64,000 bases of DNA, taken from the NCBI GenBank assembly GCA_016223135.1, contig JACRPQ010000004.1:1-64000 (forward strand), in the 5' to 3' direction. The DNA is from Chloroflexota bacterium. Its GTDB lineage: Bacteria; Chloroflexota; Anaerolineae; Anaerolineales; Villigracilaceae. Below are positions 1-64,000 of this stretch, in pieces. The position numbers and the translations under genes are program-made. Numbering within the stretch: the stretch's first letter is position 1; every line of letters starts with the position of its first letter. The notes beneath the pieces are model-generated. The model saw nothing but the letters and a program-made list of their open reading frames with translations, made no database searches and was not told where the DNA came from.

Positions 1-1
1 C

Positions 2-355
2 GATCACGGCTATCCCAATGTGAGCGGCAGCAGCATGCGCACGTGGATTTTGGTGGGCAACCCCTCGACCACGCAGACTGCCAACGTGGAAATCTACATG
101 GACGGCGTACTGCAGGGCAGTTACTCCATCGCGCCGGGGGCGAACGTCACCCCGCGCTGGGTGGGGGTGCAGAGCGGACCGGTGCGGGTGGTGAGCGACA
201 TTCCGGTCTTTGCCTCGGAGCGCGTCTTCACCGTGCCGACCAACGCCTTCAACGAGTTCATGGGCATCCCAGCCAACCAGCTCACCACCGAATACTGGTT
301 CACCTGGTATGACTCGGTGTATATGAATAATAAGGTGATGGTTAGTAACCCATAA
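2..355 (+). CDS. C-terminal end of a surface/secreted protein (5' end outside window)
   Basis: The frame is open from base 2 to a TAA at 353-355, so this is the tail of a longer protein; the GTG at 20 is only an internal codon. The visible ~117 residues look like one beta-rich module with many Gly, Val, Ser and aromatic residues. It starts near WILVGNPS and ends with TWYDSVYMNN and VMVSNP. From memory, modules ending this way recur in tandem in large extracellular Chloroflexota proteins; that is family impression, not a search result. There is no membrane anchor or LPxTG-like sorting signal at this C-terminus. A long inverted repeat follows directly. Function unknown. Confidence 0.65.
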   Translation, partial: DHGYPNVSGSSMRTWILVGNPSTTQTANVEIYMDGVLQGSYSIAPGANVTPRWVGVQSGPVRVVSDIPVFASERVFTVPTNAFNEFMGIPANQLTTEYWFTWYDSVYMNNKVMVSNP

Positions 356-362
356 AATTCCC

Positions 363-420
363 ATATTCCACAATAAAGCCCCTCCAGGTTAATCCTGATG
401 GGACTTTATTTATGGAATAT
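363..420 (+). terminator. Long imperfect hairpin after the surface-protein gene
   Basis: ATATTCCA (363-370) and AATAAAG (372-378) pair with CTTTATT and TGGAATAT (413-420). A GC-rich inner stem with a few mismatches closes on a TTAA loop. It starts 8 bases after the stop codon. There is no long T run, so termination is inferred from position and stem. Confidence 0.55.
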
Positions 421-444
421 CAGTACTTCGCGAAAGAGCATACC

Positions 445-461
445 GAGCGTTCTCTAACGCC
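445..461 (+). repeat. Dispersed 17-mer GAGCGTTCTCTAACGCC, copy 1
   Basis: Identical over 17 bases to 46586-46602 and close to 50511-50528. Here GAGCGTTC can pair with GAACGCTC about 15 bases downstream. The rest of the 356-564 gap shows only the hairpin and the possible promoter listed separately. Confidence 0.6.
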
Positions 462-483
462 TAATTTGCGCCAGTGAACGCTC

Positions 484-511
484 TTTACATGCAAAATGAA
501 CATCAGATAAT
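484..511 (+). promoter_or_regulatory. Candidate promoter for the glycan cluster
   Basis: TTTACA at 484-489 and GATAAT at 506-511 with a 16-base spacer, about 55 bases before the ATG at 565. Sequence match only. Confidence 0.35.
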
Positions 512-564
512 CTTTGCAACATAGCAGGCGCTGGCTATGGCAGGGCAATGAGTTCGATTAGAAT

Positions 565-3237
565 ATGAGTATGCCTCAAAAGAACAAAATACGTTTTAAC
601 CCGCTGGATCACCCGGTTTGTTTAAAGATGCCGCGCCGAAATCTGCCGTCGGCGTGGATGGAACATGTCCCGTTTGCCTTTTATCTTGTGGATATTCTTC
701 GCCCAAAAGTTTTCGTCGAATTGGGAACGTTTTACGGCGTATCTTACTGCGCGTTTTGCCAGGCTGTGGACGAGCTCAAATTACCCACAACCTGTCACGC
801 GGTTGATACGTGGAGTGGAGACGCCCACACAGGCAGATACGATATAAGCGTCCTGGACGACTTGCGTCGGCATCATGATCCGCTTTACAGTTCCTTTTCC
901 ACCCTTCACCAAAGCACTTTTGATGAAGCCGTCAAAGAATTTGAAGATGGCACGATAGACCTCCTGCACATTGACGGCTATCACACCTATGAAGCGGTCA
1001 AACATGACTTTGAGACATGGAAGCCCAAATTGAGCCGGTGGGGTGTAGTGATATTTCACGACACAAACGAACGAAGCGGGGATTTCGGCGTGTGGCGATT
1101 GCTGGAAGAACTCCAGCAGCAATATCCGTGTTTTGAATTCAAACATGGGCATGGATTGGGCATCGTGGCTATAGGTGAAGAGGTGCCGCCAGGATTGCTG
1201 CCCCTTTTAAACGCGTCTCAGGAGGAAGCGGAGCTCATCCGTGAATTTTTCTATGAGATGGGACAGCGGGTAGCGCTGAGCGCAACGCTCATCGAAAAGG
1301 AGCAAACAGAACAAGACCTTCGCAGCGACCTTCGTCTCAAAACTGCTGAGTTGGAGCGAATAAGAGGCACCATTTTTTTTCGCGCGTTGGCATTGCTTCG
1401 CAAACTCTTTCGCCTTGTGTTTCCGGAACAATCGTACGGGCGAAAATTGATCAACAGAAGTATTCAGGGAATGACTTCCCTTGCCCGATCGCTCTTGCGC
1501 TTTCCAGGCGTGGTTAGAAATGGTATGACCACCTGGCGGCAGCATGGCTTCCTCGCTCTGTTTCGCAGTATTCGCCTGGCTTTTGCCAGAAGACTTTCCC
1601 TCTTTTTTTACAGCAAACGAGCAAATCGTTTGAAGCGTACATCCATTGACGGCAGGGCGGATGCATTCCCCTATCAGCCTTTGATATCCATTGTAATCCC
1701 CACTTACAATACCCCTCTTCCGTATTTGAAAAAAGCAGTTCAGTCGGTCCGTCAACAACACTATAAAAACTGGGAACTCTGCATTTGTGACGACGCCTCA
1801 ACCCATTCAGCCATCAAGAACTGGCTGAGTTCCATCGAAGGAGAGAGGGTGAAGGTGATCTTCTCGGAACAAAATGGGGGAATTTCCTCGGCAACCAATC
1901 GGGCAGTACGGCACTCGAGCGGAGAATTCATTGCCTTTCTGGATCACGATGACGAATTATCTCCTGATGCTTTGTCTGAGATGGTGCGCCTGTTAAATCA
2001 ACAACCTGACCTGGATGTGATTTACTCGGATCAGGATAAAATCAACCATCGCAGTAGACGAAGTGAGCCGTTTTTCAAGCCAGACTGGTCGCCGGAATAC
2101 TTCCGCTCGGTCATGTATGTGGGTCATTTGGTGTTAATGCGGCGGAGTCTGTTTGACCAGTTGGGCGGATTGGACTCGGCTTTCGACGGCGTGCAGGATT
2201 ACGAGCTTATGCTGCGGGCAAGCGAGCACACATCCAGAATTGGACATATTCCAAAGGTTTTGTATCACTGGCGCAAAATTCCCGGCAGTGTGGCGTTGGG
2301 GTTGAATGAGAAAGGGGACAAAATCCAGCAACTCCAGGCAAAGGCTGTAAATGCCCATCTCGAACGCACAAAACGCAGAGCAGAAGCCTTTCCTCATCCG
2401 AGGCACCCTCATCGTGTCGTCATAAAGCCAAAACCGCGCCACGATTACCCAAAGATTAGCATCATCATCCCATCAAAGAACGCGTACCTTCATCTTTCAC
2501 GCTGCATCAAATCCATTTTCGAGCGCACGACCTACCCCAATTACGAGGTCATTGTGGTGGATAACGGCACCAGCGACCCACTGACGTTACGGCTTCTAAA
2601 GGAAAGCCCGGTCAAAGTTGTGCCTTTTAATCAGCCTTTCAATTATTCCCAAGCCAATAACCGGGGAGTGGCGGCGGCAGAAGGGGATGTGATTGTGCTG
2701 CTCAATAACGATACCGAAGTGGTTTCACCTGATTGGCTCGAACAAATGTTGTTTTATCTCGACGACCCCGCTGTGGCAATTGTCGGTCCCATGCTTATTT
2801 ACCCCAATCGAACGGTTCAGCACGCGGGCATTGTATTGGGCTTGCGCGGAACGGCAGATCATATCCTGCGCGGGTTTCCCGCTGAAGCCGATGGCTATGC
2901 CGGTTCGTTAAGTTGCCCGCGAAATGTCGCGGCGGTTACCGGCGCCTGTTTGATGATGCGGCGGGAGGATTACGTGCGTACGGGTGGACTTGTGGAATAC
3001 TACGGCACACATTATCAGGATGTTGATCTTTGTCTGCGTTTTCTAACCGCCGGCAAGCGGATCGTCTATGTCCCATATGCTGTGCTGCTCCATTATGAAG
3101 GCGCCAGCCGCGGCAGGGAGTATGATCATCTGGATCGCGCTCTGCTTCTGGATACATGGGGCGATGTGATTGCGCGCGGCGACCCGTATTACAACCCTAA
3201 TTTTTTACTCAATGCAGCGGATTATTCCATCGGTTGA
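565..3237 (+). CDS. Fusion of a class I methyltransferase-like domain and two GT2 glycosyltransferase domains
   Basis: 890 residues in three parts. Residues ~40-215 resemble the Methyltransf_24/cephalosporin-hydroxylase type of SAM fold (VFVELGTFYGVS as motif I; LLHIDGYHTYE and VIFHDTN further on). A basic linker follows. Residues ~370-600 are a first GT2 domain (ISIVIPTYN, then FLDHDDE as DXD region). Residues ~627-890 are a second GT2 domain (ISIIIPSKN, LLNNDTE, then a conserved-looking QDVDLCLR near the end). It has no signal peptide and no clear membrane segment, so it probably acts in the cytoplasm on a lipid-linked or protein-bound glycan. It opens a tightly packed cluster: the next gene starts at or within 6 bases of its stop. 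Sugar donors cannot be told from sequence. Confidence 0.85.
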   Translation: MSMPQKNKIRFNPLDHPVCLKMPRRNLPSAWMEHVPFAFYLVDILRPKVFVELGTFYGVSYCAFCQAVDELKLPTTCHAVDTWSGDAHTGRYDISVLDDLRRHHDPLYSSFSTLHQSTFDEAVKEFEDGTIDLLHIDGYHTYEAVKHDFETWKPKLSRWGVVIFHDTNERSGDFGVWRLLEELQQQYPCFEFKHGHGLGIVAIGEEVPPGLLPLLNASQEEAELIREFFYEMGQRVALSATLIEKEQTEQDLRSDLRLKTAELERIRGTIFFRALALLRKLFRLVFPEQSYGRKLINRSIQGMTSLARSLLRFPGVVRNGMTTWRQHGFLALFRSIRLAFARRLSLFFYSKRANRLKRTSIDGRADAFPYQPLISIVIPTYNTPLPYLKKAVQSVRQQHYKNWELCICDDASTHSAIKNWLSSIEGERVKVIFSEQNGGISSATNRAVRHSSGEFIAFLDHDDELSPDALSEMVRLLNQQPDLDVIYSDQDKINHRSRRSEPFFKPDWSPEYFRSVMYVGHLVLMRRSLFDQLGGLDSAFDGVQDYELMLRASEHTSRIGHIPKVLYHWRKIPGSVALGLNEKGDKIQQLQAKAVNAHLERTKRRAEAFPHPRHPHRVVIKPKPRHDYPKISIIIPSKNAYLHLSRCIKSIFERTTYPNYEVIVVDNGTSDPLTLRLLKESPVKVVPFNQPFNYSQANNRGVAAAEGDVIVLLNNDTEVVSPDWLEQMLFYLDDPAVAIVGPMLIYPNRTVQHAGIVLGLRGTADHILRGFPAEADGYAGSLSCPRNVAAVTGACLMMRREDYVRTGGLVEYYGTHYQDVDLCLRFLTAGKRIVYVPYAVLLHYEGASRGREYDHLDRALLLDTWGDVIARGDPYYNPNFLLNAADYSIG

Positions 3238-3242
3238 AGCCC

Positions 3243-4397
3243 ATGCACATTGTCTTTGTTAATTACCATCATCTCGACAGCAACAGCGGCATTCATATCT
3301 TTAACCTGGCAAATCAATTATCAAAACATGGCGTGACCTGTACGGTGTGCGTGCCAGACCATAAGGAAAAAGCGGATGCGCTGGGAATCCGCAACTTTGA
3401 AGTCCAAACCTTTGAAGAGGCAAAACGCATCCTGCAGCCGGGACAGGTGAACTTGATTCATGCATGGACGCCTCGGGAAAACGTCCGGGCAATGACCGAG
3501 AGTCTTGTTCGAAAATGCGGCGCCCCGTATGTGGTCCACTTGGAAGACAACGAGGAAGCCATTCTGGAATCGAACCTGGGGGTGCCCGTAGAGATGTTAC
3601 GCGACTTGCCAGAAGGGCGGTTGAATTCCCTGATACCGCAACATTTGTCTCATCCGTTGCGGTACAAGCAGTTTTTGAAAAATGCCCGGGGGGTGACCAT
3701 GGTGATTGACACGTTGCAGGTTTTCGGTCCAGAGAATGAAGCGAAAGAGGTGATTTGGCCCGCTTATGAGGAAGAGTTGAAATGGCATCGTCCGCCCGAT
3801 CAGACTCTGCGTCAACGTCTCGGCATTGCGCCGCAGGAATATGTGGTTGTGTATACTGGCAACGTTCATAACGCTAATCGCCGGGAGATCTTCAGTCTGT
3901 ATCTGGCGGTTGGATTGTTGAATCGACGCGGCGTGCCGACAAAACTGGTGCGCACCGGCACGGATTATGTCCGTTTGTATGACAAACAGTTGAAGATGCT
4001 GGACCAATATTGCGTTCCGCTGGGGCATTTGCCGCGCACTGACCTGCCCGCGCTGCTTTCGATTGCAGATGCGCTGGTGCAGCCCGGCAAGGCGGATGCG
4101 TTTAATATGTATCGTTTCCCATCCAAATTGCCGGAGTATCTCGCTTCTGGCAAGCCGGTGCTGCTTCCTGCGGCAAACATTGGGCGTTTCCTGAAAGACG
4201 GCGAGGAAGCGATTTTACTGAAGGAAGGAAATGCTTTGGAGATTGCTCAAACATTGGAAGCATTGTTCCCGGACCAGACCCGGCGGGAACGAATTGGGGA
4301 GGGAGGACGCTTGTTTGCCGAGAAACATCTCAAGTGGAGTCTGAGCGCGGAAAAATTGCTGCGCTTCTATGAAAAACTTTTGAAAGGCAAATCATGA
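3243..4397 (+). CDS. GT4-type glycosyltransferase
   Basis: About 384 residues with the GT-B layout. The N-terminal half has IVFVNYHHLDSNSG and HAWTPRENV; the C-terminal half has VVYTGNVH and a donor-site stretch FPSKLPEYLASGKPVLLP, where the glutamate is the usual GT4 landmark. It should transfer a nucleotide-activated sugar in the cytoplasm. The ATG at 3243 (MHIVFVN) gives the natural start; a TTG at 3234 overlapping the previous stop is possible. Its end overlaps the next start by ATGA, so translation is probably coupled. Confidence 0.8.
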   Translation: MHIVFVNYHHLDSNSGIHIFNLANQLSKHGVTCTVCVPDHKEKADALGIRNFEVQTFEEAKRILQPGQVNLIHAWTPRENVRAMTESLVRKCGAPYVVHLEDNEEAILESNLGVPVEMLRDLPEGRLNSLIPQHLSHPLRYKQFLKNARGVTMVIDTLQVFGPENEAKEVIWPAYEEELKWHRPPDQTLRQRLGIAPQEYVVVYTGNVHNANRREIFSLYLAVGLLNRRGVPTKLVRTGTDYVRLYDKQLKMLDQYCVPLGHLPRTDLPALLSIADALVQPGKADAFNMYRFPSKLPEYLASGKPVLLPAANIGRFLKDGEEAILLKEGNALEIAQTLEALFPDQTRRERIGEGGRLFAEKHLKWSLSAEKLLRFYEKLLKGKS

Positions 4398-6100
4398 AGC
4401 AATTGCTGCGTGCGCCTCATCATGCTATTCGGCAATTTGCAAGCCGCACTTTACGGTCAGTTTGGGGGCATATTACCGGCGCGCCGGATTTTTCGATTAT
4501 TGTGTTCCAGATGGGAAAAGTCGGTTCCAGGACGGTTTACGAATCGCTTGTGAGAACCTATCGAAAACTCCGCCAACCTGTGGATATTTATCACAGCCAC
4601 ATCCTGTGCAATTTTGAAAACGCCGAAGCGATCATTCGAAAGGAACGCATCAATCCGGGACCGACGCTGGCGGTCATCAACGCCGGACGGGAACTGCGCC
4701 GGGAAATTGACAGTTCGCCCACACGTCAGTGGCGGATCATTACTCTTGTACGGGATCCCATTGCCCGAAATGTTGGAACGTTCTTTCAAGTACTGGACGA
4801 ACATATTCCCAACTGGCAGGAAAAATATTCAAACGGTATGCTCCACGTGGAGGAAGTCCAGCAGGCATTTTTGAACGCCAGGAGTATCCACAGCGAGCCG
4901 GTGCGCTGGTTCGATGAACAGTTACTGCCAGTCTTCGGTGTGGATGTATTCTCAGAGCCCTTCCCGCGGGAGACAGGTTATAAAATCTACAATGCGAATT
5001 CCCGGATGCCTGTGCTGTTGATTCGGCTGGAGGATCTGAATCGTGTGGGAGCGCTTGCTCTGCAGGAATTTCTGGGGTTGAAAGACATTGAACTGGTCAG
5101 CACTAACATCGGGGAAGAAAAAGAGTATGCCGAACTCTACCGTCTTTTCAAGCAGAACCCGCTGCCGAAGGATTACATCAATGAAATGTATTCCAGCCGG
5201 TGTGCGCAAACATTTTATACCCCGGCGGATATTGCCGGGTTCACCTTGAAGTGGAGCGGCCCGAAAGGCGGACACGCGGCATCGGATACCGAGCATCCGC
5301 CTGTCATTGTGTACCAAATGGGCAAGGTCGGTTCGAAGACCATTGAACATTCTCTCCGGTATTATTACCAAAGCCGAGGGATGGATGTTGAGGTGTATCA
5401 CGCTCATTTCTTGAATTACCTGGATGAGATGGAACAGAATGGAAGAAAAAACAAAATCTCAAGGCAGGGGCTTCAACACATCCATGAAATGATGGCGCTC
5501 AAAAAAAAGATCGACAGCGATCCAAATCGCAAATGGAGACTGATCAGTCTGGTGCGAGACCCTGTGGCAAGGAACATTGCCTCGTTCTTTCAGGCGCTAA
5601 GCGTTAATCAATTCATTCCCGATTGGAAGGAAAGATATCAGAAAGGCGACTTAAAGGTTGAGGAGCTGCTGGAAAAATTCCTATCGTTGGGAGATGATTA
5701 CCATAATTATCCTGCCACTTGGTTCGATTCCCAGCTAAAACCTGTGTTTGGAATTGATGTCTTTGAGACTCCCTTTCCTCATCAGACAGGATATAAAATT
5801 TATCCTGCAACAGGGAATAGCCGTTTGCTGGTCATGCGCGCAGAAGATTTAAGCAGATGTGCCAGTCAAGCCATGTTCGAGTATCTCGGTTTGGAAAATT
5901 TTACGCTTCTCAATTCAAACACAAGCGACGAGAAGGACTATGTGGATGTTTATAATGAATTCAAAAAACTTCCACTGCCATTGGAGTATGTGAATAAAAT
6001 TTACGGCACCAAATATGCGCAGCATTTTTACAGCGCTGCAGAATTGGACGCATTCAGAAGAAAATGGGCAAAAGAAGATTTGCAGATAGAGACGCCCTAA
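4394..6100 (+). CDS. Tandem two-domain sulfotransferase-like / capsular-polysaccharide (NKWYS-type) protein
   Basis: 568 residues made of two homologous halves, ~33-285 and ~303-560. Each opens with the same phosphosulfate-loop-like motif (IVFQMGKVGSRT and IVYQMGKVGSKT), has a second shared motif about 90 residues on (LVRDPIARN and LVRDPVARN, the place of the 3'-phosphate site in sulfotransferases) and ends with matching Phe-Tyr and FxxKW blocks. I read it as an internal duplication of a PAPS-dependent sulfotransferase fold annotated as capsular polysaccharide synthesis in some families. Both halves keep their key motifs, so neither looks dead. PAPS could come from the bifunctional enzyme at 26573-28297. 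The start overlaps the previous stop (ATGA). Confidence 0.7.
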   Translation: MKQLLRAPHHAIRQFASRTLRSVWGHITGAPDFSIIVFQMGKVGSRTVYESLVRTYRKLRQPVDIYHSHILCNFENAEAIIRKERINPGPTLAVINAGRELRREIDSSPTRQWRIITLVRDPIARNVGTFFQVLDEHIPNWQEKYSNGMLHVEEVQQAFLNARSIHSEPVRWFDEQLLPVFGVDVFSEPFPRETGYKIYNANSRMPVLLIRLEDLNRVGALALQEFLGLKDIELVSTNIGEEKEYAELYRLFKQNPLPKDYINEMYSSRCAQTFYTPADIAGFTLKWSGPKGGHAASDTEHPPVIVYQMGKVGSKTIEHSLRYYYQSRGMDVEVYHAHFLNYLDEMEQNGRKNKISRQGLQHIHEMMALKKKIDSDPNRKWRLISLVRDPVARNIASFFQALSVNQFIPDWKERYQKGDLKVEELLEKFLSLGDDYHNYPATWFDSQLKPVFGIDVFETPFPHQTGYKIYPATGNSRLLVMRAEDLSRCASQAMFEYLGLENFTLLNSNTSDEKDYVDVYNEFKKLPLPLEYVNKIYGTKYAQHFYSAAELDAFRRKWAKEDLQIETP

Positions 6101-6393
6101 CCCCGCCATGACTTTTGTTCCAGCAACATCAAAGGCGAAGTGTCATGAAGAGTTTTTTTCTCTCTCAAGCCCGCCGCCTGCTACAGCCGAAAAATATGTA
6201 ACCGCGTGGTTAGCAGGAATCATAAGACAAAACCGGGCAAAACCTCATGGGATTCGGATGAGCCGGTCTCTTATGCTGCAATGTGGCTGGGCGTTGACAC
6301 CGGTAAAACAAAATCCTTGACGATGAGGTTATCTTCCACGTGCTGCGAAAGTGGATGATGTGAGCCGGCGCAAGAGGGTTGACGGAGAAACAA
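6101..6393 (+). other. Intergenic stretch, no supported gene
   Basis: A 70-codon open frame at 6108-6320 has no ribosome site, no recognisable domain and an odd composition. I see no hairpin with a T run and no clear promoter. Confidence 0.5.
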
Positions 6394-7254
6394 ATGGAGA
6401 ATTTAAGAAAATCTTTGTCAAAGATCAAGAGATATATGATGGGAAAGGGCAATCGGGTAAACAAGCAGAGCATATCTGCTGTTCTTGAAAGATACCAGGG
6501 CAAGCCCATCTCTGAACTGGGGTACGCCACCGTGCCCGATTTTTGTGACAGCGCAGATTTCCTGCCCCAAATTGTGCGCTTCGAATCGACCTTGAAGGAT
6601 GTCCAGCGTCCCTGGGTGGTCAAAGCCATCCTTGGCACGGTGCCTGTCGGTTCAAAGATTTTAGAGATCGGCGGAGGAGAACCGCTGGTTTCCGGCTTCC
6701 TGCAGCAGCTGGGATATCAGGTTACCTTGATTGATCCGTATGACGGCACTGGCAATGGACCGCGGCAATATGAGCAATTCAAACGAACCTATCCAAAAGT
6801 AAGAATCCTCAAAGAATATTTCAAGAAGGACGCTCCGCCGCTTACGGGTGAGACCTTCGACTGCATTTTTTCCGTGTCGGTCTTGGAACACATCCCCACC
6901 GAAGAATTACAAAGCCTGTTCGAAGGCGTTGCACAATTCCTAAACCCCGGCGGGTATTCGATTCACTGTGTTGATGATGTCGTGGAAGGTCCAACCTCAG
7001 ATTGGCACTTCCACGAAGTCAGGGAGGTCCTGGCGCTGCAACATCGGTTGCAGAATCCCGCCATCAGCCTTGCGGATGCCCGTCAATATGCGAAAGAACA
7101 ATTGCACGCCCTGTATGCTCAACTACAAAAAGACGTCGAAACCTATTTTCTCTCCCCCCTGGAGTTCTATCGCTGGAAAAACGGTATCTCGTACGAAGAG
7201 TATCCCTTTCGGAAGATCGTATCCGTGCAGACATGTGTCATCAAAAAGATTTAA
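6394..7254 (+). CDS. Class I SAM-dependent methyltransferase
   Basis: 286 residues. Motif I is ILEIGGGEP, followed by LIDPYDGTG (the acidic residue that would hold SAM ribose) and FDCIFSVSVLEHIP, typical of small-molecule or glycan methyltransferases (Methyltransf_11/23 type). No membrane segment. The ATG at 6394 has GGAG six bases upstream and is preferred to the TTG at 6379. It sits among glycosyltransferases, so the target is probably a sugar or glycan end group. The next gene starts 4 bases after the stop. Confidence 0.8.
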   Translation: MENLRKSLSKIKRYMMGKGNRVNKQSISAVLERYQGKPISELGYATVPDFCDSADFLPQIVRFESTLKDVQRPWVVKAILGTVPVGSKILEIGGGEPLVSGFLQQLGYQVTLIDPYDGTGNGPRQYEQFKRTYPKVRILKEYFKKDAPPLTGETFDCIFSVSVLEHIPTEELQSLFEGVAQFLNPGGYSIHCVDDVVEGPTSDWHFHEVREVLALQHRLQNPAISLADARQYAKEQLHALYAQLQKDVETYFLSPLEFYRWKNGISYEEYPFRKIVSVQTCVIKKI

Positions 7255-7258
7255 ACTA

Positions 7259-8263
7259 GTGGAACCGTCGTTTCCCACAATTTCCATCATACTCATCACC
7301 TGGAACAGCGTTCAATACATCCCCCGCTGTTTAGCCTGCCTCCGCGCTCAAACCATACAGGATTTTGAACTGATACTTGTTGATAACGGCTCAACCGACA
7401 GTTCCCCGGACTTGCCAGAAATACATCAACAAGGCTTACACATTCGGGTCGAAAAGTTGGGGGCGAATCTCGGCTTCGCCGCCGCCAACAACCTTGGCGC
7501 CCGCTTGGCGCGCGGAGAATGGCTTGTCCTGCTCAATGCCGATGCCTACCCGGAGCCGGACTGGCTTGAACAACTTCTGTATGCAGCCGAGCAAAATCCG
7601 GCATACACATTCTTTTCGTCACGGCAGATTCAATTTCATACGCCTGATTTGCTGGATGGCGCAGGAGATACGTACCACATCAGCGGGCTGGCGTGGCGCA
7701 ATGCCTATAAATTGCCTTCCAAAATCAACGCCCTCGCAAAAAAGGAAGTCTTCAGCGCCTGCGCCGCCGCCGCCATGTACCGCCGGGAGGATTTCCTTGC
7801 AGTTGGCGGCTTCGACGAGGATTACTTCTCCTATTTTGAAGATGTGGACTTGGGTTTCCGCCTGCGTTTGGCGGGAAAAAAATGCCTGTACGTGCCCGAA
7901 GCGGTTGTCCACCATGTTGGTTCTGCCAGCACGGGCAAACGCAGCGATTTTTCGGTCTATTATGGTTACCGCAACATGATCTGGACCTTTTTCAAAGATA
8001 TGCCATCGCCGCTGATTTGGTTCTTTTTTTCCGTGCATGTTGCCACTCTGCTGTTCTTCTTCGGCTATCTTTTATTGCGCGGACAGGGTAAAGTCATCTT
8101 GCGTGCAATCTGGGGTGCGGCGCGGGGACTGCCAGCTATTCTCAAAAAAAGAAAAATCGTCCAAAAGAGCCGTCGGGCAACCTCTTCTGAACTGCTCAAG
8201 GTCATGTCTACCGGGCTGTTGGAGCCTTATCTGGAATTTCTTCAGCGGAATCGAACCAAGTGA
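7259..8263 (+). CDS. GT2 glycosyltransferase, rhamnosyltransferase-like, with C-terminal membrane segment
   Basis: 334 residues. The GT2 fold opens with ISIILITWNS and LVDNGSTD, has VLLNADAYPE as the DXD region, and ends with FDEDYFSYFEDVDLGFRL, a pattern of the WbbL/rhamnosyltransferase branch. One strongly hydrophobic segment (WFFFSVHVATLLFFFGYLLL) lies near residue 260. The frame is open far upstream into the preceding methyltransferase, but the real start is most likely the GTG at 7259, four bases after that gene's stop. The end overlaps the next GTG start by four bases. Confidence 0.8.
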   Translation: MEPSFPTISIILITWNSVQYIPRCLACLRAQTIQDFELILVDNGSTDSSPDLPEIHQQGLHIRVEKLGANLGFAAANNLGARLARGEWLVLLNADAYPEPDWLEQLLYAAEQNPAYTFFSSRQIQFHTPDLLDGAGDTYHISGLAWRNAYKLPSKINALAKKEVFSACAAAAMYRREDFLAVGGFDEDYFSYFEDVDLGFRLRLAGKKCLYVPEAVVHHVGSASTGKRSDFSVYYGYRNMIWTFFKDMPSPLIWFFFSVHVATLLFFFGYLLLRGQGKVILRAIWGAARGLPAILKKRKIVQKSRRATSSELLKVMSTGLLEPYLEFLQRNRTK

Positions 8264-9024
8264 AAGAGTTGTCTCTCATCACCCTCTCCATCGTCAGCCA
8301 TGGCGACGCCGAAAGGATAACGCGTCTGCTCGCCAGCATTCAAGCACACGAGCCGGACACCCGCGCCCGTTTTCACGTGATCCTGACCGATAACTTGAAG
8401 GACGACCTGCCGGATTTCGACCCCGCTCCTTGGGCATCTCTGAAAATTTTGCGCAACGAACGGCAATTGGGTTTTGCCGAAAATCACAACCGCGCCTTCG
8501 AGCAGGCGCGCAGCGAATATTTCTCGATCCTCAACCCCGATCTCGTCCTGGAACGACCCATTTTTGAACGTCTGCTCGGCAGCCTCCAAACTCACCAAGC
8601 GGATTTGATCGCTCCCCAAATCGTGGACGAAACCGGAACCGTGCAGGATTCCTACCGCCCGCTTCCCACTCCCTTCGAGTTGATTCGCCGCCGTTTGCCC
8701 GGTTACACCTTCAAGCCGTACCTGCCGGACAGCAACGGTATGATCCGCCCCGATTGGATCGCAGGCATGTTCTGGCTGATGCGCTCCGAAACCTACCGCC
8801 AACTCGGCGGCATGGACAGACGCTTTCGACTCTATCTCGAAGACGTGGACTTTTGCTCCCGCGCCCGCTTGCAGGGGATGAAGCTCCTGGTGGATACGCA
8901 GGTTCAGGTCCGGCATGATGCGCGGCGTGCCAGCCGCAGAAGTCCATATTTTCTCTTTCTTCACCTTCAGAGCGCCCTGCGATTCTTTTCGTCCCCTGTT
9001 TACCGGCAAATCCGAAAAATCTAA
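8260..9024 (+). CDS. GT2 glycosyltransferase
   Basis: 254 residues, GTG start overlapping the previous stop (GTGA). It is short and lacks the usual N-terminal IPTYN motif (it reads LITLSIVSHGD). It keeps ILNPDLVLE as the DXD region and FRLYLEDVDFCSRARL, matching the rhamnosyltransferase-like branch of the neighbour upstream. No membrane segment. Probably adds one residue to the same glycan. Confidence 0.75.
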   Translation: MKELSLITLSIVSHGDAERITRLLASIQAHEPDTRARFHVILTDNLKDDLPDFDPAPWASLKILRNERQLGFAENHNRAFEQARSEYFSILNPDLVLERPIFERLLGSLQTHQADLIAPQIVDETGTVQDSYRPLPTPFELIRRRLPGYTFKPYLPDSNGMIRPDWIAGMFWLMRSETYRQLGGMDRRFRLYLEDVDFCSRARLQGMKLLVDTQVQVRHDARRASRRSPYFLFLHLQSALRFFSSPVYRQIRKI

Positions 9025-9048
9025 TCGCTGCATCTCTGTCTTTCTGCA

Positions 9049-9057
9049 TGATACAAT
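9049..9057 (+). promoter_or_regulatory. Candidate extended -10, leaderless start
   Basis: TG-A-TACAAT ends 8 bases before the ATG at 9066, so a transcript would begin at or within two bases of the start codon. There is no good -35 hexamer, but an extended -10 needs none. Confidence 0.4.
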
Positions 9058-9065
9058 CGCCAACC

Positions 9066-10115
9066 ATGAACCAGCCTCTTTTATCGTTAATTGCTGGCGC
9101 ATTCATCAGTCTCACGCTGGGATACCCTGCCTATCTGCTGGCAAAACGGTTGAATCTGATGGACATACCCGGCTCCGCGCCGCACAAAACTCACGCCCGC
9201 CCCACGCCGCTGGCTGGCGGGATTCTTTTAATGCTCACCCTTCTCTCCATGGCGTTCCTCTCACGGCAATGGATCAACAACGAAATCAAAGCAGTGCTGG
9301 CAGGAGGATTTGTTATCTTTGCGTTTGGGCTGTGGGATGACAAAAAGGGATTATCGGCAGCGCCCAAACTGCTTGGTCAGTTGAGCGCCTCCGCCGTTTT
9401 GATTGCCTGCGGTGTGCAGGTGTATTTTATGACCATCCTGTCGGATGCAGGCTATATCACGCCAGTCTTTGCCCAGGTGCTTAACATTTTCACCACCCTG
9501 TTTTGGGTGATAGGCATTACCAACGCGCTCAACATGATAGACAGCAAGGACGGCATTGCTGCCGGGCTGGGGGTCATCGCCAGCGGTTTTTTTGCGGGCG
9601 CGGCGCAGCTTGCAGGTCAACCGGTGATTGCGTTCTGGTCGGCGGCGCTGTGCGGTGTGAGCCTGGGATTGTACTTTTGGAATAAAACTGCCTCGAAATT
9701 TTTTCTCGGCGATTCGGGCGCGCAGACCCTCGGTTTTTTTCTCGCCTCACTGGGCATTCTCTATAACCCGCTCGACCGCAATCCCGTGTCGTCGTGGATT
9801 GTCCCCATCATGCTGCTGGCGGCTCCCATCTTCGACACCACCCTCGTCGTTCTCTCGCGTCTGAAGCGAAAACAATCCATTGGAACGGGGCGGCGCGATC
9901 ACACTTACCACCGCCTGATTTCAATGGGACTTTCCCCCCGTATCGCCGTATTCACAGTCCACGCTGCCGCCCTGACCGTAGGCGGGCTGGCGTTTTTGAG
10001 CCTTTACCTCCCCCCGCTTCTCGCCCTGACCCTGTTCCTGGCGTCCCTCGTTGGTGGGCTTTTCCTCCTCCTGTGGCTGGAGAGGAAACCAACGTTTGAT
10101 GAGACAGACCAATGA
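9066..10115 (+). CDS. WecA/MraY-family polyprenyl-phosphate sugar-1-phosphate transferase
   Basis: 349 residues, about ten membrane segments. Family landmarks appear in order: PHKTHARPTPLAGG near the N-terminus, FGLWDDKKG (the DD pair), NALNMIDSKDG, FLGDSGAQ, and RRDHTYHRL in the last third (the HxHHR-like loop). The NMIDSKDG motif departs from the usual NMIDGLDG. The enzyme would attach a sugar-1-phosphate to undecaprenyl phosphate at the inner face of the membrane and so start the lipid-linked glycan built by the genes upstream. The ATG at 9066 is preferred over 9048 because of the -10 placement. Confidence 0.85.
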   Translation: MNQPLLSLIAGAFISLTLGYPAYLLAKRLNLMDIPGSAPHKTHARPTPLAGGILLMLTLLSMAFLSRQWINNEIKAVLAGGFVIFAFGLWDDKKGLSAAPKLLGQLSASAVLIACGVQVYFMTILSDAGYITPVFAQVLNIFTTLFWVIGITNALNMIDSKDGIAAGLGVIASGFFAGAAQLAGQPVIAFWSAALCGVSLGLYFWNKTASKFFLGDSGAQTLGFFLASLGILYNPLDRNPVSSWIVPIMLLAAPIFDTTLVVLSRLKRKQSIGTGRRDHTYHRLISMGLSPRIAVFTVHAAALTVGGLAFLSLYLPPLLALTLFLASLVGGLFLLLWLERKPTFDETDQ

Positions 10116-10130
10116 CCTCCAGCAGGCATA

Positions 10131-10166
10131 AAAAAACGGGCTGTTGTCACTCGACAGCCCGTTTTT
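10131..10166. terminator. Bidirectional terminator between convergent genes
   Basis: ACGGGCTGT pairs with ACAGCCCGT around a 9-base loop, flanked by an A run on the left and a T run on the right, so it works for both strands. It lies between the ends of the two converging transcription units. Confidence 0.9.
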
Positions 10167-10181
10167 CGTTGAAACGTCCTT

Positions 10182-11012
10182 TTATCCCTTGAGCGAGCCC
10201 GCCAGCAAACCGCGCAAGAAGTAGCGCCCGAGGAAGATGTAAACCAGCAACGTGGGCAGGGCGGCAAGCAGAGATCCCGCCATCTGTACATTCCAGGCAA
10301 TAATCTGGCTGCCCGCCATGTTGTTCAACGCCACCGTGATGGGCCACGAGCGGTTGCCGGTCAACACCACGGCAAAGAGGAAATCGTTCCAGGCGGAGGT
10401 AAACTGCCAAATCAGCACCACCACAAAACTGGGTATGGAAAGCGGCAGGAGGATGTGGCGATAAATTCCCAGCATGTCCGCGCCGTCAATTTTAGCGGCT
10501 TCGAGCAGCTCCTGCGGAATCCCGGCATAATAATTGCGAAAGGTCAGCGTGGTAATGGGGATGCCGTAGATAATGTGCGCCAGAATCAGAGCTGGGATGC
10601 CTCCCAAACCAATCGGGCGCAGCGTATTGTTGATGAAAATCACCAGCGGGATCAGGATGGACTGATAGGGAATGAACATGCCGAATAGGATGAACGGGAA
10701 GATAAAGTCTGCGCCGCGGAACTTCCACTTGGCGAGGATGTAACCGTTCAATGACCCCAGCATGGAGGAGATGACCGCCGCCGGGATGACCATGATGAAA
10801 CTGTTCCAGAGCGACGGCGCCAGTTTGGAGTATGCCTCTATATAATTGTCGAAGTGGATGCCCTGAGGCAGATTCCACATCGTCTTTAAGTCCACCTCCG
10901 CGAAACTCTTGAAACCCGTTACCAGCATCACATACATGGGAATCAGATAAAAGACCGCCATTGCAATCAGCGGGATATACAGCCAGTTCTTGCCGAGGCG
11001 GAATTTCTTCAT
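10182..11012 (-). CDS. CUT1 sugar ABC transporter permease (MalG/GtsC type)
   Basis: 276 residues, six predicted membrane segments. The cytoplasmic EAA loop reads EAAKIDGADMLGIYRHILLP, which docks the ATPase. It ends in the short SLKG tail typical of this permease type. The start codon overlaps the partner permease by ATGA, so the two are translated together. No ATPase gene is present nearby; a shared MsiK/MalK-like ATPase elsewhere is likely. Confidence 0.9.
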   Translation of the reverse strand: MKKFRLGKNWLYIPLIAMAVFYLIPMYVMLVTGFKSFAEVDLKTMWNLPQGIHFDNYIEAYSKLAPSLWNSFIMVIPAAVISSMLGSLNGYILAKWKFRGADFIFPFILFGMFIPYQSILIPLVIFINNTLRPIGLGGIPALILAHIIYGIPITTLTFRNYYAGIPQELLEAAKIDGADMLGIYRHILLPLSIPSFVVVLIWQFTSAWNDFLFAVVLTGNRSWPITVALNNMAGSQIIAWNVQMAGSLLAALPTLLVYIFLGRYFLRGLLAGSLKG

Positions 11013-11896
11013 TGCTGCGTCTCCGTCTTAAGCGTGTAACGGATATAGGGGATAATCAGTACCGCCACACTGACCAGTAACAAGATCCCGATTGCCGCGC
11101 CGCGCCCGTAAAAGAGACCGTCGAAAGTCGTCTGCCACATATAAATGGCAGGCACGTCCAGCGGGAGTTGTTTTCCCGCCACGGCAATGATCAAATCGAA
11201 GACCTTGAGCGACATGTGACCCAGAATAATGAGCGCGCTGAGCGTAACCGGCGACAACAACGGCAGGATGATATGACGGTAAATTTGCAGTTCGTTTGCG
11301 CCGTCAATGCGGGCGGCTTCGCGCAATTCATCGGGGATGGAGCGCAAGCCAGCCAGGTAAATCGCCATCGTGTACCCGGACATTTGCCAGATTGCCGCCA
11401 GCGCAATCGCCGCAATGCCCCAGTTTTCGGTGGTGTGCCATTTGTTGATCAAGAAATCAAGATGAAGGTAGGAAAATAACAGATTGAATCCGCTCAAGCG
11501 GTCCCCCTCCGCCGGATTCATCAGCCAGCGCCAGACCACGCCGGTCACAATATACGAAATCGCCATCGGAAAGAGAAACAGACTGCGGAAGAACCCCTCC
11601 CCCTTTAAGCCTTGATCGAGCATCACTGCCAGGAAGAAACCGAGCAGAATACTGCCTACGACAAACACGCCGGTAAAAATCAGCGTGTTGCGGATGTCCA
11701 CATGAAAACGCGGATCGGAAAAGAGGTTGATGTAATTCTTCAGCCCTGCCCACGTGTAATCGGGATTGAGTCCCTTCCACTCGCTGAGCGAGACGCGCAC
11801 CGACCAGGCAATAAACCCATAAATAAAAATCAGCACCGCCAGGATGGACGGTGAAATCAGCAGAATGGAAAGATATCGGTCTTTATCTCTGGACAT
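11009..11896 (-). CDS. CUT1 sugar ABC transporter permease (MalF/UgpA type)
   Basis: 295 residues with an N-terminal membrane segment and five more. The EAA loop is EAARIDGANELQIYRHIILP. It pairs with the permease at 10182-11012 and the binding protein at 11964-13214. Context and the ROK repressor point to a mono- or disaccharide; substrate not determinable from the permease. Confidence 0.9.
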   Translation of the reverse strand: MSRDKDRYLSILLISPSILAVLIFIYGFIAWSVRVSLSEWKGLNPDYTWAGLKNYINLFSDPRFHVDIRNTLIFTGVFVVGSILLGFFLAVMLDQGLKGEGFFRSLFLFPMAISYIVTGVVWRWLMNPAEGDRLSGFNLLFSYLHLDFLINKWHTTENWGIAAIALAAIWQMSGYTMAIYLAGLRSIPDELREAARIDGANELQIYRHIILPLLSPVTLSALIILGHMSLKVFDLIIAVAGKQLPLDVPAIYMWQTTFDGLFYGRGAAIGILLLVSVAVLIIPYIRYTLKTETQQ

Positions 11897-11963
11897 AAGA
11901 TGCGCCTCTCGCCAAACTTTCGAGGCTCCGCATAACGCGGAGCCTCGATATTGTACTCAACTT

Positions 11964-13214
11964 TTACTTGCACGGACCGGAATTCTTGCAGGCGGCAACC
12001 AGGGCGTTCTGGAAAGCCGCCAGATCGCCATTCTGCACAAACAGACCGAGCGCCGTATCAATTTCCGTCTTCCAGGAATCATTGGCAACCACGCCGTGAG
12101 TCAACGAACCGACCACCACGTTGCTTGCCCAATCATCCATGGCAGATTGCAGATACTCGCCGAAGAGCGCTTTATCGCAGTCGGTGCGGGCGCAGATCGA
12201 ACCCTTGACCGGATTGAACGCTTCCTGACCTTCCTTCGAGCCTGCCACCTTCAGCCAGGCAATCGCTGCCTCTTCATCCGGTGCGCCGACCGCCAGCACA
12301 AACGAGTCGGACAGGAACTGGAAGACGCCCACACTGCCCGGCACAGGCGCCCAGCCGTAATCGGTCTTGGGGGTCTTGCCCAGTTCGCGGAAGTAACCCT
12401 CTGCCCAGTCGCCCATCACGTTGAAGGCGGCGTCGCCGTCAACCACCAGTTTGGCGGCATCCTGCCAGGAGAGCGAAGCGGAATCGCTGTTGGCATAGGT
12501 CAACACTTTCTGGAAGTTTTCCAACGCCTTGGTGACTTCAGGGCTGCCCCAATCCGTCGCGCCTGTCCACAGACCGTTGTATTTGTCGGGTCCGAGCGTT
12601 CCAAGCAGAACGGTTTCCAGGAGGTGCATCTTGGTCCACTGCTCGCCGAGCGCCAGCGGCGTCACACCGGCGGCTTGCAGGGTGTCCATCGCGGCGAACC
12701 ACTCATCTATGGTGGTCGGAACCGAGACGCCGTTGGCTTCCAGCACCGCCGGGTTGTACCACAGCACATTGGCGCGGTGAATGTTGACCGGCACCGAATA
12801 GATGTTGCCATTATCCGAAATCAACGGAATCAGCGTTTGCGGCATGACCGACAGCCAGCCTTCTGACTGATACAGGTCATTCAACGGCTTAATCTGATTG
12901 CCCGCCACATACGTGCCGATCAATTCCTGACCTGCATGACCCTGCCACGAATCGGGCGGATCGCCTGCCTGCAGGCGGGTCGCCAGCACCGCACGGGCAT
13001 TCGTCCCAGCGCCGCCCGCCACCGCCGCGTTGATGAACTCGATGTTGGGATATTTCTCATTGAAGACCTTGATCATGGCTTCGAGACCAGCCGCCTCGCC
13101 GCCGCCGGTCCACCACGAAAACACTTCCACTTTCGAGGCTTTGGGTCCGCAGGCGGAAAGGACCAATGCCGCTGCCACGAGCAGGGTCATTAAAGTGTAC
13201 AGTTTCTTATTCAT
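11964..13214 (-). CDS. Sugar ABC transporter substrate-binding lipoprotein
   Basis: 416 residues from the ATG at 13214, which has GGAGAGAAGG directly upstream; the longer frame to 13298 is not needed. Residues 1-22 are a lipoprotein signal (VLSAC lipobox). The mature part is a family 1 extracellular solute-binding protein (FSWWTGGGEAAGLEAM; NARAVLATRLQAGDPPDSWQ) that by pattern resembles glucose/mannose binders of the CUT1 group. It starts 49 bases after the repressor gene, so it is probably in the same transcript. Confidence 0.9.
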   Translation of the reverse strand: MNKKLYTLMTLLVAAALVLSACGPKASKVEVFSWWTGGGEAAGLEAMIKVFNEKYPNIEFINAAVAGGAGTNARAVLATRLQAGDPPDSWQGHAGQELIGTYVAGNQIKPLNDLYQSEGWLSVMPQTLIPLISDNGNIYSVPVNIHRANVLWYNPAVLEANGVSVPTTIDEWFAAMDTLQAAGVTPLALGEQWTKMHLLETVLLGTLGPDKYNGLWTGATDWGSPEVTKALENFQKVLTYANSDSASLSWQDAAKLVVDGDAAFNVMGDWAEGYFRELGKTPKTDYGWAPVPGSVGVFQFLSDSFVLAVGAPDEEAAIAWLKVAGSKEGQEAFNPVKGSICARTDCDKALFGEYLQSAMDDWASNVVVGSLTHGVVANDSWKTEIDTALGLFVQNGDLAAFQNALVAACKNSGPCK

Positions 13215-13263
13215 CCTTCTCTCCTTGTTTGATAAATGAATTGGACGGTTCAACACAGACAAA

Positions 13264-14520
13264 TCATTTTCCTCCTGTGCCATCACCTCCTTTCGCATTC
13301 ACACTCGACGGATTCCACATGATGTCCTCCACCACAATCGCCACTGCGCCAAACAGACTGGCGTCATCGCCGAAAATGGAGGCAATCACATCCGTCCGTT
13401 TCAAAACATCGTTCAAAGCGCGCTGCGAGACCACTTCCCTCACTGCGGGAAGGAGATAGTCGCCTGCCGCGCTCAACGCTCCTCCAATCACAATCTTCTC
13501 GGGGTTGAAAATGTTCACCAATCCGGCAACCCCAAGCCCCATGGCATGTCCCACTTTGCCAAATGCGCTAATTGCCGCCTCATCCCCCGCCTCTGCCGCC
13601 TGCCGGATGACTTCCAGTGTCAGCATCCCATCCCCTTGTTCTGCCATCAATTGCGGAATGCGGCTGGAACGCCCATCCCTCAACGCCGCCTCCACCTCGC
13701 GGATGACCGCCCGCTGATTGGCATAGGTCTCCCAACAGCCCGGGTTTCCGCACAGGCATAACTCATCATGTCCTTGTACCATGGTGGCAGTATGCCCAAT
13801 CTCCCCGGCATAACCGTTGTAACCGCGATACAACTTCCCGTTCAAAAAGAGACCGCCTCCCACTCCCACCCCGGCGTAGATGAAAATAAAATCCTTCACC
13901 TGGCGCATCACGCCAAACAAATGTTCCGCCACCGCCGCCGCATTGGCGTCGTTCTCGATAAACACCCTCAATCCCGTATGCTCCGAAAAAATCTTCCGCA
14001 GGGGAACATCGCGCCAGCACAAATTCGGCGAAAAGACCATCACCCCCTCCTGCAAATCCACTGTGCCGGGCGCCGCTACTCCCAGCCCCAACAGCCGCAA
14101 TCCCTCAGTGTGGCAGCGGCGGATTGCCTCATCTACCAATTCAAGCGTTTGCTTGATCGTCTTCGCCTGCGCCTCTGACGGATCCGCCTTGACCTTTTGC
14201 CGCCACAACACCTGACCTGCAAAGTTCATCAGCGCCACCGCTACAAAATCCACGCCCAACTCTGCGCCAATCACGCCGCCCGCCTGCGGATTGACCTCCA
14301 AAAGCGTGGCAGGACGCCCCGTGCCCTTTGAATTGATCCCCACCTCATGCACAAGCCCCCGCGCAAGCAAATCCTCAACCAAACTGGAGATGGTGGACTT
14401 GTTCAATTCTGTCACCACCGCCAGCTTGGCGCGGGAAATGGGTGACTGGTAATGGATGTTCCTCAGAACCAGCGACAGGTTTGCTTCCCGAACCAAGGCT
14501 TGATCAATCGTTTTCTTCAT
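13264..14520 (-). CDS. ROK-family transcriptional repressor, XylR-like
   Basis: 418 residues. The N-terminal winged helix (SPISRAKLAVVTELNKSTIS) is very like Bacillus XylR. The ROK sugar-binding domain follows, with GVGVGGGLFLNGKLYRG and a zinc-binding cluster CLCGNPGCWETYAN (two Cys pairs). It opens the operon for the sugar importer. A 25-bp operator overlaps its own transcription start, so I infer autoregulated repression lifted by the imported sugar. The ATG at 14520 has no clear ribosome site because the operator occupies that place. Confidence 0.9.
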   Translation of the reverse strand: MKKTIDQALVREANLSLVLRNIHYQSPISRAKLAVVTELNKSTISSLVEDLLARGLVHEVGINSKGTGRPATLLEVNPQAGGVIGAELGVDFVAVALMNFAGQVLWRQKVKADPSEAQAKTIKQTLELVDEAIRRCHTEGLRLLGLGVAAPGTVDLQEGVMVFSPNLCWRDVPLRKIFSEHTGLRVFIENDANAAAVAEHLFGVMRQVKDFIFIYAGVGVGGGLFLNGKLYRGYNGYAGEIGHTATMVQGHDELCLCGNPGCWETYANQRAVIREVEAALRDGRSSRIPQLMAEQGDGMLTLEVIRQAAEAGDEAAISAFGKVGHAMGLGVAGLVNIFNPEKIVIGGALSAAGDYLLPAVREVVSQRALNDVLKRTDVIASIFGDDASLFGAVAIVVEDIMWNPSSVNAKGGDGTGGK

Positions 14521-14522
14521 GT

Positions 14523-14547
14523 TTAGTATGTTGCGGCAACAAACTAA
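14523..14547 (-). promoter_or_regulatory. XylR-type operator palindrome
   Basis: TTAGTATGTTG (14523-14533) and CAACAAACTAA (14537-14547) are inverted repeats with one mismatch around CGG. Compared with the Bacillus xylO operator as I remember it, 22 of 25 positions agree. It sits between the -10 and the start codon of the ROK gene. Confidence 0.85.
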
Positions 14548-14575
14548 TAATATTCATTTTTATCCCCATTGTCAA
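14547..14575 (-). promoter_or_regulatory. Strong sigma-A/70-type promoter of the ROK-sugar ABC operon
   Basis: Reading the minus strand: TTGACA (14575-14570), 17-base spacer, TATTAT (14552-14547), then directly the operator. Transcription should start inside the operator near 14540. Confidence 0.85.
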
Positions 14576-14683
14576 GACAGCTGTTTTCAAACTTACAAGC
14601 CGATGGTCGGTCCTACCAAAAACGGTTTATCGGTCAAGCGAGCAAAAGTCTTTGCCCAAATTCTCTACCGTACACCCAAGTTT

Positions 14684-14740
14684 TAAAGGTCTTTCTCCCC
14701 TTTGTGAATTTGGGATTTTCAAAAAAGACCTTTAGTTTTT
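14684..14740 (+). terminator. Terminator-like hairpin with T run
   Basis: TAAAGGTCTTT (14684-14694) pairs with AAAGACCTTTA (14724-14734) around a 29-base loop, followed by GTTTTTT. No gene reads into it on the plus strand, so it may belong to a decayed gene. Confidence 0.45.
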
Positions 14741-14749
14741 TAACGCCAG

Positions 14750-14836
14750 TTCGGGATAAGCGTCCCGAAGGTTGATTCTGCTCTCGAACCCGCTGCGTCA
14801 AAAGCCTTCGGGACGATTCAAAAGTCTTATCCCGAA
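14750..14836. repeat. Nested inverted repeat, CCCGAAGG family, copy 1
   Basis: Outer arms TTCGGGATAAG (14750-14760) and CTTATCCCGAA (14826-14836); inner arms CGTCCCGAAGG (14761-14771) and CCTTCGGGACG (14805-14815). A related element is at 34350-34415. The rest of the 14576-14922 gap shows no gene. Confidence 0.75.
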
Positions 14837-14922
14837 TTCAGGTTTTTTACAAAAGAGATGTACGGCAGCGAAACCCCAAATTGAAATTCCTGACACCCAC
14901 AAACACCAAAAAATGTTGCTTA

Positions 14923-15390
14923 TCACACTAAGAATGCGACAAACACTGCCATTCCACACAGGCACAGGTCAATCAGGATTACGGTCACCCACAGCACATT
15001 GACATAGCCCGGCATACTACGCTCAAGAACCGATTCGGAGGGATTGTTCGGATCGTAATAGACCATCACCTGCGCTCCAATCGGATATCGTCCCGCCACC
15101 TTCTGCGCTCCCGTCCCACCCACTTCGGGACCCGGGGCGATTTTATTTCCCTGATACGCCTGTCCCATGACTTGATAGGCATAGTGAACGACGGGATATG
15201 CCACCGATGTCCCTTTGCTCCCACGCCGCCGCTCGATTCCGGAATAGGTCACCGTCCCCATCGTGGAGATCCATGTTGCCGCATTTGCTACACTTTGCCG
15301 CGTCGTGAAAATGATGCCCAGTAAAATGCCATCAATCAATAGAACAGAGAAAAGCATTGAACCAATAACGAGAAGGGTAGGGGAATCCAT
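14923..15390 (-). CDS. DUF3592-like membrane protein
   Basis: 155 residues. One membrane segment at residues ~5-28 and one at ~130-152 flank an extracytoplasmic beta-rich domain with YPVVHYAYQV, RYPIGAQVMVYYDPNNP and a Ser-Val-Leu tail, which is the DUF3592 pattern. Function of the family is unknown. It stands alone on its strand, 400 bases from the repressor gene and divergent from the glycosyltransferase to its right. Confidence 0.75.
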   Translation of the reverse strand: MDSPTLLVIGSMLFSVLLIDGILLGIIFTTRQSVANAATWISTMGTVTYSGIERRRGSKGTSVAYPVVHYAYQVMGQAYQGNKIAPGPEVGGTGAQKVAGRYPIGAQVMVYYDPNNPSESVLERSMPGYVNVLWVTVILIDLCLCGMAVFVAFLV

Positions 15391-15456
15391 GTTTGCTCCT
15401 TTAATTTGATGTTGATTTTCTCAAAACAGCAGGGCATCCGTCAAGGATGAGAAGTG

Positions 15457-15462
15457 TATAAT
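15457..15462 (+). promoter_or_regulatory. Candidate -10 TATAAT, leaderless start
   Basis: Exact TATAAT ends 6 bases before the ATG at 15469; a start site 7 bases after the -10 would be the A of that ATG. No good -35. Confidence 0.4.
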
Positions 15463-15468
15463 TCCATT

Positions 15469-16389
15469 ATGTCAGATCCCCAGTCATCTGAAAAAGAATT
15501 AACCGTTGTCATTCCCATCTACAACGAAGCCCCGTCCTTGCCTCACTTTCTGCCGGAACTGGTGAAAACCTGCCGTGCCAAAAACTGGGATTTAATTCTC
15601 GTCAATGACGGCTCAAAGGACGAGAGCGCCAACATCCTTGCACGATTCGCAGATGAAACTCACGTCAAAGTGCTGCATCACAAGGTCAATCGGGGCTACG
15701 GCGGAGCGTTGAAGACCGGACTCCTATCGGCGCATACCCGTTACGTGGTTACCATGGACGGCGATGGTCAGCACACGTTGTCTGACTTGGATGCGATTTA
15801 CCAGTTTGCAGTCAAGACTGATGCGGATATGGTGATCGGCTCGCGCGCTGAAATGGAACACGTCAATCTCTACCGCGAACTGGGAAAATGGATTATCCGT
15901 TCTTTCACGCGTATCCTCGTGCCGCTTCGAGTGAAAGACCTGAATTCCGGCTTCAAACTTTACCGTTCCCGCCTCGTCAAACGCTACCTGCACCTCTGCC
16001 CCGATTCGATGGCGTTCAGCGACGTGATTACTTTGCTGTTCCTCAATCAGGGGCACTTGGTTTTGGAAACGCCAATCACGGTTCGAAAACGAATCGGAGG
16101 AACAAGTTCGATTAGCACACGCACTGCTTTCGAAACCATCATTGAGATTCTCGGACTTGTGATGCTGGTAAATCCCCTGAGAATCTTCCTGCCGCTTTCC
16201 ATATTCTGCATATCCGCAGGTTTGCTGTGGGGTGTACCGATTGTAATTGCCGGGCGTGGCGTGAGCGTCGGCGCCATGCTGGCTATCATGCTGGGAACCT
16301 TATTTTTCTTCCTCGGATTGATTGCCAGCCAGCTTGCGGCAATCCGCCTGCATCTCGCCAACCTTCACGATGAGCGCGATATAGAGTGA
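15469..16389 (+). CDS. GT2 polyprenyl-phosphate glycosyltransferase (dolichyl-phosphate-mannose synthase/GtrB type)
   Basis: About 306 residues. The catalytic domain has VVIPIYNEAPSL, LILVNDGSKDES, NRGYGGALKTGL and MDGDGQHTLSDL (DXD), then a conserved LNSGFKLYR. Two membrane segments fill residues ~230-295. Such enzymes charge undecaprenyl phosphate with one sugar for use by GT-C enzymes outside the membrane, and several GT-C-like proteins are encoded nearby. Start: ATG at 15469 fits the -10; an in-frame GTG at 15454 with AAGGATG upstream would add five residues. Confidence 0.85.
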   Translation: MSDPQSSEKELTVVIPIYNEAPSLPHFLPELVKTCRAKNWDLILVNDGSKDESANILARFADETHVKVLHHKVNRGYGGALKTGLLSAHTRYVVTMDGDGQHTLSDLDAIYQFAVKTDADMVIGSRAEMEHVNLYRELGKWIIRSFTRILVPLRVKDLNSGFKLYRSRLVKRYLHLCPDSMAFSDVITLLFLNQGHLVLETPITVRKRIGGTSSISTRTAFETIIEILGLVMLVNPLRIFLPLSIFCISAGLLWGVPIVIAGRGVSVGAMLAIMLGTLFFFLGLIASQLAAIRLHLANLHDERDIE

Positions 16390-16471
16390 CGTATCAATCA
16401 GACAACACGCCCACCTAAAATAAGCGGCGCATCGTATCAGACCTCACACCTGCCGCGCCAAAACAGGCATT

Positions 16472-17257
16472 CTACACCCCTTTGCGGTTTACGACAGAAT
16501 ACGCCGTCGTCATGAACCAGCGATGAACATCGTGCAGGAACAGGAGCCACCGAGAGTTGCTGTAGCGCCTGATCACACGCCTTTCCTCTTCAATATAAAC
16601 ATTCCTGTGCCCGGTACTCGTTGTTTTTGAAGAAGGGTGAATTTTGAAAGTTGCCAGGTACTCCGGAATAAACACCGGGGAATACCGCGAATACAACCGA
16701 AGCCAGTAATCGTAGTCCATCACATAATGCAGGCTTTCATCCAGAAAGCCGACGGTTTCCAGGGCGTCCCTGCGCCAGAACGTGGACGGTTGGGATATGT
16801 AGTTTGTCACCACCAATAGCGGGAAACCGCCCCATTTGAGCAAAAGATTCTTGTAACTGGTAATGGGTTTCCTGATCTCGTTGTTCTGCCAGTCAACAAT
16901 TCGGCACTTTCCAACTGCCCACATCGCATCTGGATGACGGGTAAATGCCTCGGCGACCTTCCAGAGCGAACCGGGCAACAGGGTGTCATCCGCATTCAAA
17001 TAACCGACAATTGCCCCATCAGTCAACCGTAAGCCCTTGTTAATGGCTTTGGTCTGACCTTTATCCGCCTCACTGACCCACTTAATCCTGTCGGAATACT
17101 TTTCCAACACCTTGAGCGTGTCATCCGAAGACCCGCCATCCATGACGAGATATTCCAAGGAGGGATAATTCTGCGAGAGTACTGAAAGGACTGTCTCTTC
17201 GATGAATTCCCCTTGATTCAAGGATGGAGTAACAATTGAAATTTTTGGGAGTTGCAT
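16472..17257 (-). CDS. GT2 glycosyltransferase (WcaA-like)
   Basis: 261 residues. ISIVTPSLNQGEFIEETVLS, VMDGGSSDDTL and YLNADDTLLPG (DXD) define the fold; the branch with SLNQ and NADD is common in capsule loci. No membrane segment. Convergent with the gene at 15469-16389 and divergent from 17313. The 82 bases between the two convergent stops hold no hairpin with a T run. Confidence 0.85.
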   Translation of the reverse strand: MQLPKISIVTPSLNQGEFIEETVLSVLSQNYPSLEYLVMDGGSSDDTLKVLEKYSDRIKWVSEADKGQTKAINKGLRLTDGAIVGYLNADDTLLPGSLWKVAEAFTRHPDAMWAVGKCRIVDWQNNEIRKPITSYKNLLLKWGGFPLLVVTNYISQPSTFWRRDALETVGFLDESLHYVMDYDYWLRLYSRYSPVFIPEYLATFKIHPSSKTTSTGHRNVYIEEERRVIRRYSNSRWLLFLHDVHRWFMTTAYSVVNRKGV

Positions 17258-17298
17258 GCCTGCATCTGCTCTATTTGGAGTGATTGAATACTTAAACC

Positions 17299-17306
17299 AT
17301 TATAAT
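17299..17306. promoter_or_regulatory. Two-way -10 element ATTATAAT
   Basis: This palindrome gives TATAAT on both strands between divergent genes. On plus it ends 6 bases before the GTG at 17313 (leaderless); on minus it leaves a leader of about 35 bases before 17257. The -35 regions are weak. Confidence 0.4.
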
Positions 17307-17312
17307 TGACTT

Positions 17313-19391
17313 GTGAATCCACCTTACATCATGCCATCCCTGAAACGATGGAAACCCTCAATATGGGTCTTTCTTGTTGTGCTTGTCTGGTTGGCTGGTT
17401 GGTATCTCCCCTGGCAGCCCATCCTGTCCCCCTACATCTGGCTGCGGTTGGGAATTGGATTAAGCCTATTCATCATACCGGGGATATGCGTGTATGGGCT
17501 GCTCGCCGGTCAATCCACATTCACCTTCAGCCACATCACATTTGGATTTGTCATCTCCCACCTGATATTTGCCCTGCTTGGCACAGCGGGGCGTTTGTTG
17601 CATCTTTCCTTTGAAACCATCCAATTCCTCATGGCGCTGGCAGGGATTATACTCATGCTCCTCTATCTGCCGCCCGCCATACAAAGTGGTATCAACTTTC
17701 GACTAAAAATTCTTCAAAAAAGCGACTTACTGACAGCAACACTCATAACACTCGTCTCACTTGCCGCCTGTCTGATTATCATCCAGCGCGTCCTCACTGA
17801 CGATGACCTGACCTACCTTGCCTACCTCACAAACTGGCAAAACTCCCCCCATTTGGATTTCAACGATATCATCTTTGGTGTGCCGGAACCCGTTCACCCC
17901 CGTTTCTGGCTTATGAGCGCTCCCTTTGCACAAGCGCTCCTGGTAAGGCTTAGCAACGTGCCGGGTGTTCTCCTTCTGAATGGATATTACGAGCCTTTCC
18001 TCCTCTTTATCTCCGTTCTGGGCTGGTACGAACTGGCACGTGTACTGAAATTCCCTCCTCGGGCGGCGGGCGCATCGGTTATCCTGCAGCTGGGTTTTCT
18101 CTTGCTGCTTTCCGAATACTTGCACCCCGGCTCACCCTTTTTTGCACAACTGAGTACCGACAAAACCATAGCCGCATTCATCATCGCACCGGTCTTTTTT
18201 CAGAGCCTCGTCAACTCACTGGAGCAACCAACAAAAGGCAATCTCGTCCTTTCCCTGCTTACAGGCGCCAGTCTCACGCTCATGCATCCGGTTATCCTCG
18301 CATATTCCGCTTTCATTGGCGGCGCATTTGTCCTTTTCAATTGGAAAAAGACTCAACTGTTACCAAAGGTCATCCTCATAGCGATACTATTCGCAATCCT
18401 TCTGCCTCAGGCTGCACTCCGCTTTGTCAATACACCTTCACAAGAGGAGATTCCCTACGCATTGCAAGATCTTCCCACTCAAAGCGGGCTTGAGAATATG
18501 ATCCAAAGGTGGGGAAAGACGCAATTCTACGGCTTCAACCCAACCATACTGGATATGAAATTACCCTTTGCAGAGAAAATACCGATTCCCAAACCAATCG
18601 CTGCGCGGGGCTGGCTGATATTTCCGTTCCTTGCGGCAGCGTTTGCCTTGAAAGAAGCCAAAACAAAAATAGCCGCTCGCTTCATACTGGCGTGCTTTTT
18701 GCTGGCTGTGCTGGCTTGGTTTCCCCTCAGCGGATGGGTCATAGGTTATTTTCTATCCGCCTGGATGCTCGAACGGGCGCTTTGGTTGTTTCCATTTGGA
18801 TTGAGCGCCATGTATGCGCTTTTGAGTATCCGTGCATCCCTCAAAGCCTCTCTGCATCCCAATCGAACGGCAAACGCTTCACCCCTCGCTTCAACCTGGT
18901 CTTTGTTGACCATTGCCTTTCTCACGCTGGGACTTTTCCTCCTCCACATGCGTGAAAACAACCTGCCAGACCTGCAAAAGTTCTCAGCCAAGACACAGCG
19001 CTATCGCGGACTGGCGGAAGCAGGTCAGGAATTGAACCGGTTGATAGATGGTCAGGCGTATGTGGCTGGTTCCGAACAGTTGAACGACCTTATTCCAGCC
19101 GTGTCGTCTAAATCCAAATTGATTATCTTTCGAATCTCCCAACCTTCGAGCATGTCCTATTTTTCCGAAAGCCAAAGGCTGGAAAGAATTGCCGATATGC
19201 AAAGGTTATTTTCGAAAAAGTCCTCCCCGCAGGAGAAAATGAACCTGATCGAAAAATACGATATTCACTTCCTGCTCCTGCAAAATGCTGACTTGAGCCT
19301 CTTCGAAGATTTGGGCGCCACCTATCCAGGCAGGATAAAAAAAATTGAACGCGGGGGACTGATCATCCTTCAAATCAGCGGCGGCTCTTGA
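17313..19391 (+). CDS. Large polytopic membrane protein, GT-C-like
   Basis: 692 residues with about 12 membrane segments in the first 560 residues and a soluble C-terminal tail. An acidic motif TDDDLTYLAYLTNW after the fourth or fifth segment is in the place of the DD/DE catalytic motif of GT-C enzymes (PMT/ArnT/STT3-like). That suggests sugar transfer from a polyprenyl-phosphate donor outside the membrane, but the family was not identified. Start GTG 17313, or ATG 17331 (MPSLKRW). It converges on the next gene with only three bases between. Confidence 0.6.
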   Translation: MNPPYIMPSLKRWKPSIWVFLVVLVWLAGWYLPWQPILSPYIWLRLGIGLSLFIIPGICVYGLLAGQSTFTFSHITFGFVISHLIFALLGTAGRLLHLSFETIQFLMALAGIILMLLYLPPAIQSGINFRLKILQKSDLLTATLITLVSLAACLIIIQRVLTDDDLTYLAYLTNWQNSPHLDFNDIIFGVPEPVHPRFWLMSAPFAQALLVRLSNVPGVLLLNGYYEPFLLFISVLGWYELARVLKFPPRAAGASVILQLGFLLLLSEYLHPGSPFFAQLSTDKTIAAFIIAPVFFQSLVNSLEQPTKGNLVLSLLTGASLTLMHPVILAYSAFIGGAFVLFNWKKTQLLPKVILIAILFAILLPQAALRFVNTPSQEEIPYALQDLPTQSGLENMIQRWGKTQFYGFNPTILDMKLPFAEKIPIPKPIAARGWLIFPFLAAAFALKEAKTKIAARFILACFLLAVLAWFPLSGWVIGYFLSAWMLERALWLFPFGLSAMYALLSIRASLKASLHPNRTANASPLASTWSLLTIAFLTLGLFLLHMRENNLPDLQKFSAKTQRYRGLAEAGQELNRLIDGQAYVAGSEQLNDLIPAVSSKSKLIIFRISQPSSMSYFSESQRLERIADMQRLFSKKSSPQEKMNLIEKYDIHFLLLQNADLSLFEDLGATYPGRIKKIERGGLIILQISGGS

Positions 19392-19394
19392 GGC

Positions 19395-21017
19395 TCATTC
19401 CCTCAGCAAGAAATCCCCCTTCTTCAAAAGTCCGTCCAAAATCGTTTGTATGGCGTCTGCCTGAAGCAGGGCGTCCAAGTCAAAAGACTTCAAGCGCGCC
19501 TGCGTCGTCCGCACGGAGGGTTCGAGGAAATCGTCGAACGGCAGCGAGGTGCGAAACAATTGATAATACAAAAACCGCCGCGCGTTACGCCGAAAATCAG
19601 CCGGCACCTCGATGCGTTCCGCGTTCAAAAACGTTTCCAATTGCGTTTTGTAGGCATCCACGCTTTGCGGAAAGAACACCGTCGGATACTGCGTAAAGCG
19701 CGCCTTCCCCGCACACAACACCGCCGCCCCCATAATGGACGCCTCCAACCCAATCGTGGAATTGTAGATCATTACAAACTTGGACTTTTGAATCAACTCA
19801 TACGAACTGAGCGTCTCCTTCGGACTCACGAAGACGACATTCGGTTCTTTTCGGACCTCGTGCCGGTCCACCCATTCCTCAACCGTCTCGCGGCTGGATT
19901 TGCGCACGCGCAGTTCGTCGGGGTGCGCGCGGATGACGAACAGCGTCCCGCGGTGCGAGCGGATGACCTCCAACGTCAGGTCCAGCCATTGGAACATATC
20001 TTCAAAGACGGTGTTGGCGTGCGGCTGGCTGGTATCGAAGATAACGTTCGTAAATACCGGCACAATTTGTTTGAACTCCGCCGCCTTTTGCAGGAATGCC
20101 TCGTCCAGCCCTTTCATCTCGGACCAGAATTTGATGCCCGCCATTGTGAAATCGCCTTGAAAGCGTTTGGCGAGATAGGCGTCGAGTTTTGCGTTTTGCG
20201 CGTCGTTCAGTTCAAAATCATCAGGGATGTGAATGGGATAGGCGGTCGCTTCGCCGTCAGTGAAGAAGGCGGAGGCGGGCTGCAGCCCCACTTCATGCGT
20301 AATGACACGGATGCCGCGTTTCTGCGCCACCCAGCGCGCGGTCGCTTCGGGGTAGAACTGCCCGTTGAATACCACCACCGCCCTCGGCTGAGTCTGATCG
20401 AGCAGTTCTGAAAATTTCCGCGCCACATTCCACGCGGACAAAATGTACTCGCGCAGAAGATAGCGCGTAGGTTCGTCGTCTTTCAAATGGTGGATTCTCA
20501 ATATCCAGCGCAGACCGGGCAGGCACAGAGGTCCGAGCGGAATATCTTGAAAGTGAAAAGCGGAAAGCTCCGGCACCGAAAGTTGCGCGATGCGGAATTC
20601 GAGTTCTCCATCGCGTTCAAAATCAAACCAGTGTACCCGTGTACCTGTGTACCTGTCTACTTGTACACCTGTATACAGTACGCGCGATTGCACCACACAC
20701 GACCGGCACGGCATTGGCTGGTGCGGCTCGTCCCGATTCGTTCCCAGCACACATTTGCTCATGCCGGAGCGGCAGGCAAAATACACCACCGGGATTCCCT
20801 TCAGCCGCAGCGCCCATGAAGCCAGCAGGTGAAAGCCGCTGTTCCATGAAAGGTCGTCAATGCCCGAAGAAGCCTTGAAAAAGATTACCGGCGCGCCGGC
20901 AGGAGACGGTTCGCGCCGCGCAACCTCCCGCGCCTGGCGGGCAATCTTGAGGTTATTGAGCCTGCGGACGACTCCGCGCTTGATGCGTTGGGTGAAAAAT
21001 TCGTTGAGGGCTTTCAT
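19395..21017 (-). CDS. KpsC/KpsS-like capsule polysaccharide biosynthesis protein containing an in-frame octamer array
   Basis: 540 residues. The C-terminal half has GTLFVIRAHPDELR, NVVFVSPKETLSSYEL and MIYNSTIGLEASIMGAAVLC, which match the Kdo-transferase-like (capsule synthesis) GT-B domain; the N-terminal half has a Rossmann-like start (PVIFFKASSG) and HEVGLQPASAFFTDGEAT. Residues ~113-129 (YTGVQVDRYTGTR region) are encoded by six copies of the 8-bp repeat also found between genes at 38-51 kb. ATG at 21017 overlaps the previous stop by one base (TAATG). A retaining beta-Kdo-type transferase would fit the nonulosonic-acid genes next door. Confidence 0.7.
   Translation of the reverse strand: MKALNEFFTQRIKRGVVRRLNNLKIARQAREVARREPSPAGAPVIFFKASSGIDDLSWNSGFHLLASWALRLKGIPVVYFACRSGMSKCVLGTNRDEPHQPMPCRSCVVQSRVLYTGVQVDRYTGTRVHWFDFERDGELEFRIAQLSVPELSAFHFQDIPLGPLCLPGLRWILRIHHLKDDEPTRYLLREYILSAWNVARKFSELLDQTQPRAVVVFNGQFYPEATARWVAQKRGIRVITHEVGLQPASAFFTDGEATAYPIHIPDDFELNDAQNAKLDAYLAKRFQGDFTMAGIKFWSEMKGLDEAFLQKAAEFKQIVPVFTNVIFDTSQPHANTVFEDMFQWLDLTLEVIRSHRGTLFVIRAHPDELRVRKSSRETVEEWVDRHEVRKEPNVVFVSPKETLSSYELIQKSKFVMIYNSTIGLEASIMGAAVLCAGKARFTQYPTVFFPQSVDAYKTQLETFLNAERIEVPADFRRNARRFLYYQLFRTSLPFDDFLEPSVRTTQARLKSFDLDALLQADAIQTILDGLLKKGDFLLRE
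20631..20678. repeat. Octamer array inside a coding sequence
   Basis: Six 8-bp units on plus: GTGTACCC, GTGTACCT twice, GTCTACTT, GTACACCT, GTATACAG. 48 bp keeps the reading frame of the minus-strand gene. Same word family as the intergenic arrays at 38199, 39060, 40279, 47618 and 51442. Confidence 0.85.
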
Positions 21018-21871
21018 TACCAATCGTTATTCTTTTCGTACCCCAGCCTCACCAGCAAGTCGCCTGCCACTTCCTTGAACAGAGACTTGTGCTCGTCTGT
21101 GAAATACTGCTTCCAGCCGCCGGTCTTGCCCGAGCGGAAGGTGTGACTCTTCTTCGGTTGAATGGCTTCCCGCAATACTGCGAGCGCCCTTTCGCGCGGG
21201 GTGGGGATTCTGTACCCGGTCTTTTCCACCTCATCGAGCATGTCATTGAGCGTGGCATCGCGGTTGTTGATGAGGTCTTCGAAGCGGATGCAAAGCACGC
21301 CGGGCGTTTCCAGCCATTGAAAGACACCCTCGTACCTTTGCTTCACGCTGACCATCTTCAAACCGTCGCGTTCGATGCCGGTGATTGCCACTTTGAGCCG
21401 CTCGCCAAAATCGGGCAGGGACTGGTAGTAGGCGTGCATGCCGTGTTCCTCGTGCATGTCGGCGGCAAAGAAGACGTGTGAGACGAGCATGTCGCGGGGG
21501 TCGCGGTAAATGAAATAGTTGACGCGCCCGGCGGAGGTCAGGAAAGAAGCGTTCTGAGGGGTGGCGTCCACGTATCCCCAGCCGATGACGCCCGCGGGGA
21601 TGGATTTCAAGTCTGCCAAAATCTCTTCCGGCGTGCGCCGCCTGCCTTCTTTGGTGATGGTGCGCACCGGGTCGGCAGCCACATAGCGGTAGGGCATGAT
21701 GCGGGTAAAGCCGTTGAGGATTTGCAGCAGCAAATGAGAACCGCTCTTCGGCTTGGCGTTGCCAAAGACCGGCGGCGCTTCGTGAAAGGACAGCCGCCGC
21801 CAGCGCAGAATTGCCTGGGCGGTCTTCCCATAGGGGCGGGCAAAGCGGCGAAGGGCTTGCATCAACGCCAT
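21017..21871 (-). CDS. Sulfotransferase
   Basis: 284 residues. NAKPKSGSHLLLQIL is the 5'-phosphosulfate loop and YFIYRDPRDMLVSHV the 3'-phosphate site of PAPS-dependent sulfotransferases; the C-terminal FRSGKTGGWKQYF matches the RKGxxGDWK-like third motif. It would sulfate a sugar hydroxyl or amine with PAPS from the enzyme at 26573-28297, encoded in the same run of genes. No signal peptide, so cytoplasmic. It is 12 bases after NeuB and overlaps the following gene by one base. Confidence 0.85.
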   Translation of the reverse strand: MALMQALRRFARPYGKTAQAILRWRRLSFHEAPPVFGNAKPKSGSHLLLQILNGFTRIMPYRYVAADPVRTITKEGRRRTPEEILADLKSIPAGVIGWGYVDATPQNASFLTSAGRVNYFIYRDPRDMLVSHVFFAADMHEEHGMHAYYQSLPDFGERLKVAITGIERDGLKMVSVKQRYEGVFQWLETPGVLCIRFEDLINNRDATLNDMLDEVEKTGYRIPTPRERALAVLREAIQPKKSHTFRSGKTGGWKQYFTDEHKSLFKEVAGDLLVRLGYEKNNDW

Positions 21872-21883
21872 TCGGTTACCTGC

Positions 21884-22768
21884 TTAATCTTCTCCGTTGA
21901 CGCGGCGCAGTTTCTTCAGCGAGGACATTTCGCTGGCATACACTTTCTTGACGCCGTCGCCGAGCGAGGCTTCGGTCACGCGGATGTATTTGACAAGGCG
22001 TTCAAACCCGCCGGGCTCCACCGAGGCGGCTTGATCCGAACCCCACATGGCGCGGTCAAGCGTAAGGTGCCGTTCCACCATGCAGGCGCCAAAGGCGACG
22101 GCAACCGCCGAGGGTACCAGCCCCACTTCATGCCCCGAATAGCCGACGGGTACATTCGGAAACTCACGGCGCAGGGTTTCGATCATGCGCAGATTTAACT
22201 CTTCCGGTTCGCACGGGTACGTGCTGGTGCAGTGCATGAGCACCAGATTCTCCGTACCGACCATCTCCACGCCGCGCTTGATTTGTTCCATGGTGGACAT
22301 GCCCGTCGAGAGGATGAGCGGTTTGCCGGTCTTGCGGGCGTATTTCAGCAGATTGTGGTCGGTGAGCGAGGCGGAGGGAATCTTGTAGGCGGGTGTGTCG
22401 AACTTTTCCATGAAGTCCACCGAAGGTTCGTCCCACACCGAGACCATCCAGGCGATGCCCTTCTCGCGGCAATAGCGGTCAATTTCGCGATATTGGTCTT
22501 CGTTGAACTCCACCTTGTAGCGGTACTCGAGGTAGGTGATGTAGCCCCAGGGCGTTTCGCGCATCTGCTTTTGCTGTTCGGGCGGCGTGCAGACTTCCGG
22601 CGTGCGCTTCTGGAATTTGACCGCATCGGCGCCGGCGTGTACTGCCGCGTCAATCATGCGCTTGGCGATTTCCAAGTCGCCGTTGTGGTTGATGCCGATC
22701 TCCGCAATCACATAGGCGGGATGACCGTCGCCCACCATTCTGTTTCCGATTTTGATTTCGCGTGCCAT
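21884..22768 (-). CDS. neuB: NeuB-family nonulosonic acid synthase without SAF domain
   Basis: 294 residues. The TIM barrel of sialic/legionaminic/pseudaminic acid synthases is complete: YVIAEIGINHNGD, ADAVKFQKR, YKIPSASL, LILSTGMS, LMHCTSTYP, VGYSGHE and ACMVERHLTLDR. These enzymes condense PEP with an N-acyl hexosamine. The usual C-terminal antifreeze-like (SAF) domain is missing: the protein ends about 30 residues after the barrel, near 295 instead of ~345. ATG 22768 has AAAGGAG upstream; the frame extends to 22813 without need. Which nonulosonic acid is made cannot be told; no epimerase for the precursor is in the window. Confidence 0.85.
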   Translation of the reverse strand: MAREIKIGNRMVGDGHPAYVIAEIGINHNGDLEIAKRMIDAAVHAGADAVKFQKRTPEVCTPPEQQKQMRETPWGYITYLEYRYKVEFNEDQYREIDRYCREKGIAWMVSVWDEPSVDFMEKFDTPAYKIPSASLTDHNLLKYARKTGKPLILSTGMSTMEQIKRGVEMVGTENLVLMHCTSTYPCEPEELNLRMIETLRREFPNVPVGYSGHEVGLVPSAVAVAFGACMVERHLTLDRAMWGSDQAASVEPGGFERLVKYIRVTEASLGDGVKKVYASEMSSLKKLRRVNGED

Positions 22769-22830
22769 GAATACTCCTTTTATTGGATATTCTGCGTTCT
22801 CTTGTATTTTCACGACGTGAGAACGTCGCC

Positions 22831-24060
22831 TTACGCAGAAAGATGTTTCAAAACAACTTCACACAACTCCCGCACCGCGCCGTGACCGCCGGGGCGGCTC
22901 AGGACATAATCTGCCGCCTGAATCACTTCGGCATAGGCATCTGCCACCGCCACCGCCCAGCCGGCGACCTCGAAACACGACAGGTCGTTAAGATCGTTGC
23001 CAACATAGACGACGTTCTCCGCTTTGACCTTTTTCTGCTCGAGGACTTCGCGCATCACGCGCCCCTTATCCTGCAGCCCAATCCCCTGAATGACCTCCAC
23101 CCCAAGCTTTTTCGCGCGCGCCGTCACCACCGGGTTCGGCTCCGAGGAGAGAATCAACAGCTCGATGCCCTTCGCGCGCAATTCCCCAAAGCGGATGCTG
23201 TCACTGCGCGACGCCGCCACCGATTCACGCCCGTCCTGGTCGGTCCAAACGCGATTATCGGTAAACACGCCGTCAAAATCGAAGACAATCATTTCAATCT
23301 TTTGAGGCATGGGGCGGCGGCGTTTCCCGTCCGGCGTGACCATATCGAGCCCGCCCTGATAGACGAGCGCCTCGTACTTTGCCCAGTCGGCGGGCGTGTC
23401 AATGTCCACCGTGTAGCGCGGGTCAATGACCAGCGGGTAAACGATGCTGCCGGTCAATGAATGTTTGTGCGTGATGGTCGTCGTGCGAATGGCGTCAATG
23501 TGACCGGTCTGCCAGTAGGCGGGCGGGAGGATTTGCCGCGGCGTGTTGTACGGCTCGGCGATGCCTTCCACTGCCAGCAGGGGTGTCATCGGTTTGTCTG
23601 CGCCGTGAAAGCGCCACATCTTGAAAGGGTTTTGTGCGGCAGGAACCACGCCGCGCACGCTGTCGGCATCTGCATTCTCCAGCAGGATTTTGACCGCACT
23701 GTCCACCATGTCCATCGGGCGGATGGGCGAAGTGGGGCGCAATTGCACGACCACTTCCGGCTTGTATCCTTCGGTTTCTGCCAGCCGCTTCAGGGCATGT
23801 TCGAAGACCGGGAAATCCGGCGTGCGGTCCTGCGCCAGTTCCGCCGGGCGCAAAAACGGAACTTCCGCGCCATATTGACGCGCTACTGCTGCAATCTCCT
23901 CATCGTCGGTCGAGACGATGACGCGCGAGACGCTCTTTGCCTGCAATCCCGCCGCGATGCTCCAGGCAATCAGCGGGAAGCCGGCAAACGGCTTGATGTT
24001 CTTGCGCGGGATTCCTTTTGAGCCGCCGCGCGCGGGGATGAGAGCGAGGATTTCTGTCAT
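22831..24060 (-). CDS. neuA: CMP-nonulosonate synthetase fused to a KdsC-like HAD phosphatase
   Basis: 409 residues. Residues 1-235 are the cytidylyltransferase (IPARGGSKGIPRKNIKPFAG, VSTDDEEIA, LRPTSPIR). Residues ~250-409 are a HAD domain of the KdsC type (IVFDFDGVFTDNRVW as motif I, LSSEPN as motif II, VVYVGNDLNDLSCFEVAGW as motif IV). The phosphatase half could remove the 9-phosphate from a NeuB product, which would imply a phosphorylated precursor. The same fusion order is known in vertebrate CMAS. ATG 24060 (MTEIL) follows a heptamer array and has no clear ribosome site. Confidence 0.85.
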   Translation of the reverse strand: MTEILALIPARGGSKGIPRKNIKPFAGFPLIAWSIAAGLQAKSVSRVIVSTDDEEIAAVARQYGAEVPFLRPAELAQDRTPDFPVFEHALKRLAETEGYKPEVVVQLRPTSPIRPMDMVDSAVKILLENADADSVRGVVPAAQNPFKMWRFHGADKPMTPLLAVEGIAEPYNTPRQILPPAYWQTGHIDAIRTTTITHKHSLTGSIVYPLVIDPRYTVDIDTPADWAKYEALVYQGGLDMVTPDGKRRRPMPQKIEMIVFDFDGVFTDNRVWTDQDGRESVAASRSDSIRFGELRAKGIELLILSSEPNPVVTARAKKLGVEVIQGIGLQDKGRVMREVLEQKKVKAENVVYVGNDLNDLSCFEVAGWAVAVADAYAEVIQAADYVLSRPGGHGAVRELCEVVLKHLSA

Positions 24061-24093
24061 TGGTAATTGGTAAATGGTAAATGGCAATTACCA
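24061..24093. repeat. GGTAAAT/GGTAATT heptamer array with inverted end
   Basis: TGGTAATT, GGTAAAT, GGTAAAT, then GGCAATTACCA, so TGGTAATT pairs with AATTACCA. It fills the whole gap between two minus-strand genes and supplies the TAA stop (24090-24088) of the SDR gene. Confidence 0.8.
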
Positions 24094-24915
24094 ACTCGTC
24101 CAGCCGCCATCCACTACCAGGTTGCTGCCGGTCATGTAGGAGGATGCATCGGAGGCGAGGAACAGCAGGGCGCCGTTCATCTCGTCCTTGTTTGCCATGC
24201 GCCCCAGGATGGTCTTGGCGGAATAGTTGCGGACGAAGTAATCCTCGTGGTTGTTGAAGATGCCGCCGGGCGTGAGGGCGTTGACGCGAATCTCCGTGCC
24301 GGCGTAGTAGGCGGCGAGGTATTTGGTGAAGCCCAGCACGCCCGCCTTGGTGACGGTGTAATAGACCGGCTTGAACGCCACTCGCTGACCGTCTTTGATG
24401 TAGATGCGCTGGTCGGGACCGTTCAGCCCGTAGGTGGAGCAGATGTTGACGATGCTGCCCTTCTTCCCCTGCGCGAGCATCGGTTGGACGCACGCCTGCG
24501 TGACGAGGAACATGCCGGTCAGATTGACGTTCAGGGCAGCGTTCCACTGGTCGAGCGGATAATCTTCAAAGGCGCCGGGGGTAATGCCCTTTTTCACGGC
24601 GTCCGGGTCGAATTTGGGGTCGAGCGCGGCGCTGTTGACGAGGATGTCGAGCCGCCCGAAGGTGGAGGTCACTTTTTCTACCATCGCGCGCACCGAGTCC
24701 GGTTGAGTGATGTCGGTGGGGACGGCAAGGGCGTGGTATCCGTTTTTCGTGAGCGCATCCGCCGTCCCTTGCGAAGCGGAAGCGTTCAAGTCCACCACCG
24801 CCACCGAGGCGCCGGCTTCCGCCAGCGTACGGCAAAATTCTGCGCCGAGCAGTCCCGCCCCTCCCGTCACAACGGCAGCGCGTCCGGTTAAGTCAAATTT
24901 TTTCTGGATGTGCAT
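24088..24915 (-). CDS. Short-chain dehydrogenase/reductase
   Basis: 275 residues. Classical SDR: VVTGGAGLLGAEFC is the NAD(P) glycine motif, LVNSAALD the structural NAG-like motif, and a Tyr-x-x-x-Lys pair in VYYTVTKAG. The catalytic serine lies in IVNICSTYG. Its place between NeuA and a GT-C-like gene recalls the PtmA oxidoreductase of Campylobacter nonulosonate loci, so it may act on a sugar precursor. The stop codon lies in the heptamer array. Confidence 0.8.
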   Translation of the reverse strand: MHIQKKFDLTGRAAVVTGGAGLLGAEFCRTLAEAGASVAVVDLNASASQGTADALTKNGYHALAVPTDITQPDSVRAMVEKVTSTFGRLDILVNSAALDPKFDPDAVKKGITPGAFEDYPLDQWNAALNVNLTGMFLVTQACVQPMLAQGKKGSIVNICSTYGLNGPDQRIYIKDGQRVAFKPVYYTVTKAGVLGFTKYLAAYYAGTEIRVNALTPGGIFNNHEDYFVRNYSAKTILGRMANKDEMNGALLFLASDASSYMTGSNLVVDGGWTSW

Positions 24916-24923
24916 ACACGCCT

Positions 24924-26519
24924 CTATGGTTGGGTATAGATTTCATCGCCCTGCCCTTTGAAGGCAAGGCGCAAACCGTTGCTCAAGCGTTCCACATCGC
25001 TGGCGAGGTTCTCGCCGCTGTCAAACAATGCCAGCACCGCCCTGCCTTGCAGGATGTCGGCTTGCATGGCGGCGACCGCCGCCTCGAAACCGGCGCGCTC
25101 CTGTGCGGTGGCTGAGTCGTAGCGGCTGGGCAGCACGCGCGCGCCGCGCCCGGTGTAGAGATAGACGGCAGCGGGTTCGTTGGTGTAAATGCTCACGCCT
25201 TCGGGCAGACCGCGCAGATATGCCATTGCCTGCGAATCGTACCATTGAAAAGAGGCATACCCCAGCCCGCCCTGCGACCAGTGCGCCAGCGTGACGGATT
25301 GTTTATATGCCGAAAGCCCAAGCAGCAGAATCAATGCGGCAATCGCCAGCGGGCGGTTCTTTTTGCGTATCCAAATTCCGAATGCAACCAACAAGATGAG
25401 CAGGCTGACAAACACGGGCGCCAGAATGCGCAGTTTGAACTTGGTGGCGGCATCGAAGAGCAGCATGGAAGCGATGATGGAGGCGAGGTAGGCGAAGATG
25501 TAGAGCCCGCTGGTGAACGAGACCACCTCGCGCGATTCTTTTCCGCCTCTTTTCAACTCCGATGCCTGTCTCGGTTTCGAGAGATAGTTCCTCACCTGAA
25601 GCACAGTCCACGCCAGCGCCGCGCCGAGAAGGAGGAGGATCAGCCCTTCGAGCAGGTACGGTTGTTTCGCCAGCGCCCGCCGCCATGTCTCCACCGGGAT
25701 GAGGAAACTGGAAAAGGTGTACACGCCCAGCCGCAGGTTCTCGCTGGTGAGGGGGTGCCAGGCAAGGACGCGGTTGGTGAGGCTTTCAGCGACCAGGCGG
25801 TTGCGGAGCGCCCAGCCAAGCGCAAAGGGCAGGAAGCCCCCCAGGAAGATGGCAATGCTGATGAAACGCTTGCGCCAGGTGGAACGCAGAACGACGATGG
25901 CGGCGAGGAAAGTGGCAGCCAACGCCAGCCCGGCGTAGCGTGTGAGGTAAGCCAAACCCGTCAACGCGCCGCACACGGCAAGCCACCACCACTCGCCGGC
26001 GTTGCCGCGCCCGACCGATGAGGGAGGAAGTTCAAAGTACAGGTCGAATGCCCAGAAGGCAAGCAGCGACAGGAAGATGAAAAGCGGCTCGCTCATGGCG
26101 GCAGTATGGACCTGGAGCAAGTCGCCGCTGCTGATGAAGAGCGCGGCGGCAGCCAGCCCGGCAATCAAGGAGGGAGTCATGCGCCAGACGAGGATGCCCA
26201 GCAAGGCAGCGTTGAAGCCAAACAACAGCGCGTTGAGAAAGCGCGCTCCGCGCAGAGGGTCCAACCCAAACAAGCCGATGAACGCCAGCGCGGAGGAAAA
26301 GCCCGGCGGGAAGTGCGTCACCGGGCGGCTGCTCTCCAGCCAGATGGCGCGGTAACCCTCGCCTGCCAGCAGACTGCGCGCGCCGGCAATATAGGCAATT
26401 GAGTCATCGGAAAGAAACAAGCCCTCGGGGGTGGCGCGGAGGACGAGAAAAGTTCCGGCAGCGGCAAGCAGGATCAGGGTCAGGAAAGAGGCGAGGCGGA
26501 GAGGGATGCGGATGGTCAT
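24924..26519 (-). CDS. GT39/ArnT-like membrane glycosyltransferase candidate
   Basis: 531 residues, about ten membrane segments. Right after the first segment is FLSDDSIAYIAGARSL, the acidic motif expected in the first outer loop of GT-C enzymes, and the C-terminal ~110 residues are soluble (SIYTNEPAAVYLYTGR). It probably moves a sugar from a polyprenyl carrier onto a glycan or protein outside the membrane. It lies 8 bases upstream of the SDR start on this strand, consistent with one operon. Confidence 0.7.
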   Translation of the reverse strand: MTIRIPLRLASFLTLILLAAAGTFLVLRATPEGLFLSDDSIAYIAGARSLLAGEGYRAIWLESSRPVTHFPPGFSSALAFIGLFGLDPLRGARFLNALLFGFNAALLGILVWRMTPSLIAGLAAAALFISSGDLLQVHTAAMSEPLFIFLSLLAFWAFDLYFELPPSSVGRGNAGEWWWLAVCGALTGLAYLTRYAGLALAATFLAAIVVLRSTWRKRFISIAIFLGGFLPFALGWALRNRLVAESLTNRVLAWHPLTSENLRLGVYTFSSFLIPVETWRRALAKQPYLLEGLILLLLGAALAWTVLQVRNYLSKPRQASELKRGGKESREVVSFTSGLYIFAYLASIIASMLLFDAATKFKLRILAPVFVSLLILLVAFGIWIRKKNRPLAIAALILLLGLSAYKQSVTLAHWSQGGLGYASFQWYDSQAMAYLRGLPEGVSIYTNEPAAVYLYTGRGARVLPSRYDSATAQERAGFEAAVAAMQADILQGRAVLALFDSGENLASDVERLSNGLRLAFKGQGDEIYTQP

Positions 26520-26572
26520 GGAAACAATAGGGAGGGCGGGGTCTCCCCCGCCCAGCCGTGAGAATATTCCAT

Positions 26573-28369
<1,797 letters not shown>

Positions 28370-28436
28370 CTATTATAACTCAAAATTCAGTGAGTGAATT
28401 TTGGAATTGGCTACAGTTTCGACACCGCAAGAGGCG

Positions 28437-30455
28437 TCATTCCGCGCAATAATACATATTGATGATCTCAAGGGTTTTCTCATCCAACCCCTGCATGGAA
28501 GCAAGGCTTTTGCACATCTGTAAAAACACAAACGGATCAGCCTTTTTCATATACCGTTTTATCTCGATCAAGCGGTTGGTGTTGCCCTCCCGTGCATACG
28601 CTTGGAGGAAAGGCATCCATTCGATTGGATCCTGCGGAACGAAATTTTTCTTGAGCGCTTCATCGCCCAGTTTTATCACCTCATCCCATTCGCCGCGCTG
28701 ACGGGCAAGGCTGGCTTTTTCGTAGTAATAGCACCATGTATGAGGCGGTTCCCCGCCAAAGACCACCACAGGAGGGGCGTGAAACTCCGCATCGAGGAGA
28801 ACGTTCCCCGCTTGGGAAAAGGGTGCAACTAACATGATTCTGTTTTCTTCAAAGGCAGATAGTTCCGGCTGCGCCCCGTCGAGCAGTTGAACACAGGATG
28901 CGAGGGAGGGACGGCTCAGGATGAGAATGTTTCCATAATCGGCATAGGTGATTATATTTCGACGGTTATCATATTCGCTGCTGCTGCGAACAAGAATTTT
29001 GTTCGTGATTTGGTCATTTAGCACCCCCGCAAACAAGGCGGGGCGTATGCGGCTCTTGTCATCGAGCGGTTTGGGATAATAAATGAGATTGGCAGGTCCC
29101 CACACGAAATAATCTTCTTGAATGCTGCCGATTGGATAATTGGCAACCAACGTTGTCCCTTTCTCGATTTGGGGAACCCGCCAACTGACCTGCCACCAAA
29201 ATTCGTTCATCATCTTTGTTTGGGTGGCTGCTTGCAAGCCGTTCGCGTAATGCGTAAGGACAGAGAGAATGGATACAATCGCAATCAACGTCCAACGGAG
29301 ATGCTTGGAGGGAATGAAATGGAACAAAAAGACGCCCATCAGGAGGCTGGCGCCTGCCGCGCTTGCCAATGAATAGCGCGTGAAATTTACAAAATCCACT
29401 TCACGGTTCACCAGAATGACAGGGAACAAGCCTGCTATCAACATCCCTAGACCCAAAAAGACCATTTCCTTGTGCCATGCAGTTTTTTCTTCCTCGTCTG
29501 GAACGTGCGGGTGTTCCTCGGTCAAACGGTAGGCAAGATATGTCGCAAAAACGGCGACCACAAGACCTGAGACAATATGACGAGGTCTCAAAAGCGGCAG
29601 CAAATTCGAGAAAGGCACTCCCCAGGCAAGCCACAGCACGTCAAGCGCATCTGCCGCCAGGTGGATTCCCCACCAAAACACTGTCAGCAGGGGGGAGTTC
29701 GCAAAATTCTCCAACTGCAAGCCAATATCCGTTGCGCCGCGCTCGCTTTCAAAGAAGAATAGCCGCCAAACCAAAAATGCCAGAGGGATGAAGAGGTTTG
29801 GGAGCCAGGCTTTGATTCCGTTTTGCAGGCGGCGCTGCCATGAATCATTCCCGCGATTCGCCAGAATCAATAACGCCCCCAAACGGAGAAACTCAAACCC
29901 CAAAAAATACTCCACCAGCCCCAGGTAAAGCCAGCCAAGCAGTGCAGCGGCAATCATGAACGCTGCCTTTTCTGGCAAACGATGGCTGAACCATGCCCTG
30001 ACCGAGAGAGCAATCGAGAGCAAAGCCGCCGCCAGGCTGACCATTTGAGATTGATAGTCAATGCCGTTGATTTGAGAAAGAAAACCAGGATAAATCAGAA
30101 AGAACAGGGCGGCAAGCAGGCTCACATCCCGCCGATGAGACCACAGCATTCGCAACAGCCAGAAAAATGCCAGTGCGGAGATCAGACGGAAGGCATAGGC
30201 GCTCAGGTTGTAATACAGCGGATTATCCCCAAACAATGCATAGGCGGTCATCATGACCCATGCGCGCGCCGGGCGGTCCACACTGAAAATGTCTATGAAG
30301 GCGCGCGGTCCGTATGCGTTGGCGGAATACATCAGATACCAGTCGTCGTTCATGTAGCTGATCTGATTCACCCAGGGCAGGTAAGTCAAGGCGGAAATTG
30401 CCGCTAAAAACAAGATGACGAGTGGGGTGCGATAGGCTGTCAGGAATCTGCGCAT
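28437..30455 (-). CDS. Large GT-C-like membrane protein
   Basis: 672 residues. Eleven or so membrane segments occupy residues 10-430, then a soluble domain of ~240 residues. The first outer loop has SYMNDDWYLMYSANAYG, again the acidic motif of GT-C enzymes. The end of the soluble part is rich in charged helices and may hold TPR-like helices (EKASLARQRGEWDEVIKLGDEAL). The ATG immediately follows the TAA of the previous gene with no gap, so translation is coupled. Confidence 0.6.
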   Translation of the reverse strand: MRRFLTAYRTPLVILFLAAISALTYLPWVNQISYMNDDWYLMYSANAYGPRAFIDIFSVDRPARAWVMMTAYALFGDNPLYYNLSAYAFRLISALAFFWLLRMLWSHRRDVSLLAALFFLIYPGFLSQINGIDYQSQMVSLAAALLSIALSVRAWFSHRLPEKAAFMIAAALLGWLYLGLVEYFLGFEFLRLGALLILANRGNDSWQRRLQNGIKAWLPNLFIPLAFLVWRLFFFESERGATDIGLQLENFANSPLLTVFWWGIHLAADALDVLWLAWGVPFSNLLPLLRPRHIVSGLVVAVFATYLAYRLTEEHPHVPDEEEKTAWHKEMVFLGLGMLIAGLFPVILVNREVDFVNFTRYSLASAAGASLLMGVFLFHFIPSKHLRWTLIAIVSILSVLTHYANGLQAATQTKMMNEFWWQVSWRVPQIEKGTTLVANYPIGSIQEDYFVWGPANLIYYPKPLDDKSRIRPALFAGVLNDQITNKILVRSSSEYDNRRNIITYADYGNILILSRPSLASCVQLLDGAQPELSAFEENRIMLVAPFSQAGNVLLDAEFHAPPVVVFGGEPPHTWCYYYEKASLARQRGEWDEVIKLGDEALKKNFVPQDPIEWMPFLQAYAREGNTNRLIEIKRYMKKADPFVFLQMCKSLASMQGLDEKTLEIINMYYCAE

Positions 30456-31487
30456 TTATGCCTCTGTTAGAGTCACAATCTGACCGGTTTTTTGAGATTG
30501 ATGTGCCGCCAGGGCGAGACGCAGTGCCATGACGCCGTCTTCGAGCGTGCAGAGCGGTTCAGACTCACCGCTGGCTGTTTCAATGAAATGACGCATTTGA
30601 CTCACGAACAGTCGATTCCGCTCAAAACCTTCGGGCGGGGAAAAGGTTTGGGTGGTGGGAGCCGGCGGCAGGTCCGACCAGGAACCGAAGGGCGCGGGGA
30701 ATTGGTAAAGATGCAGGCTGCCGTCCGCATTGTCCCAGCGCAGCGTGCCTTGAGTTCCGACGATCTCCAGGGTGTGACGCGGCGGTCTCTGCACGTAGTT
30801 GAGATGCACGCCGCCGATGGCGCCATTGGTAAATTTAAGTCCGATCTCGGCGACATCTTCCACGTCCATTTCAAGCGGCGAGATGTGACCGTTGAACGAC
30901 CAAAGCGCTTCGACCTCGCCGATGAGGTAGCGCAGATAATCGAGCGGATGCGTGAGCGTGCGAATGACGCCGCCGCCGAGGTCGGCGCGCGCCGCGTAAC
31001 TTTGGCGGTAATCCTCCCAGGGATGCCACTGCGGCAGGTACTCGCCCCAATGCGCGTGGACGGTGAGGATTTTGCCGATGGCATTTGCTTGAATGAGTTC
31101 GCGCGCCTTGTTGAGCGTGGGGTGATAGCGAAATTGGAAACCGACCAGAATTTTGCTCCCGCTGTTCTGTGCGGCTTGCTGAAGCACATCCAGTCGGTCG
31201 AGTGAATCGGAGACGGGTTTTTCAAGCAGGATGGCACAGCCCGCCTGTGCGGCAGGGATGGCAACGTCCAGATGCAGGGCGGTGGGATTGGCAACAATGA
31301 CCGCCTCGGGCTTGTGCTTTTTGAGCGCCTCGTGAATGTCGGTTTCGACAGGATAGCCGGTGAGTTCGTCGTCGGGCAATGTGGCTTTGCGCGCCCGGAG
31401 GAGGACGATGTCCTTTTCGCCAAGGGCAATGAGGTTCCGGAAATGTCGGCGTCCGATGGAGCCGAGACCAGCGATGAGGAATTTCAT
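30456..31487 (-). CDS. Gfo/Idh/MocA-family oxidoreductase
   Basis: 343 residues. The N-terminal Rossmann fold starts MKFLIAGLGSIGRRHFRNL; EKPVS holds the family lysine and the central domain has WHPWEDYRQSYAARADLGGGV and THPLDYLRYL with the usual histidine. These enzymes oxidise or reduce sugars or nucleotide sugars with bound NAD(P). In this run it probably makes a modified sugar. ATG 31487 (MKFLIAG) is chosen; the upstream in-frame codons run into a nonamer repeat and are not conserved-looking. Confidence 0.85.
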   Translation of the reverse strand: MKFLIAGLGSIGRRHFRNLIALGEKDIVLLRARKATLPDDELTGYPVETDIHEALKKHKPEAVIVANPTALHLDVAIPAAQAGCAILLEKPVSDSLDRLDVLQQAAQNSGSKILVGFQFRYHPTLNKARELIQANAIGKILTVHAHWGEYLPQWHPWEDYRQSYAARADLGGGVIRTLTHPLDYLRYLIGEVEALWSFNGHISPLEMDVEDVAEIGLKFTNGAIGGVHLNYVQRPPRHTLEIVGTQGTLRWDNADGSLHLYQFPAPFGSWSDLPPAPTTQTFSPPEGFERNRLFVSQMRHFIETASGESEPLCTLEDGVMALRLALAAHQSQKTGQIVTLTEA

Positions 31488-31498
31488 AGAGCCTTCTT

Positions 31499-31527
31499 CC
31501 ACGAAGGACACAAAGAACACGAAGTCT
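31499..31527. repeat. CACGAAGGA nonamer array
   Basis: CACGAAGGA, CACAAAGAA, CACGAAG in tandem (9-bp period), with the partial inverted partner TTTCTTTGCGTCC downstream. It lies just upstream of the oxidoreductase start. Confidence 0.6.
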
Positions 31528-31561
31528 TTTTTTCTTTGCGTCCTGGATATTTCGTAACTGA

Positions 31562-31640
31562 TGTTACGCAGTTTATTCATACTACGACATTTATGTCGCC
31601 TGAAAGCGCGAGATAAATGTCGTGGTACCGCGTAAGGTAA
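31562..31640. repeat. MITE-like hairpin repeat, copy 1
   Basis: ACGACATTTAT pairs perfectly with ATAAATGTCGT around GTCGCCTGAAAGCGCGAG. Flanking TTACGCAGTTTATTC and ACCGCGTAAGG give weaker outer arms. The same core is at 63634-63722 and, decayed, at 62512-62545. No coding frame. Confidence 0.75.
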
Positions 31641-31649
31641 GTTAGTAAG

Positions 31650-32678
31650 TCACCAATTCAAATCCTTCTCATACCCCCACTTGATCAACACCTCACCCGC
31701 GACTTCCTTGAACACGGCTTTATCGCGTGCAGTGAAGAGGCGCTGCCAATTACCTGCCTGTCCTTTCGGGAGGAAGGATGCGATGCCTTCGTTGCGCTGC
31801 GCCTGCCACTCCTCATCGGGGTTGGAAGACATTTCGGTTTGTATCGCCTTCGCCAATGTTTTACTGATTTTCTTCACCCCCAGAAACTTCCAGACTTTGG
31901 TCATCTCGACAAATGGCGATGCAAGCAGGTCTTCATAGCGCAGGGAGTGGTAGTTTTTACCGTAAAGTCGCTGCGCTTCGGCGTCCACTTCTGCCAGGTC
32001 ATCTGCCCAGCGTTTGGCAATGTTGCGGATGAATGCCTCGGTGAAGATGGAGCGGCGTCCGTCGCTGAAGGGGGTGGGATCAGTTTGCAGGTCGGCGATG
32101 ATGCGTTTGTCTTCGGCGGTGAGAAATTTGGATTCTTCGACGAAGTTGCGGAAACGTTCGGAAATCAGGACATCGCGTCCATCGCGGACGATGTTGATGA
32201 TTTTCGCATCGGGATAGACAGAATACGCGTCCCTCACGACCTGACCATGAATCGTGGACGAGGGGCTTTTGTCTCCCACAATCATTTTCCCCTCGCGGGC
32301 GGCGTCGCGTTCCATGATGAAGTCGGCGGCGGCGCGCAGGACGAGCGGCGAGAGGTCGCGTCCGTGATTCCAGCGGTTCGATTTGCGCGTCAGCCATTCT
32401 TCGATCTCGGGCGAGTCCACCAGCGCTTTGAGCAGGGGCTTGCGCGTGAAGAAGTGCGCCTGATAATTGCAATGGACTTCGAGATGCAGGCGCACAAGGC
32501 GCATGAGCAGCGTCGTCCCTGAACGGGCGTGACCAAAGATAAAGAACTTTTCGCGCGGGAAGAATTGTTTGATCTCCGCCACTTCTTCAGGCGTGATGGG
32601 GGGGATGGGATTACGGGCTTTGTTTTTTTGTTCGCCTTTGAGCAGGATACGGGCGGCGGATTTGAGGCGGGAAAGCAT
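31650..32678 (-). CDS. Sulfotransferase
   Basis: 342 residues. FFIFGHARSGTTLLMRLV is the 5'-phosphosulfate loop and IINIVRDGRDVLISERF the 3'-phosphate site. The C-terminus LPKGQAGNWQRLFTARD matches the third PAPS motif and resembles that of the sulfotransferase at 21017. The ATG at 32678 is preferred to 32783 because upstream codons look non-coding. It is the first gene of the minus-strand glycan block that ends at 19395. Confidence 0.85.
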   Translation of the reverse strand: MLSRLKSAARILLKGEQKNKARNPIPPITPEEVAEIKQFFPREKFFIFGHARSGTTLLMRLVRLHLEVHCNYQAHFFTRKPLLKALVDSPEIEEWLTRKSNRWNHGRDLSPLVLRAAADFIMERDAAREGKMIVGDKSPSSTIHGQVVRDAYSVYPDAKIINIVRDGRDVLISERFRNFVEESKFLTAEDKRIIADLQTDPTPFSDGRRSIFTEAFIRNIAKRWADDLAEVDAEAQRLYGKNYHSLRYEDLLASPFVEMTKVWKFLGVKKISKTLAKAIQTEMSSNPDEEWQAQRNEGIASFLPKGQAGNWQRLFTARDKAVFKEVAGEVLIKWGYEKDLNW

Positions 32679-32823
32679 AGGTTTGAAATCTCCAGTGTAG
32701 CTAAAGTGTAGCATGACCCCTCTCTTTCGACAAATTCGAGATCGGAGCGGCTCACTGCGCCTCATGGAAAAGAAAGTTGACAAACATATCCTCCCATAGT
32801 AATATTTGCGGCGCTCTCCCCAC

Positions 32824-32895
32824 GCCGAGGTAGCTCAGCGGCAGAGCAGGGGACTCATAAGCCCTTGGTCGTGAGTTCAAATCTCACCCTCGGCA
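32824..32895 (+). tRNA. tRNA with CAT anticodon (elongator Met or Ile2)
   Basis: A 72-base cloverleaf: acceptor GCCGAGG with CCTCGGC, D arm GCTC/GAGC, anticodon loop CTCATAA (CAT at positions 34-36), T arm GTGAG-TTCAAAT-CTCAC, discriminator A. CCA is not encoded. The GACTCATAA and CTTGGTCG segments recall tRNA-Ile2, whose C34 is changed to lysidine, as much as tRNA-Met, so identity is open. Confidence 0.92.
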
Positions 32896-32897
32896 CA

Positions 32898-32928
32898 AGA
32901 AGACCGCCGTAAGGCGGTCTTGTTTTTT
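32898..32928 (+). terminator. Terminator of the tRNA gene
   Basis: AAGACCGCC, GTAA loop, GGCGGTCTT, then GTTTTTT, five bases after the tRNA. Confidence 0.92.
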
Positions 32929-33053
32929 GAGGGTATCCGATGTAAATCTCACTCTCAGCGCACAGGACAACTGATAATCAGGGTGGTGGGCTGGACCGAT
33001 TTAGCCAAATTAGAAGATAGTTCTTCAGCAATTGTTTTCATGAAGACCAGTTT

Positions 33054-34229
33054 CTACCCCATTTGATCCAAATACTTCAACCCCGTGCCGGTGTTGAATA
33101 ACACTACTCGTTCCGCGGGGTCAAGCCATTGTTGTTTCACCAGTTCTTTCAGCGCTGCCAGCGTTGCCGCTCCCTCCGGCGCGGCAAAGATTCCCTCCAG
33201 CCTGCCCAATTGACGCTGTGCTTCGAGAATCGCCTCATCGCTGACCGCCACCGCCGTCCCCCCGCTCGCGCGCAAGTCTTTCAAAATCAGCGCATCGGCG
33301 AAACTTTTCGGCACGCGCAAACCGGAAGCCACGGTATGGGCGTTCTCCCAAAAATCGCAGACCGCCGCGCCTTTTTCAAAGGCTTTCACCACCGGCGCGC
33401 AGCCCGCCGCCTGCACCGCCACCATGCGCGGACGTTTGGTATCGTTCAGCCAGCCCAGCGCTTCGAGTTCGGCGAAGGCTTTCCACATACCCACCAGCCC
33501 CGTCCCACCGCCGGTAGGATAGATGATGACATCCGGCAACTCCCAGCCCAACTGCTCCGCCAGTTCATAGCCCATGATTTTCTTCCCTTCGGTGCGGTAT
33601 GGCTCCTTGAACGTGGAAAGATCGAACCAGCCCTCGGCGCGCGCCCTTTCCCCCGCCCGCTTTGCCGCATCGCTGATCACCCCTTCCACCAAAACCACCT
33701 CCGCCCCTGCAATGCGGCATTCCTCCATATTTGCACGCGGCGTATCGGTGGGCATATATACCGCCGCCTGCATCCCGGCGCGCGCCGCATACGCCGCCAT
33801 CGCTCCGCCCGCGTTGCCTGCGGTGGGAATAATGACCCGCTCAATCCCCAACTCCTTCGCCTTCGACACCGCCGCCCCCAGCCCTCTGGCTTTGAACGAG
33901 CCGGTCGGGTTCGAACTCTCATCCTTCACAAACAAATTGAAAAGCCCCAGTTCCCCTCCTATGTTGGGGAGTTTCAACAAAGCAGTATCGCCCTCCCCCA
34001 GAAAAACGACATGCGACGCATCCACAACCGGCAGCAATTCATGCCAGCGCCACATCCCCTTTGCGCGGCGCGAAATTTCATCCCGATCCACCTCGCGGCG
34101 GACACACTCCAAATCATACACCGCCAGAAGCGGAGCCAGACATTCCTTGCAGAACGTTTGCACCTCCTGATGAGGATATGCCCGCCCGCATTTCGAACAT
34201 TGCAAATGGGAGATGTAAGAATAGGTCAT
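33054..34229 (-). CDS. thrC: Threonine synthase
   Basis: 391 residues. An N-terminal zinc-ribbon-like CxxC...CxxC (CSKCG, FCKEC) precedes the PLP type II fold. NPTGSFKARG holds the PLP lysine, IPTAGNAGGAMA the phosphate-binding Asn-Ala-Gly, and YPTGGGTGLVGMWKA the glycine loop. It converts O-phosphohomoserine to threonine. ATG 34229 has GGAGG upstream. Single gene, with no hom or thrB beside it. Confidence 0.88.
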   Translation of the reverse strand: MTYSYISHLQCSKCGRAYPHQEVQTFCKECLAPLLAVYDLECVRREVDRDEISRRAKGMWRWHELLPVVDASHVVFLGEGDTALLKLPNIGGELGLFNLFVKDESSNPTGSFKARGLGAAVSKAKELGIERVIIPTAGNAGGAMAAYAARAGMQAAVYMPTDTPRANMEECRIAGAEVVLVEGVISDAAKRAGERARAEGWFDLSTFKEPYRTEGKKIMGYELAEQLGWELPDVIIYPTGGGTGLVGMWKAFAELEALGWLNDTKRPRMVAVQAAGCAPVVKAFEKGAAVCDFWENAHTVASGLRVPKSFADALILKDLRASGGTAVAVSDEAILEAQRQLGRLEGIFAAPEGAATLAALKELVKQQWLDPAERVVLFNTGTGLKYLDQMG

Positions 34230-34349
34230 GGATTGCCTCCAGGATTTTGCTCCGAGTTTAACACACCCCCGTCTGTTCACGCTTCACGGCGGACCCTCAA
34301 CCTGCCGGCTCCTCCCAAGCCTTTCCTCCCCTCAACATGTTCTTTGCAC

Positions 34350-34415
34350 CGTCCCGAAGGCTTTTGAGACGGCAGTTTCAAGGGAAAAATCAGCCTTCGG
34401 GATGGTTATCCCGAA
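34350..34415. repeat. CCCGAAGG hairpin family, copy 2
   Basis: CGTCCCGAAGGC (34350-34361) pairs with GCCTTCGGGA (34393-34402); TTATCCCGAA follows at 34406-34415 as in copy 1 at 14750-14836. It fills most of the 243-base gap between thrC and the MFS gene; nothing else is seen there except a 14-mer at 34429. Confidence 0.7.
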
Positions 34416-34472
34416 CCGATGTAAGACAAGGTCAGTTTGGGGCGGCGAAAAGCGCCGCGCTGTGCTGTAATC

Positions 34473-35735
34473 TTACCCCCACTTCAAAATGTATACGCCT
34501 GCCAGAATGCGCAGGACGCCAAACAGAATCAACGCCCCAAAGAGACCAATCTGAGCGGCGATGGCAGAGCCACCCAGCGAGCCGACCAAAATGGCAAGGT
34601 TCAAAACGACCGTGTACCACGCCAGGTGTGACGGACGATCCTCCGGCGGGATGCGCTCGAGCATGTAATTGGCATAGGCGCCGTTGGTCCATGCCCAGGT
34701 AAAACCGCCGAGAAAGGCGATGGCGTAAAACTGCCAGACCTCCTGCGTAAACGCCAGCAAAAGCGGGTAGAGCGACATGCCCACCACGCCCCAGCCGGTC
34801 ACCCGTTTGTGACCGAGACGGTGAACGACGTTCCGCAGCTGCAGTGAGCCAATCAGCATGGTGAGGTAATACAGCGCCTGACTGATGCCAAGCGTGTTGT
34901 CGCTCAGTTCGAGGATGCGTACGTTGTATTGTGGGTAGATCGGTGTGGTGAGGTTGTGCGTAAGGTGAAAGGCAAAGAGCGCCAGCAAAACTCTTTTGAA
35001 CGGAGAGGAGAGGATGTCGAGGCGGAGGGCGGAGGAAAGGCGGCGGGGAGATGCGGCTGTTTGAGGAGAAGCAGGCTGAGGGGCGGAAGGAAGCGCAGGC
35101 GCATCGCCTTGCACAGGGCGGACGAAGTAGATGTGGTAACTGCTCATCGCCGCGCCGAATGCCCCAATCCCAAAAACAATTTGGTAGCCGCTTGGGAAAG
35201 GCAGGCGGTCAAGGATGAAGCCGCTGAGCAGGGATGTGAAAATGTAGGTGAGGGCGAACATGACGTTGCGCGTGCCGGCTACGTGCGCGCGGTACTGTTC
35301 GGGGACGGCTTCGGCAAAGAGGGCGTTGAAGCCCACACCCAGCGGCGTGAGGGGAATCGCCATGAGGAAGGTGATGGCGATGATGGCTTGCACCTGGGCG
35401 GAGGCGTCGAGCCACCAGGGCAGGAAAATGAAGAAAAGGAAGCCGATGCGGTAGAAGACGGAGGTCCAGAAGATGGCGCGGCGGGTATCACGTTTGGAGA
35501 GCCAGCGCCCGGCCGGGATGGCGAGGAAGAGGTTGACCACCGCCGACATGGCGCCAATCAAACCAAGTTGAACGCTGGTGGCGCCAAGGCGGGTGGCATA
35601 GACACTCAGGAAGTTGATGACAGAGCCGCTCAGCACGCCAAACCAGGCGATGTCGTAGTAAAGGTGGCGAAACGTAGTGTGATATTCGGGCGGAATATCC
35701 GCCTGTTTGAAAAAGCGGGAAATGCTCGCAAACAT
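34473..35735 (-). CDS. MFS transporter
   Basis: 420 residues, twelve membrane segments in two halves separated by a Pro/Ala-rich loop at residues ~205-230. The A-like motif GRWLSKRDTRRA between segments 2 and 3 marks the major facilitator superfamily. Substrate unknown. It is followed on the same strand by no close gene and preceded by the Nudix gene 28 bases away, so the two may be one transcript. Confidence 0.8.
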   Translation of the reverse strand: MFASISRFFKQADIPPEYHTTFRHLYYDIAWFGVLSGSVINFLSVYATRLGATSVQLGLIGAMSAVVNLFLAIPAGRWLSKRDTRRAIFWTSVFYRIGFLFFIFLPWWLDASAQVQAIIAITFLMAIPLTPLGVGFNALFAEAVPEQYRAHVAGTRNVMFALTYIFTSLLSGFILDRLPFPSGYQIVFGIGAFGAAMSSYHIYFVRPVQGDAPALPSAPQPASPQTAASPRRLSSALRLDILSSPFKRVLLALFAFHLTHNLTTPIYPQYNVRILELSDNTLGISQALYYLTMLIGSLQLRNVVHRLGHKRVTGWGVVGMSLYPLLLAFTQEVWQFYAIAFLGGFTWAWTNGAYANYMLERIPPEDRPSHLAWYTVVLNLAILVGSLGGSAIAAQIGLFGALILFGVLRILAGVYILKWG

Positions 35736-35763
35736 GGGCAGGGATTATAGCCGCATCCGGCGG

Positions 35764-36303
35764 TTATTTTGGAGGGGCGTCGAGGGGCTGCAGGGCGGAG
35801 GGCTGACCGAGGAGCCAGCGCAGGATTTGAGCAAACCAGTAACTGAAGGCGGCAGGCTCGCTGGCAAGGCGTTCTTCGAGTTCGGCGAGTGTGAAAAACT
35901 CCACGCGCTCGACCTCTTCGGGGTCGAAGCGGAGCGGCTGCTGGTTGAAGGCGCTTCGGTAGAGCAGGCTGATTTCGTTGTCGTTGGGCCCGTAGTTCAT
36001 TTTGAATTTGAGGAGCGGCTGGAGCTCGAGCCCGCTCACGCCGAGTTCTTCCTCCAGTCCGCGCACTGCGGCTTGAAGGTAGGTTTCCCCTGTCTGAACA
36101 TGTTCGGAGATGGAACAGTCGAGCGTGAGGGGGGCATGGGTGCGGGTGCGGCTGCGCTGCTGCACGAGCAGTCTGCCCTGCGGGTCGAAGAGCAGGACGT
36201 GTACGCCGCGATGCCAAAGTCCCTGTGCGTGGGCAACCGAACGCGGCGCCTGGCGGATGACGACATCCTCCTCGGTCACGATGTCAAAAAGTTCGTCGGG
36301 CAT
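35764..36303 (-). CDS. Nudix hydrolase, IDI/YfcD-like
   Basis: 179 residues from the ATG at 36303. HRGVHVLLFDPQGRLLVQQRS is the start of a Nudix/IDI fold and GETYLQAAVRGLEEELGV a degenerate Nudix box: the first Glu is Ala and REL is RGL. Type I isopentenyl diphosphate isomerases and YfcD-like Nudix proteins share this layout. The IDI active-site cysteine is not evident (LDCSISEHV is a candidate), so the exact reaction is uncertain. Confidence 0.65.
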   Translation of the reverse strand: MPDELFDIVTEEDVVIRQAPRSVAHAQGLWHRGVHVLLFDPQGRLLVQQRSRTRTHAPLTLDCSISEHVQTGETYLQAAVRGLEEELGVSGLELQPLLKFKMNYGPNDNEISLLYRSAFNQQPLRFDPEEVERVEFFTLAELEERLASEPAAFSYWFAQILRWLLGQPSALQPLDAPPK

Positions 36304-36428
36304 GGGCTTATTATAGGTCAGTTTGGGGGTGAACGGCGAAAAACGACCAGCCTGACATTGGCTCCAGCCGAACCTTTCCCCATTTCCGTGTGTTTTCTTC
36401 ATAAATTCATCGTTTCTGGAAAGGAGAG

Positions 36429-36551
36429 ATGAGCCTATCGCCCATTGCCGAAGAATGTTTCATTGCCCCCGCTTTCACCATACCCCATAAGGAGAGTAAA
36501 CAATGGCTAAGAAAGAAATGTCTCGTGAGGAGATCATCAAGCAAGACATGA
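36429..36551 (+). CDS. Possible overlapping leader ORF (40 codons)
   Basis: AAAGGAG lies six bases upstream of the ATG at 36429, a stronger site than many here. The frame begins MSLSPIAEECF and runs past the permease start at 36503 in a different frame, ending at TGA 36549-36551. No similarity recognised. It may be a leader that affects translation of the permease, or chance. Confidence 0.25.
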   Translation: MSLSPIAEECFIAPAFTIPHKESKQWLRKKCLVRRSSSKT

Positions 36552-38116
36552 AAGATCTCCACAAACTGGGTTACGCCCAGCAGTTGTTCCGGGAGATGGG
36601 AGGCTTCTCCAATTTCGCCATCTCGTTCTCGATCATTTCGATTCTGACCGGCGCCATTCTGTTGTTTGGCTATGGTCTTGGCTTTGCGGGTCCGATCATC
36701 AATACGTTTGGCTGGCCCCTGGTTACGTTGTTTGTTCTGACGATCGCCGCCTCCATGGCGGAATTAGCCTCCGCCTACCCGACGGCTGGAGGTCTTTATT
36801 TTTGGGCGCACCGCCTGGGAGGCTACAAGTGGGCATGGGTGACCGCCTGGTTCAACATGCTCGGGCAAATCATGATTACGGCGGGCATTGACTTCGCGGC
36901 TGCCATCTACATCGCTGGCGCCCTGAACCGCATCGTTGGGACCAATCTGGATACCACCAACACGATGACGATGGTCGGCGTGATGATCGCCATCATGATC
37001 CCGCAGGTGCTGATCAACATCTTCGGCATCAAGTTGACCGCCAAACTGAACGATTTCAGCGTGTACTGGCACATCGGCGGGGTGGCGATCATGGCGTTTT
37101 TGCTGATTGCCTTCGGCAAAGCCTCGCAGCCATTCTCCTTCTTGTTCCAGAGCGCCGTCAACACCGATCTGACTTCATTCACTTCCTTCGCGGCGGGACC
37201 CTACGAGTTTGATTCCATCATGATGAAAGCGCTGGGACCGCTCTATGCAGGCGGCGGACTCGCCCTGGCGTTCGTGCTGGGGCTGCTGCAGGCGCAATGG
37301 ACCTACACCGGCTACGACGCCTCGGCGCATGTGGCGGAAGAAACGGTGATGGCGCGCCTGAACAGCGCCTGGGGTGTGTTCCTTTCGGTGGCGGTCTCGT
37401 TTGTGGTCGGTTACATCATGCTTCTCACGCTGACCCTGCACATCCCCAATGGGCTGGATGGCATTCCCGCTGCCATTGACCCCGCGAATTCGCCGGCGGT
37501 GTTGTACATCGTTTATTCCAACTTCGACAATCCAATCTTTGGTCACATCATTGCCATTATCATCGGCGTTGCCATGTGGCTGTGCGGGCTTTCCTCCATC
37601 ACCAGCATGAGCCGCATGTGGTTCGCCTTTGCCCGCGATGGCGGGATGCCGGGCTATTCCCTCATCAGCCAGGTTCATCCCAAGTGGCGCACGCCGATTT
37701 GGTCCATCGTCATCACCTCCGCTCTGGCGGTGTTATTGACCATTTATTCGGCAGTGTATTCGGTCATCGTGGCGGTCAGCACTACGGCGCTCTATCTGGC
37801 GTATGGCATTCCCATTTACCTGAATGCACGCAACAAGATGCGGCAGCAGGGTGAATACACCACGCCCGAAACCGCGCCCTGGAGCCTGAAGAAATGGGGT
37901 CCTGTTCTCAACTGGATTGCAGTGGCGTGGATTATCTTCATCACCATCCTGTTCTCCATCCCGCCGAACGAATTGGCTGGCTGGTCCATCCTCATCCTGG
38001 GCGCGTTCATGTTCCTGTATTGGAATTTGGATGCCAAGAAGCGTTTCGTTGGTCCCAAACCGCACGCAGAAGATGAACTGCGGAAGATCGAGGCGCTCAT
38101 GGCGGCAGACGATTAA
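36503..38116 (+). CDS. APC-superfamily permease, amino acid/choline transporter type
   Basis: 537 residues, twelve membrane segments. The N-terminus DMKDLHKLGYAQQLFREMGGFSNFAISFSIISILTG is typical of the ACT branch (GABA/choline permeases), with YPTAGGLYFWAHRLGG after segment 2 and a conserved ARDGGMPGY loop late in the protein. AAGGAG precedes the ATG. It imports an amine or amino acid and stands at the outer edge of the left arm of the methylated-amine island, divergent from the Nudix gene. A strong terminator follows. Confidence 0.88.
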   Translation: MAKKEMSREEIIKQDMKDLHKLGYAQQLFREMGGFSNFAISFSIISILTGAILLFGYGLGFAGPIINTFGWPLVTLFVLTIAASMAELASAYPTAGGLYFWAHRLGGYKWAWVTAWFNMLGQIMITAGIDFAAAIYIAGALNRIVGTNLDTTNTMTMVGVMIAIMIPQVLINIFGIKLTAKLNDFSVYWHIGGVAIMAFLLIAFGKASQPFSFLFQSAVNTDLTSFTSFAAGPYEFDSIMMKALGPLYAGGGLALAFVLGLLQAQWTYTGYDASAHVAEETVMARLNSAWGVFLSVAVSFVVGYIMLLTLTLHIPNGLDGIPAAIDPANSPAVLYIVYSNFDNPIFGHIIAIIIGVAMWLCGLSSITSMSRMWFAFARDGGMPGYSLISQVHPKWRTPIWSIVITSALAVLLTIYSAVYSVIVAVSTTALYLAYGIPIYLNARNKMRQQGEYTTPETAPWSLKKWGPVLNWIAVAWIIFITILFSIPPNELAGWSILILGAFMFLYWNLDAKKRFVGPKPHAEDELRKIEALMAADD

Positions 38117-38142
38117 CCTGCGGCTTTCAGTTGAACAAATCA

Positions 38143-38178
38143 AAAACGACCTCCTGCTTCGGGAGGTCGTTTTGTTTT
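38143..38178 (+). terminator. Terminator of the APC permease gene
   Basis: AAAACGACCTCC pairs with GGAGGTCGTTTT around TGCTTCG, followed by GTTTT; 27 bases after the stop. Confidence 0.9.
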
Positions 38179-38198
38179 GGCGGGGGAGAGGGTAGGAT

Positions 38199-38282
38199 GT
38201 ACACAAGTAAACAAGTACACAAGTAAACAGGTTTTCTGCCTGTCTGGATACCTGTGTACCTGTGTACCTGTAATCTGTCTAC
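38199..38282. repeat. Octamer array, inverted halves
   Basis: GTACACAA, GTAAACAA, GTACACAA, GTAAACAG, then after a short centre CCTGTCTG, CCTGTGTA, CCTGTGTA, CCTGTAAT. The right half supplies the TAG stop of the minus-strand HAD gene (38281-38279). Confidence 0.85.
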
Positions 38283-39040
38283 TCCCCAAACACATCCACC
38301 AACTGCTTCACGTGGACAACGCCGTCAAAATTCGGGATGCTGCCTTTGCGCAGGGTTGCCTTTTCGCCATCGGGGTCGCCCAAACAGGTGACGATGATGT
38401 CGCCGGCGCTCACGTCTTCCTTCTCTGTGTAACCGTTGGTAGTGACGATGACCTTCATACCCGCCGCCTTCGCCGCCTTGACGCCGTTCTTGGAATCCTC
38501 CACCACAAACGCTTCATCGGGCTTCAAGCCAAGTTTTTCCAGCGCGAGATTGTAGATTTCGGGATCGGGCTTCTTGTTCTTTACCACATCGCCCGCCAGC
38601 ACCACGTCGAACTTGACATCCGAGAGAATCTTTTCGGTGATGGCTTTCGCCGCCTGCTCGTTGGACGTGGTGCAGACGGCAATTTTCAACCCCGCCTCCA
38701 TCGCCTCTTTCATGAACCGATGGATGCCCGGCCGCAAGGGAAGTTTGCCCGTCTCGATCAACTCCACGAAGAGCGCCGTCTTGCGCTTGTGCATTTGCGG
38801 GATGAGCGCGTCAATCTCTTCCTCCGTCATCGGCTTGGAGAATCCCTTTGTCTTCCAGTGATGCTTCATGCGTTCCTTACCGCCGGCAATTTGAAGCAGT
38901 TCGTGGTAGTAGTCCACGCTCCACTCGTCGGTGAAGCCGAATTCTTTGAAGGTCATGTTGAATGAGACGCGGTGCCCGTCGCGTTCAGTGTCAATGATGA
39001 CGCCGTCCTGGTCGAAGAACACTGCTTGTATCTTGGACAT
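38279..39040 (-). CDS. HAD-superfamily phosphatase, beta-phosphoglucomutase/CbbY-like
   Basis: 253 residues. FFDQDGVIIDTE is motif I (DxDGVxxDTE; here F-D-Q-D), VCTTSNEQ motif II, KNKKPDPEIY motif III with lysine, and FVVEDSKNGVKAAKAAGM motif IV. A helical cap lies at ~20-95. ATG 39040 has AAGGAG upstream. It is the last gene of the left arm of the island and probably removes phosphate from a sugar- or amine-phosphate intermediate. Its stop is supplied by the octamer array. Confidence 0.85.
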   Translation of the reverse strand: MSKIQAVFFDQDGVIIDTERDGHRVSFNMTFKEFGFTDEWSVDYYHELLQIAGGKERMKHHWKTKGFSKPMTEEEIDALIPQMHKRKTALFVELIETGKLPLRPGIHRFMKEAMEAGLKIAVCTTSNEQAAKAITEKILSDVKFDVVLAGDVVKNKKPDPEIYNLALEKLGLKPDEAFVVEDSKNGVKAAKAAGMKVIVTTNGYTEKEDVSAGDIIVTCLGDPDGEKATLRKGSIPNFDGVVHVKQLVDVFGE

Positions 39041-39059
39041 GGTTGTCTCCTTGTGGGAG

Positions 39060-39133
39060 GTAGACAAGTAAACAAGTACACACGTATACAAGTACACACG
39101 TGTTTACCTGCTTACTTGTGTACCTGACTACTT
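39060..39133. repeat. Octamer array, inverted halves
   Basis: GTAGACAA, GTAAACAA, GTACACAC, GTATACAA, GTACACAC, then GTGTTTACCTGCTTACTTGT and GTACCTGACTACTT. It fills the gap and supplies the TAG stop of the aminotransferase (39130-39128). Confidence 0.85.
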
Positions 39134-40243
39134 CTTCACTCCAAAAAACTCAAGGATGGTGTTCACAAACAACTCGTTCTCTTCCTTCGTGCCGATGGTG
39201 ACGCGGAACCAGCCGTCGGAGCCGTATTTCTTGCTCTCGCCGCGCAGGATAATGCCCTTCGTCTCGGCGTAGGCAAGCACTTCCTTGCCCGTTTTGCCGG
39301 TGGGACCGCAATCGAAGAGAATGTAATTGGCTTTGGACGGGAAGATGACCAGCCCAGGGATGACACTCAGCGACTCGGTGATGTAATCCACCGCATCGTT
39401 ATTGAATTTGACGCGCTCCGCCAACCCTTCCTGATCCTCAAATGCCGCCAGCGCCGCCCACATGGGGATTGTCCCCACGTTCCAGGGCAGGAGCGAGCCG
39501 GAGATTTGCGCAATCACATCCTTATCGGCAATGGCATAGCCAAAGCGCATCCCCGCCAGACCGTAAGCCTTCGACAACGTGCGGGTGATGATGACGTTCT
39601 TGTACTTCTTCGTCAACTGCACCTGCGACATGCCCAAACCGGCATATTCGACATACGCTTCGTCAATCACAAAGGGAATACCCGTCTCCGCAATGCGGAT
39701 GAAGCCGTTGGCATCCATGAAGTTGCCGGTCGGGTTGTTCGGGTTGGCAATCACAATGATTTTGGTTTTGTCGGTGATGGCGTTCAGGATTCCGTCCGGG
39801 TCGAAGTGCAGGTAGTTGTCCTTGTAAATCATCGGCACGTTGACCATCTTCGCTCCGAGCAATGTGCCGCGCAATTGGTAAATGCCAAAGCACGGCGTGT
39901 GCTGGATGACCTCGTCCTGCTGGGGAACGATGAACATGCGGAAGATGTTGTCATACACTTCGCTGGAGCCGTTGCCGATCATTACGTTTTCGGGACCGTC
40001 CACGTTGTTGAGTTCGGCAATCTTGGAGCGAACGACCAATCCCTGATCAGGATAGCGGTTTGCCATCTTTGCATACCGATACATCGCGTCCAGCACTTTG
40101 TCGGAGGGGGGCAGCGGGTTTTCATTCGACATCATGCGGTGCAGCGACGGATTGCGCCATGCCTTTTCGATATGTTCCGAAATGTACATGGGGATGCCCT
40201 TTACCCACGGGGCATAATATTCTTCAATGCTTTTCTTTGCCAT
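39128..40243 (-). CDS. Class I/II aminotransferase, HisC-like
   Basis: 371 residues, PLP fold type I. NENPLPPSDKVLDAM, IGNGSSEVYD, IANPNNPTGN, VIDEAYVEY and the lysine motif TRTLSKAYGLAGMRFGY are all present, as in histidinol-phosphate and threonine-phosphate aminotransferases. There are no other his genes nearby, so I think it acts on a phosphorylated or polyhydroxylated amine in this island rather than in histidine synthesis. It may still be the genome's HisC. Confidence 0.82.
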   Translation of the reverse strand: MAKKSIEEYYAPWVKGIPMYISEHIEKAWRNPSLHRMMSNENPLPPSDKVLDAMYRYAKMANRYPDQGLVVRSKIAELNNVDGPENVMIGNGSSEVYDNIFRMFIVPQQDEVIQHTPCFGIYQLRGTLLGAKMVNVPMIYKDNYLHFDPDGILNAITDKTKIIVIANPNNPTGNFMDANGFIRIAETGIPFVIDEAYVEYAGLGMSQVQLTKKYKNVIITRTLSKAYGLAGMRFGYAIADKDVIAQISGSLLPWNVGTIPMWAALAAFEDQEGLAERVKFNNDAVDYITESLSVIPGLVIFPSKANYILFDCGPTGKTGKEVLAYAETKGIILRGESKKYGSDGWFRVTIGTKEENELFVNTILEFFGVKK

Positions 40244-40278
40244 TTCTATATCTCCTGAAAATTTTGTTTAGTGAGGAA

Positions 40279-40357
40279 GTATACAGGTATACACGTAGAC
40301 ACGTGAGGTGTGTACCTGTGTACTTGTTTACCTGTGTACTTGTTTACTTGTTTACGC
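40279..40357. repeat. Octamer array, inverted halves
   Basis: GTATACAG, GTATACAC, GTAGACAC, then a right half built of GTGTACTT and GTTTACTT-type units. It supplies the TAA stop of the aldolase (40354-40352). Confidence 0.85.
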
Positions 40358-41227
40358 TTTACCCACCGACTCCACCATTTCCATCCAGTGCATCACGGCT
40401 TTCTTTGTGGCTTCGCGCACGACCTTGTCAATCTTACCGGGGTCATACTCGTCACGATGAGCGGTGATGTACTCGTACTTCGTATCAATCAACGTATGCT
40501 TCAACTCGGTGGAGACGTTGAACTTTGCGCCGCCTGCCGCCAGCAGTTTCTTGATGTAATCTTCGGGCAAGCCCGTCCCGCCATGGACGACAAGTGGGGT
40601 CTTGATACCGCCGCCGTTCAACATTTTGTTGATGGTGGCAAGGCGGTCAAAGTCAATCTTCGGATTCTTGGTTTTATAAACGCCGTGCGCGGTGCCGATG
40701 GCGGGGGCGAAGATGTCCACACCTGTGCGCTCGACGAACTCCACCGACTGTTGGGGATTCGCCAACTGCGCCTCGTCCTCCGCGACCTTGATCTGGTCCT
40801 CCACCCCGCCGACGGTTCCCAACTCCCCTTCGACGGAGATGTCCCCGACGTTGTGGCAGTAATCCACCACCTCTTTCGTCTGGCGGATGTTCTCCTCGAA
40901 GGGCTGCTTGGAGGCGTCAATCATGATGTTGGTGTAGCCTGCGTCGGCGCATTTCTTGCAGTAGTCAATATCGGTGCAGTGATCGAGATGCAGCACAACG
41001 GGGACAGGCGCTTTCTGGGCGAGTGTGCGGTAGATGGCGACCAGCACATCGGCTCCGTAAAACTGTGACGGCTTGACCGAGGTTTGCACAATGACAGGCG
41101 ATTTCGTCTCGACAGCCGCATCAATGACAGCCTCGAATTGAATCAGATCCGTGACGTTGAACGCGCCGACGGCATAGCCTTTCTTCGCGGCTTCAATCAT
41201 GATTTCTTTTGCATTTGCGATGGACAT
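40352..41227 (-). CDS. Class II ketose-bisphosphate aldolase
   Basis: 291 residues. VLHLDHCTD, the EGELG acidic stretch, IGTAHGVYK and VVHGGTGLP are the zinc and phosphate landmarks of the FbaA/GatY/IolJ family. It splits a ketose (bis)phosphate into DHAP and an aldehyde; which one is not visible. Next to a HAD phosphatase, two kinase families and a DeoR-type regulator, a catabolic role for a sugar-like phosphate is more likely than glycolysis. Confidence 0.88.
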   Translation of the reverse strand: MSIANAKEIMIEAAKKGYAVGAFNVTDLIQFEAVIDAAVETKSPVIVQTSVKPSQFYGADVLVAIYRTLAQKAPVPVVLHLDHCTDIDYCKKCADAGYTNIMIDASKQPFEENIRQTKEVVDYCHNVGDISVEGELGTVGGVEDQIKVAEDEAQLANPQQSVEFVERTGVDIFAPAIGTAHGVYKTKNPKIDFDRLATINKMLNGGGIKTPLVVHGGTGLPEDYIKKLLAAGGAKFNVSTELKHTLIDTKYEYITAHRDEYDPGKIDKVVREATKKAVMHWMEMVESVGKA

Positions 41228-41283
41228 GGTTTACTCCTTTTTGCTTGGGTGATTTACAAAACTTGATTCTTTCCTATCGAGGG

Positions 41284-41342
41284 ATGAAGAATGAATTATG
41301 AATTATGAATGATGAATGATGAATTTTTTTCATCCTTCATCC
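41284..41342. repeat. ATGAATT heptamer array, inverted halves
   Basis: ATGAAGA, ATGAATT twice, ATGAATG twice, ATGAATT, then a T run and TTCATCCTTCATCC. It lies between two minus-strand genes and supplies the TGA stop of the kinase gene (41339-41337). Confidence 0.8.
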
Positions 41343-42308
41343 TTTTTTTACCTTCCTCTTCTTTTTCACGCCTCCTCCCGCCACATCCTTCAACCACTGC
41401 TCCCAGCGGAAGTCCGTCACGTGCTGGCGGAAGCGCGCAAACCACAAATCGGCATAGCCCTGGAAGTCCTCCTCCAGTTTCGAGATGCCCGTTTGCGTCG
41501 TTCCCCACATCGCCTCGTGCAGTTCAGACATGGGCCACATCAGCCTCAGGCGGGCATAATGCTTGGGGGTCACCTCGCCAAAGTACTCGTTCAGGAAGAA
41601 GCGCACCTGTTCGTCGTTCAGACGGTGATGATGGCAGAAGTTCGCCAGGTCGAAGAAGATGTCGCCCATGCCGGCATATTCCCAATCGAGCAGGCGCAGT
41701 TCGCCAATCTCGCCCGGCACATCCTCCTCCAGCCAGTTCAAATTCAACAAGTCGTCGTGACAGGGGGTGGGAATGTAGGGGTCCTTCTCCAGCGCCCTCC
41801 TCGCTTCGTTCATTTTTTGCATAATCCAGTCCCAATCGGGAGGGAATTTGCAATTATGGCGTTTGGAGACTTCGGTCAGCATTTCGACCCGGTGGAAGAC
41901 ATTGAACTCGTTTTTCAGTTCGGGACCGCGGCGGTGAAAGAGACGGATTTTCTTGACCACCCGCGCGAGGTAATCGGGCTGTTTGATGACGTCGGGAGGC
42001 ACGGTTTTGCCGTTGATGAAGCGCGTCACGATATAGCCTTCGGGTTCGATGAAGTACATGATTTCGGGGGCAATGCCCAGTTCGCCGGCGGCTTTGTTGG
42101 CGGCGTGTTCCACATCGCGCTTGATGCCGAGCAGTTCCGTGTTATCCCCGGCGAGACGAATGACATAGGCTCTACCGTCCGCTTCGATCTTGAAGTTCAG
42201 GTTGGTGATGCCGCCGCTGAGCGGAATCTTTTTGATGTTCTTCGATTCTGCCAGGAAGGGCACTTTGGCTATCGCTTTGTCAATTGCAAGGGTGGTCATC
42301 ATCTCCAT
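41337..42308 (-). CDS. LicA/choline-kinase-like phosphotransferase A
   Basis: 323 residues of the protein-kinase-like aminoglycoside/choline kinase fold. IPLSGGITNLNFKI is the nucleotide loop, PTPCHDDLLNLNWL the catalytic HxDxxxxN motif and RLLDWEYAGMGD the metal-binding DxE motif, all intact. The last residues are Lys/Arg rich and the stop lies in the repeat array. Expected to phosphorylate the hydroxyl of choline, ethanolamine, a hydroxyl amine or a sugar. It is 63 bases from the FAD oxidoreductase start side and matches kinase B at 50546-51445 on the other arm. The 63-base gap holds two small hairpins (42330-42344, 42345-42365). Confidence 0.85.
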   Translation of the reverse strand: MEMMTTLAIDKAIAKVPFLAESKNIKKIPLSGGITNLNFKIEADGRAYVIRLAGDNTELLGIKRDVEHAANKAAGELGIAPEIMYFIEPEGYIVTRFINGKTVPPDVIKQPDYLARVVKKIRLFHRRGPELKNEFNVFHRVEMLTEVSKRHNCKFPPDWDWIMQKMNEARRALEKDPYIPTPCHDDLLNLNWLEEDVPGEIGELRLLDWEYAGMGDIFFDLANFCHHHRLNDEQVRFFLNEYFGEVTPKHYARLRLMWPMSELHEAMWGTTQTGISKLEEDFQGYADLWFARFRQHVTDFRWEQWLKDVAGGGVKKKRKVKKG

Positions 42309-42371
42309 TTACTCCTCAATGAAATTTTGGAGGCGCTTTGCCTCAATTCGGATTTGAATCCGATTCTGCCC

Positions 42372-44804
42372 TTATGCCTTGATTCTCTCGCCTTTCGGGT
42401 CCCACAACACCGGCGGGGCGACTTCCGCTTCCACCTGTTCACCGAAACATTCGATTTCGAGTTTCGTTCCGATAGCGGCATATTCCACCGGCAAATATGC
42501 GTAAGCGATGGACTTTTTGACCGAATAGCCGTAGCCTCCCGAAGCCACCCATCCCACGAGCTGACCGCCGGCGCGGATAGGCTCCTTGCCCAGCACGATG
42601 GTGCGGTCATCGGCAAGCGTGATGCAGCACAATTTTCGCTTGATGCCTTCCGTCTTTTGTTTGAGCAGCGCTTCCCTGCCGATAAAGTTGCCCTTTTCCA
42701 GTTTGACGGCAAAGCCCAAACCAGCCTCATAGGGAGTGTAATCGGGACCAATTTCAGCGCTCCAATAGCGATAACCCTTTTCGAGCCTTAAAGTGTCAAT
42801 GGCTTTGTATCCCGCCGCCACCAACCCTTCGGGAACGCCCGCCTCCCAGAGCGTATCCCACAGCCGCAGACCATATTCCATCGGGCAGTAAAACTCCCAG
42901 CCGAGCTCGCCCACATAGGTCACGCGCGAAGCGAGGACGGGGACATCGCCGACGGTGATGCGTTTGGCGGTCATGTAGGGGAAGCCCGCGTTCGACACGT
43001 CGTCCGTCGTCACCTTCTCCAAAATTTTGCGCGCCTTCGGTCCCCACATGCCGATACACGCGTACTGCGAACCGACATCCTCAATGCTGACGCTTCCATC
43101 CTCCGGCATGTTCAGCGAGAGCCACGACGCATCATGCTGACCGAAGGCGGTTCCCGTGATGATGAGGAATTTCTCCTCCCCCAGCCGCGTGACGGTGAAA
43201 TCGCATTCGATGCCGCCGCGCTTGTTGAGCGCTTGAGTATAAACCACTGTGCCGATGGGAACGTCAATTTGATTGGCGCAGACGTAATTGAGGAACTTGA
43301 GCGCGCCGGGTCCGCGCACTTCGAACTTGTTGAAAGAGGTCTCGTCGAAGAGACCCGCATTCTCGCGCGTCATCAGGTGTTCGTGACCGATGGCGCGGCT
43401 CCAGTTGTGACGCGCCCAGCCGCGCGGTTCGTGTCCGTGCGTGGCTTTTTCCTCATAGATGCCAAACCAGTTGGGACGCTCCCAGCCGAACTTTTCGCCG
43501 AACGAACAGCGCAGGTCGCGCAGGCGGAAGTAGGTGGGAGAGAGCCGCTGTCCGCGCCGCGATATGCGCTCCTCACCGGGGAAGTGGATATCGTAATACT
43601 GTGTGTACGTTTCGAGCGTGCGCGCTGCGGCGTAGTCGAGACTGTCGTAGTTGGGACCGAAGCGGCGCACATCCAGCCGCCACACGTCCCATTCGGGCGA
43701 GCCGTCAATAATCCATTCCGCCATCACCTTGCCGATTCCGCCGGCGCCCGCCAGCCCATGCGCGCAGAACGCGCACGCCACCCAAAAGCCCTTGACCGAA
43801 GTCGGTCCCAGCAAAAACTCGCCGTCGGGCGTGAAGCCTTCGGGACCGTTGAGCAGTTTGACAATCTCCGCTTTTTCGATGGCTGGCACGCGGCGGATGG
43901 AGTTTTCCATCAGCGGTGCGAAGCGTTCCCAATCGGGCGCGAGCAGTTGATACTTGAAATTGCGCGGGATTCCGTTCATGCCGAATGTGGCGGGCTGGCG
44001 TTCGTATCCGCCCGTGATGAGCCCGCCGACCTCCTCGCGCCAATACACGAGCAAATCGGGGTCGCGCAGGTTGGGGAATTTGTTTGTCACGCCCGCGATG
44101 GGCTTGGTCATAAGGTACAAATGCGCCATGGGGATGACGGGCAGATTCAACCCGACCATTTTTCCGACCTCGCGTCCCCACATCCCCGCCGCATTGACGA
44201 CCACCTCGGTTCGTATGGACCCCTGATCGGTCACCACCTCACTGACCTTTCCGTCCTTCAAGCGAATCGCTTCGACGTTCACCCCCGTGAAGATTTTCGC
44301 GCCGCGACTCTTTGCGCCGGCGGCAAGCGCATTGGTCAGCCCCGTCGGGTCAATGCTGCCATCGTTGGGAGTGTATGCCGCGCCGACCACGCCCTTGATA
44401 TCCATCAGCGGAAACAATTCCTGCGCTTCTTTGGGGGTAATCAACTCCATCGGCACGCCGAACGAACGCGCCATGCCCACGAGTCGTTTCGTCTCTTCCA
44501 GACGCTCGTGCGAGGAAGCCAGCCGCACGCCGCCCACCTCGCGCCAGGAGGTGTCCACGCCTGTCTCTGCTTTGAGCCGGCGATAGAGGTCGGTGCTGTA
44601 ATGCATCATGCGCGTCAGGTTTGCGTCCGAACGCATCTGCCCGACGAGTCCCGCCGAGTGCCAGGTGGAGCCGGCGGTCAACTCGTGCCGCTCCACAATC
44701 ACCACATCCTTCCACCCCATCAGCGTGAGGTGATAAGCAATGCTTGCCCCGCCCACCCCGCCGCCAATGATGACAACCTGCGCATGTGTTGGTAGTTCTG
44801 CCAT
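42372..44804 (-). CDS. FAD oxidoreductase-GcvT fusion A (dimethylglycine/sarcosine dehydrogenase-like)
   Basis: 810 residues. Residues 10-390 are a DAO-type FAD domain (VVIIGGGVGGASIAYHL; STWHSAGL with His49, the residue that carries covalent FAD in mammalian DMGDH and SARDH). Residues ~390-470 are the FAO_M linker (SPTYFRLRDLRCSFGEKFGW). Residues ~475-810 are GcvT-type folate-binding domains ending in the barrel (TPYEAGLGF, FIGREALL). Such enzymes oxidise an N-methyl group and pass the carbon to tetrahydrofolate. Paralogue B is at 51525. The flavin and folate parts both look complete. Substrate could be dimethylglycine, sarcosine or another N-methyl compound. Confidence 0.9.
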   Translation of the reverse strand: MAELPTHAQVVIIGGGVGGASIAYHLTLMGWKDVVIVERHELTAGSTWHSAGLVGQMRSDANLTRMMHYSTDLYRRLKAETGVDTSWREVGGVRLASSHERLEETKRLVGMARSFGVPMELITPKEAQELFPLMDIKGVVGAAYTPNDGSIDPTGLTNALAAGAKSRGAKIFTGVNVEAIRLKDGKVSEVVTDQGSIRTEVVVNAAGMWGREVGKMVGLNLPVIPMAHLYLMTKPIAGVTNKFPNLRDPDLLVYWREEVGGLITGGYERQPATFGMNGIPRNFKYQLLAPDWERFAPLMENSIRRVPAIEKAEIVKLLNGPEGFTPDGEFLLGPTSVKGFWVACAFCAHGLAGAGGIGKVMAEWIIDGSPEWDVWRLDVRRFGPNYDSLDYAAARTLETYTQYYDIHFPGEERISRRGQRLSPTYFRLRDLRCSFGEKFGWERPNWFGIYEEKATHGHEPRGWARHNWSRAIGHEHLMTRENAGLFDETSFNKFEVRGPGALKFLNYVCANQIDVPIGTVVYTQALNKRGGIECDFTVTRLGEEKFLIITGTAFGQHDASWLSLNMPEDGSVSIEDVGSQYACIGMWGPKARKILEKVTTDDVSNAGFPYMTAKRITVGDVPVLASRVTYVGELGWEFYCPMEYGLRLWDTLWEAGVPEGLVAAGYKAIDTLRLEKGYRYWSAEIGPDYTPYEAGLGFAVKLEKGNFIGREALLKQKTEGIKRKLCCITLADDRTIVLGKEPIRAGGQLVGWVASGGYGYSVKKSIAYAYLPVEYAAIGTKLEIECFGEQVEAEVAPPVLWDPKGERIKA

Positions 44805-44815
44805 GATGTTAGTCT

Positions 44816-44857
44816 CCTGGTCTGAGAGTCGCTGGTCTAATAGTCGCCAGTTTTTTA
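44816..44857. repeat. Short tandem repeat of 15-16 bp
   Basis: CTGGTCTGAGAGTCG, CTGGTCTAATAGTCG and CCAG in tandem, just upstream (minus strand) of the FAD-GcvT start. A further word type among the intergenic arrays; ends in a T run. Confidence 0.55.
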
Positions 44858-44873
44858 GATGGTGGTTAAAAAA

Positions 44874-45683
44874 TTATTTTTGCCATACCGAATCGGGACG
44901 TGCCATTTCCGCTACAATATCGAACGTCGAAATGACCCCAAGTGGAAAAGCGTCTGGGTCATCTTTGTCAATCACGACCAAACGGTGATGATGATTCTGT
45001 ATCATCTTGTCTGCTGCTTCGCGGAGGCTGGCATGGATGTCAATCGTCAGGGCGGGGTGCATCACGTCGCGGACGACGAGACTCTCATCCGTTCCGTTTT
45101 GAACGAGGTGCAGAAGGTCCTTGCCGCTGACCACACCCAACACCTTTCCTTTAGCATCTACCACCAAGACGGAACGCCAGCCAGCGGAGGTCATGGCGCG
45201 TGCGGCAGAGAGAACGGACGTTTTGCCGCGACAAACGAGGATTGCTTCGGACATGACATCGCCGACACGTTCTCGTCTGGTTGAGATGCGTGCGCTCAGG
45301 CTGGCAACAAAATCAGAAAGGGAAATGACTCCTACCGGTTTGCCGTTCTCTGTCACCAACAGGCGGCTGACATCCTTTTCGATAAGAATACGCACTGCTT
45401 CAGCGAGGGGCATGTTTGCTTCCACTAAATCAACCGGCTGGGACATTAAATCCGCCGCAGTCAATTTTCGCATCACTTCCAAACTTTCAGAGTCGGCGGA
45501 AAGCCATTCGCCTGCCATCAGATCGAAATCAGAAATGACCCCCAAAATGCGCCCCTCATGGTCGGCGACGAACAATGCGTGAACGTGATTTTGGTCAAGC
45601 AAAGTTGCCACTTCTCCCAGCGTGGCATCGGGCTTGCAGGTGAAAATGCCCGGGTGCATGAGGTCGCGTACAAGTTTGGTCAT
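44874..45683 (-). CDS. Protein of four CBS domains
   Basis: 269 residues, entirely two Bateman modules. MHPGIFTCKPDATLGEVATL opens CBS1, LMSQPVDLVEANMPLAEAVR CBS2, VMSEAILVCRGKTSVLSAA CBS3 and VMHPALTIDIHASLREAA CBS4; each ends with a LxGVISxxD-like strand. CBS pairs sense adenine nucleotides or SAM. No catalytic domain is attached. It lies between the FAD-GcvT gene and a nucleotidyltransferase-like gene on the same strand (9-base gap to the latter), so it may report energy or SAM status to the island. Confidence 0.88.
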   Translation of the reverse strand: MTKLVRDLMHPGIFTCKPDATLGEVATLLDQNHVHALFVADHEGRILGVISDFDLMAGEWLSADSESLEVMRKLTAADLMSQPVDLVEANMPLAEAVRILIEKDVSRLLVTENGKPVGVISLSDFVASLSARISTRRERVGDVMSEAILVCRGKTSVLSAARAMTSAGWRSVLVVDAKGKVLGVVSGKDLLHLVQNGTDESLVVRDVMHPALTIDIHASLREAADKMIQNHHHRLVVIDKDDPDAFPLGVISTFDIVAEMARPDSVWQK

Positions 45684-45692
45684 GGTATTCTC

Positions 45693-46484
45693 CTATCCGA
45701 CTTCATCCACATCTTTGTACCACTTCAAACGGTCGCCCACACGGGCGCGCAATTTCCAGCCCATGCTCTTGGGTTCGGCTTCGATGCGCGCCAAGGCGTC
45801 ATTCACTTGCTGTTCCACTTTGTTTTTTTGTTCGTCGGTGAGTTGGGGGTAGTGATGCGCGAGTTGCCGCACTTTGTCCAGGTTCATTGTCACTGTCCGC
45901 CAGAAACCCCAATCATTGGCGCAAATAGATGCAATGCGCTTGATGTTAATGATTTCGTGATCAGAATCGCCTAGCGGATGCTCAAGAAGGAGCATGATGG
46001 TGTCAATCACGTCCTTTTCGTTGATTTTGACGATTTGCATTTTTTCAAGCAGAAGTTCGGCAAGCGGAATGGTGGGGGAATCCACCTCGAGGCGATCCTT
46101 CCAGTAGATGGTGTGACAGAAGTCGAGTTTCTCGTAGAAAATATCCACATGCAAGCCTGCTTCGGGCTTGTCAAAGATGGCGCGTTCGCCTTCAGAGACG
46201 ATAAAGACCTCGCGGTTTTCCTTATATCCCAGCGAGGTCATCATTTCCTGAATCTGCTTGGATTGTTTGCTGTATGCCCCAAAGTCAATGTCGGTATAGG
46301 CGCGTCCAAGTGCGGCTTGCAGGTGTCCGAACTGCGGGCAGTGCATTTGAAAAGCCAGCGACCCGATTACCCGCAGGAGAATGCCTGCATTGCCGCTGGC
46401 TGTAAGAATCCGTTTGAGCTCATTCTCGAATTTTTCGCGTTCAGCTTGGTCTTGCTTTCCCATCCCAATCGGACTGTTTGTCAT
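45693..46484 (-). CDS. Nucleotidyltransferase-fold protein
   Basis: 263 residues from the ATG at 46484 (GGGAG seven bases upstream). VIGSLAFQMHC followed by AYTDIDFGAYSKQ is the GS...DxD motif of the pol-beta nucleotidyltransferase fold, and VDIFYEKLDF supplies the third carboxylate. The C-terminal half is helical. It is not clearly an antitoxin pair (AbiEii-like proteins share the fold, but no AbiEi is next to it). First gene of the left arm after the shared promoter region. Function unknown. Confidence 0.6.
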   Translation of the reverse strand: MTNSPIGMGKQDQAEREKFENELKRILTASGNAGILLRVIGSLAFQMHCPQFGHLQAALGRAYTDIDFGAYSKQSKQIQEMMTSLGYKENREVFIVSEGERAIFDKPEAGLHVDIFYEKLDFCHTIYWKDRLEVDSPTIPLAELLLEKMQIVKINEKDVIDTIMLLLEHPLGDSDHEIINIKRIASICANDWGFWRTVTMNLDKVRQLAHHYPQLTDEQKNKVEQQVNDALARIEAEPKSMGWKLRARVGDRLKWYKDVDEVG

Positions 46485-46585
46485 GGCGAGTCTCCCGAAG
46501 AGATGATTCCAACTCCTGTTCAGGCTTACGCACTCGTCTTGTCCAAAGCGGGAACGGCTTCCCAAAGACGCACCCCGTGCGTAGT

Positions 46586-46602
46586 GAGCGTTCTCTAACG
46601 CC
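46586..46602 (+). repeat. Dispersed 17-mer, copy 2
   Basis: Identical to 445-461 over 17 bases; preceded by CGTAGT, which is also near the third copy. Confidence 0.6.
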
Positions 46603-46634
46603 CATCCTTTTGATTTTGTCAGGAGATTGGCGGT

Positions 46635-46686
46635 ATTATAATGAAAAATTCAAAATCTTGCAAAGTTTATCGGTTTCGCCTATAAT
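46635..46686. promoter_or_regulatory. Back-to-back promoters sharing one -35 hexamer
   Basis: TTGCAA at 46658-46663 is its own reverse complement. To the right a 17-base spacer leads to TATAAT (46681-46686) for the DeoR gene; to the left a 17-base spacer leads to TATAAT on minus (46640-46635) for the nucleotidyltransferase-CBS-FAD/GcvT arm. Confidence 0.75.
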
Positions 46687-46712
46687 GGCGAGCAAAAGTT
46701 TTCATTTTTCAT
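46641..46712. promoter_or_regulatory. Inverted repeat flanking the promoters, candidate DeoR operators
   Basis: ATGAAAAATTCAAAA (46641-46655) and TTTTCATTTTTCAT (46699-46712) are inverted copies, one in the minus promoter spacer and one after the plus -10. TTTC-rich repeats are usual for DeoR-type regulators. Binding is inferred. Confidence 0.5.
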
Positions 46713-46784
46713 CAAACAAAATTTCTTGCCGCAAAGAGTTAAAGGACGCTCTTTGTAGTCTCAAAAAGGACTTCCATAGTTCTC

Positions 46785-47579
46785 ATGGGCAAACCCCTCA
46801 TCCCAGCGCAGAGACGAGAACGGATTCAGGAATATCTGGCGGTTCACCAAATCGCACGGATTGCGGACTTGTGCGCGTTGCTGGAAACCTCGGAGGCAAC
46901 GGTTCGGCGCGACTTGGAATGGCTGGAGAACGAGGGGATTTTGGAGCGAACACACGGGGGGGCAATTCTTAACCAGAGCCTCACTTTTGAACCAGAATAT
47001 CTGCAACGCGCCCAAAAGAACCCCGAAGAGAAACGGGCGATTGGCGCACTTGCTGCCTCGTTGATCGAGGACGGCGACATCGTCTTTATCAACAGCGGCA
47101 CGACGACTACACAGGTGTTACACAGCATCCGCGCCAACTCCACCATCACCGTTTTTACCAACAACCTGAACGCTTCTCTCGAAATTGGAGATGCTGGGTT
47201 TCAGCATCATGTTCTCGGCGGTGAATTTCAGCCGCGCTCCAAATCCACAGCGGGGCGATTCGCTCTCGAGAACCTGCGGCAGGTTTATGCAGATAAGTGC
47301 ATCATCGGTGTGGATGGGATCAGTCTGAAGCACGGCTGCACGGTTCCGACCAACGCCGAGGCGGAAGTGGTCCGCGCGATGATCGAACGTACCAAAGGCA
47401 AGGTCATCATCGCGGCAGATTCTAGTAAATGGGGCGTCGTGTCCAATTTCCAAGTGGCTTCGATTGACGAAGTGGATATATTCGTCACCGACGAGAAGTT
47501 CGATCCTTCCGCCATCGAAGATCTTGCGGAGCACGGCGTCGAAACGCTTCTTGTCTCGACCAATGTCGTCAAAGCCTAA
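46785..47579 (+). CDS. DeoR/GlpR-family transcriptional regulator
   Basis: 264 residues. The N-terminal helix-turn-helix (RRERIQEYLAVHQIARIADL, TSEATVRRDLEWLENEG) is the DeoR signature; LERTHGGAI leads to the sugar-phosphate-binding domain with FINSGTTTTQVL and VFTNNL. Members sense phosphorylated sugars or polyols. It diverges from the left arm and heads the right arm, so it is the natural regulator of both. ATG 46785; leader of about 90 bases containing AAAGAG/CTCTTT arms. Confidence 0.9.
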   Translation: MGKPLIPAQRRERIQEYLAVHQIARIADLCALLETSEATVRRDLEWLENEGILERTHGGAILNQSLTFEPEYLQRAQKNPEEKRAIGALAASLIEDGDIVFINSGTTTTQVLHSIRANSTITVFTNNLNASLEIGDAGFQHHVLGGEFQPRSKSTAGRFALENLRQVYADKCIIGVDGISLKHGCTVPTNAEAEVVRAMIERTKGKVIIAADSSKWGVVSNFQVASIDEVDIFVTDEKFDPSAIEDLAEHGVETLLVSTNVVKA

Positions 47580-47613
47580 CAACGCGCTGTGCGTTGTTGG
47601 GCTTTTTGTTTTG
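47571..47613 (+). terminator. Terminator of the DeoR gene
   Basis: AACAACGC pairs with GCGTTGTT around GCTGT, extended by AAAGCC with GGCTTT, followed by TTGTTTT. The stem begins inside the last codons. Confidence 0.85.
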
Positions 47614-47617
47614 GAGA

Positions 47618-47666
47618 GTACACACATACACAAGCCAATAAGTACCTACTTCACCTGTATACCTCT
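47618..47666. repeat. Octamer array, degenerate
   Basis: GTACACAC, ATACACAA, GCCAATAA, GTACCTAC, then TTCACCTGTATACCTC. Lies between the terminator and the ribosome site of the next gene. Confidence 0.65.
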
Positions 47667-47679
47667 CTAGGAGAGCTCG

Positions 47680-48675
47680 ATGAAATTTTTCTCCAAAAAA
47701 AACGCCAAAAAAACCACCCGCCTCTTCTTTGCCACCGACCTGCACGGCTCGGAGCGTACCTTCCGCAAATTCATCAACGCCGGGAAGTTCTATGAGGCGA
47801 ACGTCCTTGTGATGGGCGGCGATATTCAGGGCAAACTTCTCATTCCGATTATCAAGGAAGCAAACGGACATTACCGCGCCACGGTACAGGGACGCGTGGA
47901 ACGCATGGCGACACAGGAAGAATTGGCGGGACTCACTGCACGGCTCGATACGCTTGGTTTCTACTACAAAGTAATGGATGAAGACGAATTCCGCACACTT
48001 TCCGCCAACCCAAAGGCGGTGGACGCCTTATTCCACGAAGAAGCGCGCAAGAAACTAAGCCGCTGGGTGGATCTGGCGGAGGAACGTCTCAACGGTACGG
48101 GCATCAAATGTTTTGTCACGGGCGGCAACGATGACGAATGGGATGTGCTGTCGTCGCTAAAACGCGAGGGAACTCAATCGCTTGTTGCCTGCGAAAACGA
48201 GATGGTTTATGTGGATAATGACCATACGATGATTTCCATCGGTATCAGCACGCCGACCCCCTGGAAGACGCCGCGCGAAACAACCGAAGAGGAACTTGGA
48301 AAGATGATTGAAGAAATGGCGGCAAAGGTGCCCGACATGAACAAAGCCATCTTCAATTTTCACGACCCGCCCAAAGACTCGACGCTCGACACCTGCCCCA
48401 TGCTCGATTGGACGAAAGACCCGCCCGAGCAAATCGTTCAGGGCGGACAGCCCGTTATGCATGGTGCAGGTTCGAGGTCCGTGCGGGAGGCGATTGAGAA
48501 GTACAAACCCATGCTTGGTCTGCATGGACACATTCACGAATCCCAGTCCGTCGCGAGAATTGGGCGGACAGTATGTATCAATCCGGGCAGCGAATACGGA
48601 GAGGGAATCCTGCGCGGCTGTCTGGTAAATTTTGTGGACGGCGAGGTTGTGGGGTATCAAATGACGAGCGGATGA
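47680..48675 (+). CDS. Calcineurin-like metallophosphoesterase
   Basis: 331 residues. FFATDLHGSERTFRKF (DxH), VLVMGGDIQG (GD), FVTGGNDDEW (GNxD variant of GNHD: Asn-Asp-Asp), NFHDPP and GLHGHIHES (GHxH) give the metal ligands. A helical insertion at ~75-145 is longer than in small phosphoesterases. The GNDD change at the usual GNHE/D histidine may alter catalysis. Substrate unknown; it stands in the right arm before the permease. Confidence 0.82.
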   Translation: MKFFSKKNAKKTTRLFFATDLHGSERTFRKFINAGKFYEANVLVMGGDIQGKLLIPIIKEANGHYRATVQGRVERMATQEELAGLTARLDTLGFYYKVMDEDEFRTLSANPKAVDALFHEEARKKLSRWVDLAEERLNGTGIKCFVTGGNDDEWDVLSSLKREGTQSLVACENEMVYVDNDHTMISIGISTPTPWKTPRETTEEELGKMIEEMAAKVPDMNKAIFNFHDPPKDSTLDTCPMLDWTKDPPEQIVQGGQPVMHGAGSRSVREAIEKYKPMLGLHGHIHESQSVARIGRTVCINPGSEYGEGILRGCLVNFVDGEVVGYQMTSG

Positions 48676-48772
48676 TATATTCAAATCTATTTCAGGAGGC
48701 AGGCATGATGTGAGTTTTGTTTGACGCTTTTGTTGTCGGCTGAAATCATTTTCAAACCAAAGGAGAAATGTA

Positions 48773-50401
48773 ATGGCTACTGCTACAGCAAAACCAGAAG
48801 TCTTCACCCGAAAAGCCTCGGGATTGGTGCGTGTCATGTCTCCGTTCTCAGCCTTCGTCTACAACATTTTGACGATGGGATTGATTTTCCCCTGGACGTA
48901 CCTGTGGGCGCCGGGCGCATTACCAGGCGGCAAACTTGTTTGGGGTATTCTGCTGGCGATGGTGATCGAAATTCCAATTGCGTTGGTGTACGTCTGGCTC
49001 TCCACGGCGCTGCCTCGTTCCGGCGGTGACTATGTGTTCCAGAGCCGCGTGTTCGGCGGCGGGGTAGCGTTCACCGTTGTGATGTCTGGTTATGTGATCT
49101 GGATTTTGCAATGGGTAGCGCTTTCAGGGTGGCTGCTCTCATATCTTGGATTTGCCCCCCTCTTTCTCGGTTTAGGCGCCACACTGGGGAATACCGCGCT
49201 GTCAAACTTGGGAGTCTGGTTTACCGGTGCGACAGGGATAATCATTACCAGCATTTTGAATGCCTTCGTCGCGGCGCTCATCCTTATCAGCGGATTCAAA
49301 AACTACGTGCGCTTCCAAAACGTGATGATTGTCGGCACGCTTCTGGCGTTCTTTACCATGCTGGTAGTTTTGTTTACGGGCAATCCCGCCTCATCTGCCG
49401 CCCATTTGGATGCATTTGCCAAGGCGATTGCCGGCGTAGATAATTTCGTACAAACCGCGCGGGATGCTTCGGTTGCCGCGGGCATTGACCTCAATCCGCC
49501 CTTCAGCCTGATTGCCACCCTGCTGGTTGCGCCCATCGCCTGGACATCCCTTCAGTGGGCGACTTACTCCGCACAGCAGAACGGTGAGATCAAGAACGCC
49601 CGTTCCTTCAATAGCCAGATGTTTATCATCGTCGGCTCGTTGATTTTCACAGGCATTCTGCTTGCGCTCCTTGCCGCAGCACTGGAAAAAGCCGTCGGTA
49701 CGGAATTTCTATACATTGCTGGGGCGGGTTATTGGGCAGGCGTGAGTGAAGCGACGATTGCCGGCTTTTGGCTGTGGCCCAACATCATCGCGGTCGCCCT
49801 CACAGCCAGTCCGTTGGTGGTTGTCCTCATTGGGATCGGCTATATCCTCAACTCGCATCAGATCGTGCACAACTGTTATATCGGCATGACGCGTGTGATG
49901 GTTGCCATGTCGCTTGACCGCCTGCTGCCTGAATGGGTCAGCCGCGTGGACGAGAAACGCCATACCCCTGCCAACGCGCACTGGGCATATTTCATCGCCA
50001 GCATCCCTGTCATCTTTCTCTACAATCTCTATCCGGGCTGGGTCGGTCTGACCCTGGGCGTGACCTTCGCCTGCGGTTATGTGTTCGTCGTCACCTGCCT
50101 GGCGGGCGCACTGCTGCCCTACCGCGCCAAGGATGTGTACGAAGCCTCGCCCGGAGCGAAGTACAAGCTCGGCGGCGTTCCGCTTGTGACCATTTTGGGC
50201 ATCATTGGCTTCATCCTCGGCGCGATTATGCTGTTGATGTTCATGTTCGACCCGCGCCTCGGTTTGACCAGCCCGCTGGCATATGGCATCGTTTTTGGGG
50301 TGCTAGCGGTTTCGGCAGTATGGTACTTTATCGCCAAGAACATGCAGAAATCACGCGGCATCAATGTGGAATACGCCTTCAAGGAAATTCCGCCCGAATA
50401 G
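48773..50401 (+). CDS. APC-superfamily permease
   Basis: 542 residues, twelve or more membrane segments. MSPFSAFVYNILTMGLIFPW at the start, LPRSGGDYVFQSRVFGG after segment 2, and RMxVAMSLDRLLPEW with SRVDEKRHTPANAHW late in the protein are APC landmarks. It is not close in sequence to the permease at 36503, but fills the matching place on the right arm. AAAGGAG precedes the ATG. Probably an amino acid or amine importer. Confidence 0.88.
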   Translation: MATATAKPEVFTRKASGLVRVMSPFSAFVYNILTMGLIFPWTYLWAPGALPGGKLVWGILLAMVIEIPIALVYVWLSTALPRSGGDYVFQSRVFGGGVAFTVVMSGYVIWILQWVALSGWLLSYLGFAPLFLGLGATLGNTALSNLGVWFTGATGIIITSILNAFVAALILISGFKNYVRFQNVMIVGTLLAFFTMLVVLFTGNPASSAAHLDAFAKAIAGVDNFVQTARDASVAAGIDLNPPFSLIATLLVAPIAWTSLQWATYSAQQNGEIKNARSFNSQMFIIVGSLIFTGILLALLAAALEKAVGTEFLYIAGAGYWAGVSEATIAGFWLWPNIIAVALTASPLVVVLIGIGYILNSHQIVHNCYIGMTRVMVAMSLDRLLPEWVSRVDEKRHTPANAHWAYFIASIPVIFLYNLYPGWVGLTLGVTFACGYVFVVTCLAGALLPYRAKDVYEASPGAKYKLGGVPLVTILGIIGFILGAIMLLMFMFDPRLGLTSPLAYGIVFGVLAVSAVWYFIAKNMQKSRGINVEYAFKEIPPE

Positions 50402-50510
50402 TCTGGCAGTTGATAAATGGTCATGAGTGCGGGCAGCGCTTCCTCGGCGCTGTCCGCCATTTGAGTTATAGTGCGCGTTGAGAACGTACATTACGTGTCG
50501 TTGGCGTAGC

Positions 50511-50528
50511 GAATGTTCTCTAACGTCC
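50511..50528 (+). repeat. Dispersed 17-mer, copy 3 (diverged)
   Basis: GAATGTTCTCTAACGTCC, three changes from copies 1 and 2, ends 17 bases before the kinase B start. An inverted partner GAGAACGTACATT lies at 50480-50492. Confidence 0.55.
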
Positions 50529-50545
50529 ATATTTCGGAGTGTGAT

Positions 50546-51445
50546 ATGCCAATCATTGACGAGATCATTGCAAAGATTCCAAACTGGCAGGGAAGGAAGG
50601 TTTCCATTCAACCGCTTTCAGGGGGATTGACCAATACCAATTACAAAGTGGTGGTGGATGAAACCCCGTATTTTGTGCGCGTCCCCGGTGAAAGCACAGA
50701 ACTGCTCGCCATTGACCGCGCCAACGAATATCACAACACTAAAGCCGCCAGCGAAGCGGGCGTCGCGCCGAAGGTTTTGTATCATCTGCCCGAATACAAT
50801 GTGATGGTGCTGGAGTTTATCCATGGCAGAACCATGTCGAAGGATGCGCTAAACGAGCCAGGCATGCCGGCGCGCATGGCACAGGCAATCAAACAACTCC
50901 ACGGCGGTCCGCGCTTCCTGCTTGACTTCAACATGTTTCGCCTCACGGAGTATTATCTCAGCCTGTGCCGTGACCGCGGTATCAAAATCCCCGACGGATA
51001 CAACGAACGGCTGGAGACGGTCAGGCTCATCGAGCGGGCGATGAATGTCAAGCCATTGCCGACTGTTCCCTGCAATAACGACCTGCTGGCGGAAAATTAC
51101 ATTGACGATGGCAGGCAATTATGGTTGATTGATTACGAATATAGCGGCAACAACGATCCGACGTTTGAATTGGGGAACACCTGTCAGGAAATGCAATTCA
51201 ATGAGGAGCAGATTTGCGAGGTCTGCGCCGCATATTTCGGCGAGGCGACCCCGTCTATGATCGCGCGCATGAAGTTGAACATGATCATGTCTGATGTGGG
51301 TTGGGGATTATGGGCGGCGATTCAGGCGAAGATTTCCTCGATTGAGTTCGATTTTTGGGGTTGGGCAATCGAGCGCTGGGATAGGGCGGTACAGAAAATG
51401 GATTCGGCGGAGTTCAAGGGGTGGCTGGAGGAAGTACAAAGGTAG
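50546..51445 (+). CDS. LicA/choline-kinase-like phosphotransferase B
   Basis: 299 residues; paralogue of kinase A. IQPLSGGLTNTNYKVV is the nucleotide loop and WLIDYEYSGNNDP the DxE metal motif. The catalytic motif is VPCNNDLLAENYI: the aspartate and asparagine remain but the first histidine of HxD is asparagine. ATG 50546 has GGAG upstream; the frame runs to 50513 without need. The TAG stop lies in the first unit of an octamer array. It sits between an APC permease and the FAD-GcvT gene, as kinase A does on the other arm. Confidence 0.85.
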   Translation: MPIIDEIIAKIPNWQGRKVSIQPLSGGLTNTNYKVVVDETPYFVRVPGESTELLAIDRANEYHNTKAASEAGVAPKVLYHLPEYNVMVLEFIHGRTMSKDALNEPGMPARMAQAIKQLHGGPRFLLDFNMFRLTEYYLSLCRDRGIKIPDGYNERLETVRLIERAMNVKPLPTVPCNNDLLAENYIDDGRQLWLIDYEYSGNNDPTFELGNTCQEMQFNEEQICEVCAAYFGEATPSMIARMKLNMIMSDVGWGLWAAIQAKISSIEFDFWGWAIERWDRAVQKMDSAEFKGWLEEVQR

Positions 51446-51512
51446 ACAGGATACAAGTACACATGTACACAGGTCGTTTGTTTACTTGTGTACTTGTGTA
51501 CTTGTATACCTC
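51442..51512. repeat. Octamer array, inverted halves
   Basis: GTAGACAG, GATACAA, GTACACAT, GTACACAG, then GTTTACTT, GTGTACTT twice and GTATACCT. It supplies the TAG stop of kinase B (51443-51445) and ends at the AAGGAG of the next gene. Confidence 0.85.
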
Positions 51513-51524
51513 CGAAGGAGAACC

Positions 51525-53948
51525 ATGAAAACACAGGCAGAAATTGTCGTCATCGGCGGAGGGATTTACGGAGCGCAGGTTGCCTATCATCTGGCAAAGT
51601 ATGGGCGCAAGGATGTGGTCATCCTGGAAAAAGGGGAGATTGCCAGCGGCGAGTCGTCGCACGCGGCGGGGTTGGTGACGCAATTTGCCACCTCGCAGGC
51701 GATGCTCAAGTTCCGCATGTACAGTGTGGAGTTATACAGTCAGTTGGGATTGTTCAATCACGTTGGCAGTTTGCGGGTGGCTTCGAGCCGCGAGCAGCTC
51801 CTTGAGTTGGAACGCAGTGTCAGCCGGGCAAAGGCGCTGGGATTGGAGTGCGAGGTCATCGGTCCGGATGAAGCGTTGAAGATCATGCCTCAGATTTCGA
51901 GGGAGAATCTCTACGGGGCAATCTATCTGCCGCGTGACGGGCAGCTCGATCCGTATATCACCACGACTTCAATGGTGAAGTTCGCAAAGGAACTGGGCGT
52001 GGAGGTGTACACCAACACGCGTGTGACGGGGATCAAACTGTCAGCGAGGGGAGAGGTCGAGGCGGTGGTAACAGACAAAGGCGAGATTCGATGCGAGATC
52101 GTCGTCAACGCCGCGGGGATGTGGGCGCCGCGCATCGCTGCGATGGCAGGTCTGCACATTCCAACGACGCCAGTGGATCATCAGCACATTGCCCTGCGCG
52201 CCGTGCCCGGACATGAATTTGCCCCCGATACGCCCTGTCTGCGCGACCCCGACAATCTGGTGTACATGCGGCAGGAACATGGGGGGCTGGTCATTGGCGG
52301 TTATGAGCCGAACCCCATCGCCCGCTGGATTGACGGCGCGCCGTGGGAGCATGGCGGCAGGAGCCTGCCCGGCGATTTCGAGCAGTTCGAGATGCTGCTG
52401 GAGGGCGCCATTCGCCGCATTCCGTTTTTGGATCAGGCTGGCATCATCACGCTGGTGCGCCACCCCGGCGCATACACGCCCGACTGTCAACCCCTGCTCG
52501 GACCGATGCCTGGTGCGCGCGGCTTTTGGATGATGGCAGGCATGTCGCTGAATGGTTACGGCGGCGCGGGCGGCATGGGGAAACTCATGGCAGAGTGGAT
52601 CATCGAAGGCGAAGCGCCAATGGATGTGTACGCCTATCGTGCCACGCGCTTCGGCAATTATTATTCCAATTTCACCTACGCGGCAGAACGGACGCGCGAG
52701 TGTGTGAAGTATTACTACCGTTTGAAGTTTCCGCACGACGAGCATGAATGGGCGAGACCGCACCGCGTCAGCCCACTGCATTACCGCCTCATGGAAAACG
52801 GCGCGGTCTTCGGCGAGAAGTTCGGCTGGGAGCGCGTCAACTACTTTGACCCCGGCAAGCCGTCGCGCCGCATGGGCGAAGATCAGCGCAACTGGGGCGG
52901 CTGGGTCAAGCCGCCGTTCTTCGAACGTCTGCGGCAGGAACACACCGCCACACGCGAACGGGTCTGTTTGTATGATTTGACTTCCTTCGGAAAAATCGAG
53001 GTGAAGGGCAAAGGCGCATTGTCATTGCTGCAGCGCCTGACCGACAGCAACATAGACCGTCCGGTCGGCAGCGCCATCTACACCCAGTTCCTCAACACGC
53101 GCGGCGGCATCGAATCGGACCTGACCGTCACGCGGCTGGGCGAAGATTACTTTTGGGTCATCACGGGTTCGGCGTTCATCGCCAACGACCTGGCGCGGAT
53201 TCAAATGCACGCCGACGGCGACGTTTCGATTCGGGACATCACGCAGGAATATGCCTGTCTCGCGTTATGGGGACCGAGAGCCAGAGATGTGCTGCAAAAG
53301 GTGACAAATTCTGATGTGTCCAATCAGGCGCATCCCTACCTGACGACGAAGCCCATCGAAATCAACGGCGCGCGCGTGCTGGCGCAGCGCGTCAGTTATG
53401 CGGGCGAACTTGGCTGGGAGTTGTATATTCCCAACAACCGCGCGACGATGGTCTGGGACCTGCTCATCGAGGCAGGCAAAGAGTTCGGCATGGAACTCGG
53501 CGGTTACAAAGTACTCGACCCGCTGAGGCTGGAGAAAGGCTACAAATACTTCACAGCCGACATCACCCCCTCCGAAACGCCCTACGAAGCCGGGCTGGGG
53601 TTCTGCGTGGATTTGGAGAAGGGCGATTTCATCGGGCGCGAGGCGCTGCTCAAACAAAAAGCGGAGGGCGTGAAGCGCAAACTCTGTACCCTCGTTCTGA
53701 CCGATACGGACGAGTTCACTCAAATCTACGGCGGCGAAGCGGTGTATCATCAAGGCAAAGTCCTCACCCGCGTCCGCAGCGGCGGATATGGCTTCACGGT
53801 GAAGAAGAACATCCTGTACGCCTATCTGCCCGTTGAACTTGCCAAAGCGGGCAGCCGCTTCGTCATTGACCTGATTGAGGGTCGCCGCGAAGCGGAAGTG
53901 ACCGCCCCGGTGCTATATGACCCAAAGGGCGAGCGCTTACGCGGGTAA
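51525..53948 (+). CDS. FAD oxidoreductase-GcvT fusion B (dimethylglycine/sarcosine dehydrogenase-like)
   Basis: 807 residues from the ATG at 51525 (GAAGGAG upstream); the open frame back to 51294 overlaps kinase B and is not used. Same three-part layout as protein A: FAD domain (IVVIGGGIYGAQVAYHL; ESSHAAGL with His46 as likely covalent FAD site), linker (SPLHYRLMENGAVFGEKFGW) and GcvT domains (TPYEAGLGF, FIGREALL). The two paralogues differ through most of their length, so they may take two successive substrates, as DMGDH and SARDH do. The stop is supplied by a heptamer array. Confidence 0.9.
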   Translation: MKTQAEIVVIGGGIYGAQVAYHLAKYGRKDVVILEKGEIASGESSHAAGLVTQFATSQAMLKFRMYSVELYSQLGLFNHVGSLRVASSREQLLELERSVSRAKALGLECEVIGPDEALKIMPQISRENLYGAIYLPRDGQLDPYITTTSMVKFAKELGVEVYTNTRVTGIKLSARGEVEAVVTDKGEIRCEIVVNAAGMWAPRIAAMAGLHIPTTPVDHQHIALRAVPGHEFAPDTPCLRDPDNLVYMRQEHGGLVIGGYEPNPIARWIDGAPWEHGGRSLPGDFEQFEMLLEGAIRRIPFLDQAGIITLVRHPGAYTPDCQPLLGPMPGARGFWMMAGMSLNGYGGAGGMGKLMAEWIIEGEAPMDVYAYRATRFGNYYSNFTYAAERTRECVKYYYRLKFPHDEHEWARPHRVSPLHYRLMENGAVFGEKFGWERVNYFDPGKPSRRMGEDQRNWGGWVKPPFFERLRQEHTATRERVCLYDLTSFGKIEVKGKGALSLLQRLTDSNIDRPVGSAIYTQFLNTRGGIESDLTVTRLGEDYFWVITGSAFIANDLARIQMHADGDVSIRDITQEYACLALWGPRARDVLQKVTNSDVSNQAHPYLTTKPIEINGARVLAQRVSYAGELGWELYIPNNRATMVWDLLIEAGKEFGMELGGYKVLDPLRLEKGYKYFTADITPSETPYEAGLGFCVDLEKGDFIGREALLKQKAEGVKRKLCTLVLTDTDEFTQIYGGEAVYHQGKVLTRVRSGGYGFTVKKNILYAYLPVELAKAGSRFVIDLIEGRREAEVTAPVLYDPKGERLRG

Positions 53949-53981
53949 TTGGTAACTGGTAATTACCAATTACCCCTTACC
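53944..53981. repeat. GGTAATT heptamer array, inverted halves
   Basis: GGTAATT, GGTAACT, GGTAATT, ACCAATT, ACCCCTT, ACC. Supplies the TAA stop of the FAD-GcvT gene (53946-53948). A different short repeat, GACTATCAGGCTATCAGAC, follows at 53997-54015. Confidence 0.8.
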
Positions 53982-54017
53982 ACTCACCTACTATCCGACT
54001 ATCAGGCTATCAGACTC

Positions 54018-55094
54018 ATGACTCCCGACTACGTTGGCTTTGGCATGTTAACCCCGGTTTACATCATGTCGCTGGACCGCCTGCCCAAGGTGAACACCGG
54101 CGCCATCGTTCACGAGGTGAGCGAATACATCTATGATGACGCGGCAATCATCGCCTGCAACCTCAGTCAGTGGGGCGTGACGTCGGCAATGATTGGCACG
54201 GCAGTTGGAAACGACATGCTCGGCAAGTTTGTGGCGCACAGGCTGAAGGAACTCGGCGTGCAGGGCAAGGTGCGCTTCACCGAAAAATACAAGACGCCGC
54301 TCGAAGTGAACGTCTCCGATAAAAAGGGCGCGCGCACCTACTTCTGGCAGCGCTCCGAAGAGATTCTCAGCACGCTGGATACGGCAGACCTCACCCCCAT
54401 CAAAAAAGCCAAACTGCTTTACGTGGACTGGTACGACGGCGATCATATCGTCCGCGCGATGGAAGAGGCAAAGCGATATAATGTGCCAGTCTTCCTGAAT
54501 TTCGAACACGGGCACACCCATCCTGATCTTTTGAAAAAATATTCGAGCCTCGCCACCGTCTGCCAGGCAGTGACCGATGCGGCGCAGATTGGCAAAAAGC
54601 AGGCAATGCTCGGCACGGCGCGCAAACTCATCAAGGCAGGCATTCAAACCGCCATCATCACCATGGCAAGTCAGGGATGTATGGTAGTGCAGGGCGAGGA
54701 GATTGTCCGCGCGTATGCCCCTCGTGTGCGGGTGGTGGACGCTTCCGGCGCAGGCGCGACGTTTTCCTCCGGCTACATCTACGGCTACTTGCAAGGCTGG
54801 AACATGGAGGAGACCGTGCGCTTTGCCATTGCGGCGGCGTCGCTCAAGGTAACCCGCTCGGGCTTGAAGATGTTCCCTGTGCCGGAAATTCTGGGACTGG
54901 CGCGCACGGTGCGCATCGAGCGCATGGTGTATCGCGGCGACCAGTTCCACGTCATTCGCAAGTTCCTGCGCCTGCCGCCGCTCAGCCCCATTGTAAACAA
55001 CCCGCTGGTCAGGGAAGGGCAAAAACTGGCGCAGAAAATTATGCCCAAGAAGAAAGTGGAAAGAAGAAAGATAAAACGTTCGCTCGTGGAATAA
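54018..55094 (+). CDS. PfkB-family (ribokinase-like) protein with altered catalytic motif
   Basis: 358 residues from the ATG at 54018. The ribokinase fold is clear: NTGAIVHEVSEYIYDDAAIIACNLSQWG at the N-terminus, VGNDMLGKFVAHRLKELGV, then VVDASGAGATFSSGYIYGYL at the place of PfkB signature 2. That motif is normally DTTGAGDAF; here the catalytic base Asp of GAGD is Ala (GAGA). A basic tail of about 30 residues ends the protein. It may be a sensor or regulator rather than a kinase, or use another base. Neighbours: FAD-GcvT upstream, MttB-like downstream. Confidence 0.8.
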   Translation: MTPDYVGFGMLTPVYIMSLDRLPKVNTGAIVHEVSEYIYDDAAIIACNLSQWGVTSAMIGTAVGNDMLGKFVAHRLKELGVQGKVRFTEKYKTPLEVNVSDKKGARTYFWQRSEEILSTLDTADLTPIKKAKLLYVDWYDGDHIVRAMEEAKRYNVPVFLNFEHGHTHPDLLKKYSSLATVCQAVTDAAQIGKKQAMLGTARKLIKAGIQTAIITMASQGCMVVQGEEIVRAYAPRVRVVDASGAGATFSSGYIYGYLQGWNMEETVRFAIAAASLKVTRSGLKMFPVPEILGLARTVRIERMVYRGDQFHVIRKFLRLPPLSPIVNNPLVREGQKLAQKIMPKKKVERRKIKRSLVE

Positions 55095-55128
55095 TGGTAA
55101 AAAAATCAAAGAACGAAGGACGCTCAAA

Positions 55129-56565
55129 ATGTCATTTGCTGAATTACTTACCCGGGAACAGGTCGAACGAGTTCATGAAGCGTCGCTGGAAATTTTAGAG
55201 GAAGTGGGGCTGAAGGTACGCTTTGCCCCCGCCCGCGAGCTCTTCAAACAGCATGGCTGCATCGTCGAGGACGAACGCGTGCGCTTTCCGCGCGCGGTGG
55301 TCGAAAAATACCAAAAGATGTATCCGTCCTCGTTCACCTTCTACGCGCGCGACCCGAAATTCGACAAGACCATCCCTCAGGACAGCCCGGTCATCGTCAC
55401 GGCGAGTTCCGCGCCGGATATCATTGACCCGCTCACAGGTCAGGAAAGACGCGCCACTTCATCCGACATCGCGCAGATCGCGCACCTCATCAACGAACTG
55501 CCGGGCTACGACGTCTTCTCCATTTCGACTCTTGCGGACGACGCTCCGCCGGATCAATTCACAATCTCGAGGCTGTTCCCCGCGCTCAAGTATTGTCTCA
55601 AACCGATCCGCGTCACCACCACCAACATGAAGGATACGCAAAGCGTGATGGAGATGGTGTACCTGGTGGCGGGCGGAAAGGAAGCGTATAAGGAACATCC
55701 CTTCCTGACGCATCACTACTGCCCGGTGGTTTCGCCGCTGACGATGGATCACCTTTCCACGGAGAACGTGATGTTTTTTGCGCGCGAGGGATTGCCCGTG
55801 TACCCCACCATCGTGCCGAACGCCGGGTTGACCTCGCCCATGTCCATGGCAGGGACGATTGCCCAGGGCAACGCGGAATTTCTCGCCGCAGCAACATTGA
55901 TGCAAATGTGCCGCGAAGGCACCCCCCTCATCTACGCCACGCTTGGCACGGTTGCCGACATGCGCACAGGCGCATACGCTTCGGGCGGCATTGAGTGCGG
56001 CATGTTGCACATGGCATACGCTCAAATGGCGCACTTCTATAACGTCCCCTGTGGTGGGTACATCGGTCTGACCAACTCCAAGCTCAACGACGCGCAGGCG
56101 GGGTATGAGACCGGCATGTCCGCCGTCGCCGGTCTGTTGGCAGGCATGGACATGTTCAACATCGGCGGTCTGATTGATGCGCTCAAGACCTTCGATTTCG
56201 CCAAAGCCGCGATTGACGACGAAATCGCGCTGATGATGAAGCGTCTCAAGCGGGGCGTGAGTTTCAGCGAGGAAGACCTGGCGGTACCGTTGATCAAGGA
56301 AATCGGACCAGGCGGCTCGTTCATCGTACATCCACACACCGTCAAACGCATGAAGACCGAAGCAATCCTGACCAAACTGGCAGACCGCGATGCGCGCACC
56401 ATCTGGGAAAAGAAAGGCGCACTCAACATCCATGCGCGCGCCATGAACCGCGTGCACGACATCATGAAACAGCACACTGAGGCGTTGATTCCGGCGGAGA
56501 TCGAAGAAAAACTGCGCGCCCGTTTCCCCGGTCTGGTAAGCGGCGCGCTGGAACCCATCCAATAG
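55129..56565 (+). CDS. MttB-family (trimethylamine methyltransferase-like) protein, non-pyrrolysine
   Basis: 478 residues, the normal length for the family. LTREQVERVHEASLEILEEVG opens it; YATLGTVADMRTGAYASGG and GGYIGLTNSKLNDAQAGYE match the barrel region where true MttB carries pyrrolysine. The frame has no in-frame TAG, so it belongs with MtgB-type enzymes that demethylate glycine betaine, proline betaine or carnitine onto a corrinoid protein. No corrinoid protein or RamA-like activator is in the window. It lies 34 bases after the PfkB gene and 12 before the PhoU-like gene. Confidence 0.88.
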   Translation: MSFAELLTREQVERVHEASLEILEEVGLKVRFAPARELFKQHGCIVEDERVRFPRAVVEKYQKMYPSSFTFYARDPKFDKTIPQDSPVIVTASSAPDIIDPLTGQERRATSSDIAQIAHLINELPGYDVFSISTLADDAPPDQFTISRLFPALKYCLKPIRVTTTNMKDTQSVMEMVYLVAGGKEAYKEHPFLTHHYCPVVSPLTMDHLSTENVMFFAREGLPVYPTIVPNAGLTSPMSMAGTIAQGNAEFLAAATLMQMCREGTPLIYATLGTVADMRTGAYASGGIECGMLHMAYAQMAHFYNVPCGGYIGLTNSKLNDAQAGYETGMSAVAGLLAGMDMFNIGGLIDALKTFDFAKAAIDDEIALMMKRLKRGVSFSEEDLAVPLIKEIGPGGSFIVHPHTVKRMKTEAILTKLADRDARTIWEKKGALNIHARAMNRVHDIMKQHTEALIPAEIEEKLRARFPGLVSGALEPIQ

Positions 56566-56577
56566 AAAAGAGTTTCC

Positions 56578-57198
56578 ATGTTTCGTATTTTTAAACGCAA
56601 GGAAGATAAATTCCAAAAACTGATTGAACAACAGGCTGTGCTTGCCTTTGAGGGATTGAAATTGCTCGTCAAATATCTGGAAACGGCAGATCCCGACATT
56701 GCCGAGGAACTTGCCTTCAAGGAAAAAGAAGCGGATGAGGTACGGCGCATCCTGATTGACGAATTGAACCGTACCTTCATCACGCCCTTCGACCGCGAAG
56801 ACATTTTCGCCCTTTCGCGCTCGATTGACGATGTGATAGATTACGCCGATACCACCGTGATGGAAATGGTCATTCTCAAGGTCAAGCCCACTGTTTACAT
56901 GCAGCGAATCGCCTCGCTCCTGCGGGATGCCGCCTATGAAATCTGGCAGGGCGTGCTGCGCCTACCCCGTCACCCGAACGTCGCCATTGATCACGCCCAG
57001 CGCGCCAAGGCGCTCGAAAACCGCGTGGAGGCAGTCTATCGCGAAGCCGTGGCAGACCTGTTCAGCGGACCCGAGGACCTTCATCACGTGGTCGAGATGT
57101 TGAAGATGCGCGAAGTGTACCGTCACCTCTCCAACGCCGCCGACCGCGGCGACGAAGCCGCCAACATCATTGCTGATATTGTGGTCAAGAAAGCTTAA
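56578..57198 (+). CDS. PhoU-like DUF47 protein
   Basis: 206 residues, all helical, with the DUF47 pattern: a short basic start (MFRIFKRKEDKF), KEKEADEVRRILIDELNRTFITPFDREDI, then SIDDVIDYAD and a final AADRGDEAANIIADIVVKKA. Such proteins are encoded next to PiT transporters and are thought to regulate them. The next gene starts within about two bases of its stop. Confidence 0.9.
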   Translation: MFRIFKRKEDKFQKLIEQQAVLAFEGLKLLVKYLETADPDIAEELAFKEKEADEVRRILIDELNRTFITPFDREDIFALSRSIDDVIDYADTTVMEMVILKVKPTVYMQRIASLLRDAAYEIWQGVLRLPRHPNVAIDHAQRAKALENRVEAVYREAVADLFSGPEDLHHVVEMLKMREVYRHLSNAADRGDEAANIIADIVVKKA

Positions 57199-57199
57199 C

Positions 57200-58183
57200 T
57201 TGTTGATAACACTTTCCGCCCTCCACTTTGTTATCATCCTGGCGCTGGTGTTCGAGTTCACCAACGGCATGCGTGACGCCAGTAATATTGTTGCCACCAT
57301 GATTTCCTCGCGCGCCTTCCGCCCCCAGACTGCGCTGACCATCACCGCGCTGGCTGAATTCGCTGGTCCGTTCCTTTTTGGCGTGACAGTGGCGAAGACC
57401 ATCGGCGACGACATCGTTGCCTCGAACGTACTCTCGCTGCAAGCGTTGAGCGCCGGCTTGGCGGGCGCCATCTTATGGAATCTGCTTACGTGGTTTTTTG
57501 GTATCCCCAGCAGTTCTTCCCATGCTTTGATCGGCGGGTTGGTGGGCGCCGCGCTCATGTCCTCCGGCCTGACAGCGGTCAAGCCCGCCGGTCTTTACAA
57601 AGTGCTGCTGGCGTTGTTCCTCTCTCCTATCGTTGGCTTTCTGGCAGGTTTTTTGGTCTTTCGCCTTATTCACCTGCTGGCGCGAAATGCCACGCCGCGC
57701 ATCAATGAATTCTTCAAACGAAGCCAATTGATTACGGCAATCGCGTTGGCGTTCAGCCACGGTACGAACGACGCCCAAAAAACCATCGGCATCATCACCC
57801 TGAGCCTGATTATCGGCGGCAGGTTGAAGGATTTTTCCGTGCCGTTTTGGGTGATTCTGCTGAGCGCATCGGTCATGGCGCTGGGAACGTCGCTGGGCGG
57901 CTGGCGGCTCATCCGCACGCTGGGCGGCAAATTTTACAAAATCCGCCCGGTGCATAGTTTTGCCACCCAACTGACCGCCGGCTTTGTCATCCTCTCGGCT
58001 TCTGTGGCTGGCATGCCGGTCAGCACCTCGCAGGTGGTAAGTTCCTCCATCATTGGCGTGGGCGCATCCGAACGGTTTGGCAAGGTGCGTTGGGGCGTGG
58101 CGGCGGATATCCTCACTGCCTGGTTGATTACCATCCCTGCGGCGGGAGCGCTTTCTGCCGCCATCTTCTGGTGGCTGAAATAG
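57200..58183 (+). CDS. PiT-family inorganic phosphate transporter
   Basis: About 327 residues, eight to ten membrane segments. EFTNGMRDASNIVATMISSRA and AFSHGTNDAQKTIGIITL are the two inverted PiT signatures (GxxDAxN; GxNDAxK). PSSSSHALIGGLVGA and PVSTSQVVSSSIIG are the matching P-loop-like repeats. It would import phosphate with protons or sodium. The start is probably TTG 57200 or 57203, directly after the PhoU-like stop; the frame is open to 57170. Confidence 0.88.
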   Translation: MLITLSALHFVIILALVFEFTNGMRDASNIVATMISSRAFRPQTALTITALAEFAGPFLFGVTVAKTIGDDIVASNVLSLQALSAGLAGAILWNLLTWFFGIPSSSSHALIGGLVGAALMSSGLTAVKPAGLYKVLLALFLSPIVGFLAGFLVFRLIHLLARNATPRINEFFKRSQLITAIALAFSHGTNDAQKTIGIITLSLIIGGRLKDFSVPFWVILLSASVMALGTSLGGWRLIRTLGGKFYKIRPVHSFATQLTAGFVILSASVAGMPVSTSQVVSSSIIGVGASERFGKVRWGVAADILTAWLITIPAAGALSAAIFWWLK

Positions 58184-58201
58184 GCGGTTTTTCTGTGTGG
58201 A

Positions 58202-58260
58202 CAACAGGGTTCAAATGAGTTCCAGCAAAGTTTGACCGTCCCTGTTGATAATGCTACAAT
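58202..58260 (+). promoter_or_regulatory. Promoter with overlapping inverted repeat
   Basis: TTGACC (58232-58237), 17-base spacer, TACAAT (58255-58260). CAACAGGG (58202-58209) and CCCTGTTG (58240-58247) are inverted, the second arm in the spacer, so a repressor could block this promoter of the ABC operon. Confidence 0.65.
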
Positions 58261-58351
58261 GATTGTCAATTAAGATCGGAGGTGCCAGAAACAGACTACA
58301 ACGTATTGCTTCATTCGCTCACTCATACCCAACCCAAAAAGGAGATAGAGA

Positions 58352-59512
58352 ATGCGTACGACAAAGTTTGTGTATCACCTGATCGCCTTGTTCACGGTTG
58401 CCGCAACCCTGCTTTCCGCTTGCGGTGGAGGAGGAGGCGCCAGCACCGATTTCGACTGGAGTACCGCCAAATCCGTGACGGATGGTGGCGGCATGGATGC
58501 GTTGGTCGCCGCGGCAAAAGCCGAAGGCACGCTCACAACCATCGCCCTCCCGCACGATTGGTGCAACTATGGGGAAGCCATCGAAACGTTCAAAACCAAG
58601 TACGGACTCCAAGTCAACGAATTGAACCCCGATGCCGGCTCCGGCGATGAAATCGAAGCCGTCAAAGCCAACAAGGACAACAAGGGACCCCAGGCGCCCG
58701 ATGTCATTGACGTTGGTTTCGGTTTCGGTCCGCAGTTGGTGGATGAAGGTATCACAGCTCCCTACAAAGTTGCTACCTGGGATACCATCCCCGCTGATGT
58801 AAAGCATCCCGATGGCTACTGGTTTGGCGATTACTATGGCGTGCTGGGCTTTGAAGTCGCCACCGATTTCGTCGAGAACGTGCCGCAAACCTGGGCTGAC
58901 CTGCTCAAGCCGGAATACAAGGGCAAGGTCGCTCTGGCAGGCGATCCGCGCACCTCGAACCAGGCAATTCAGGCAGTGAACGCCGCGGCGCTCGCTAATG
59001 GCGGTTCGTTTGAGGACCCGACCCCCGGTCTGGAGTTCTTCAAGAAACTGAACGAAGCCGGTAACTTCGTGCCGGTCATCGCCAAAGCCGCCACCATCGC
59101 CTCCGGCGAGACCCCCATCGTTATCCGCTGGGACTACCTCGCCCTGACCGACCGCGACACCTTCGCCGGCAACCCCAACATCGAATTCGTCATCCCGTCC
59201 GACGGAACACCGGTGGCAGGCGTCTATCTGCAGGGCATCAGCGCGTATGCGCCGCAGCCTGCCGCCGCCCGCCTGTGGCAGGAATTCCTGTATTCGGATG
59301 AAGGTCAACTGCTGTGGCTGAAAGGCTACTGCCACCCGATTCGCTACAACGACCTGGTGGCGCGCAACGTCATCCCCGCCGACATGGCTGCCAAACTGCC
59401 GCCGGCGGAAGCGTATGCCAAGGCTGTCTTCCCGACCCTTGATCAACTCGCTACTGCCAAACAGATCATCACTGAAAATTGGGACGCAGTTGTAGGCGCA
59501 GATGTCAAGTAA
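58352..59512 (+). CDS. ABC importer substrate-binding lipoprotein (PotD/AfuA/ThiB type)
   Basis: 386 residues. Signal with lipobox LLSAC (Cys24) followed by five glycines. The mature part is a type II binding fold of the spermidine/iron/thiamine group (VAAAKAEGTLTTIALPHDW at the N-terminus; TWADLLKPEYKGKVALAGDP; IVIRWDYLAL). The substrate cannot be fixed; polyamine, iron, thiamine or 2-aminoethylphosphonate are all possible. First gene of a four-gene operon. Confidence 0.85.
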   Translation: MRTTKFVYHLIALFTVAATLLSACGGGGGASTDFDWSTAKSVTDGGGMDALVAAAKAEGTLTTIALPHDWCNYGEAIETFKTKYGLQVNELNPDAGSGDEIEAVKANKDNKGPQAPDVIDVGFGFGPQLVDEGITAPYKVATWDTIPADVKHPDGYWFGDYYGVLGFEVATDFVENVPQTWADLLKPEYKGKVALAGDPRTSNQAIQAVNAAALANGGSFEDPTPGLEFFKKLNEAGNFVPVIAKAATIASGETPIVIRWDYLALTDRDTFAGNPNIEFVIPSDGTPVAGVYLQGISAYAPQPAAARLWQEFLYSDEGQLLWLKGYCHPIRYNDLVARNVIPADMAAKLPPAEAYAKAVFPTLDQLATAKQIITENWDAVVGADVK

Positions 59513-60416
59513 TGCACGCATAGTGGCTTCGGGCGGGAACCGCCCGAAGCCACCTTCCCTTCGCAAGTCTCCTCCCTCCTTTGCATGGCTGGGAGTGTTG
59601 CCGTTCCTTCTTTTTGTCGTTCTGTTTCTGTTCCTGCCTTCCCTCTCTCTGTTCGTGGGCGGATTCCAGGACGCAAAAGGCAACTTCACCCTGGAAAACA
59701 TCCGGGGCTTGTTCACGCCGTTCATCCTGAACGCCTATTGGGTCACCATCAAAATCAGTCTCGCCACAGCGCTGATGGGGGGCATAGTGGGCTTTTTCCT
59801 GGCGTATGCCTTGGTGGCGGGAGGTGTCCCCAACTGGGTGCGCTCGTCGCTGATGACCTTCTGCGGCGTGGCATCGAATTTCGCCGGCGTTCCGCTGGCG
59901 CAGGCATTTATCTTCACCCTCGGGCGGGTGGGGCTACTCACCGTTTTTCTGCGTGAGGCGCTGCACATTGACCTCTACGAGCAGGGATTCAACCTGTATA
60001 GTTTTTGGGGATTGAGCGTCACCTATCTTTACTTCCAATTGCCCTTGATGGTGTTGATCATCACACCGCCCATCGAGGGTCTGCGCAGGGAATGGCGCGA
60101 AGCGGCGGAAAACCTGGGCGCCACCTCCTCCCAATACTGGTGGCATGTCGGCGTTCCCGTTCTGATGCCTTCCCTGCTGGGTTCGATGATCCTGCTGTTT
60201 GGCAACGCCTTCGGCGCCTACGCCACGGCGCTCTCGCTGACCGGCGGCTTGATCAACCTCGTCACCATTCTCATCGGTTCACAGATCAAGGGCGACGTGC
60301 TGCACAACCCCAACCTGGGATATGCCCTGGCGTTTGGTATGGTGGTGGTGATGGCTGTAGTCATGTCCATCTATTATGTCCTCCGCCGCCGCAGCGAATA
60401 CTGGCTGAAAAAATAA
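59502..60416 (+). CDS. ABC importer permease (PotB type)
   Basis: 304 residues, six membrane segments, preceded by a basic N-terminal stretch (ASGGNRPKPPSLRKSP). The EAA loop reads EGLRREWREAAENLGATSS followed by a VGVPVLMPSLL segment. The ATG overlaps the binding-protein stop by 11 bases, so translation is coupled. Confidence 0.85.
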   Translation: MSSNARIVASGGNRPKPPSLRKSPPSFAWLGVLPFLLFVVLFLFLPSLSLFVGGFQDAKGNFTLENIRGLFTPFILNAYWVTIKISLATALMGGIVGFFLAYALVAGGVPNWVRSSLMTFCGVASNFAGVPLAQAFIFTLGRVGLLTVFLREALHIDLYEQGFNLYSFWGLSVTYLYFQLPLMVLIITPPIEGLRREWREAAENLGATSSQYWWHVGVPVLMPSLLGSMILLFGNAFGAYATALSLTGGLINLVTILIGSQIKGDVLHNPNLGYALAFGMVVVMAVVMSIYYVLRRRSEYWLKK

Positions 60417-60426
60417 GGAAGACGAG

Positions 60427-61227
60427 ATGAAGAAAAATCTCTTTTGGAACTGGTTTTGGATTTTCATCAGCCTAACATATTTTTTCATTCCTCTCTATGC
60501 CACGTTCAACTTTTCACTGAAGGCGCGCAAAGGGGAACTCAGCCTGCTGGCGTATCAACAAATGATGGAAGACCCCCGCATCCTGCGTTCTCTGATTTTC
60601 TCCACCGAAATTGGTTTGCTCACCATTCTGCTGGGTTTGCTGTTGATGGTTCCCACCGTGTACTGGGTGCGATTAAAAGCCCCGCGCCTCCGCCCTGTGA
60701 TTGAGTTCATCTCGCTGCTCCCCTTCGTCATCCCTGCCATCGTGCTGGTCTTCGGCTTGATTCGCACGTACAGCGGCGGCATTTTCCCGCTCACCAACAC
60801 CTACACCGGCACAAATTTTCTGCTGATTGCCGGTTATGTCGTCATTGGCTTGCCCTACCTCTACCGCTCTGTGGATGCAGGCATGAGCGCCATTGATGTA
60901 GTCACGCTGACCGAAGCCGCGCAATCCCTGGGCGCATCCTGGCCCACCATCATGCTCCGCGTCATCATCCCCAACCTGCGGTCCGCCATGTTGGGCGCGG
61001 CTTTCCTTACCCTTGCCATTGTATTGGGCGAATTTACCGTTGCCACCTTCCTGGTGGGACTGAAAGCCTTCGGTCCCGTCATCTGGCAGGTGGGACAAAA
61101 CCGCGCCTACGAAGCCTCTGCGCTGGTCATCGTCAGTTTCATCATCACCTGGGTTCTCATGGGCTTGATCAACTACGTGGGACGCCGCGGCGCAGCCGAT
61201 GGAAGCGTCGCTGCGGGTCCGCGTTAA
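60427..61227 (+). CDS. ABC importer permease (PotC type)
   Basis: 266 residues, six membrane segments; EAA loop TEAAQSLGASWPTIMLRVII followed by PNLRSAML. It pairs with the permease upstream (10-base gap) and has a short Ala/Gly-rich C-terminal tail. Confidence 0.87.
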   Translation: MKKNLFWNWFWIFISLTYFFIPLYATFNFSLKARKGELSLLAYQQMMEDPRILRSLIFSTEIGLLTILLGLLLMVPTVYWVRLKAPRLRPVIEFISLLPFVIPAIVLVFGLIRTYSGGIFPLTNTYTGTNFLLIAGYVVIGLPYLYRSVDAGMSAIDVVTLTEAAQSLGASWPTIMLRVIIPNLRSAMLGAAFLTLAIVLGEFTVATFLVGLKAFGPVIWQVGQNRAYEASALVIVSFIITWVLMGLINYVGRRGAADGSVAAGPR

Positions 61228-61251
61228 TCCCTGCTGCTGGAAGGTGTCAAC

Positions 61252-62313
61252 ATGTCGTTTTTAGTTTTGGAAGATATATCCAAAGTATTTCCCACTGCGG
61301 TCGGGGTGGAAAAATTCGACCTGTCGGTGGAACGAGGCGAATTCATTTCCTTCCTGGGTCCCTCCGGCTGCGGCAAGACCACCACCTTGCGCATGGTGGC
61401 AGGCTTTGAGTCGCCCACCACCGGCAAAATCATCCTCGATGGCGTGGATATTACCGACCGCCCCCCCAACCAGCGCAATGTGGGCATGGTATTTCAGTCT
61501 TACGCCCTCTTCCCCAACATGACCGTGGCGCAGAACATCGGCTTCGGCTTGAAAATCCGCAAGGAACCCGAATCTGCCATCAAACAGCGCGTAGCGGAAA
61601 TGCTGGCGCTCATTCACCTCGAACAAAAGGGCAACAGTTTTCCCCATCAACTTTCCGGTGGGCAGCAACAGCGCGTTGCCCTGGCACGCGCGCTTGCCAT
61701 CCGCCCGCAGGTGCTTTTGCTCGATGAGCCGCTTTCTGCGCTGGATGCCAAAATCCGCGTTTCCCTGCGCGCCGAGATACGCGCCATCCAGCGTCAACTG
61801 GGCATCACCGCCATCTACGTTACCCACGATCAGGAAGAGGCGCTCTCCATTTCAGACCGCATCGTCGTCATGCACGAAGGCAAGATCGAACAAGTCGGCA
61901 CGCCGTTCGAAATCTACAACTTCCCCACCACGCGCTTTGTCGCCAACTTTGTCGGCTCCCTGAACACCGCCGAAGCCGAAGTGGTGGACCCCCAAGGGGG
62001 CATCGTAGCGCTGCACGGCATCCGCCTCGTCTCGACGAGCGACCTGAAGGAAAAGCGAAAAGGCGACAAGGTGATGATTGCCATCCGCCCGGAACGCATT
62101 GGCTTTATCGCCGAAGGGGAAAAAGAAAACGTCTTTGAAGGCAGGGTCGAAAACATCACCTTCCTCGGCTCCGTCGTTCGCCTTCAACTTCGCGTCGGCG
62201 AAACCATTTTCAACATGGACACCTTCAACCGCCCGTCCCTGCAATTGCCGGGGAATGGCGACACCATACGGGTGACTTGTTCCTCAAAAGCGGTCCTCGT
62301 CCTGAGCGAATAA
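61252..62313 (+). CDS. ABC importer ATPase with TOBE domain (PotA/FbpC type)
   Basis: 353 residues. FLGPSGCGKTTTLR is Walker A, VFQSYALFPNM the Q-loop, LSGGQQQRVALARAL the signature, VLLLDEPLSALD Walker B and VTHDQEEALSISD the H-loop. Residues ~240-350 are the TOBE domain (IAIRPERIGF). Completes the importer; 24-base gap to the permease. Confidence 0.93.
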   Translation: MSFLVLEDISKVFPTAVGVEKFDLSVERGEFISFLGPSGCGKTTTLRMVAGFESPTTGKIILDGVDITDRPPNQRNVGMVFQSYALFPNMTVAQNIGFGLKIRKEPESAIKQRVAEMLALIHLEQKGNSFPHQLSGGQQQRVALARALAIRPQVLLLDEPLSALDAKIRVSLRAEIRAIQRQLGITAIYVTHDQEEALSISDRIVVMHEGKIEQVGTPFEIYNFPTTRFVANFVGSLNTAEAEVVDPQGGIVALHGIRLVSTSDLKEKRKGDKVMIAIRPERIGFIAEGEKENVFEGRVENITFLGSVVRLQLRVGETIFNMDTFNRPSLQLPGNGDTIRVTCSSKAVLVLSE

Positions 62314-62333
62314 CCACCGCATCGCAAGAAAAA

Positions 62334-62370
62334 AAACGGCTCGAGGGAGCAATGCCCTTGAGCCGTTTGA
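62334..62370. terminator. Terminator, T run on both sides
   Basis: AAACGGCTC-AGGG pairs with CCCT-GAGCCGTTT around AGCAATG. On plus it ends the ABC operon; on minus the A8 becomes a T8 run, suited to the gene remnant at 62384-62505. Confidence 0.85.
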
Positions 62371-62383
62371 TTTTCCCACACCC

Positions 62384-62505
62384 TCAGCAAATCCTCGGCA
62401 GCATCTCTCCTCCCAGCATATCCACCACGCGGCTGCTGCCAATGGCGGTCTTGAACAGTACACGTCCTTTCTCGCAGGCAATGGCAACCGGTTTGATACG
62501 GAGCC
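62384..62505 (-). pseudogene. C-terminal remnant of an unidentified gene
   Basis: The minus strand reads IKPVAIACEKGRVLFKTAI then GSSRVVDMLGGEMLPRIC and stops at TGA 62386-62384. It looks like protein sequence with a normal end and is followed by a terminator with a T8 run, but upstream it runs into a decayed copy of the dispersed hairpin repeat (62512-62545). I do not recognise the family. Probably a gene truncated by repeat insertion or deletion. Confidence 0.4.
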
Positions 62506-62511
62506 TAGTGC

Positions 62512-62545
62512 GGCGTTCATGTCGCCTGAACACACGAGATACACT
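62512..62545. repeat. MITE-like hairpin repeat, decayed partial copy
   Basis: TTCATGTCGCCTGAACACACGAGATACAC keeps the core GTCGCCTGAA and CGAGATA of the copies at 31562 and 63634, but the arms no longer pair well. Confidence 0.6.
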
Positions 62546-62739
62546 TGGGCAGGATCAGGGCAAGAATCTTGCGCTGCCCGTACCATGAGTTCCTAAAATA
62601 ATTGGTGCCGCCCCGCTCGATTTGCCGTGGTGATGAACATCATCATTTGGCGGGGAGAAAAGGCACAGGCGGGCAGGGTGCGCGCGATGCGATGCACAGC
62701 ACAAGGCGAACTGGTAAAATCTCCTGCAAGGACTCATCC

Positions 62740-63534
62740 ATGCCCAAAAAGAAGATTCTTTTTTACCAAAAGGATGACCTCCTCATCCTGAACGACAACA
62801 TCTTGACCACCACCGCTATCGAGGCGGAGACGGTGGATTTGATCGTCACCTCGCCTCCTTACAATGTGGACGTTCAATATGGTTCGCACAAAGACGACAT
62901 CTCCTACGCCGATTACCTGACCTTCTCCCAAAAATGGCTGACTCAGTGCTTCCGCTTCCTGCGGGACGATGGGCGGCTGTGCCTCAACGTGCCGCTCGAC
63001 AAAAACAAGGGCGGTCAGCAAAGCGTCGGCGCCGACCTGACCACGCTGGCAAAGCAAATCGGCTACAAGTATCATTCCACCATCATTTGGAACGAAGGCA
63101 ATATTTCGCGCCGCACCGCCTGGGGGTCATGGATGAGCGCTTCCGCTCCCTTCGTCATCGCGCCGGTGGAATTGATTATCATCCTCTATAAAAACACCTG
63201 GAAGAAGAGCGGTGAAAGCAAACAATCGGACATCACCCGCGACGAATTCATGAACTGGACCAATGGTTTGTGGACGTTCAACGGTGAAAGCAAGAAGAAA
63301 ATCGGTCACCCGGCGCCCTTCCCTCTGGAATTGCCTCGCCGCTGTATTAAGATGTTCAGTTATGTCGGCGATACCGTGCTAGACCCCTTCATGGGGAGCG
63401 GCACTACGCTCATTGCGGTTGGCATGCTCGGGCGCAGGGGCATCGGCGTGGAAGTGGATAAAGCCTATTGCCGGCTGGCGCAAAAACGAATCGAGAGCGC
63501 AGGGGAACTCTTTCAACGTCCGCTGTCGTTGTAG
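62740..63534 (+). CDS. Orphan beta-class DNA methyltransferase (N4-cytosine/N6-adenine)
   Basis: 264 residues from the ATG at 62740 (MPKKKILFY). LIVTSPPYNVDVQYG is catalytic motif IV and LDPFMGSGTTLIAVGMLGR motif I, in the order IV then I that defines the beta class. TSPPY is common in N4-cytosine enzymes but also in some N6-adenine ones. No restriction enzyme or specificity subunit is beside it, so it may be a solitary or phage-derived methylase. The open frame to 62602 is upstream junk. Confidence 0.88.
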   Translation: MPKKKILFYQKDDLLILNDNILTTTAIEAETVDLIVTSPPYNVDVQYGSHKDDISYADYLTFSQKWLTQCFRFLRDDGRLCLNVPLDKNKGGQQSVGADLTTLAKQIGYKYHSTIIWNEGNISRRTAWGSWMSASAPFVIAPVELIIILYKNTWKKSGESKQSDITRDEFMNWTNGLWTFNGESKKKIGHPAPFPLELPRRCIKMFSYVGDTVLDPFMGSGTTLIAVGMLGRRGIGVEVDKAYCRLAQKRIESAGELFQRPLSL

Positions 63535-63573
63535 TCGTGCCTACCCCCAATCGGCGCAATTTGAAACGCACCC

Positions 63574-63607
63574 AAAAAGCCCCCGCTTCTTCAGCAGGGG
63601 CTTTTTT
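63574..63607 (+). terminator. Terminator of the methyltransferase gene
   Basis: AAAAAGCCCC pairs with GGGGCTTTTT around a 13-base loop, T run included; works both ways. Confidence 0.88.
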
Positions 63608-63633
63608 CATTCAGCCGCGATATTACTCACTCA

Positions 63634-63722
63634 CCTACGCAGTTTCTTCGTAGCGCGGCACATCGTCCCCGAAGGGGGGGCATGTCGCCTGAAAACGCGA
63701 GATAAATCTCGCGCTACTGCGC
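63634..63722. repeat. MITE-like hairpin repeat, copy 2
   Basis: TACGCAGTTTCTTCGTAGCG at the left, core CATGTCGCCTGAAAACGCGA, and GATAAATCTCGCGCTACTGC at the right: TAGCGCG pairs with CGCGCTA. An extra CCCCGAAGGGGG palindrome is inserted in the left arm. Confidence 0.7.
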
Positions 63723-63730
63723 AGCATCAG

Positions 63731-64000
63731 TTACTCATCCACAATTTTGACCAACACGGCGCGCACCGCCAGACGATAGCGATATTGCCGGCTCGCCGCA
63801 TCATACTCGCGGCAGGTGATGAGTGTGAGCCAGGAATACTCCTCATGCTGCAGCGGTGAGAGCGAGTAGGGCGAAACCTGCCGCACCTGGCGCACTTCGT
63901 AAATGTAACGTTGTCCGCCGAGGTGGACGATAATCTGGTCGCCGTAGCGCAGATTGCCCAGATTCACAAAAGGTCCGGGCTGACCGTTGGGCAGTGACAC
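63731..64000 (-). CDS. Sortase, C-terminal part (5' end outside window)
   Basis: 90 codons, open to the window edge. LRYGDQIIVHLGGQRYIYEV is the sortase beta-barrel, TLITCREYD holds the catalytic cysteine (TLxTC) and YRYRLAVRAVLV the catalytic arginine. The catalytic histidine lies upstream, outside. Compact C-terminus as in class D/E sortases. It anchors or cross-links surface proteins at the cell wall. Confidence 0.85.
   Translation of the reverse strand: MSLPNGQPGPFVNLGNLRYGDQIIVHLGGQRYIYEVRQVRQVSPYSLSPLQHEEYSWLTLITCREYDAASRQYRYRLAVRAVLVKIVDE

Follow-up and report, generated by a model that had tools for sequence, protein, structure and literature searches.

The window analyzed here, a stretch of 64,000 nucleotides from a Chloroflexota bacterium of the Villigracilaceae, carries inverted arrays of short tandem words at the ends of genes for HAD, HisC-like, aldolase, kinase, FAD-GcvT and SDR proteins. 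The original prediction placed seven stop codons at or inside these arrays, and this holds: the HAD, HisC, aldolase and kinase A genes end at 38279, 39128, 40352 and 41337, those of kinase B, FAD-GcvT B and the SDR at 51445, 53948 and 24088, and each stop lies in an array or touches it.

20627-20676, minus strand: octamer array inside the open reading frame 19395-21023
24059-24090, minus strand: heptamer inverted array (TGGTAAW, c4-type) at the SDR stop (24090-24088)
38199-38281, minus strand: octamer inverted array (GTAnACAn, c6-type), the first unit of which holds the HAD stop TAG (38281-38279)
39060-39133, minus strand: octamer inverted array between HisC (stop 39130-39128) and HAD
40279-40355, minus strand: octamer inverted array between aldolase (stop 40354-40352) and HisC
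41283-41344, minus strand: heptamer inverted array (GGATGAA/ATGAATx, c3-type) between kinase A (stop 41339-41337) and aldolase
51443-51509, plus strand: octamer inverted array between kinase B (stop ending at 51445) and FAD-GcvT
53944-53982, plus strand: heptamer inverted array (GGTAATT, c4-type) at the FAD-GcvT B stop (ending at 53948)
53990-54016, plus strand: octamer word ACTATCAG, the complement of CTGATAGT, a word flanking a four-helix-bundle (4HB) gene of the c2 group (L161)

The window arrays were recovered by TRF, and they are predicted to fold as RNA hairpins, with z-scores of -5.60, -5.27, -3.04, -3.12, -5.43, -4.18 and -3.99 for the HAD, HisC, aldolase, kinase A, kinase B, FAD-GcvT B and SDR arrays, respectively; no shuffled sequence out of 200 folded as well for six of them, and one out of 200 did for the SDR array. 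The hairpins may affect mRNA ends, as originally proposed. The octamer array at 20627-20676 and the word at 53990-54016 are absent from the list given earlier for this DNA.

The further claim that each array replaces the original 3' end of its gene mostly fails. The orthologue comparison covered six genes, that is, all but the SDR, and the last residue is unchanged in array-less orthologues of HAD, HisC, aldolase, kinase B and FAD-GcvT B; an altered C-terminus was found for kinase A, the end of which differs. Because orthologues without the array share the end residue in five of six testable genes, stop donation is not general, and it is ruled out as an array function for those five. True stop donation was observed in one case, on an Aulosira plasmid, where the upstream protein is 12 residues shorter. 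Arrays directly adjoin the native stop, and the register is often G-TAR-ACA.

A search for three units of GTAnACAn (at most one mismatch) yielded 405 matches in the 3.82-Mb genome G000, against none for the reversed-pattern control. In a 700-kb sample, the genes of which were called with a simple codon-score caller, 21 octamer arrays of at least three units were identified: 16 lie between co-directional genes (median 7 bp from stop to array and 26 bp from array to start), one between convergent genes, one between divergent genes and three inside predicted genes. The forward arm precedes its complement in 12 of these 21 arrays and follows it in none, the other nine being one-armed at the strictness used. 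Seventeen arrays have a gene 3' end no more than 60 bp away; in nine of them the stop coincides with unit bases 2-4, and strict GTARACA is found at seven of the 17, as against 9 of 552 for all gene ends of the sample.

Genes coding for 4HB proteins (PF05635/TIGR02436, annotated as 23S rRNA IVP) are flanked by inverted word arrays in all ten cases found in G000. The same arrangement was scored at 64 of 95 loci in the genus (mismatched flanks, 32/944) and at 44 of 71 in a cross-phylum sample (mismatched flanks, 8/695; other ORFs, 3/253), with 31/95 and 27/71 loci, respectively, scoring below 30; flanks too short to score had removed 3 of 98 and 9 of 80 loci. The genus contains at least 98 such loci, this being the subset fetched from the matches listed. 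After exclusion of loci with no callable neighbor (8/98 and 18/80), the 4HB gene was in sense orientation at 73/90 and 49/62 loci, compared with 49/100. All 4HB loci examined lie between protein genes and no transposase was found at them; three 4HB proteins compared with domain models matched TIGR02436 and, more weakly, PRK12275 only, with no nuclease or polymerase domain. The window's own arrays contain no gene. Short tandem heptamers of filamentous cyanobacteria are known as STRR, and the inverted arrays seen at nine of ten cyanobacterial plasmid 4HB loci, hand-chosen for flank inspection from 28 plasmid records with a 4HB match, are presumably of this kind, judged by repeat type.

The word follows the subfamily of the 4HB protein (none of 5000 permutations was as good), and the word families of the window correspond to 4HB subfamilies present in the genus, even if a repeated 6-mer is common to only 27% of same-clade pairs. 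An initial measure of word sharing (any shared 7-mer in 220-bp flanks), with means of 22.3 at protein identities of at least 60%, 15.5 at 45-60% and about 14 below, proved noisy and was replaced by a stricter one. Across 61 genomes, with rank and Fisher tests that take related genomes as independent, the octamer word is associated with the c6 gene (p 8e-7) and the c4 word with the c4 gene (p 1e-8), the c4 word showing no association with the c6 gene (p 0.10). A correlation exists between the octamer and the c4 gene as well (p 2e-5), and part of the signal is therefore shared array-richness. G000 has 405 octamer matches yet no c6 gene, and at least ten matches occur in 12 of 48 genomes lacking that gene. 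Of the 13 c6 genes, seven occupy one ornithine-carbamoyltransferase-like/carbamate-kinase-like junction and three the kinase B/FAD junction, with neighbors assigned from protein sequence, and those sharing a junction are therefore not independent insertions. A prediction for other phyla was borne out: the two genomes expected to carry GGGAATC contain 221 and 24 runs of it and eight others none, and in Luteimonas and Dokdonella 4HB genes are both flanked and accompanied by this word. For AGTAGYC, the expected genomes, again two, have 138 and 34 runs, and two unpredicted ones have 11 and 4.

In Nostocalean plasmids, one site is found in four states: vacant, occupied by a 4HB element, occupied by a decayed one or holding a gene-less hairpin. 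Clean empty and filled states were obtained at plasmid sites 1, 2, 5 and 6; sites 3 and 7 have no clean boundaries, and site 4, antisense to its neighbors, is not clean. A putative direct target duplication stands out at site 1 only, with GTAAT on both ends, while TTCTA at site 2 may represent microhomology with the element end and site 5 has no duplication. The kinase B/FAD-GcvT junction, occupied by a gene-less array in the window, carries array, 4HB gene and array in G014, G019 and G022. Empty and filled sites, dispersal together with a cognate gene and position just behind stops thus support the original proposal of a mobile or expanding element class at gene ends in operons. Copying of one arm from the other by fold-back was considered and rejected, free positions agreeing at 0.457 in 34 hairpins versus 0.463 when shuffled.

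Given computed results on array linkage, word-subfamily match, word-gene co-occurrence, stop-proximal placement and the four states of one site, we consider it probable that the window arrays are gene-less, non-autonomous forms of a widespread micro-element, the 4HB protein of which recognizes the word. In its complete form, the element would consist of one PF05635/TIGR02436 gene, coding for a 4HB protein of some 115-165 aa, with an array of a 7-9 nt word on one side and the inverted array on the other. It would lie mostly in sense orientation inside operons, at the upstream stop or a few bases from it, and each 4HB subfamily would have its own word. The 4HB protein would recognize this word unit by unit and might spread or maintain arrays in trans, with host enzymes cutting and copying, possibly by acting on the hairpin as single-stranded DNA or transcript. 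Insertions would survive best directly behind stops; TAR in the first unit can itself be a stop, and array boundaries would therefore coincide with stops. To the broader claim that PF05635/TIGR02436 proteins are word-reading partners of bacteria-wide micro-elements, the arrays of which spread behind stops through host enzymes with or without the gene, we attach belief and doubt in equal measure.

A regulon would account for part of the same evidence. Here, the 4HB protein would be a post-transcriptional regulator or mRNA-protecting factor that binds the word in operon transcripts, its own included, and the arrays would be selected sites rather than mobile ones. The position of the arrays behind stops in operons, their predicted folding as RNA and their presence around the 4HB gene itself are in agreement with this reading, as is the constancy of six octamer unit positions, in part a product of leaving units with more than one mismatch uncounted. 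Likewise, G008 keeps arrays at the window arrays' junctions with changed units. A MAFFT alignment of G000 with G008 could not be relied on beyond the syntenic block and served solely to locate the 47.6-kb junction, which was then checked separately. Against a regulon stand the occurrence of a single plasmid site as empty, filled with a gene, decayed or gene-less, array numbers that range from 0 to 486 among close relatives in one genus and the occupation of the same junctions by different hairpin families in congeners, and we regard it as unlikely. Ordinary replication slippage in intergenic DNA, to which PMC4692102 attributes heptamer arrays, could explain an array of 20 nearly identical units, with 4HB genes between arrays by chance. 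However, slippage predicts neither inverted arms nor the word-subfamily match, the flanking of ten out of ten genes in G000 or the cross-phylum outcomes, and identity between neighboring units matches that of shuffled units at lags 1 and 3 and slightly exceeds it at lag 2; being insufficient alone, it appears highly improbable.

Two known mobile systems invite comparison with the putative micro-element. The 4HB protein could act as the Avd of a DGR-like retroelement, with a reverse transcriptase (RT) and arrays copied through RNA, as the sense orientation in transcripts and the resemblance of PF05635 to the related four-helix-bundle protein Avd (PMC10053308) might suggest. Nonetheless, no RVT_1 match occurs in G000 (98.4% complete) or in the c6-bearing G010, G016, G022 and G033, and none of eight Avd-like 4HB genes adjoining RTs has inverted arrays, which leaves this reading as improbable as slippage. 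Least probable of all is that a Y1 (RAYT) transposase moves the arrays as REP-like elements. As described in PMC3733652, REPs are dispersed intergenic palindromes, with a cognate RAYT gene between copies. Their GTAG tag resembles the GTAR register seen at stops. Yet no run of the octamer, the word checked, lies in the locus of any of the five Y1_Tnp matches in G000, and no Y1 (HUH) transposase accompanies the 4HB elements at the loci examined. The arms are tandem words of 7-9 nt rather than a palindrome of 20-40 bp with a GTAG-type tag, and the word varies with protein subfamily, GTAR occurring in some words only and GTAG being absent from those of other subfamilies.

The repeat pattern itself is already in print: the accessible text of PMC4692102 describes, in Xanthomonas and Nostoc, mostly intergenic 7-nt tandem arrays, often in inverted pairs, close to and overlapping stops and retained by relatives at the same junctions although their sequence has changed, and proposes a G-quadruplex role for the GGGAATC and GGGGA(C/T)T repeats. 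The window's heptamer arrays fit this description and its octamers share the layout with a period of 8, but the window words are not G-rich, and that text names no protein partner. A publication linking the pattern to the 4HB protein was not found in the open-access literature searched, as far as its accessible text goes. The nearest kind is the 23S rRNA IVS encoding IVP (PMC11270868), in which the same protein family is encoded in insertions within transcribed genes. A PF05635 gene inside an insertion is common to both, whereas the insertions reported here lie between protein genes and have tandem-word arms; the system could be counted as IVSs outside rRNA. Since tests for features that define REP/RAYT, DGR and rRNA IVS gave negative results, we set it apart as a new class.

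Arrays of dispersed heptamers and octamers on the one hand and, on the other, the widespread "four helix bundle / S23" proteins, both orphans, appear to be halves of one system. If so, bacteria would harbor a class of mobile elements without a recognized recombinase, based on a small protein fold paired with short words and perhaps a re-targetable reader of nucleic acids, which would bring the rRNA IVS proteins, the role of the 4HB family and the heptamer repeats seen in Xanthomonads and Nostocales under one explanation. By the same token, a 4HB gene located next to CRISPR or another operon may have come there as a hitchhiking insertion.

Re-reading of the sequence confirmed the positions originally assigned to the window arrays and their stops. 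The octamer is GTAnACAn, in which positions 4 and 8 are free and the remaining six are constant in 93-100% of 290 interior units, a constancy that owes something to the counting rule, which admitted only units with at most one mismatch. Three-unit octamer runs number 405 across the 3.82-Mb genome to which the window belongs (G000), and 0 for the reversed-pattern control. The 21 octamer arrays with at least three units in 700 kb of the window's contig fall mainly between co-directional genes (16), the others being in one convergent pair, one divergent pair and, in three cases, within predicted genes; both arms are present in 12 of them, in the order GTAnACAn followed by its complement in 12/12. 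The 16 tandem-gene arrays lie at a median of 7 bp from the stop and 26 bp from the next start. Unit bases 2-4 constitute the stop in 9 of the 17 arrays that lie no more than 60 bp from the 3' end of a gene, and strict GTARACA occurs in 7 of these 17, as against 9 of 552 gene ends overall. All seven window arrays fold more strongly than shuffles (z -3.0 to -5.6). A degenerate octamer hairpin is also present at 47617-47665 of the window, between 47579 and 47680, where the related genomes G008 and G019 hold full arrays.

The original view that these arrays replace the 3' ends of genes mostly failed on comparison of the window junctions with congeners G008, G001, G005, G007 and G003. G008 has arrays at all six junctions compared, with units differing from those of G000. 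In array-less orthologues, the end residue is unchanged for HAD and HisC (G001, G005), aldolase (G001, G005, G007, G003), kinase B and FAD-GcvT B (both G001, G003); kinase A differs, its tail being longer and different in G000 and G008. Because array-less orthologues end at the same residue, the array adjoins and shares the native stop, leaving the C-terminus in place. Congeners hold other hairpin families at several of these junctions (e.g. the CACAAAGG and GGTCGAG...CTCGACC types), which makes the gap behind a stop look like a landing place of a general kind. Congener hairpins of these two types and of the TTCTCTAACG type correspond to window positions 38100-38290, 40240-40360, 44845-44875 and 50401-50513.

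At the kinase A/aldolase junction of G007, octamer arrays flank a gene encoding a four-helix-bundle protein (4HB; PF05635/TIGR02436, '23S rRNA IVP'), and the 10 PF05635 genes found in G000 all sit between inverted arrays, the words of which vary with the protein. When each gene is scored by the strongest inverted match that its 400-bp upstream flank makes with its 400-bp downstream flank, with a threshold of 30, 10/10 4HB genes of G000 reach it, versus 2 of 156 other genes of at most 700 bp in a 700-kb sample, one of these two being a 4HB gene. The only other array-flanked gene among the 156, at 559095-559469 of the window's contig (G000:C3), is a 124-codon ORF that is not 4HB-like and lies between inverted AAATCGC-type arrays. 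Within the genus, 64 of 95 4HB loci reach 30, compared with 32 of 944 mismatched flanks. The sole significant PDB match of the protein associated with the octamer (subfamily c6) is 2GSC (XCC0516), and since this was the query for a cross-phylum search, the loci were picked by protein alone. Among the best 80 kept, 44 of the 71 scorable reach 30, versus 8/695 mismatched flanks and 3/253 other ORFs from the same loci; their record titles name Pseudomonadota, Bacteroidota, Acidobacteria, Planctomycetes, Clostridia, Chloroflexi, candidate phyla and others. Scores of at least 38 were obtained at 9 of 10 4HB loci read on cyanobacterial plasmids, and inverted flanks at 0/8 4HB genes adjoining reverse transcriptases (Avd-like). 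Among 4HB genes, 73/90 in the genus and 49/62 in the cross-phylum set run in the same direction as the genes on either side, against 49/100 other small genes. An acidic C-terminal tail with an (R/H)E(D/E)..x.Y-like motif was seen in 4HB proteins L105, L084, L081, L098 and L157.

Grouping of the 98 4HB proteins of the genus at 55% identity or more defines subfamilies with distinct flanking words.

Words in the flanks of genus 4HB genes, by protein subfamily
c4: TGGTAAW
c3: GGATGAA
c2: ATAGTYTG and TAGTCTGA
c6: GTAnACAn
further groups: GGCGTGAG, CAGTGATC and others

Certain groups, one of 119 aa among them, yield no clear word by the repeated-word measure. The window words match those of c6, c4 and c3, plus c2 through a single member (L161). 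Repeated-word overlap in non-syntenic pairs is 0.079 at 50% identity or above (n=227) versus 0.005 in others, with 0/5000 permutations reaching the observed value (maximum 0.055); the match is only partial, a repeated 6-mer being common to 27% of same-clade pairs and 2% of others. In proteins 46-48% identical to c6, the word is now GTAAATTAG or TTGGTAGA-like. In many genomes a 4HB gene directly precedes a carbamate-kinase-like gene (L184-L190, L192, L193), a junction that carries the octamer with c6 proteins and a different word with 47-48% relatives.

Word and gene also occur together across genomes. With c6 genes called at 56% identity or more in 61 relatives, at least 10 octamer matches are found in 13/13 genomes with the gene versus 12/48 without it (Fisher p 8e-7), and octamer units lie on both sides of 12 of the 13 c6 genes, the thirteenth having a GTARATAA-like variant. 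The c4 word goes with the c4 gene (p 1e-8) and shows no such association with the c6 gene (p 0.10). Since the octamer is likewise associated with the c4 gene (p 2e-5), part of the word-gene correlation reflects shared array-richness. G000 itself lacks a c6 gene despite its octamer matches. The cross-phylum prediction that a dispersed word accompanies a 4HB gene with that flank word held. GGGAATC, the published Xanthomonas repeat (PMC4692102), forms 221 runs in a Luteimonas and 24 in a Dokdonella genome, both with this word at 4HB flanks, and 0 in eight other genomes; AGTAGYC runs number 138 and 34 in the two genomes where they were expected, 11 and 4 in two others and 0 in six.

Natural empty sites are supplied by Nostocalean plasmids. 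Site 1 is empty in Nostoc linckia and N. carneum (AAAAAGTAATTAACAAATAA(A/T)TATG) and filled in Trichormus and Scytonema, where the TAA stop carries an approximately 0.4-kb 4HB element with GTAAT at both ends; in Nostoc C052 the site has a decayed copy, and in Brasilonema a hairpin without a gene. At site 2 the stop position is kept and the insert is flanked on both sides by TTCTA, which may represent microhomology. At site 5 (Aulosira) the upstream protein is 12 residues short and stops at the element's edge, a true stop donation, and at site 6 the element lies at the last codons and the upstream protein is one residue shorter; boundaries at sites 3, 4 and 7 are not clean. The kinase B/FAD junction has no octamers in G001 and G003, a gene-less array in G000 and G008, and an array, a 4HB gene and a second array in G014, G019 and G022. 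We favour the reading of the window arrays as gene-less forms of this micro-element.

Within a hairpin, neither arm is a copy of the other (free-position agreement 0.457 versus 0.463 shuffled, 34 hairpins), and therefore the likeness of the units is not maintained by pairing; its simplest cause would be a protein that recognises them unit by unit. As no RVT_1 match was found in G000 and octamer runs are absent from its five Y1 transposase loci, we infer that host enzymes would do the chemistry for the 4HB protein, which would itself read the word, and insertions would survive best directly behind stops. The main rival to such a mobile element is a regulatory RNA-binding role of the 4HB protein, and the two may coexist.

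The window arrays belong with the heptamer repeats described in PMC4692102, the authors of which report arrays near stops, inverted and site-conserved, with no established function. PF05635 is described in PMC11270868 as found in rRNA insertions and functionally uncharacterised, and in PMC10053308 as resembling DGR Avd; no link between heptamer-type arrays and PF05635 was found in one collection of open-access full-text literature. '23S rRNA IVP' is listed among CRISPR-associated families in a figure legend of PMC10910872, which might reflect 4HB insertions such as those between cas6 and cas4. On plasmids of Anabaena sp. 90 (L305) and Pseudanabaena galeata (L310), a 4HB gene with inverted arrays lies between these two genes, and in a related Dolichospermum plasmid the place is taken by a different palindromic insert.
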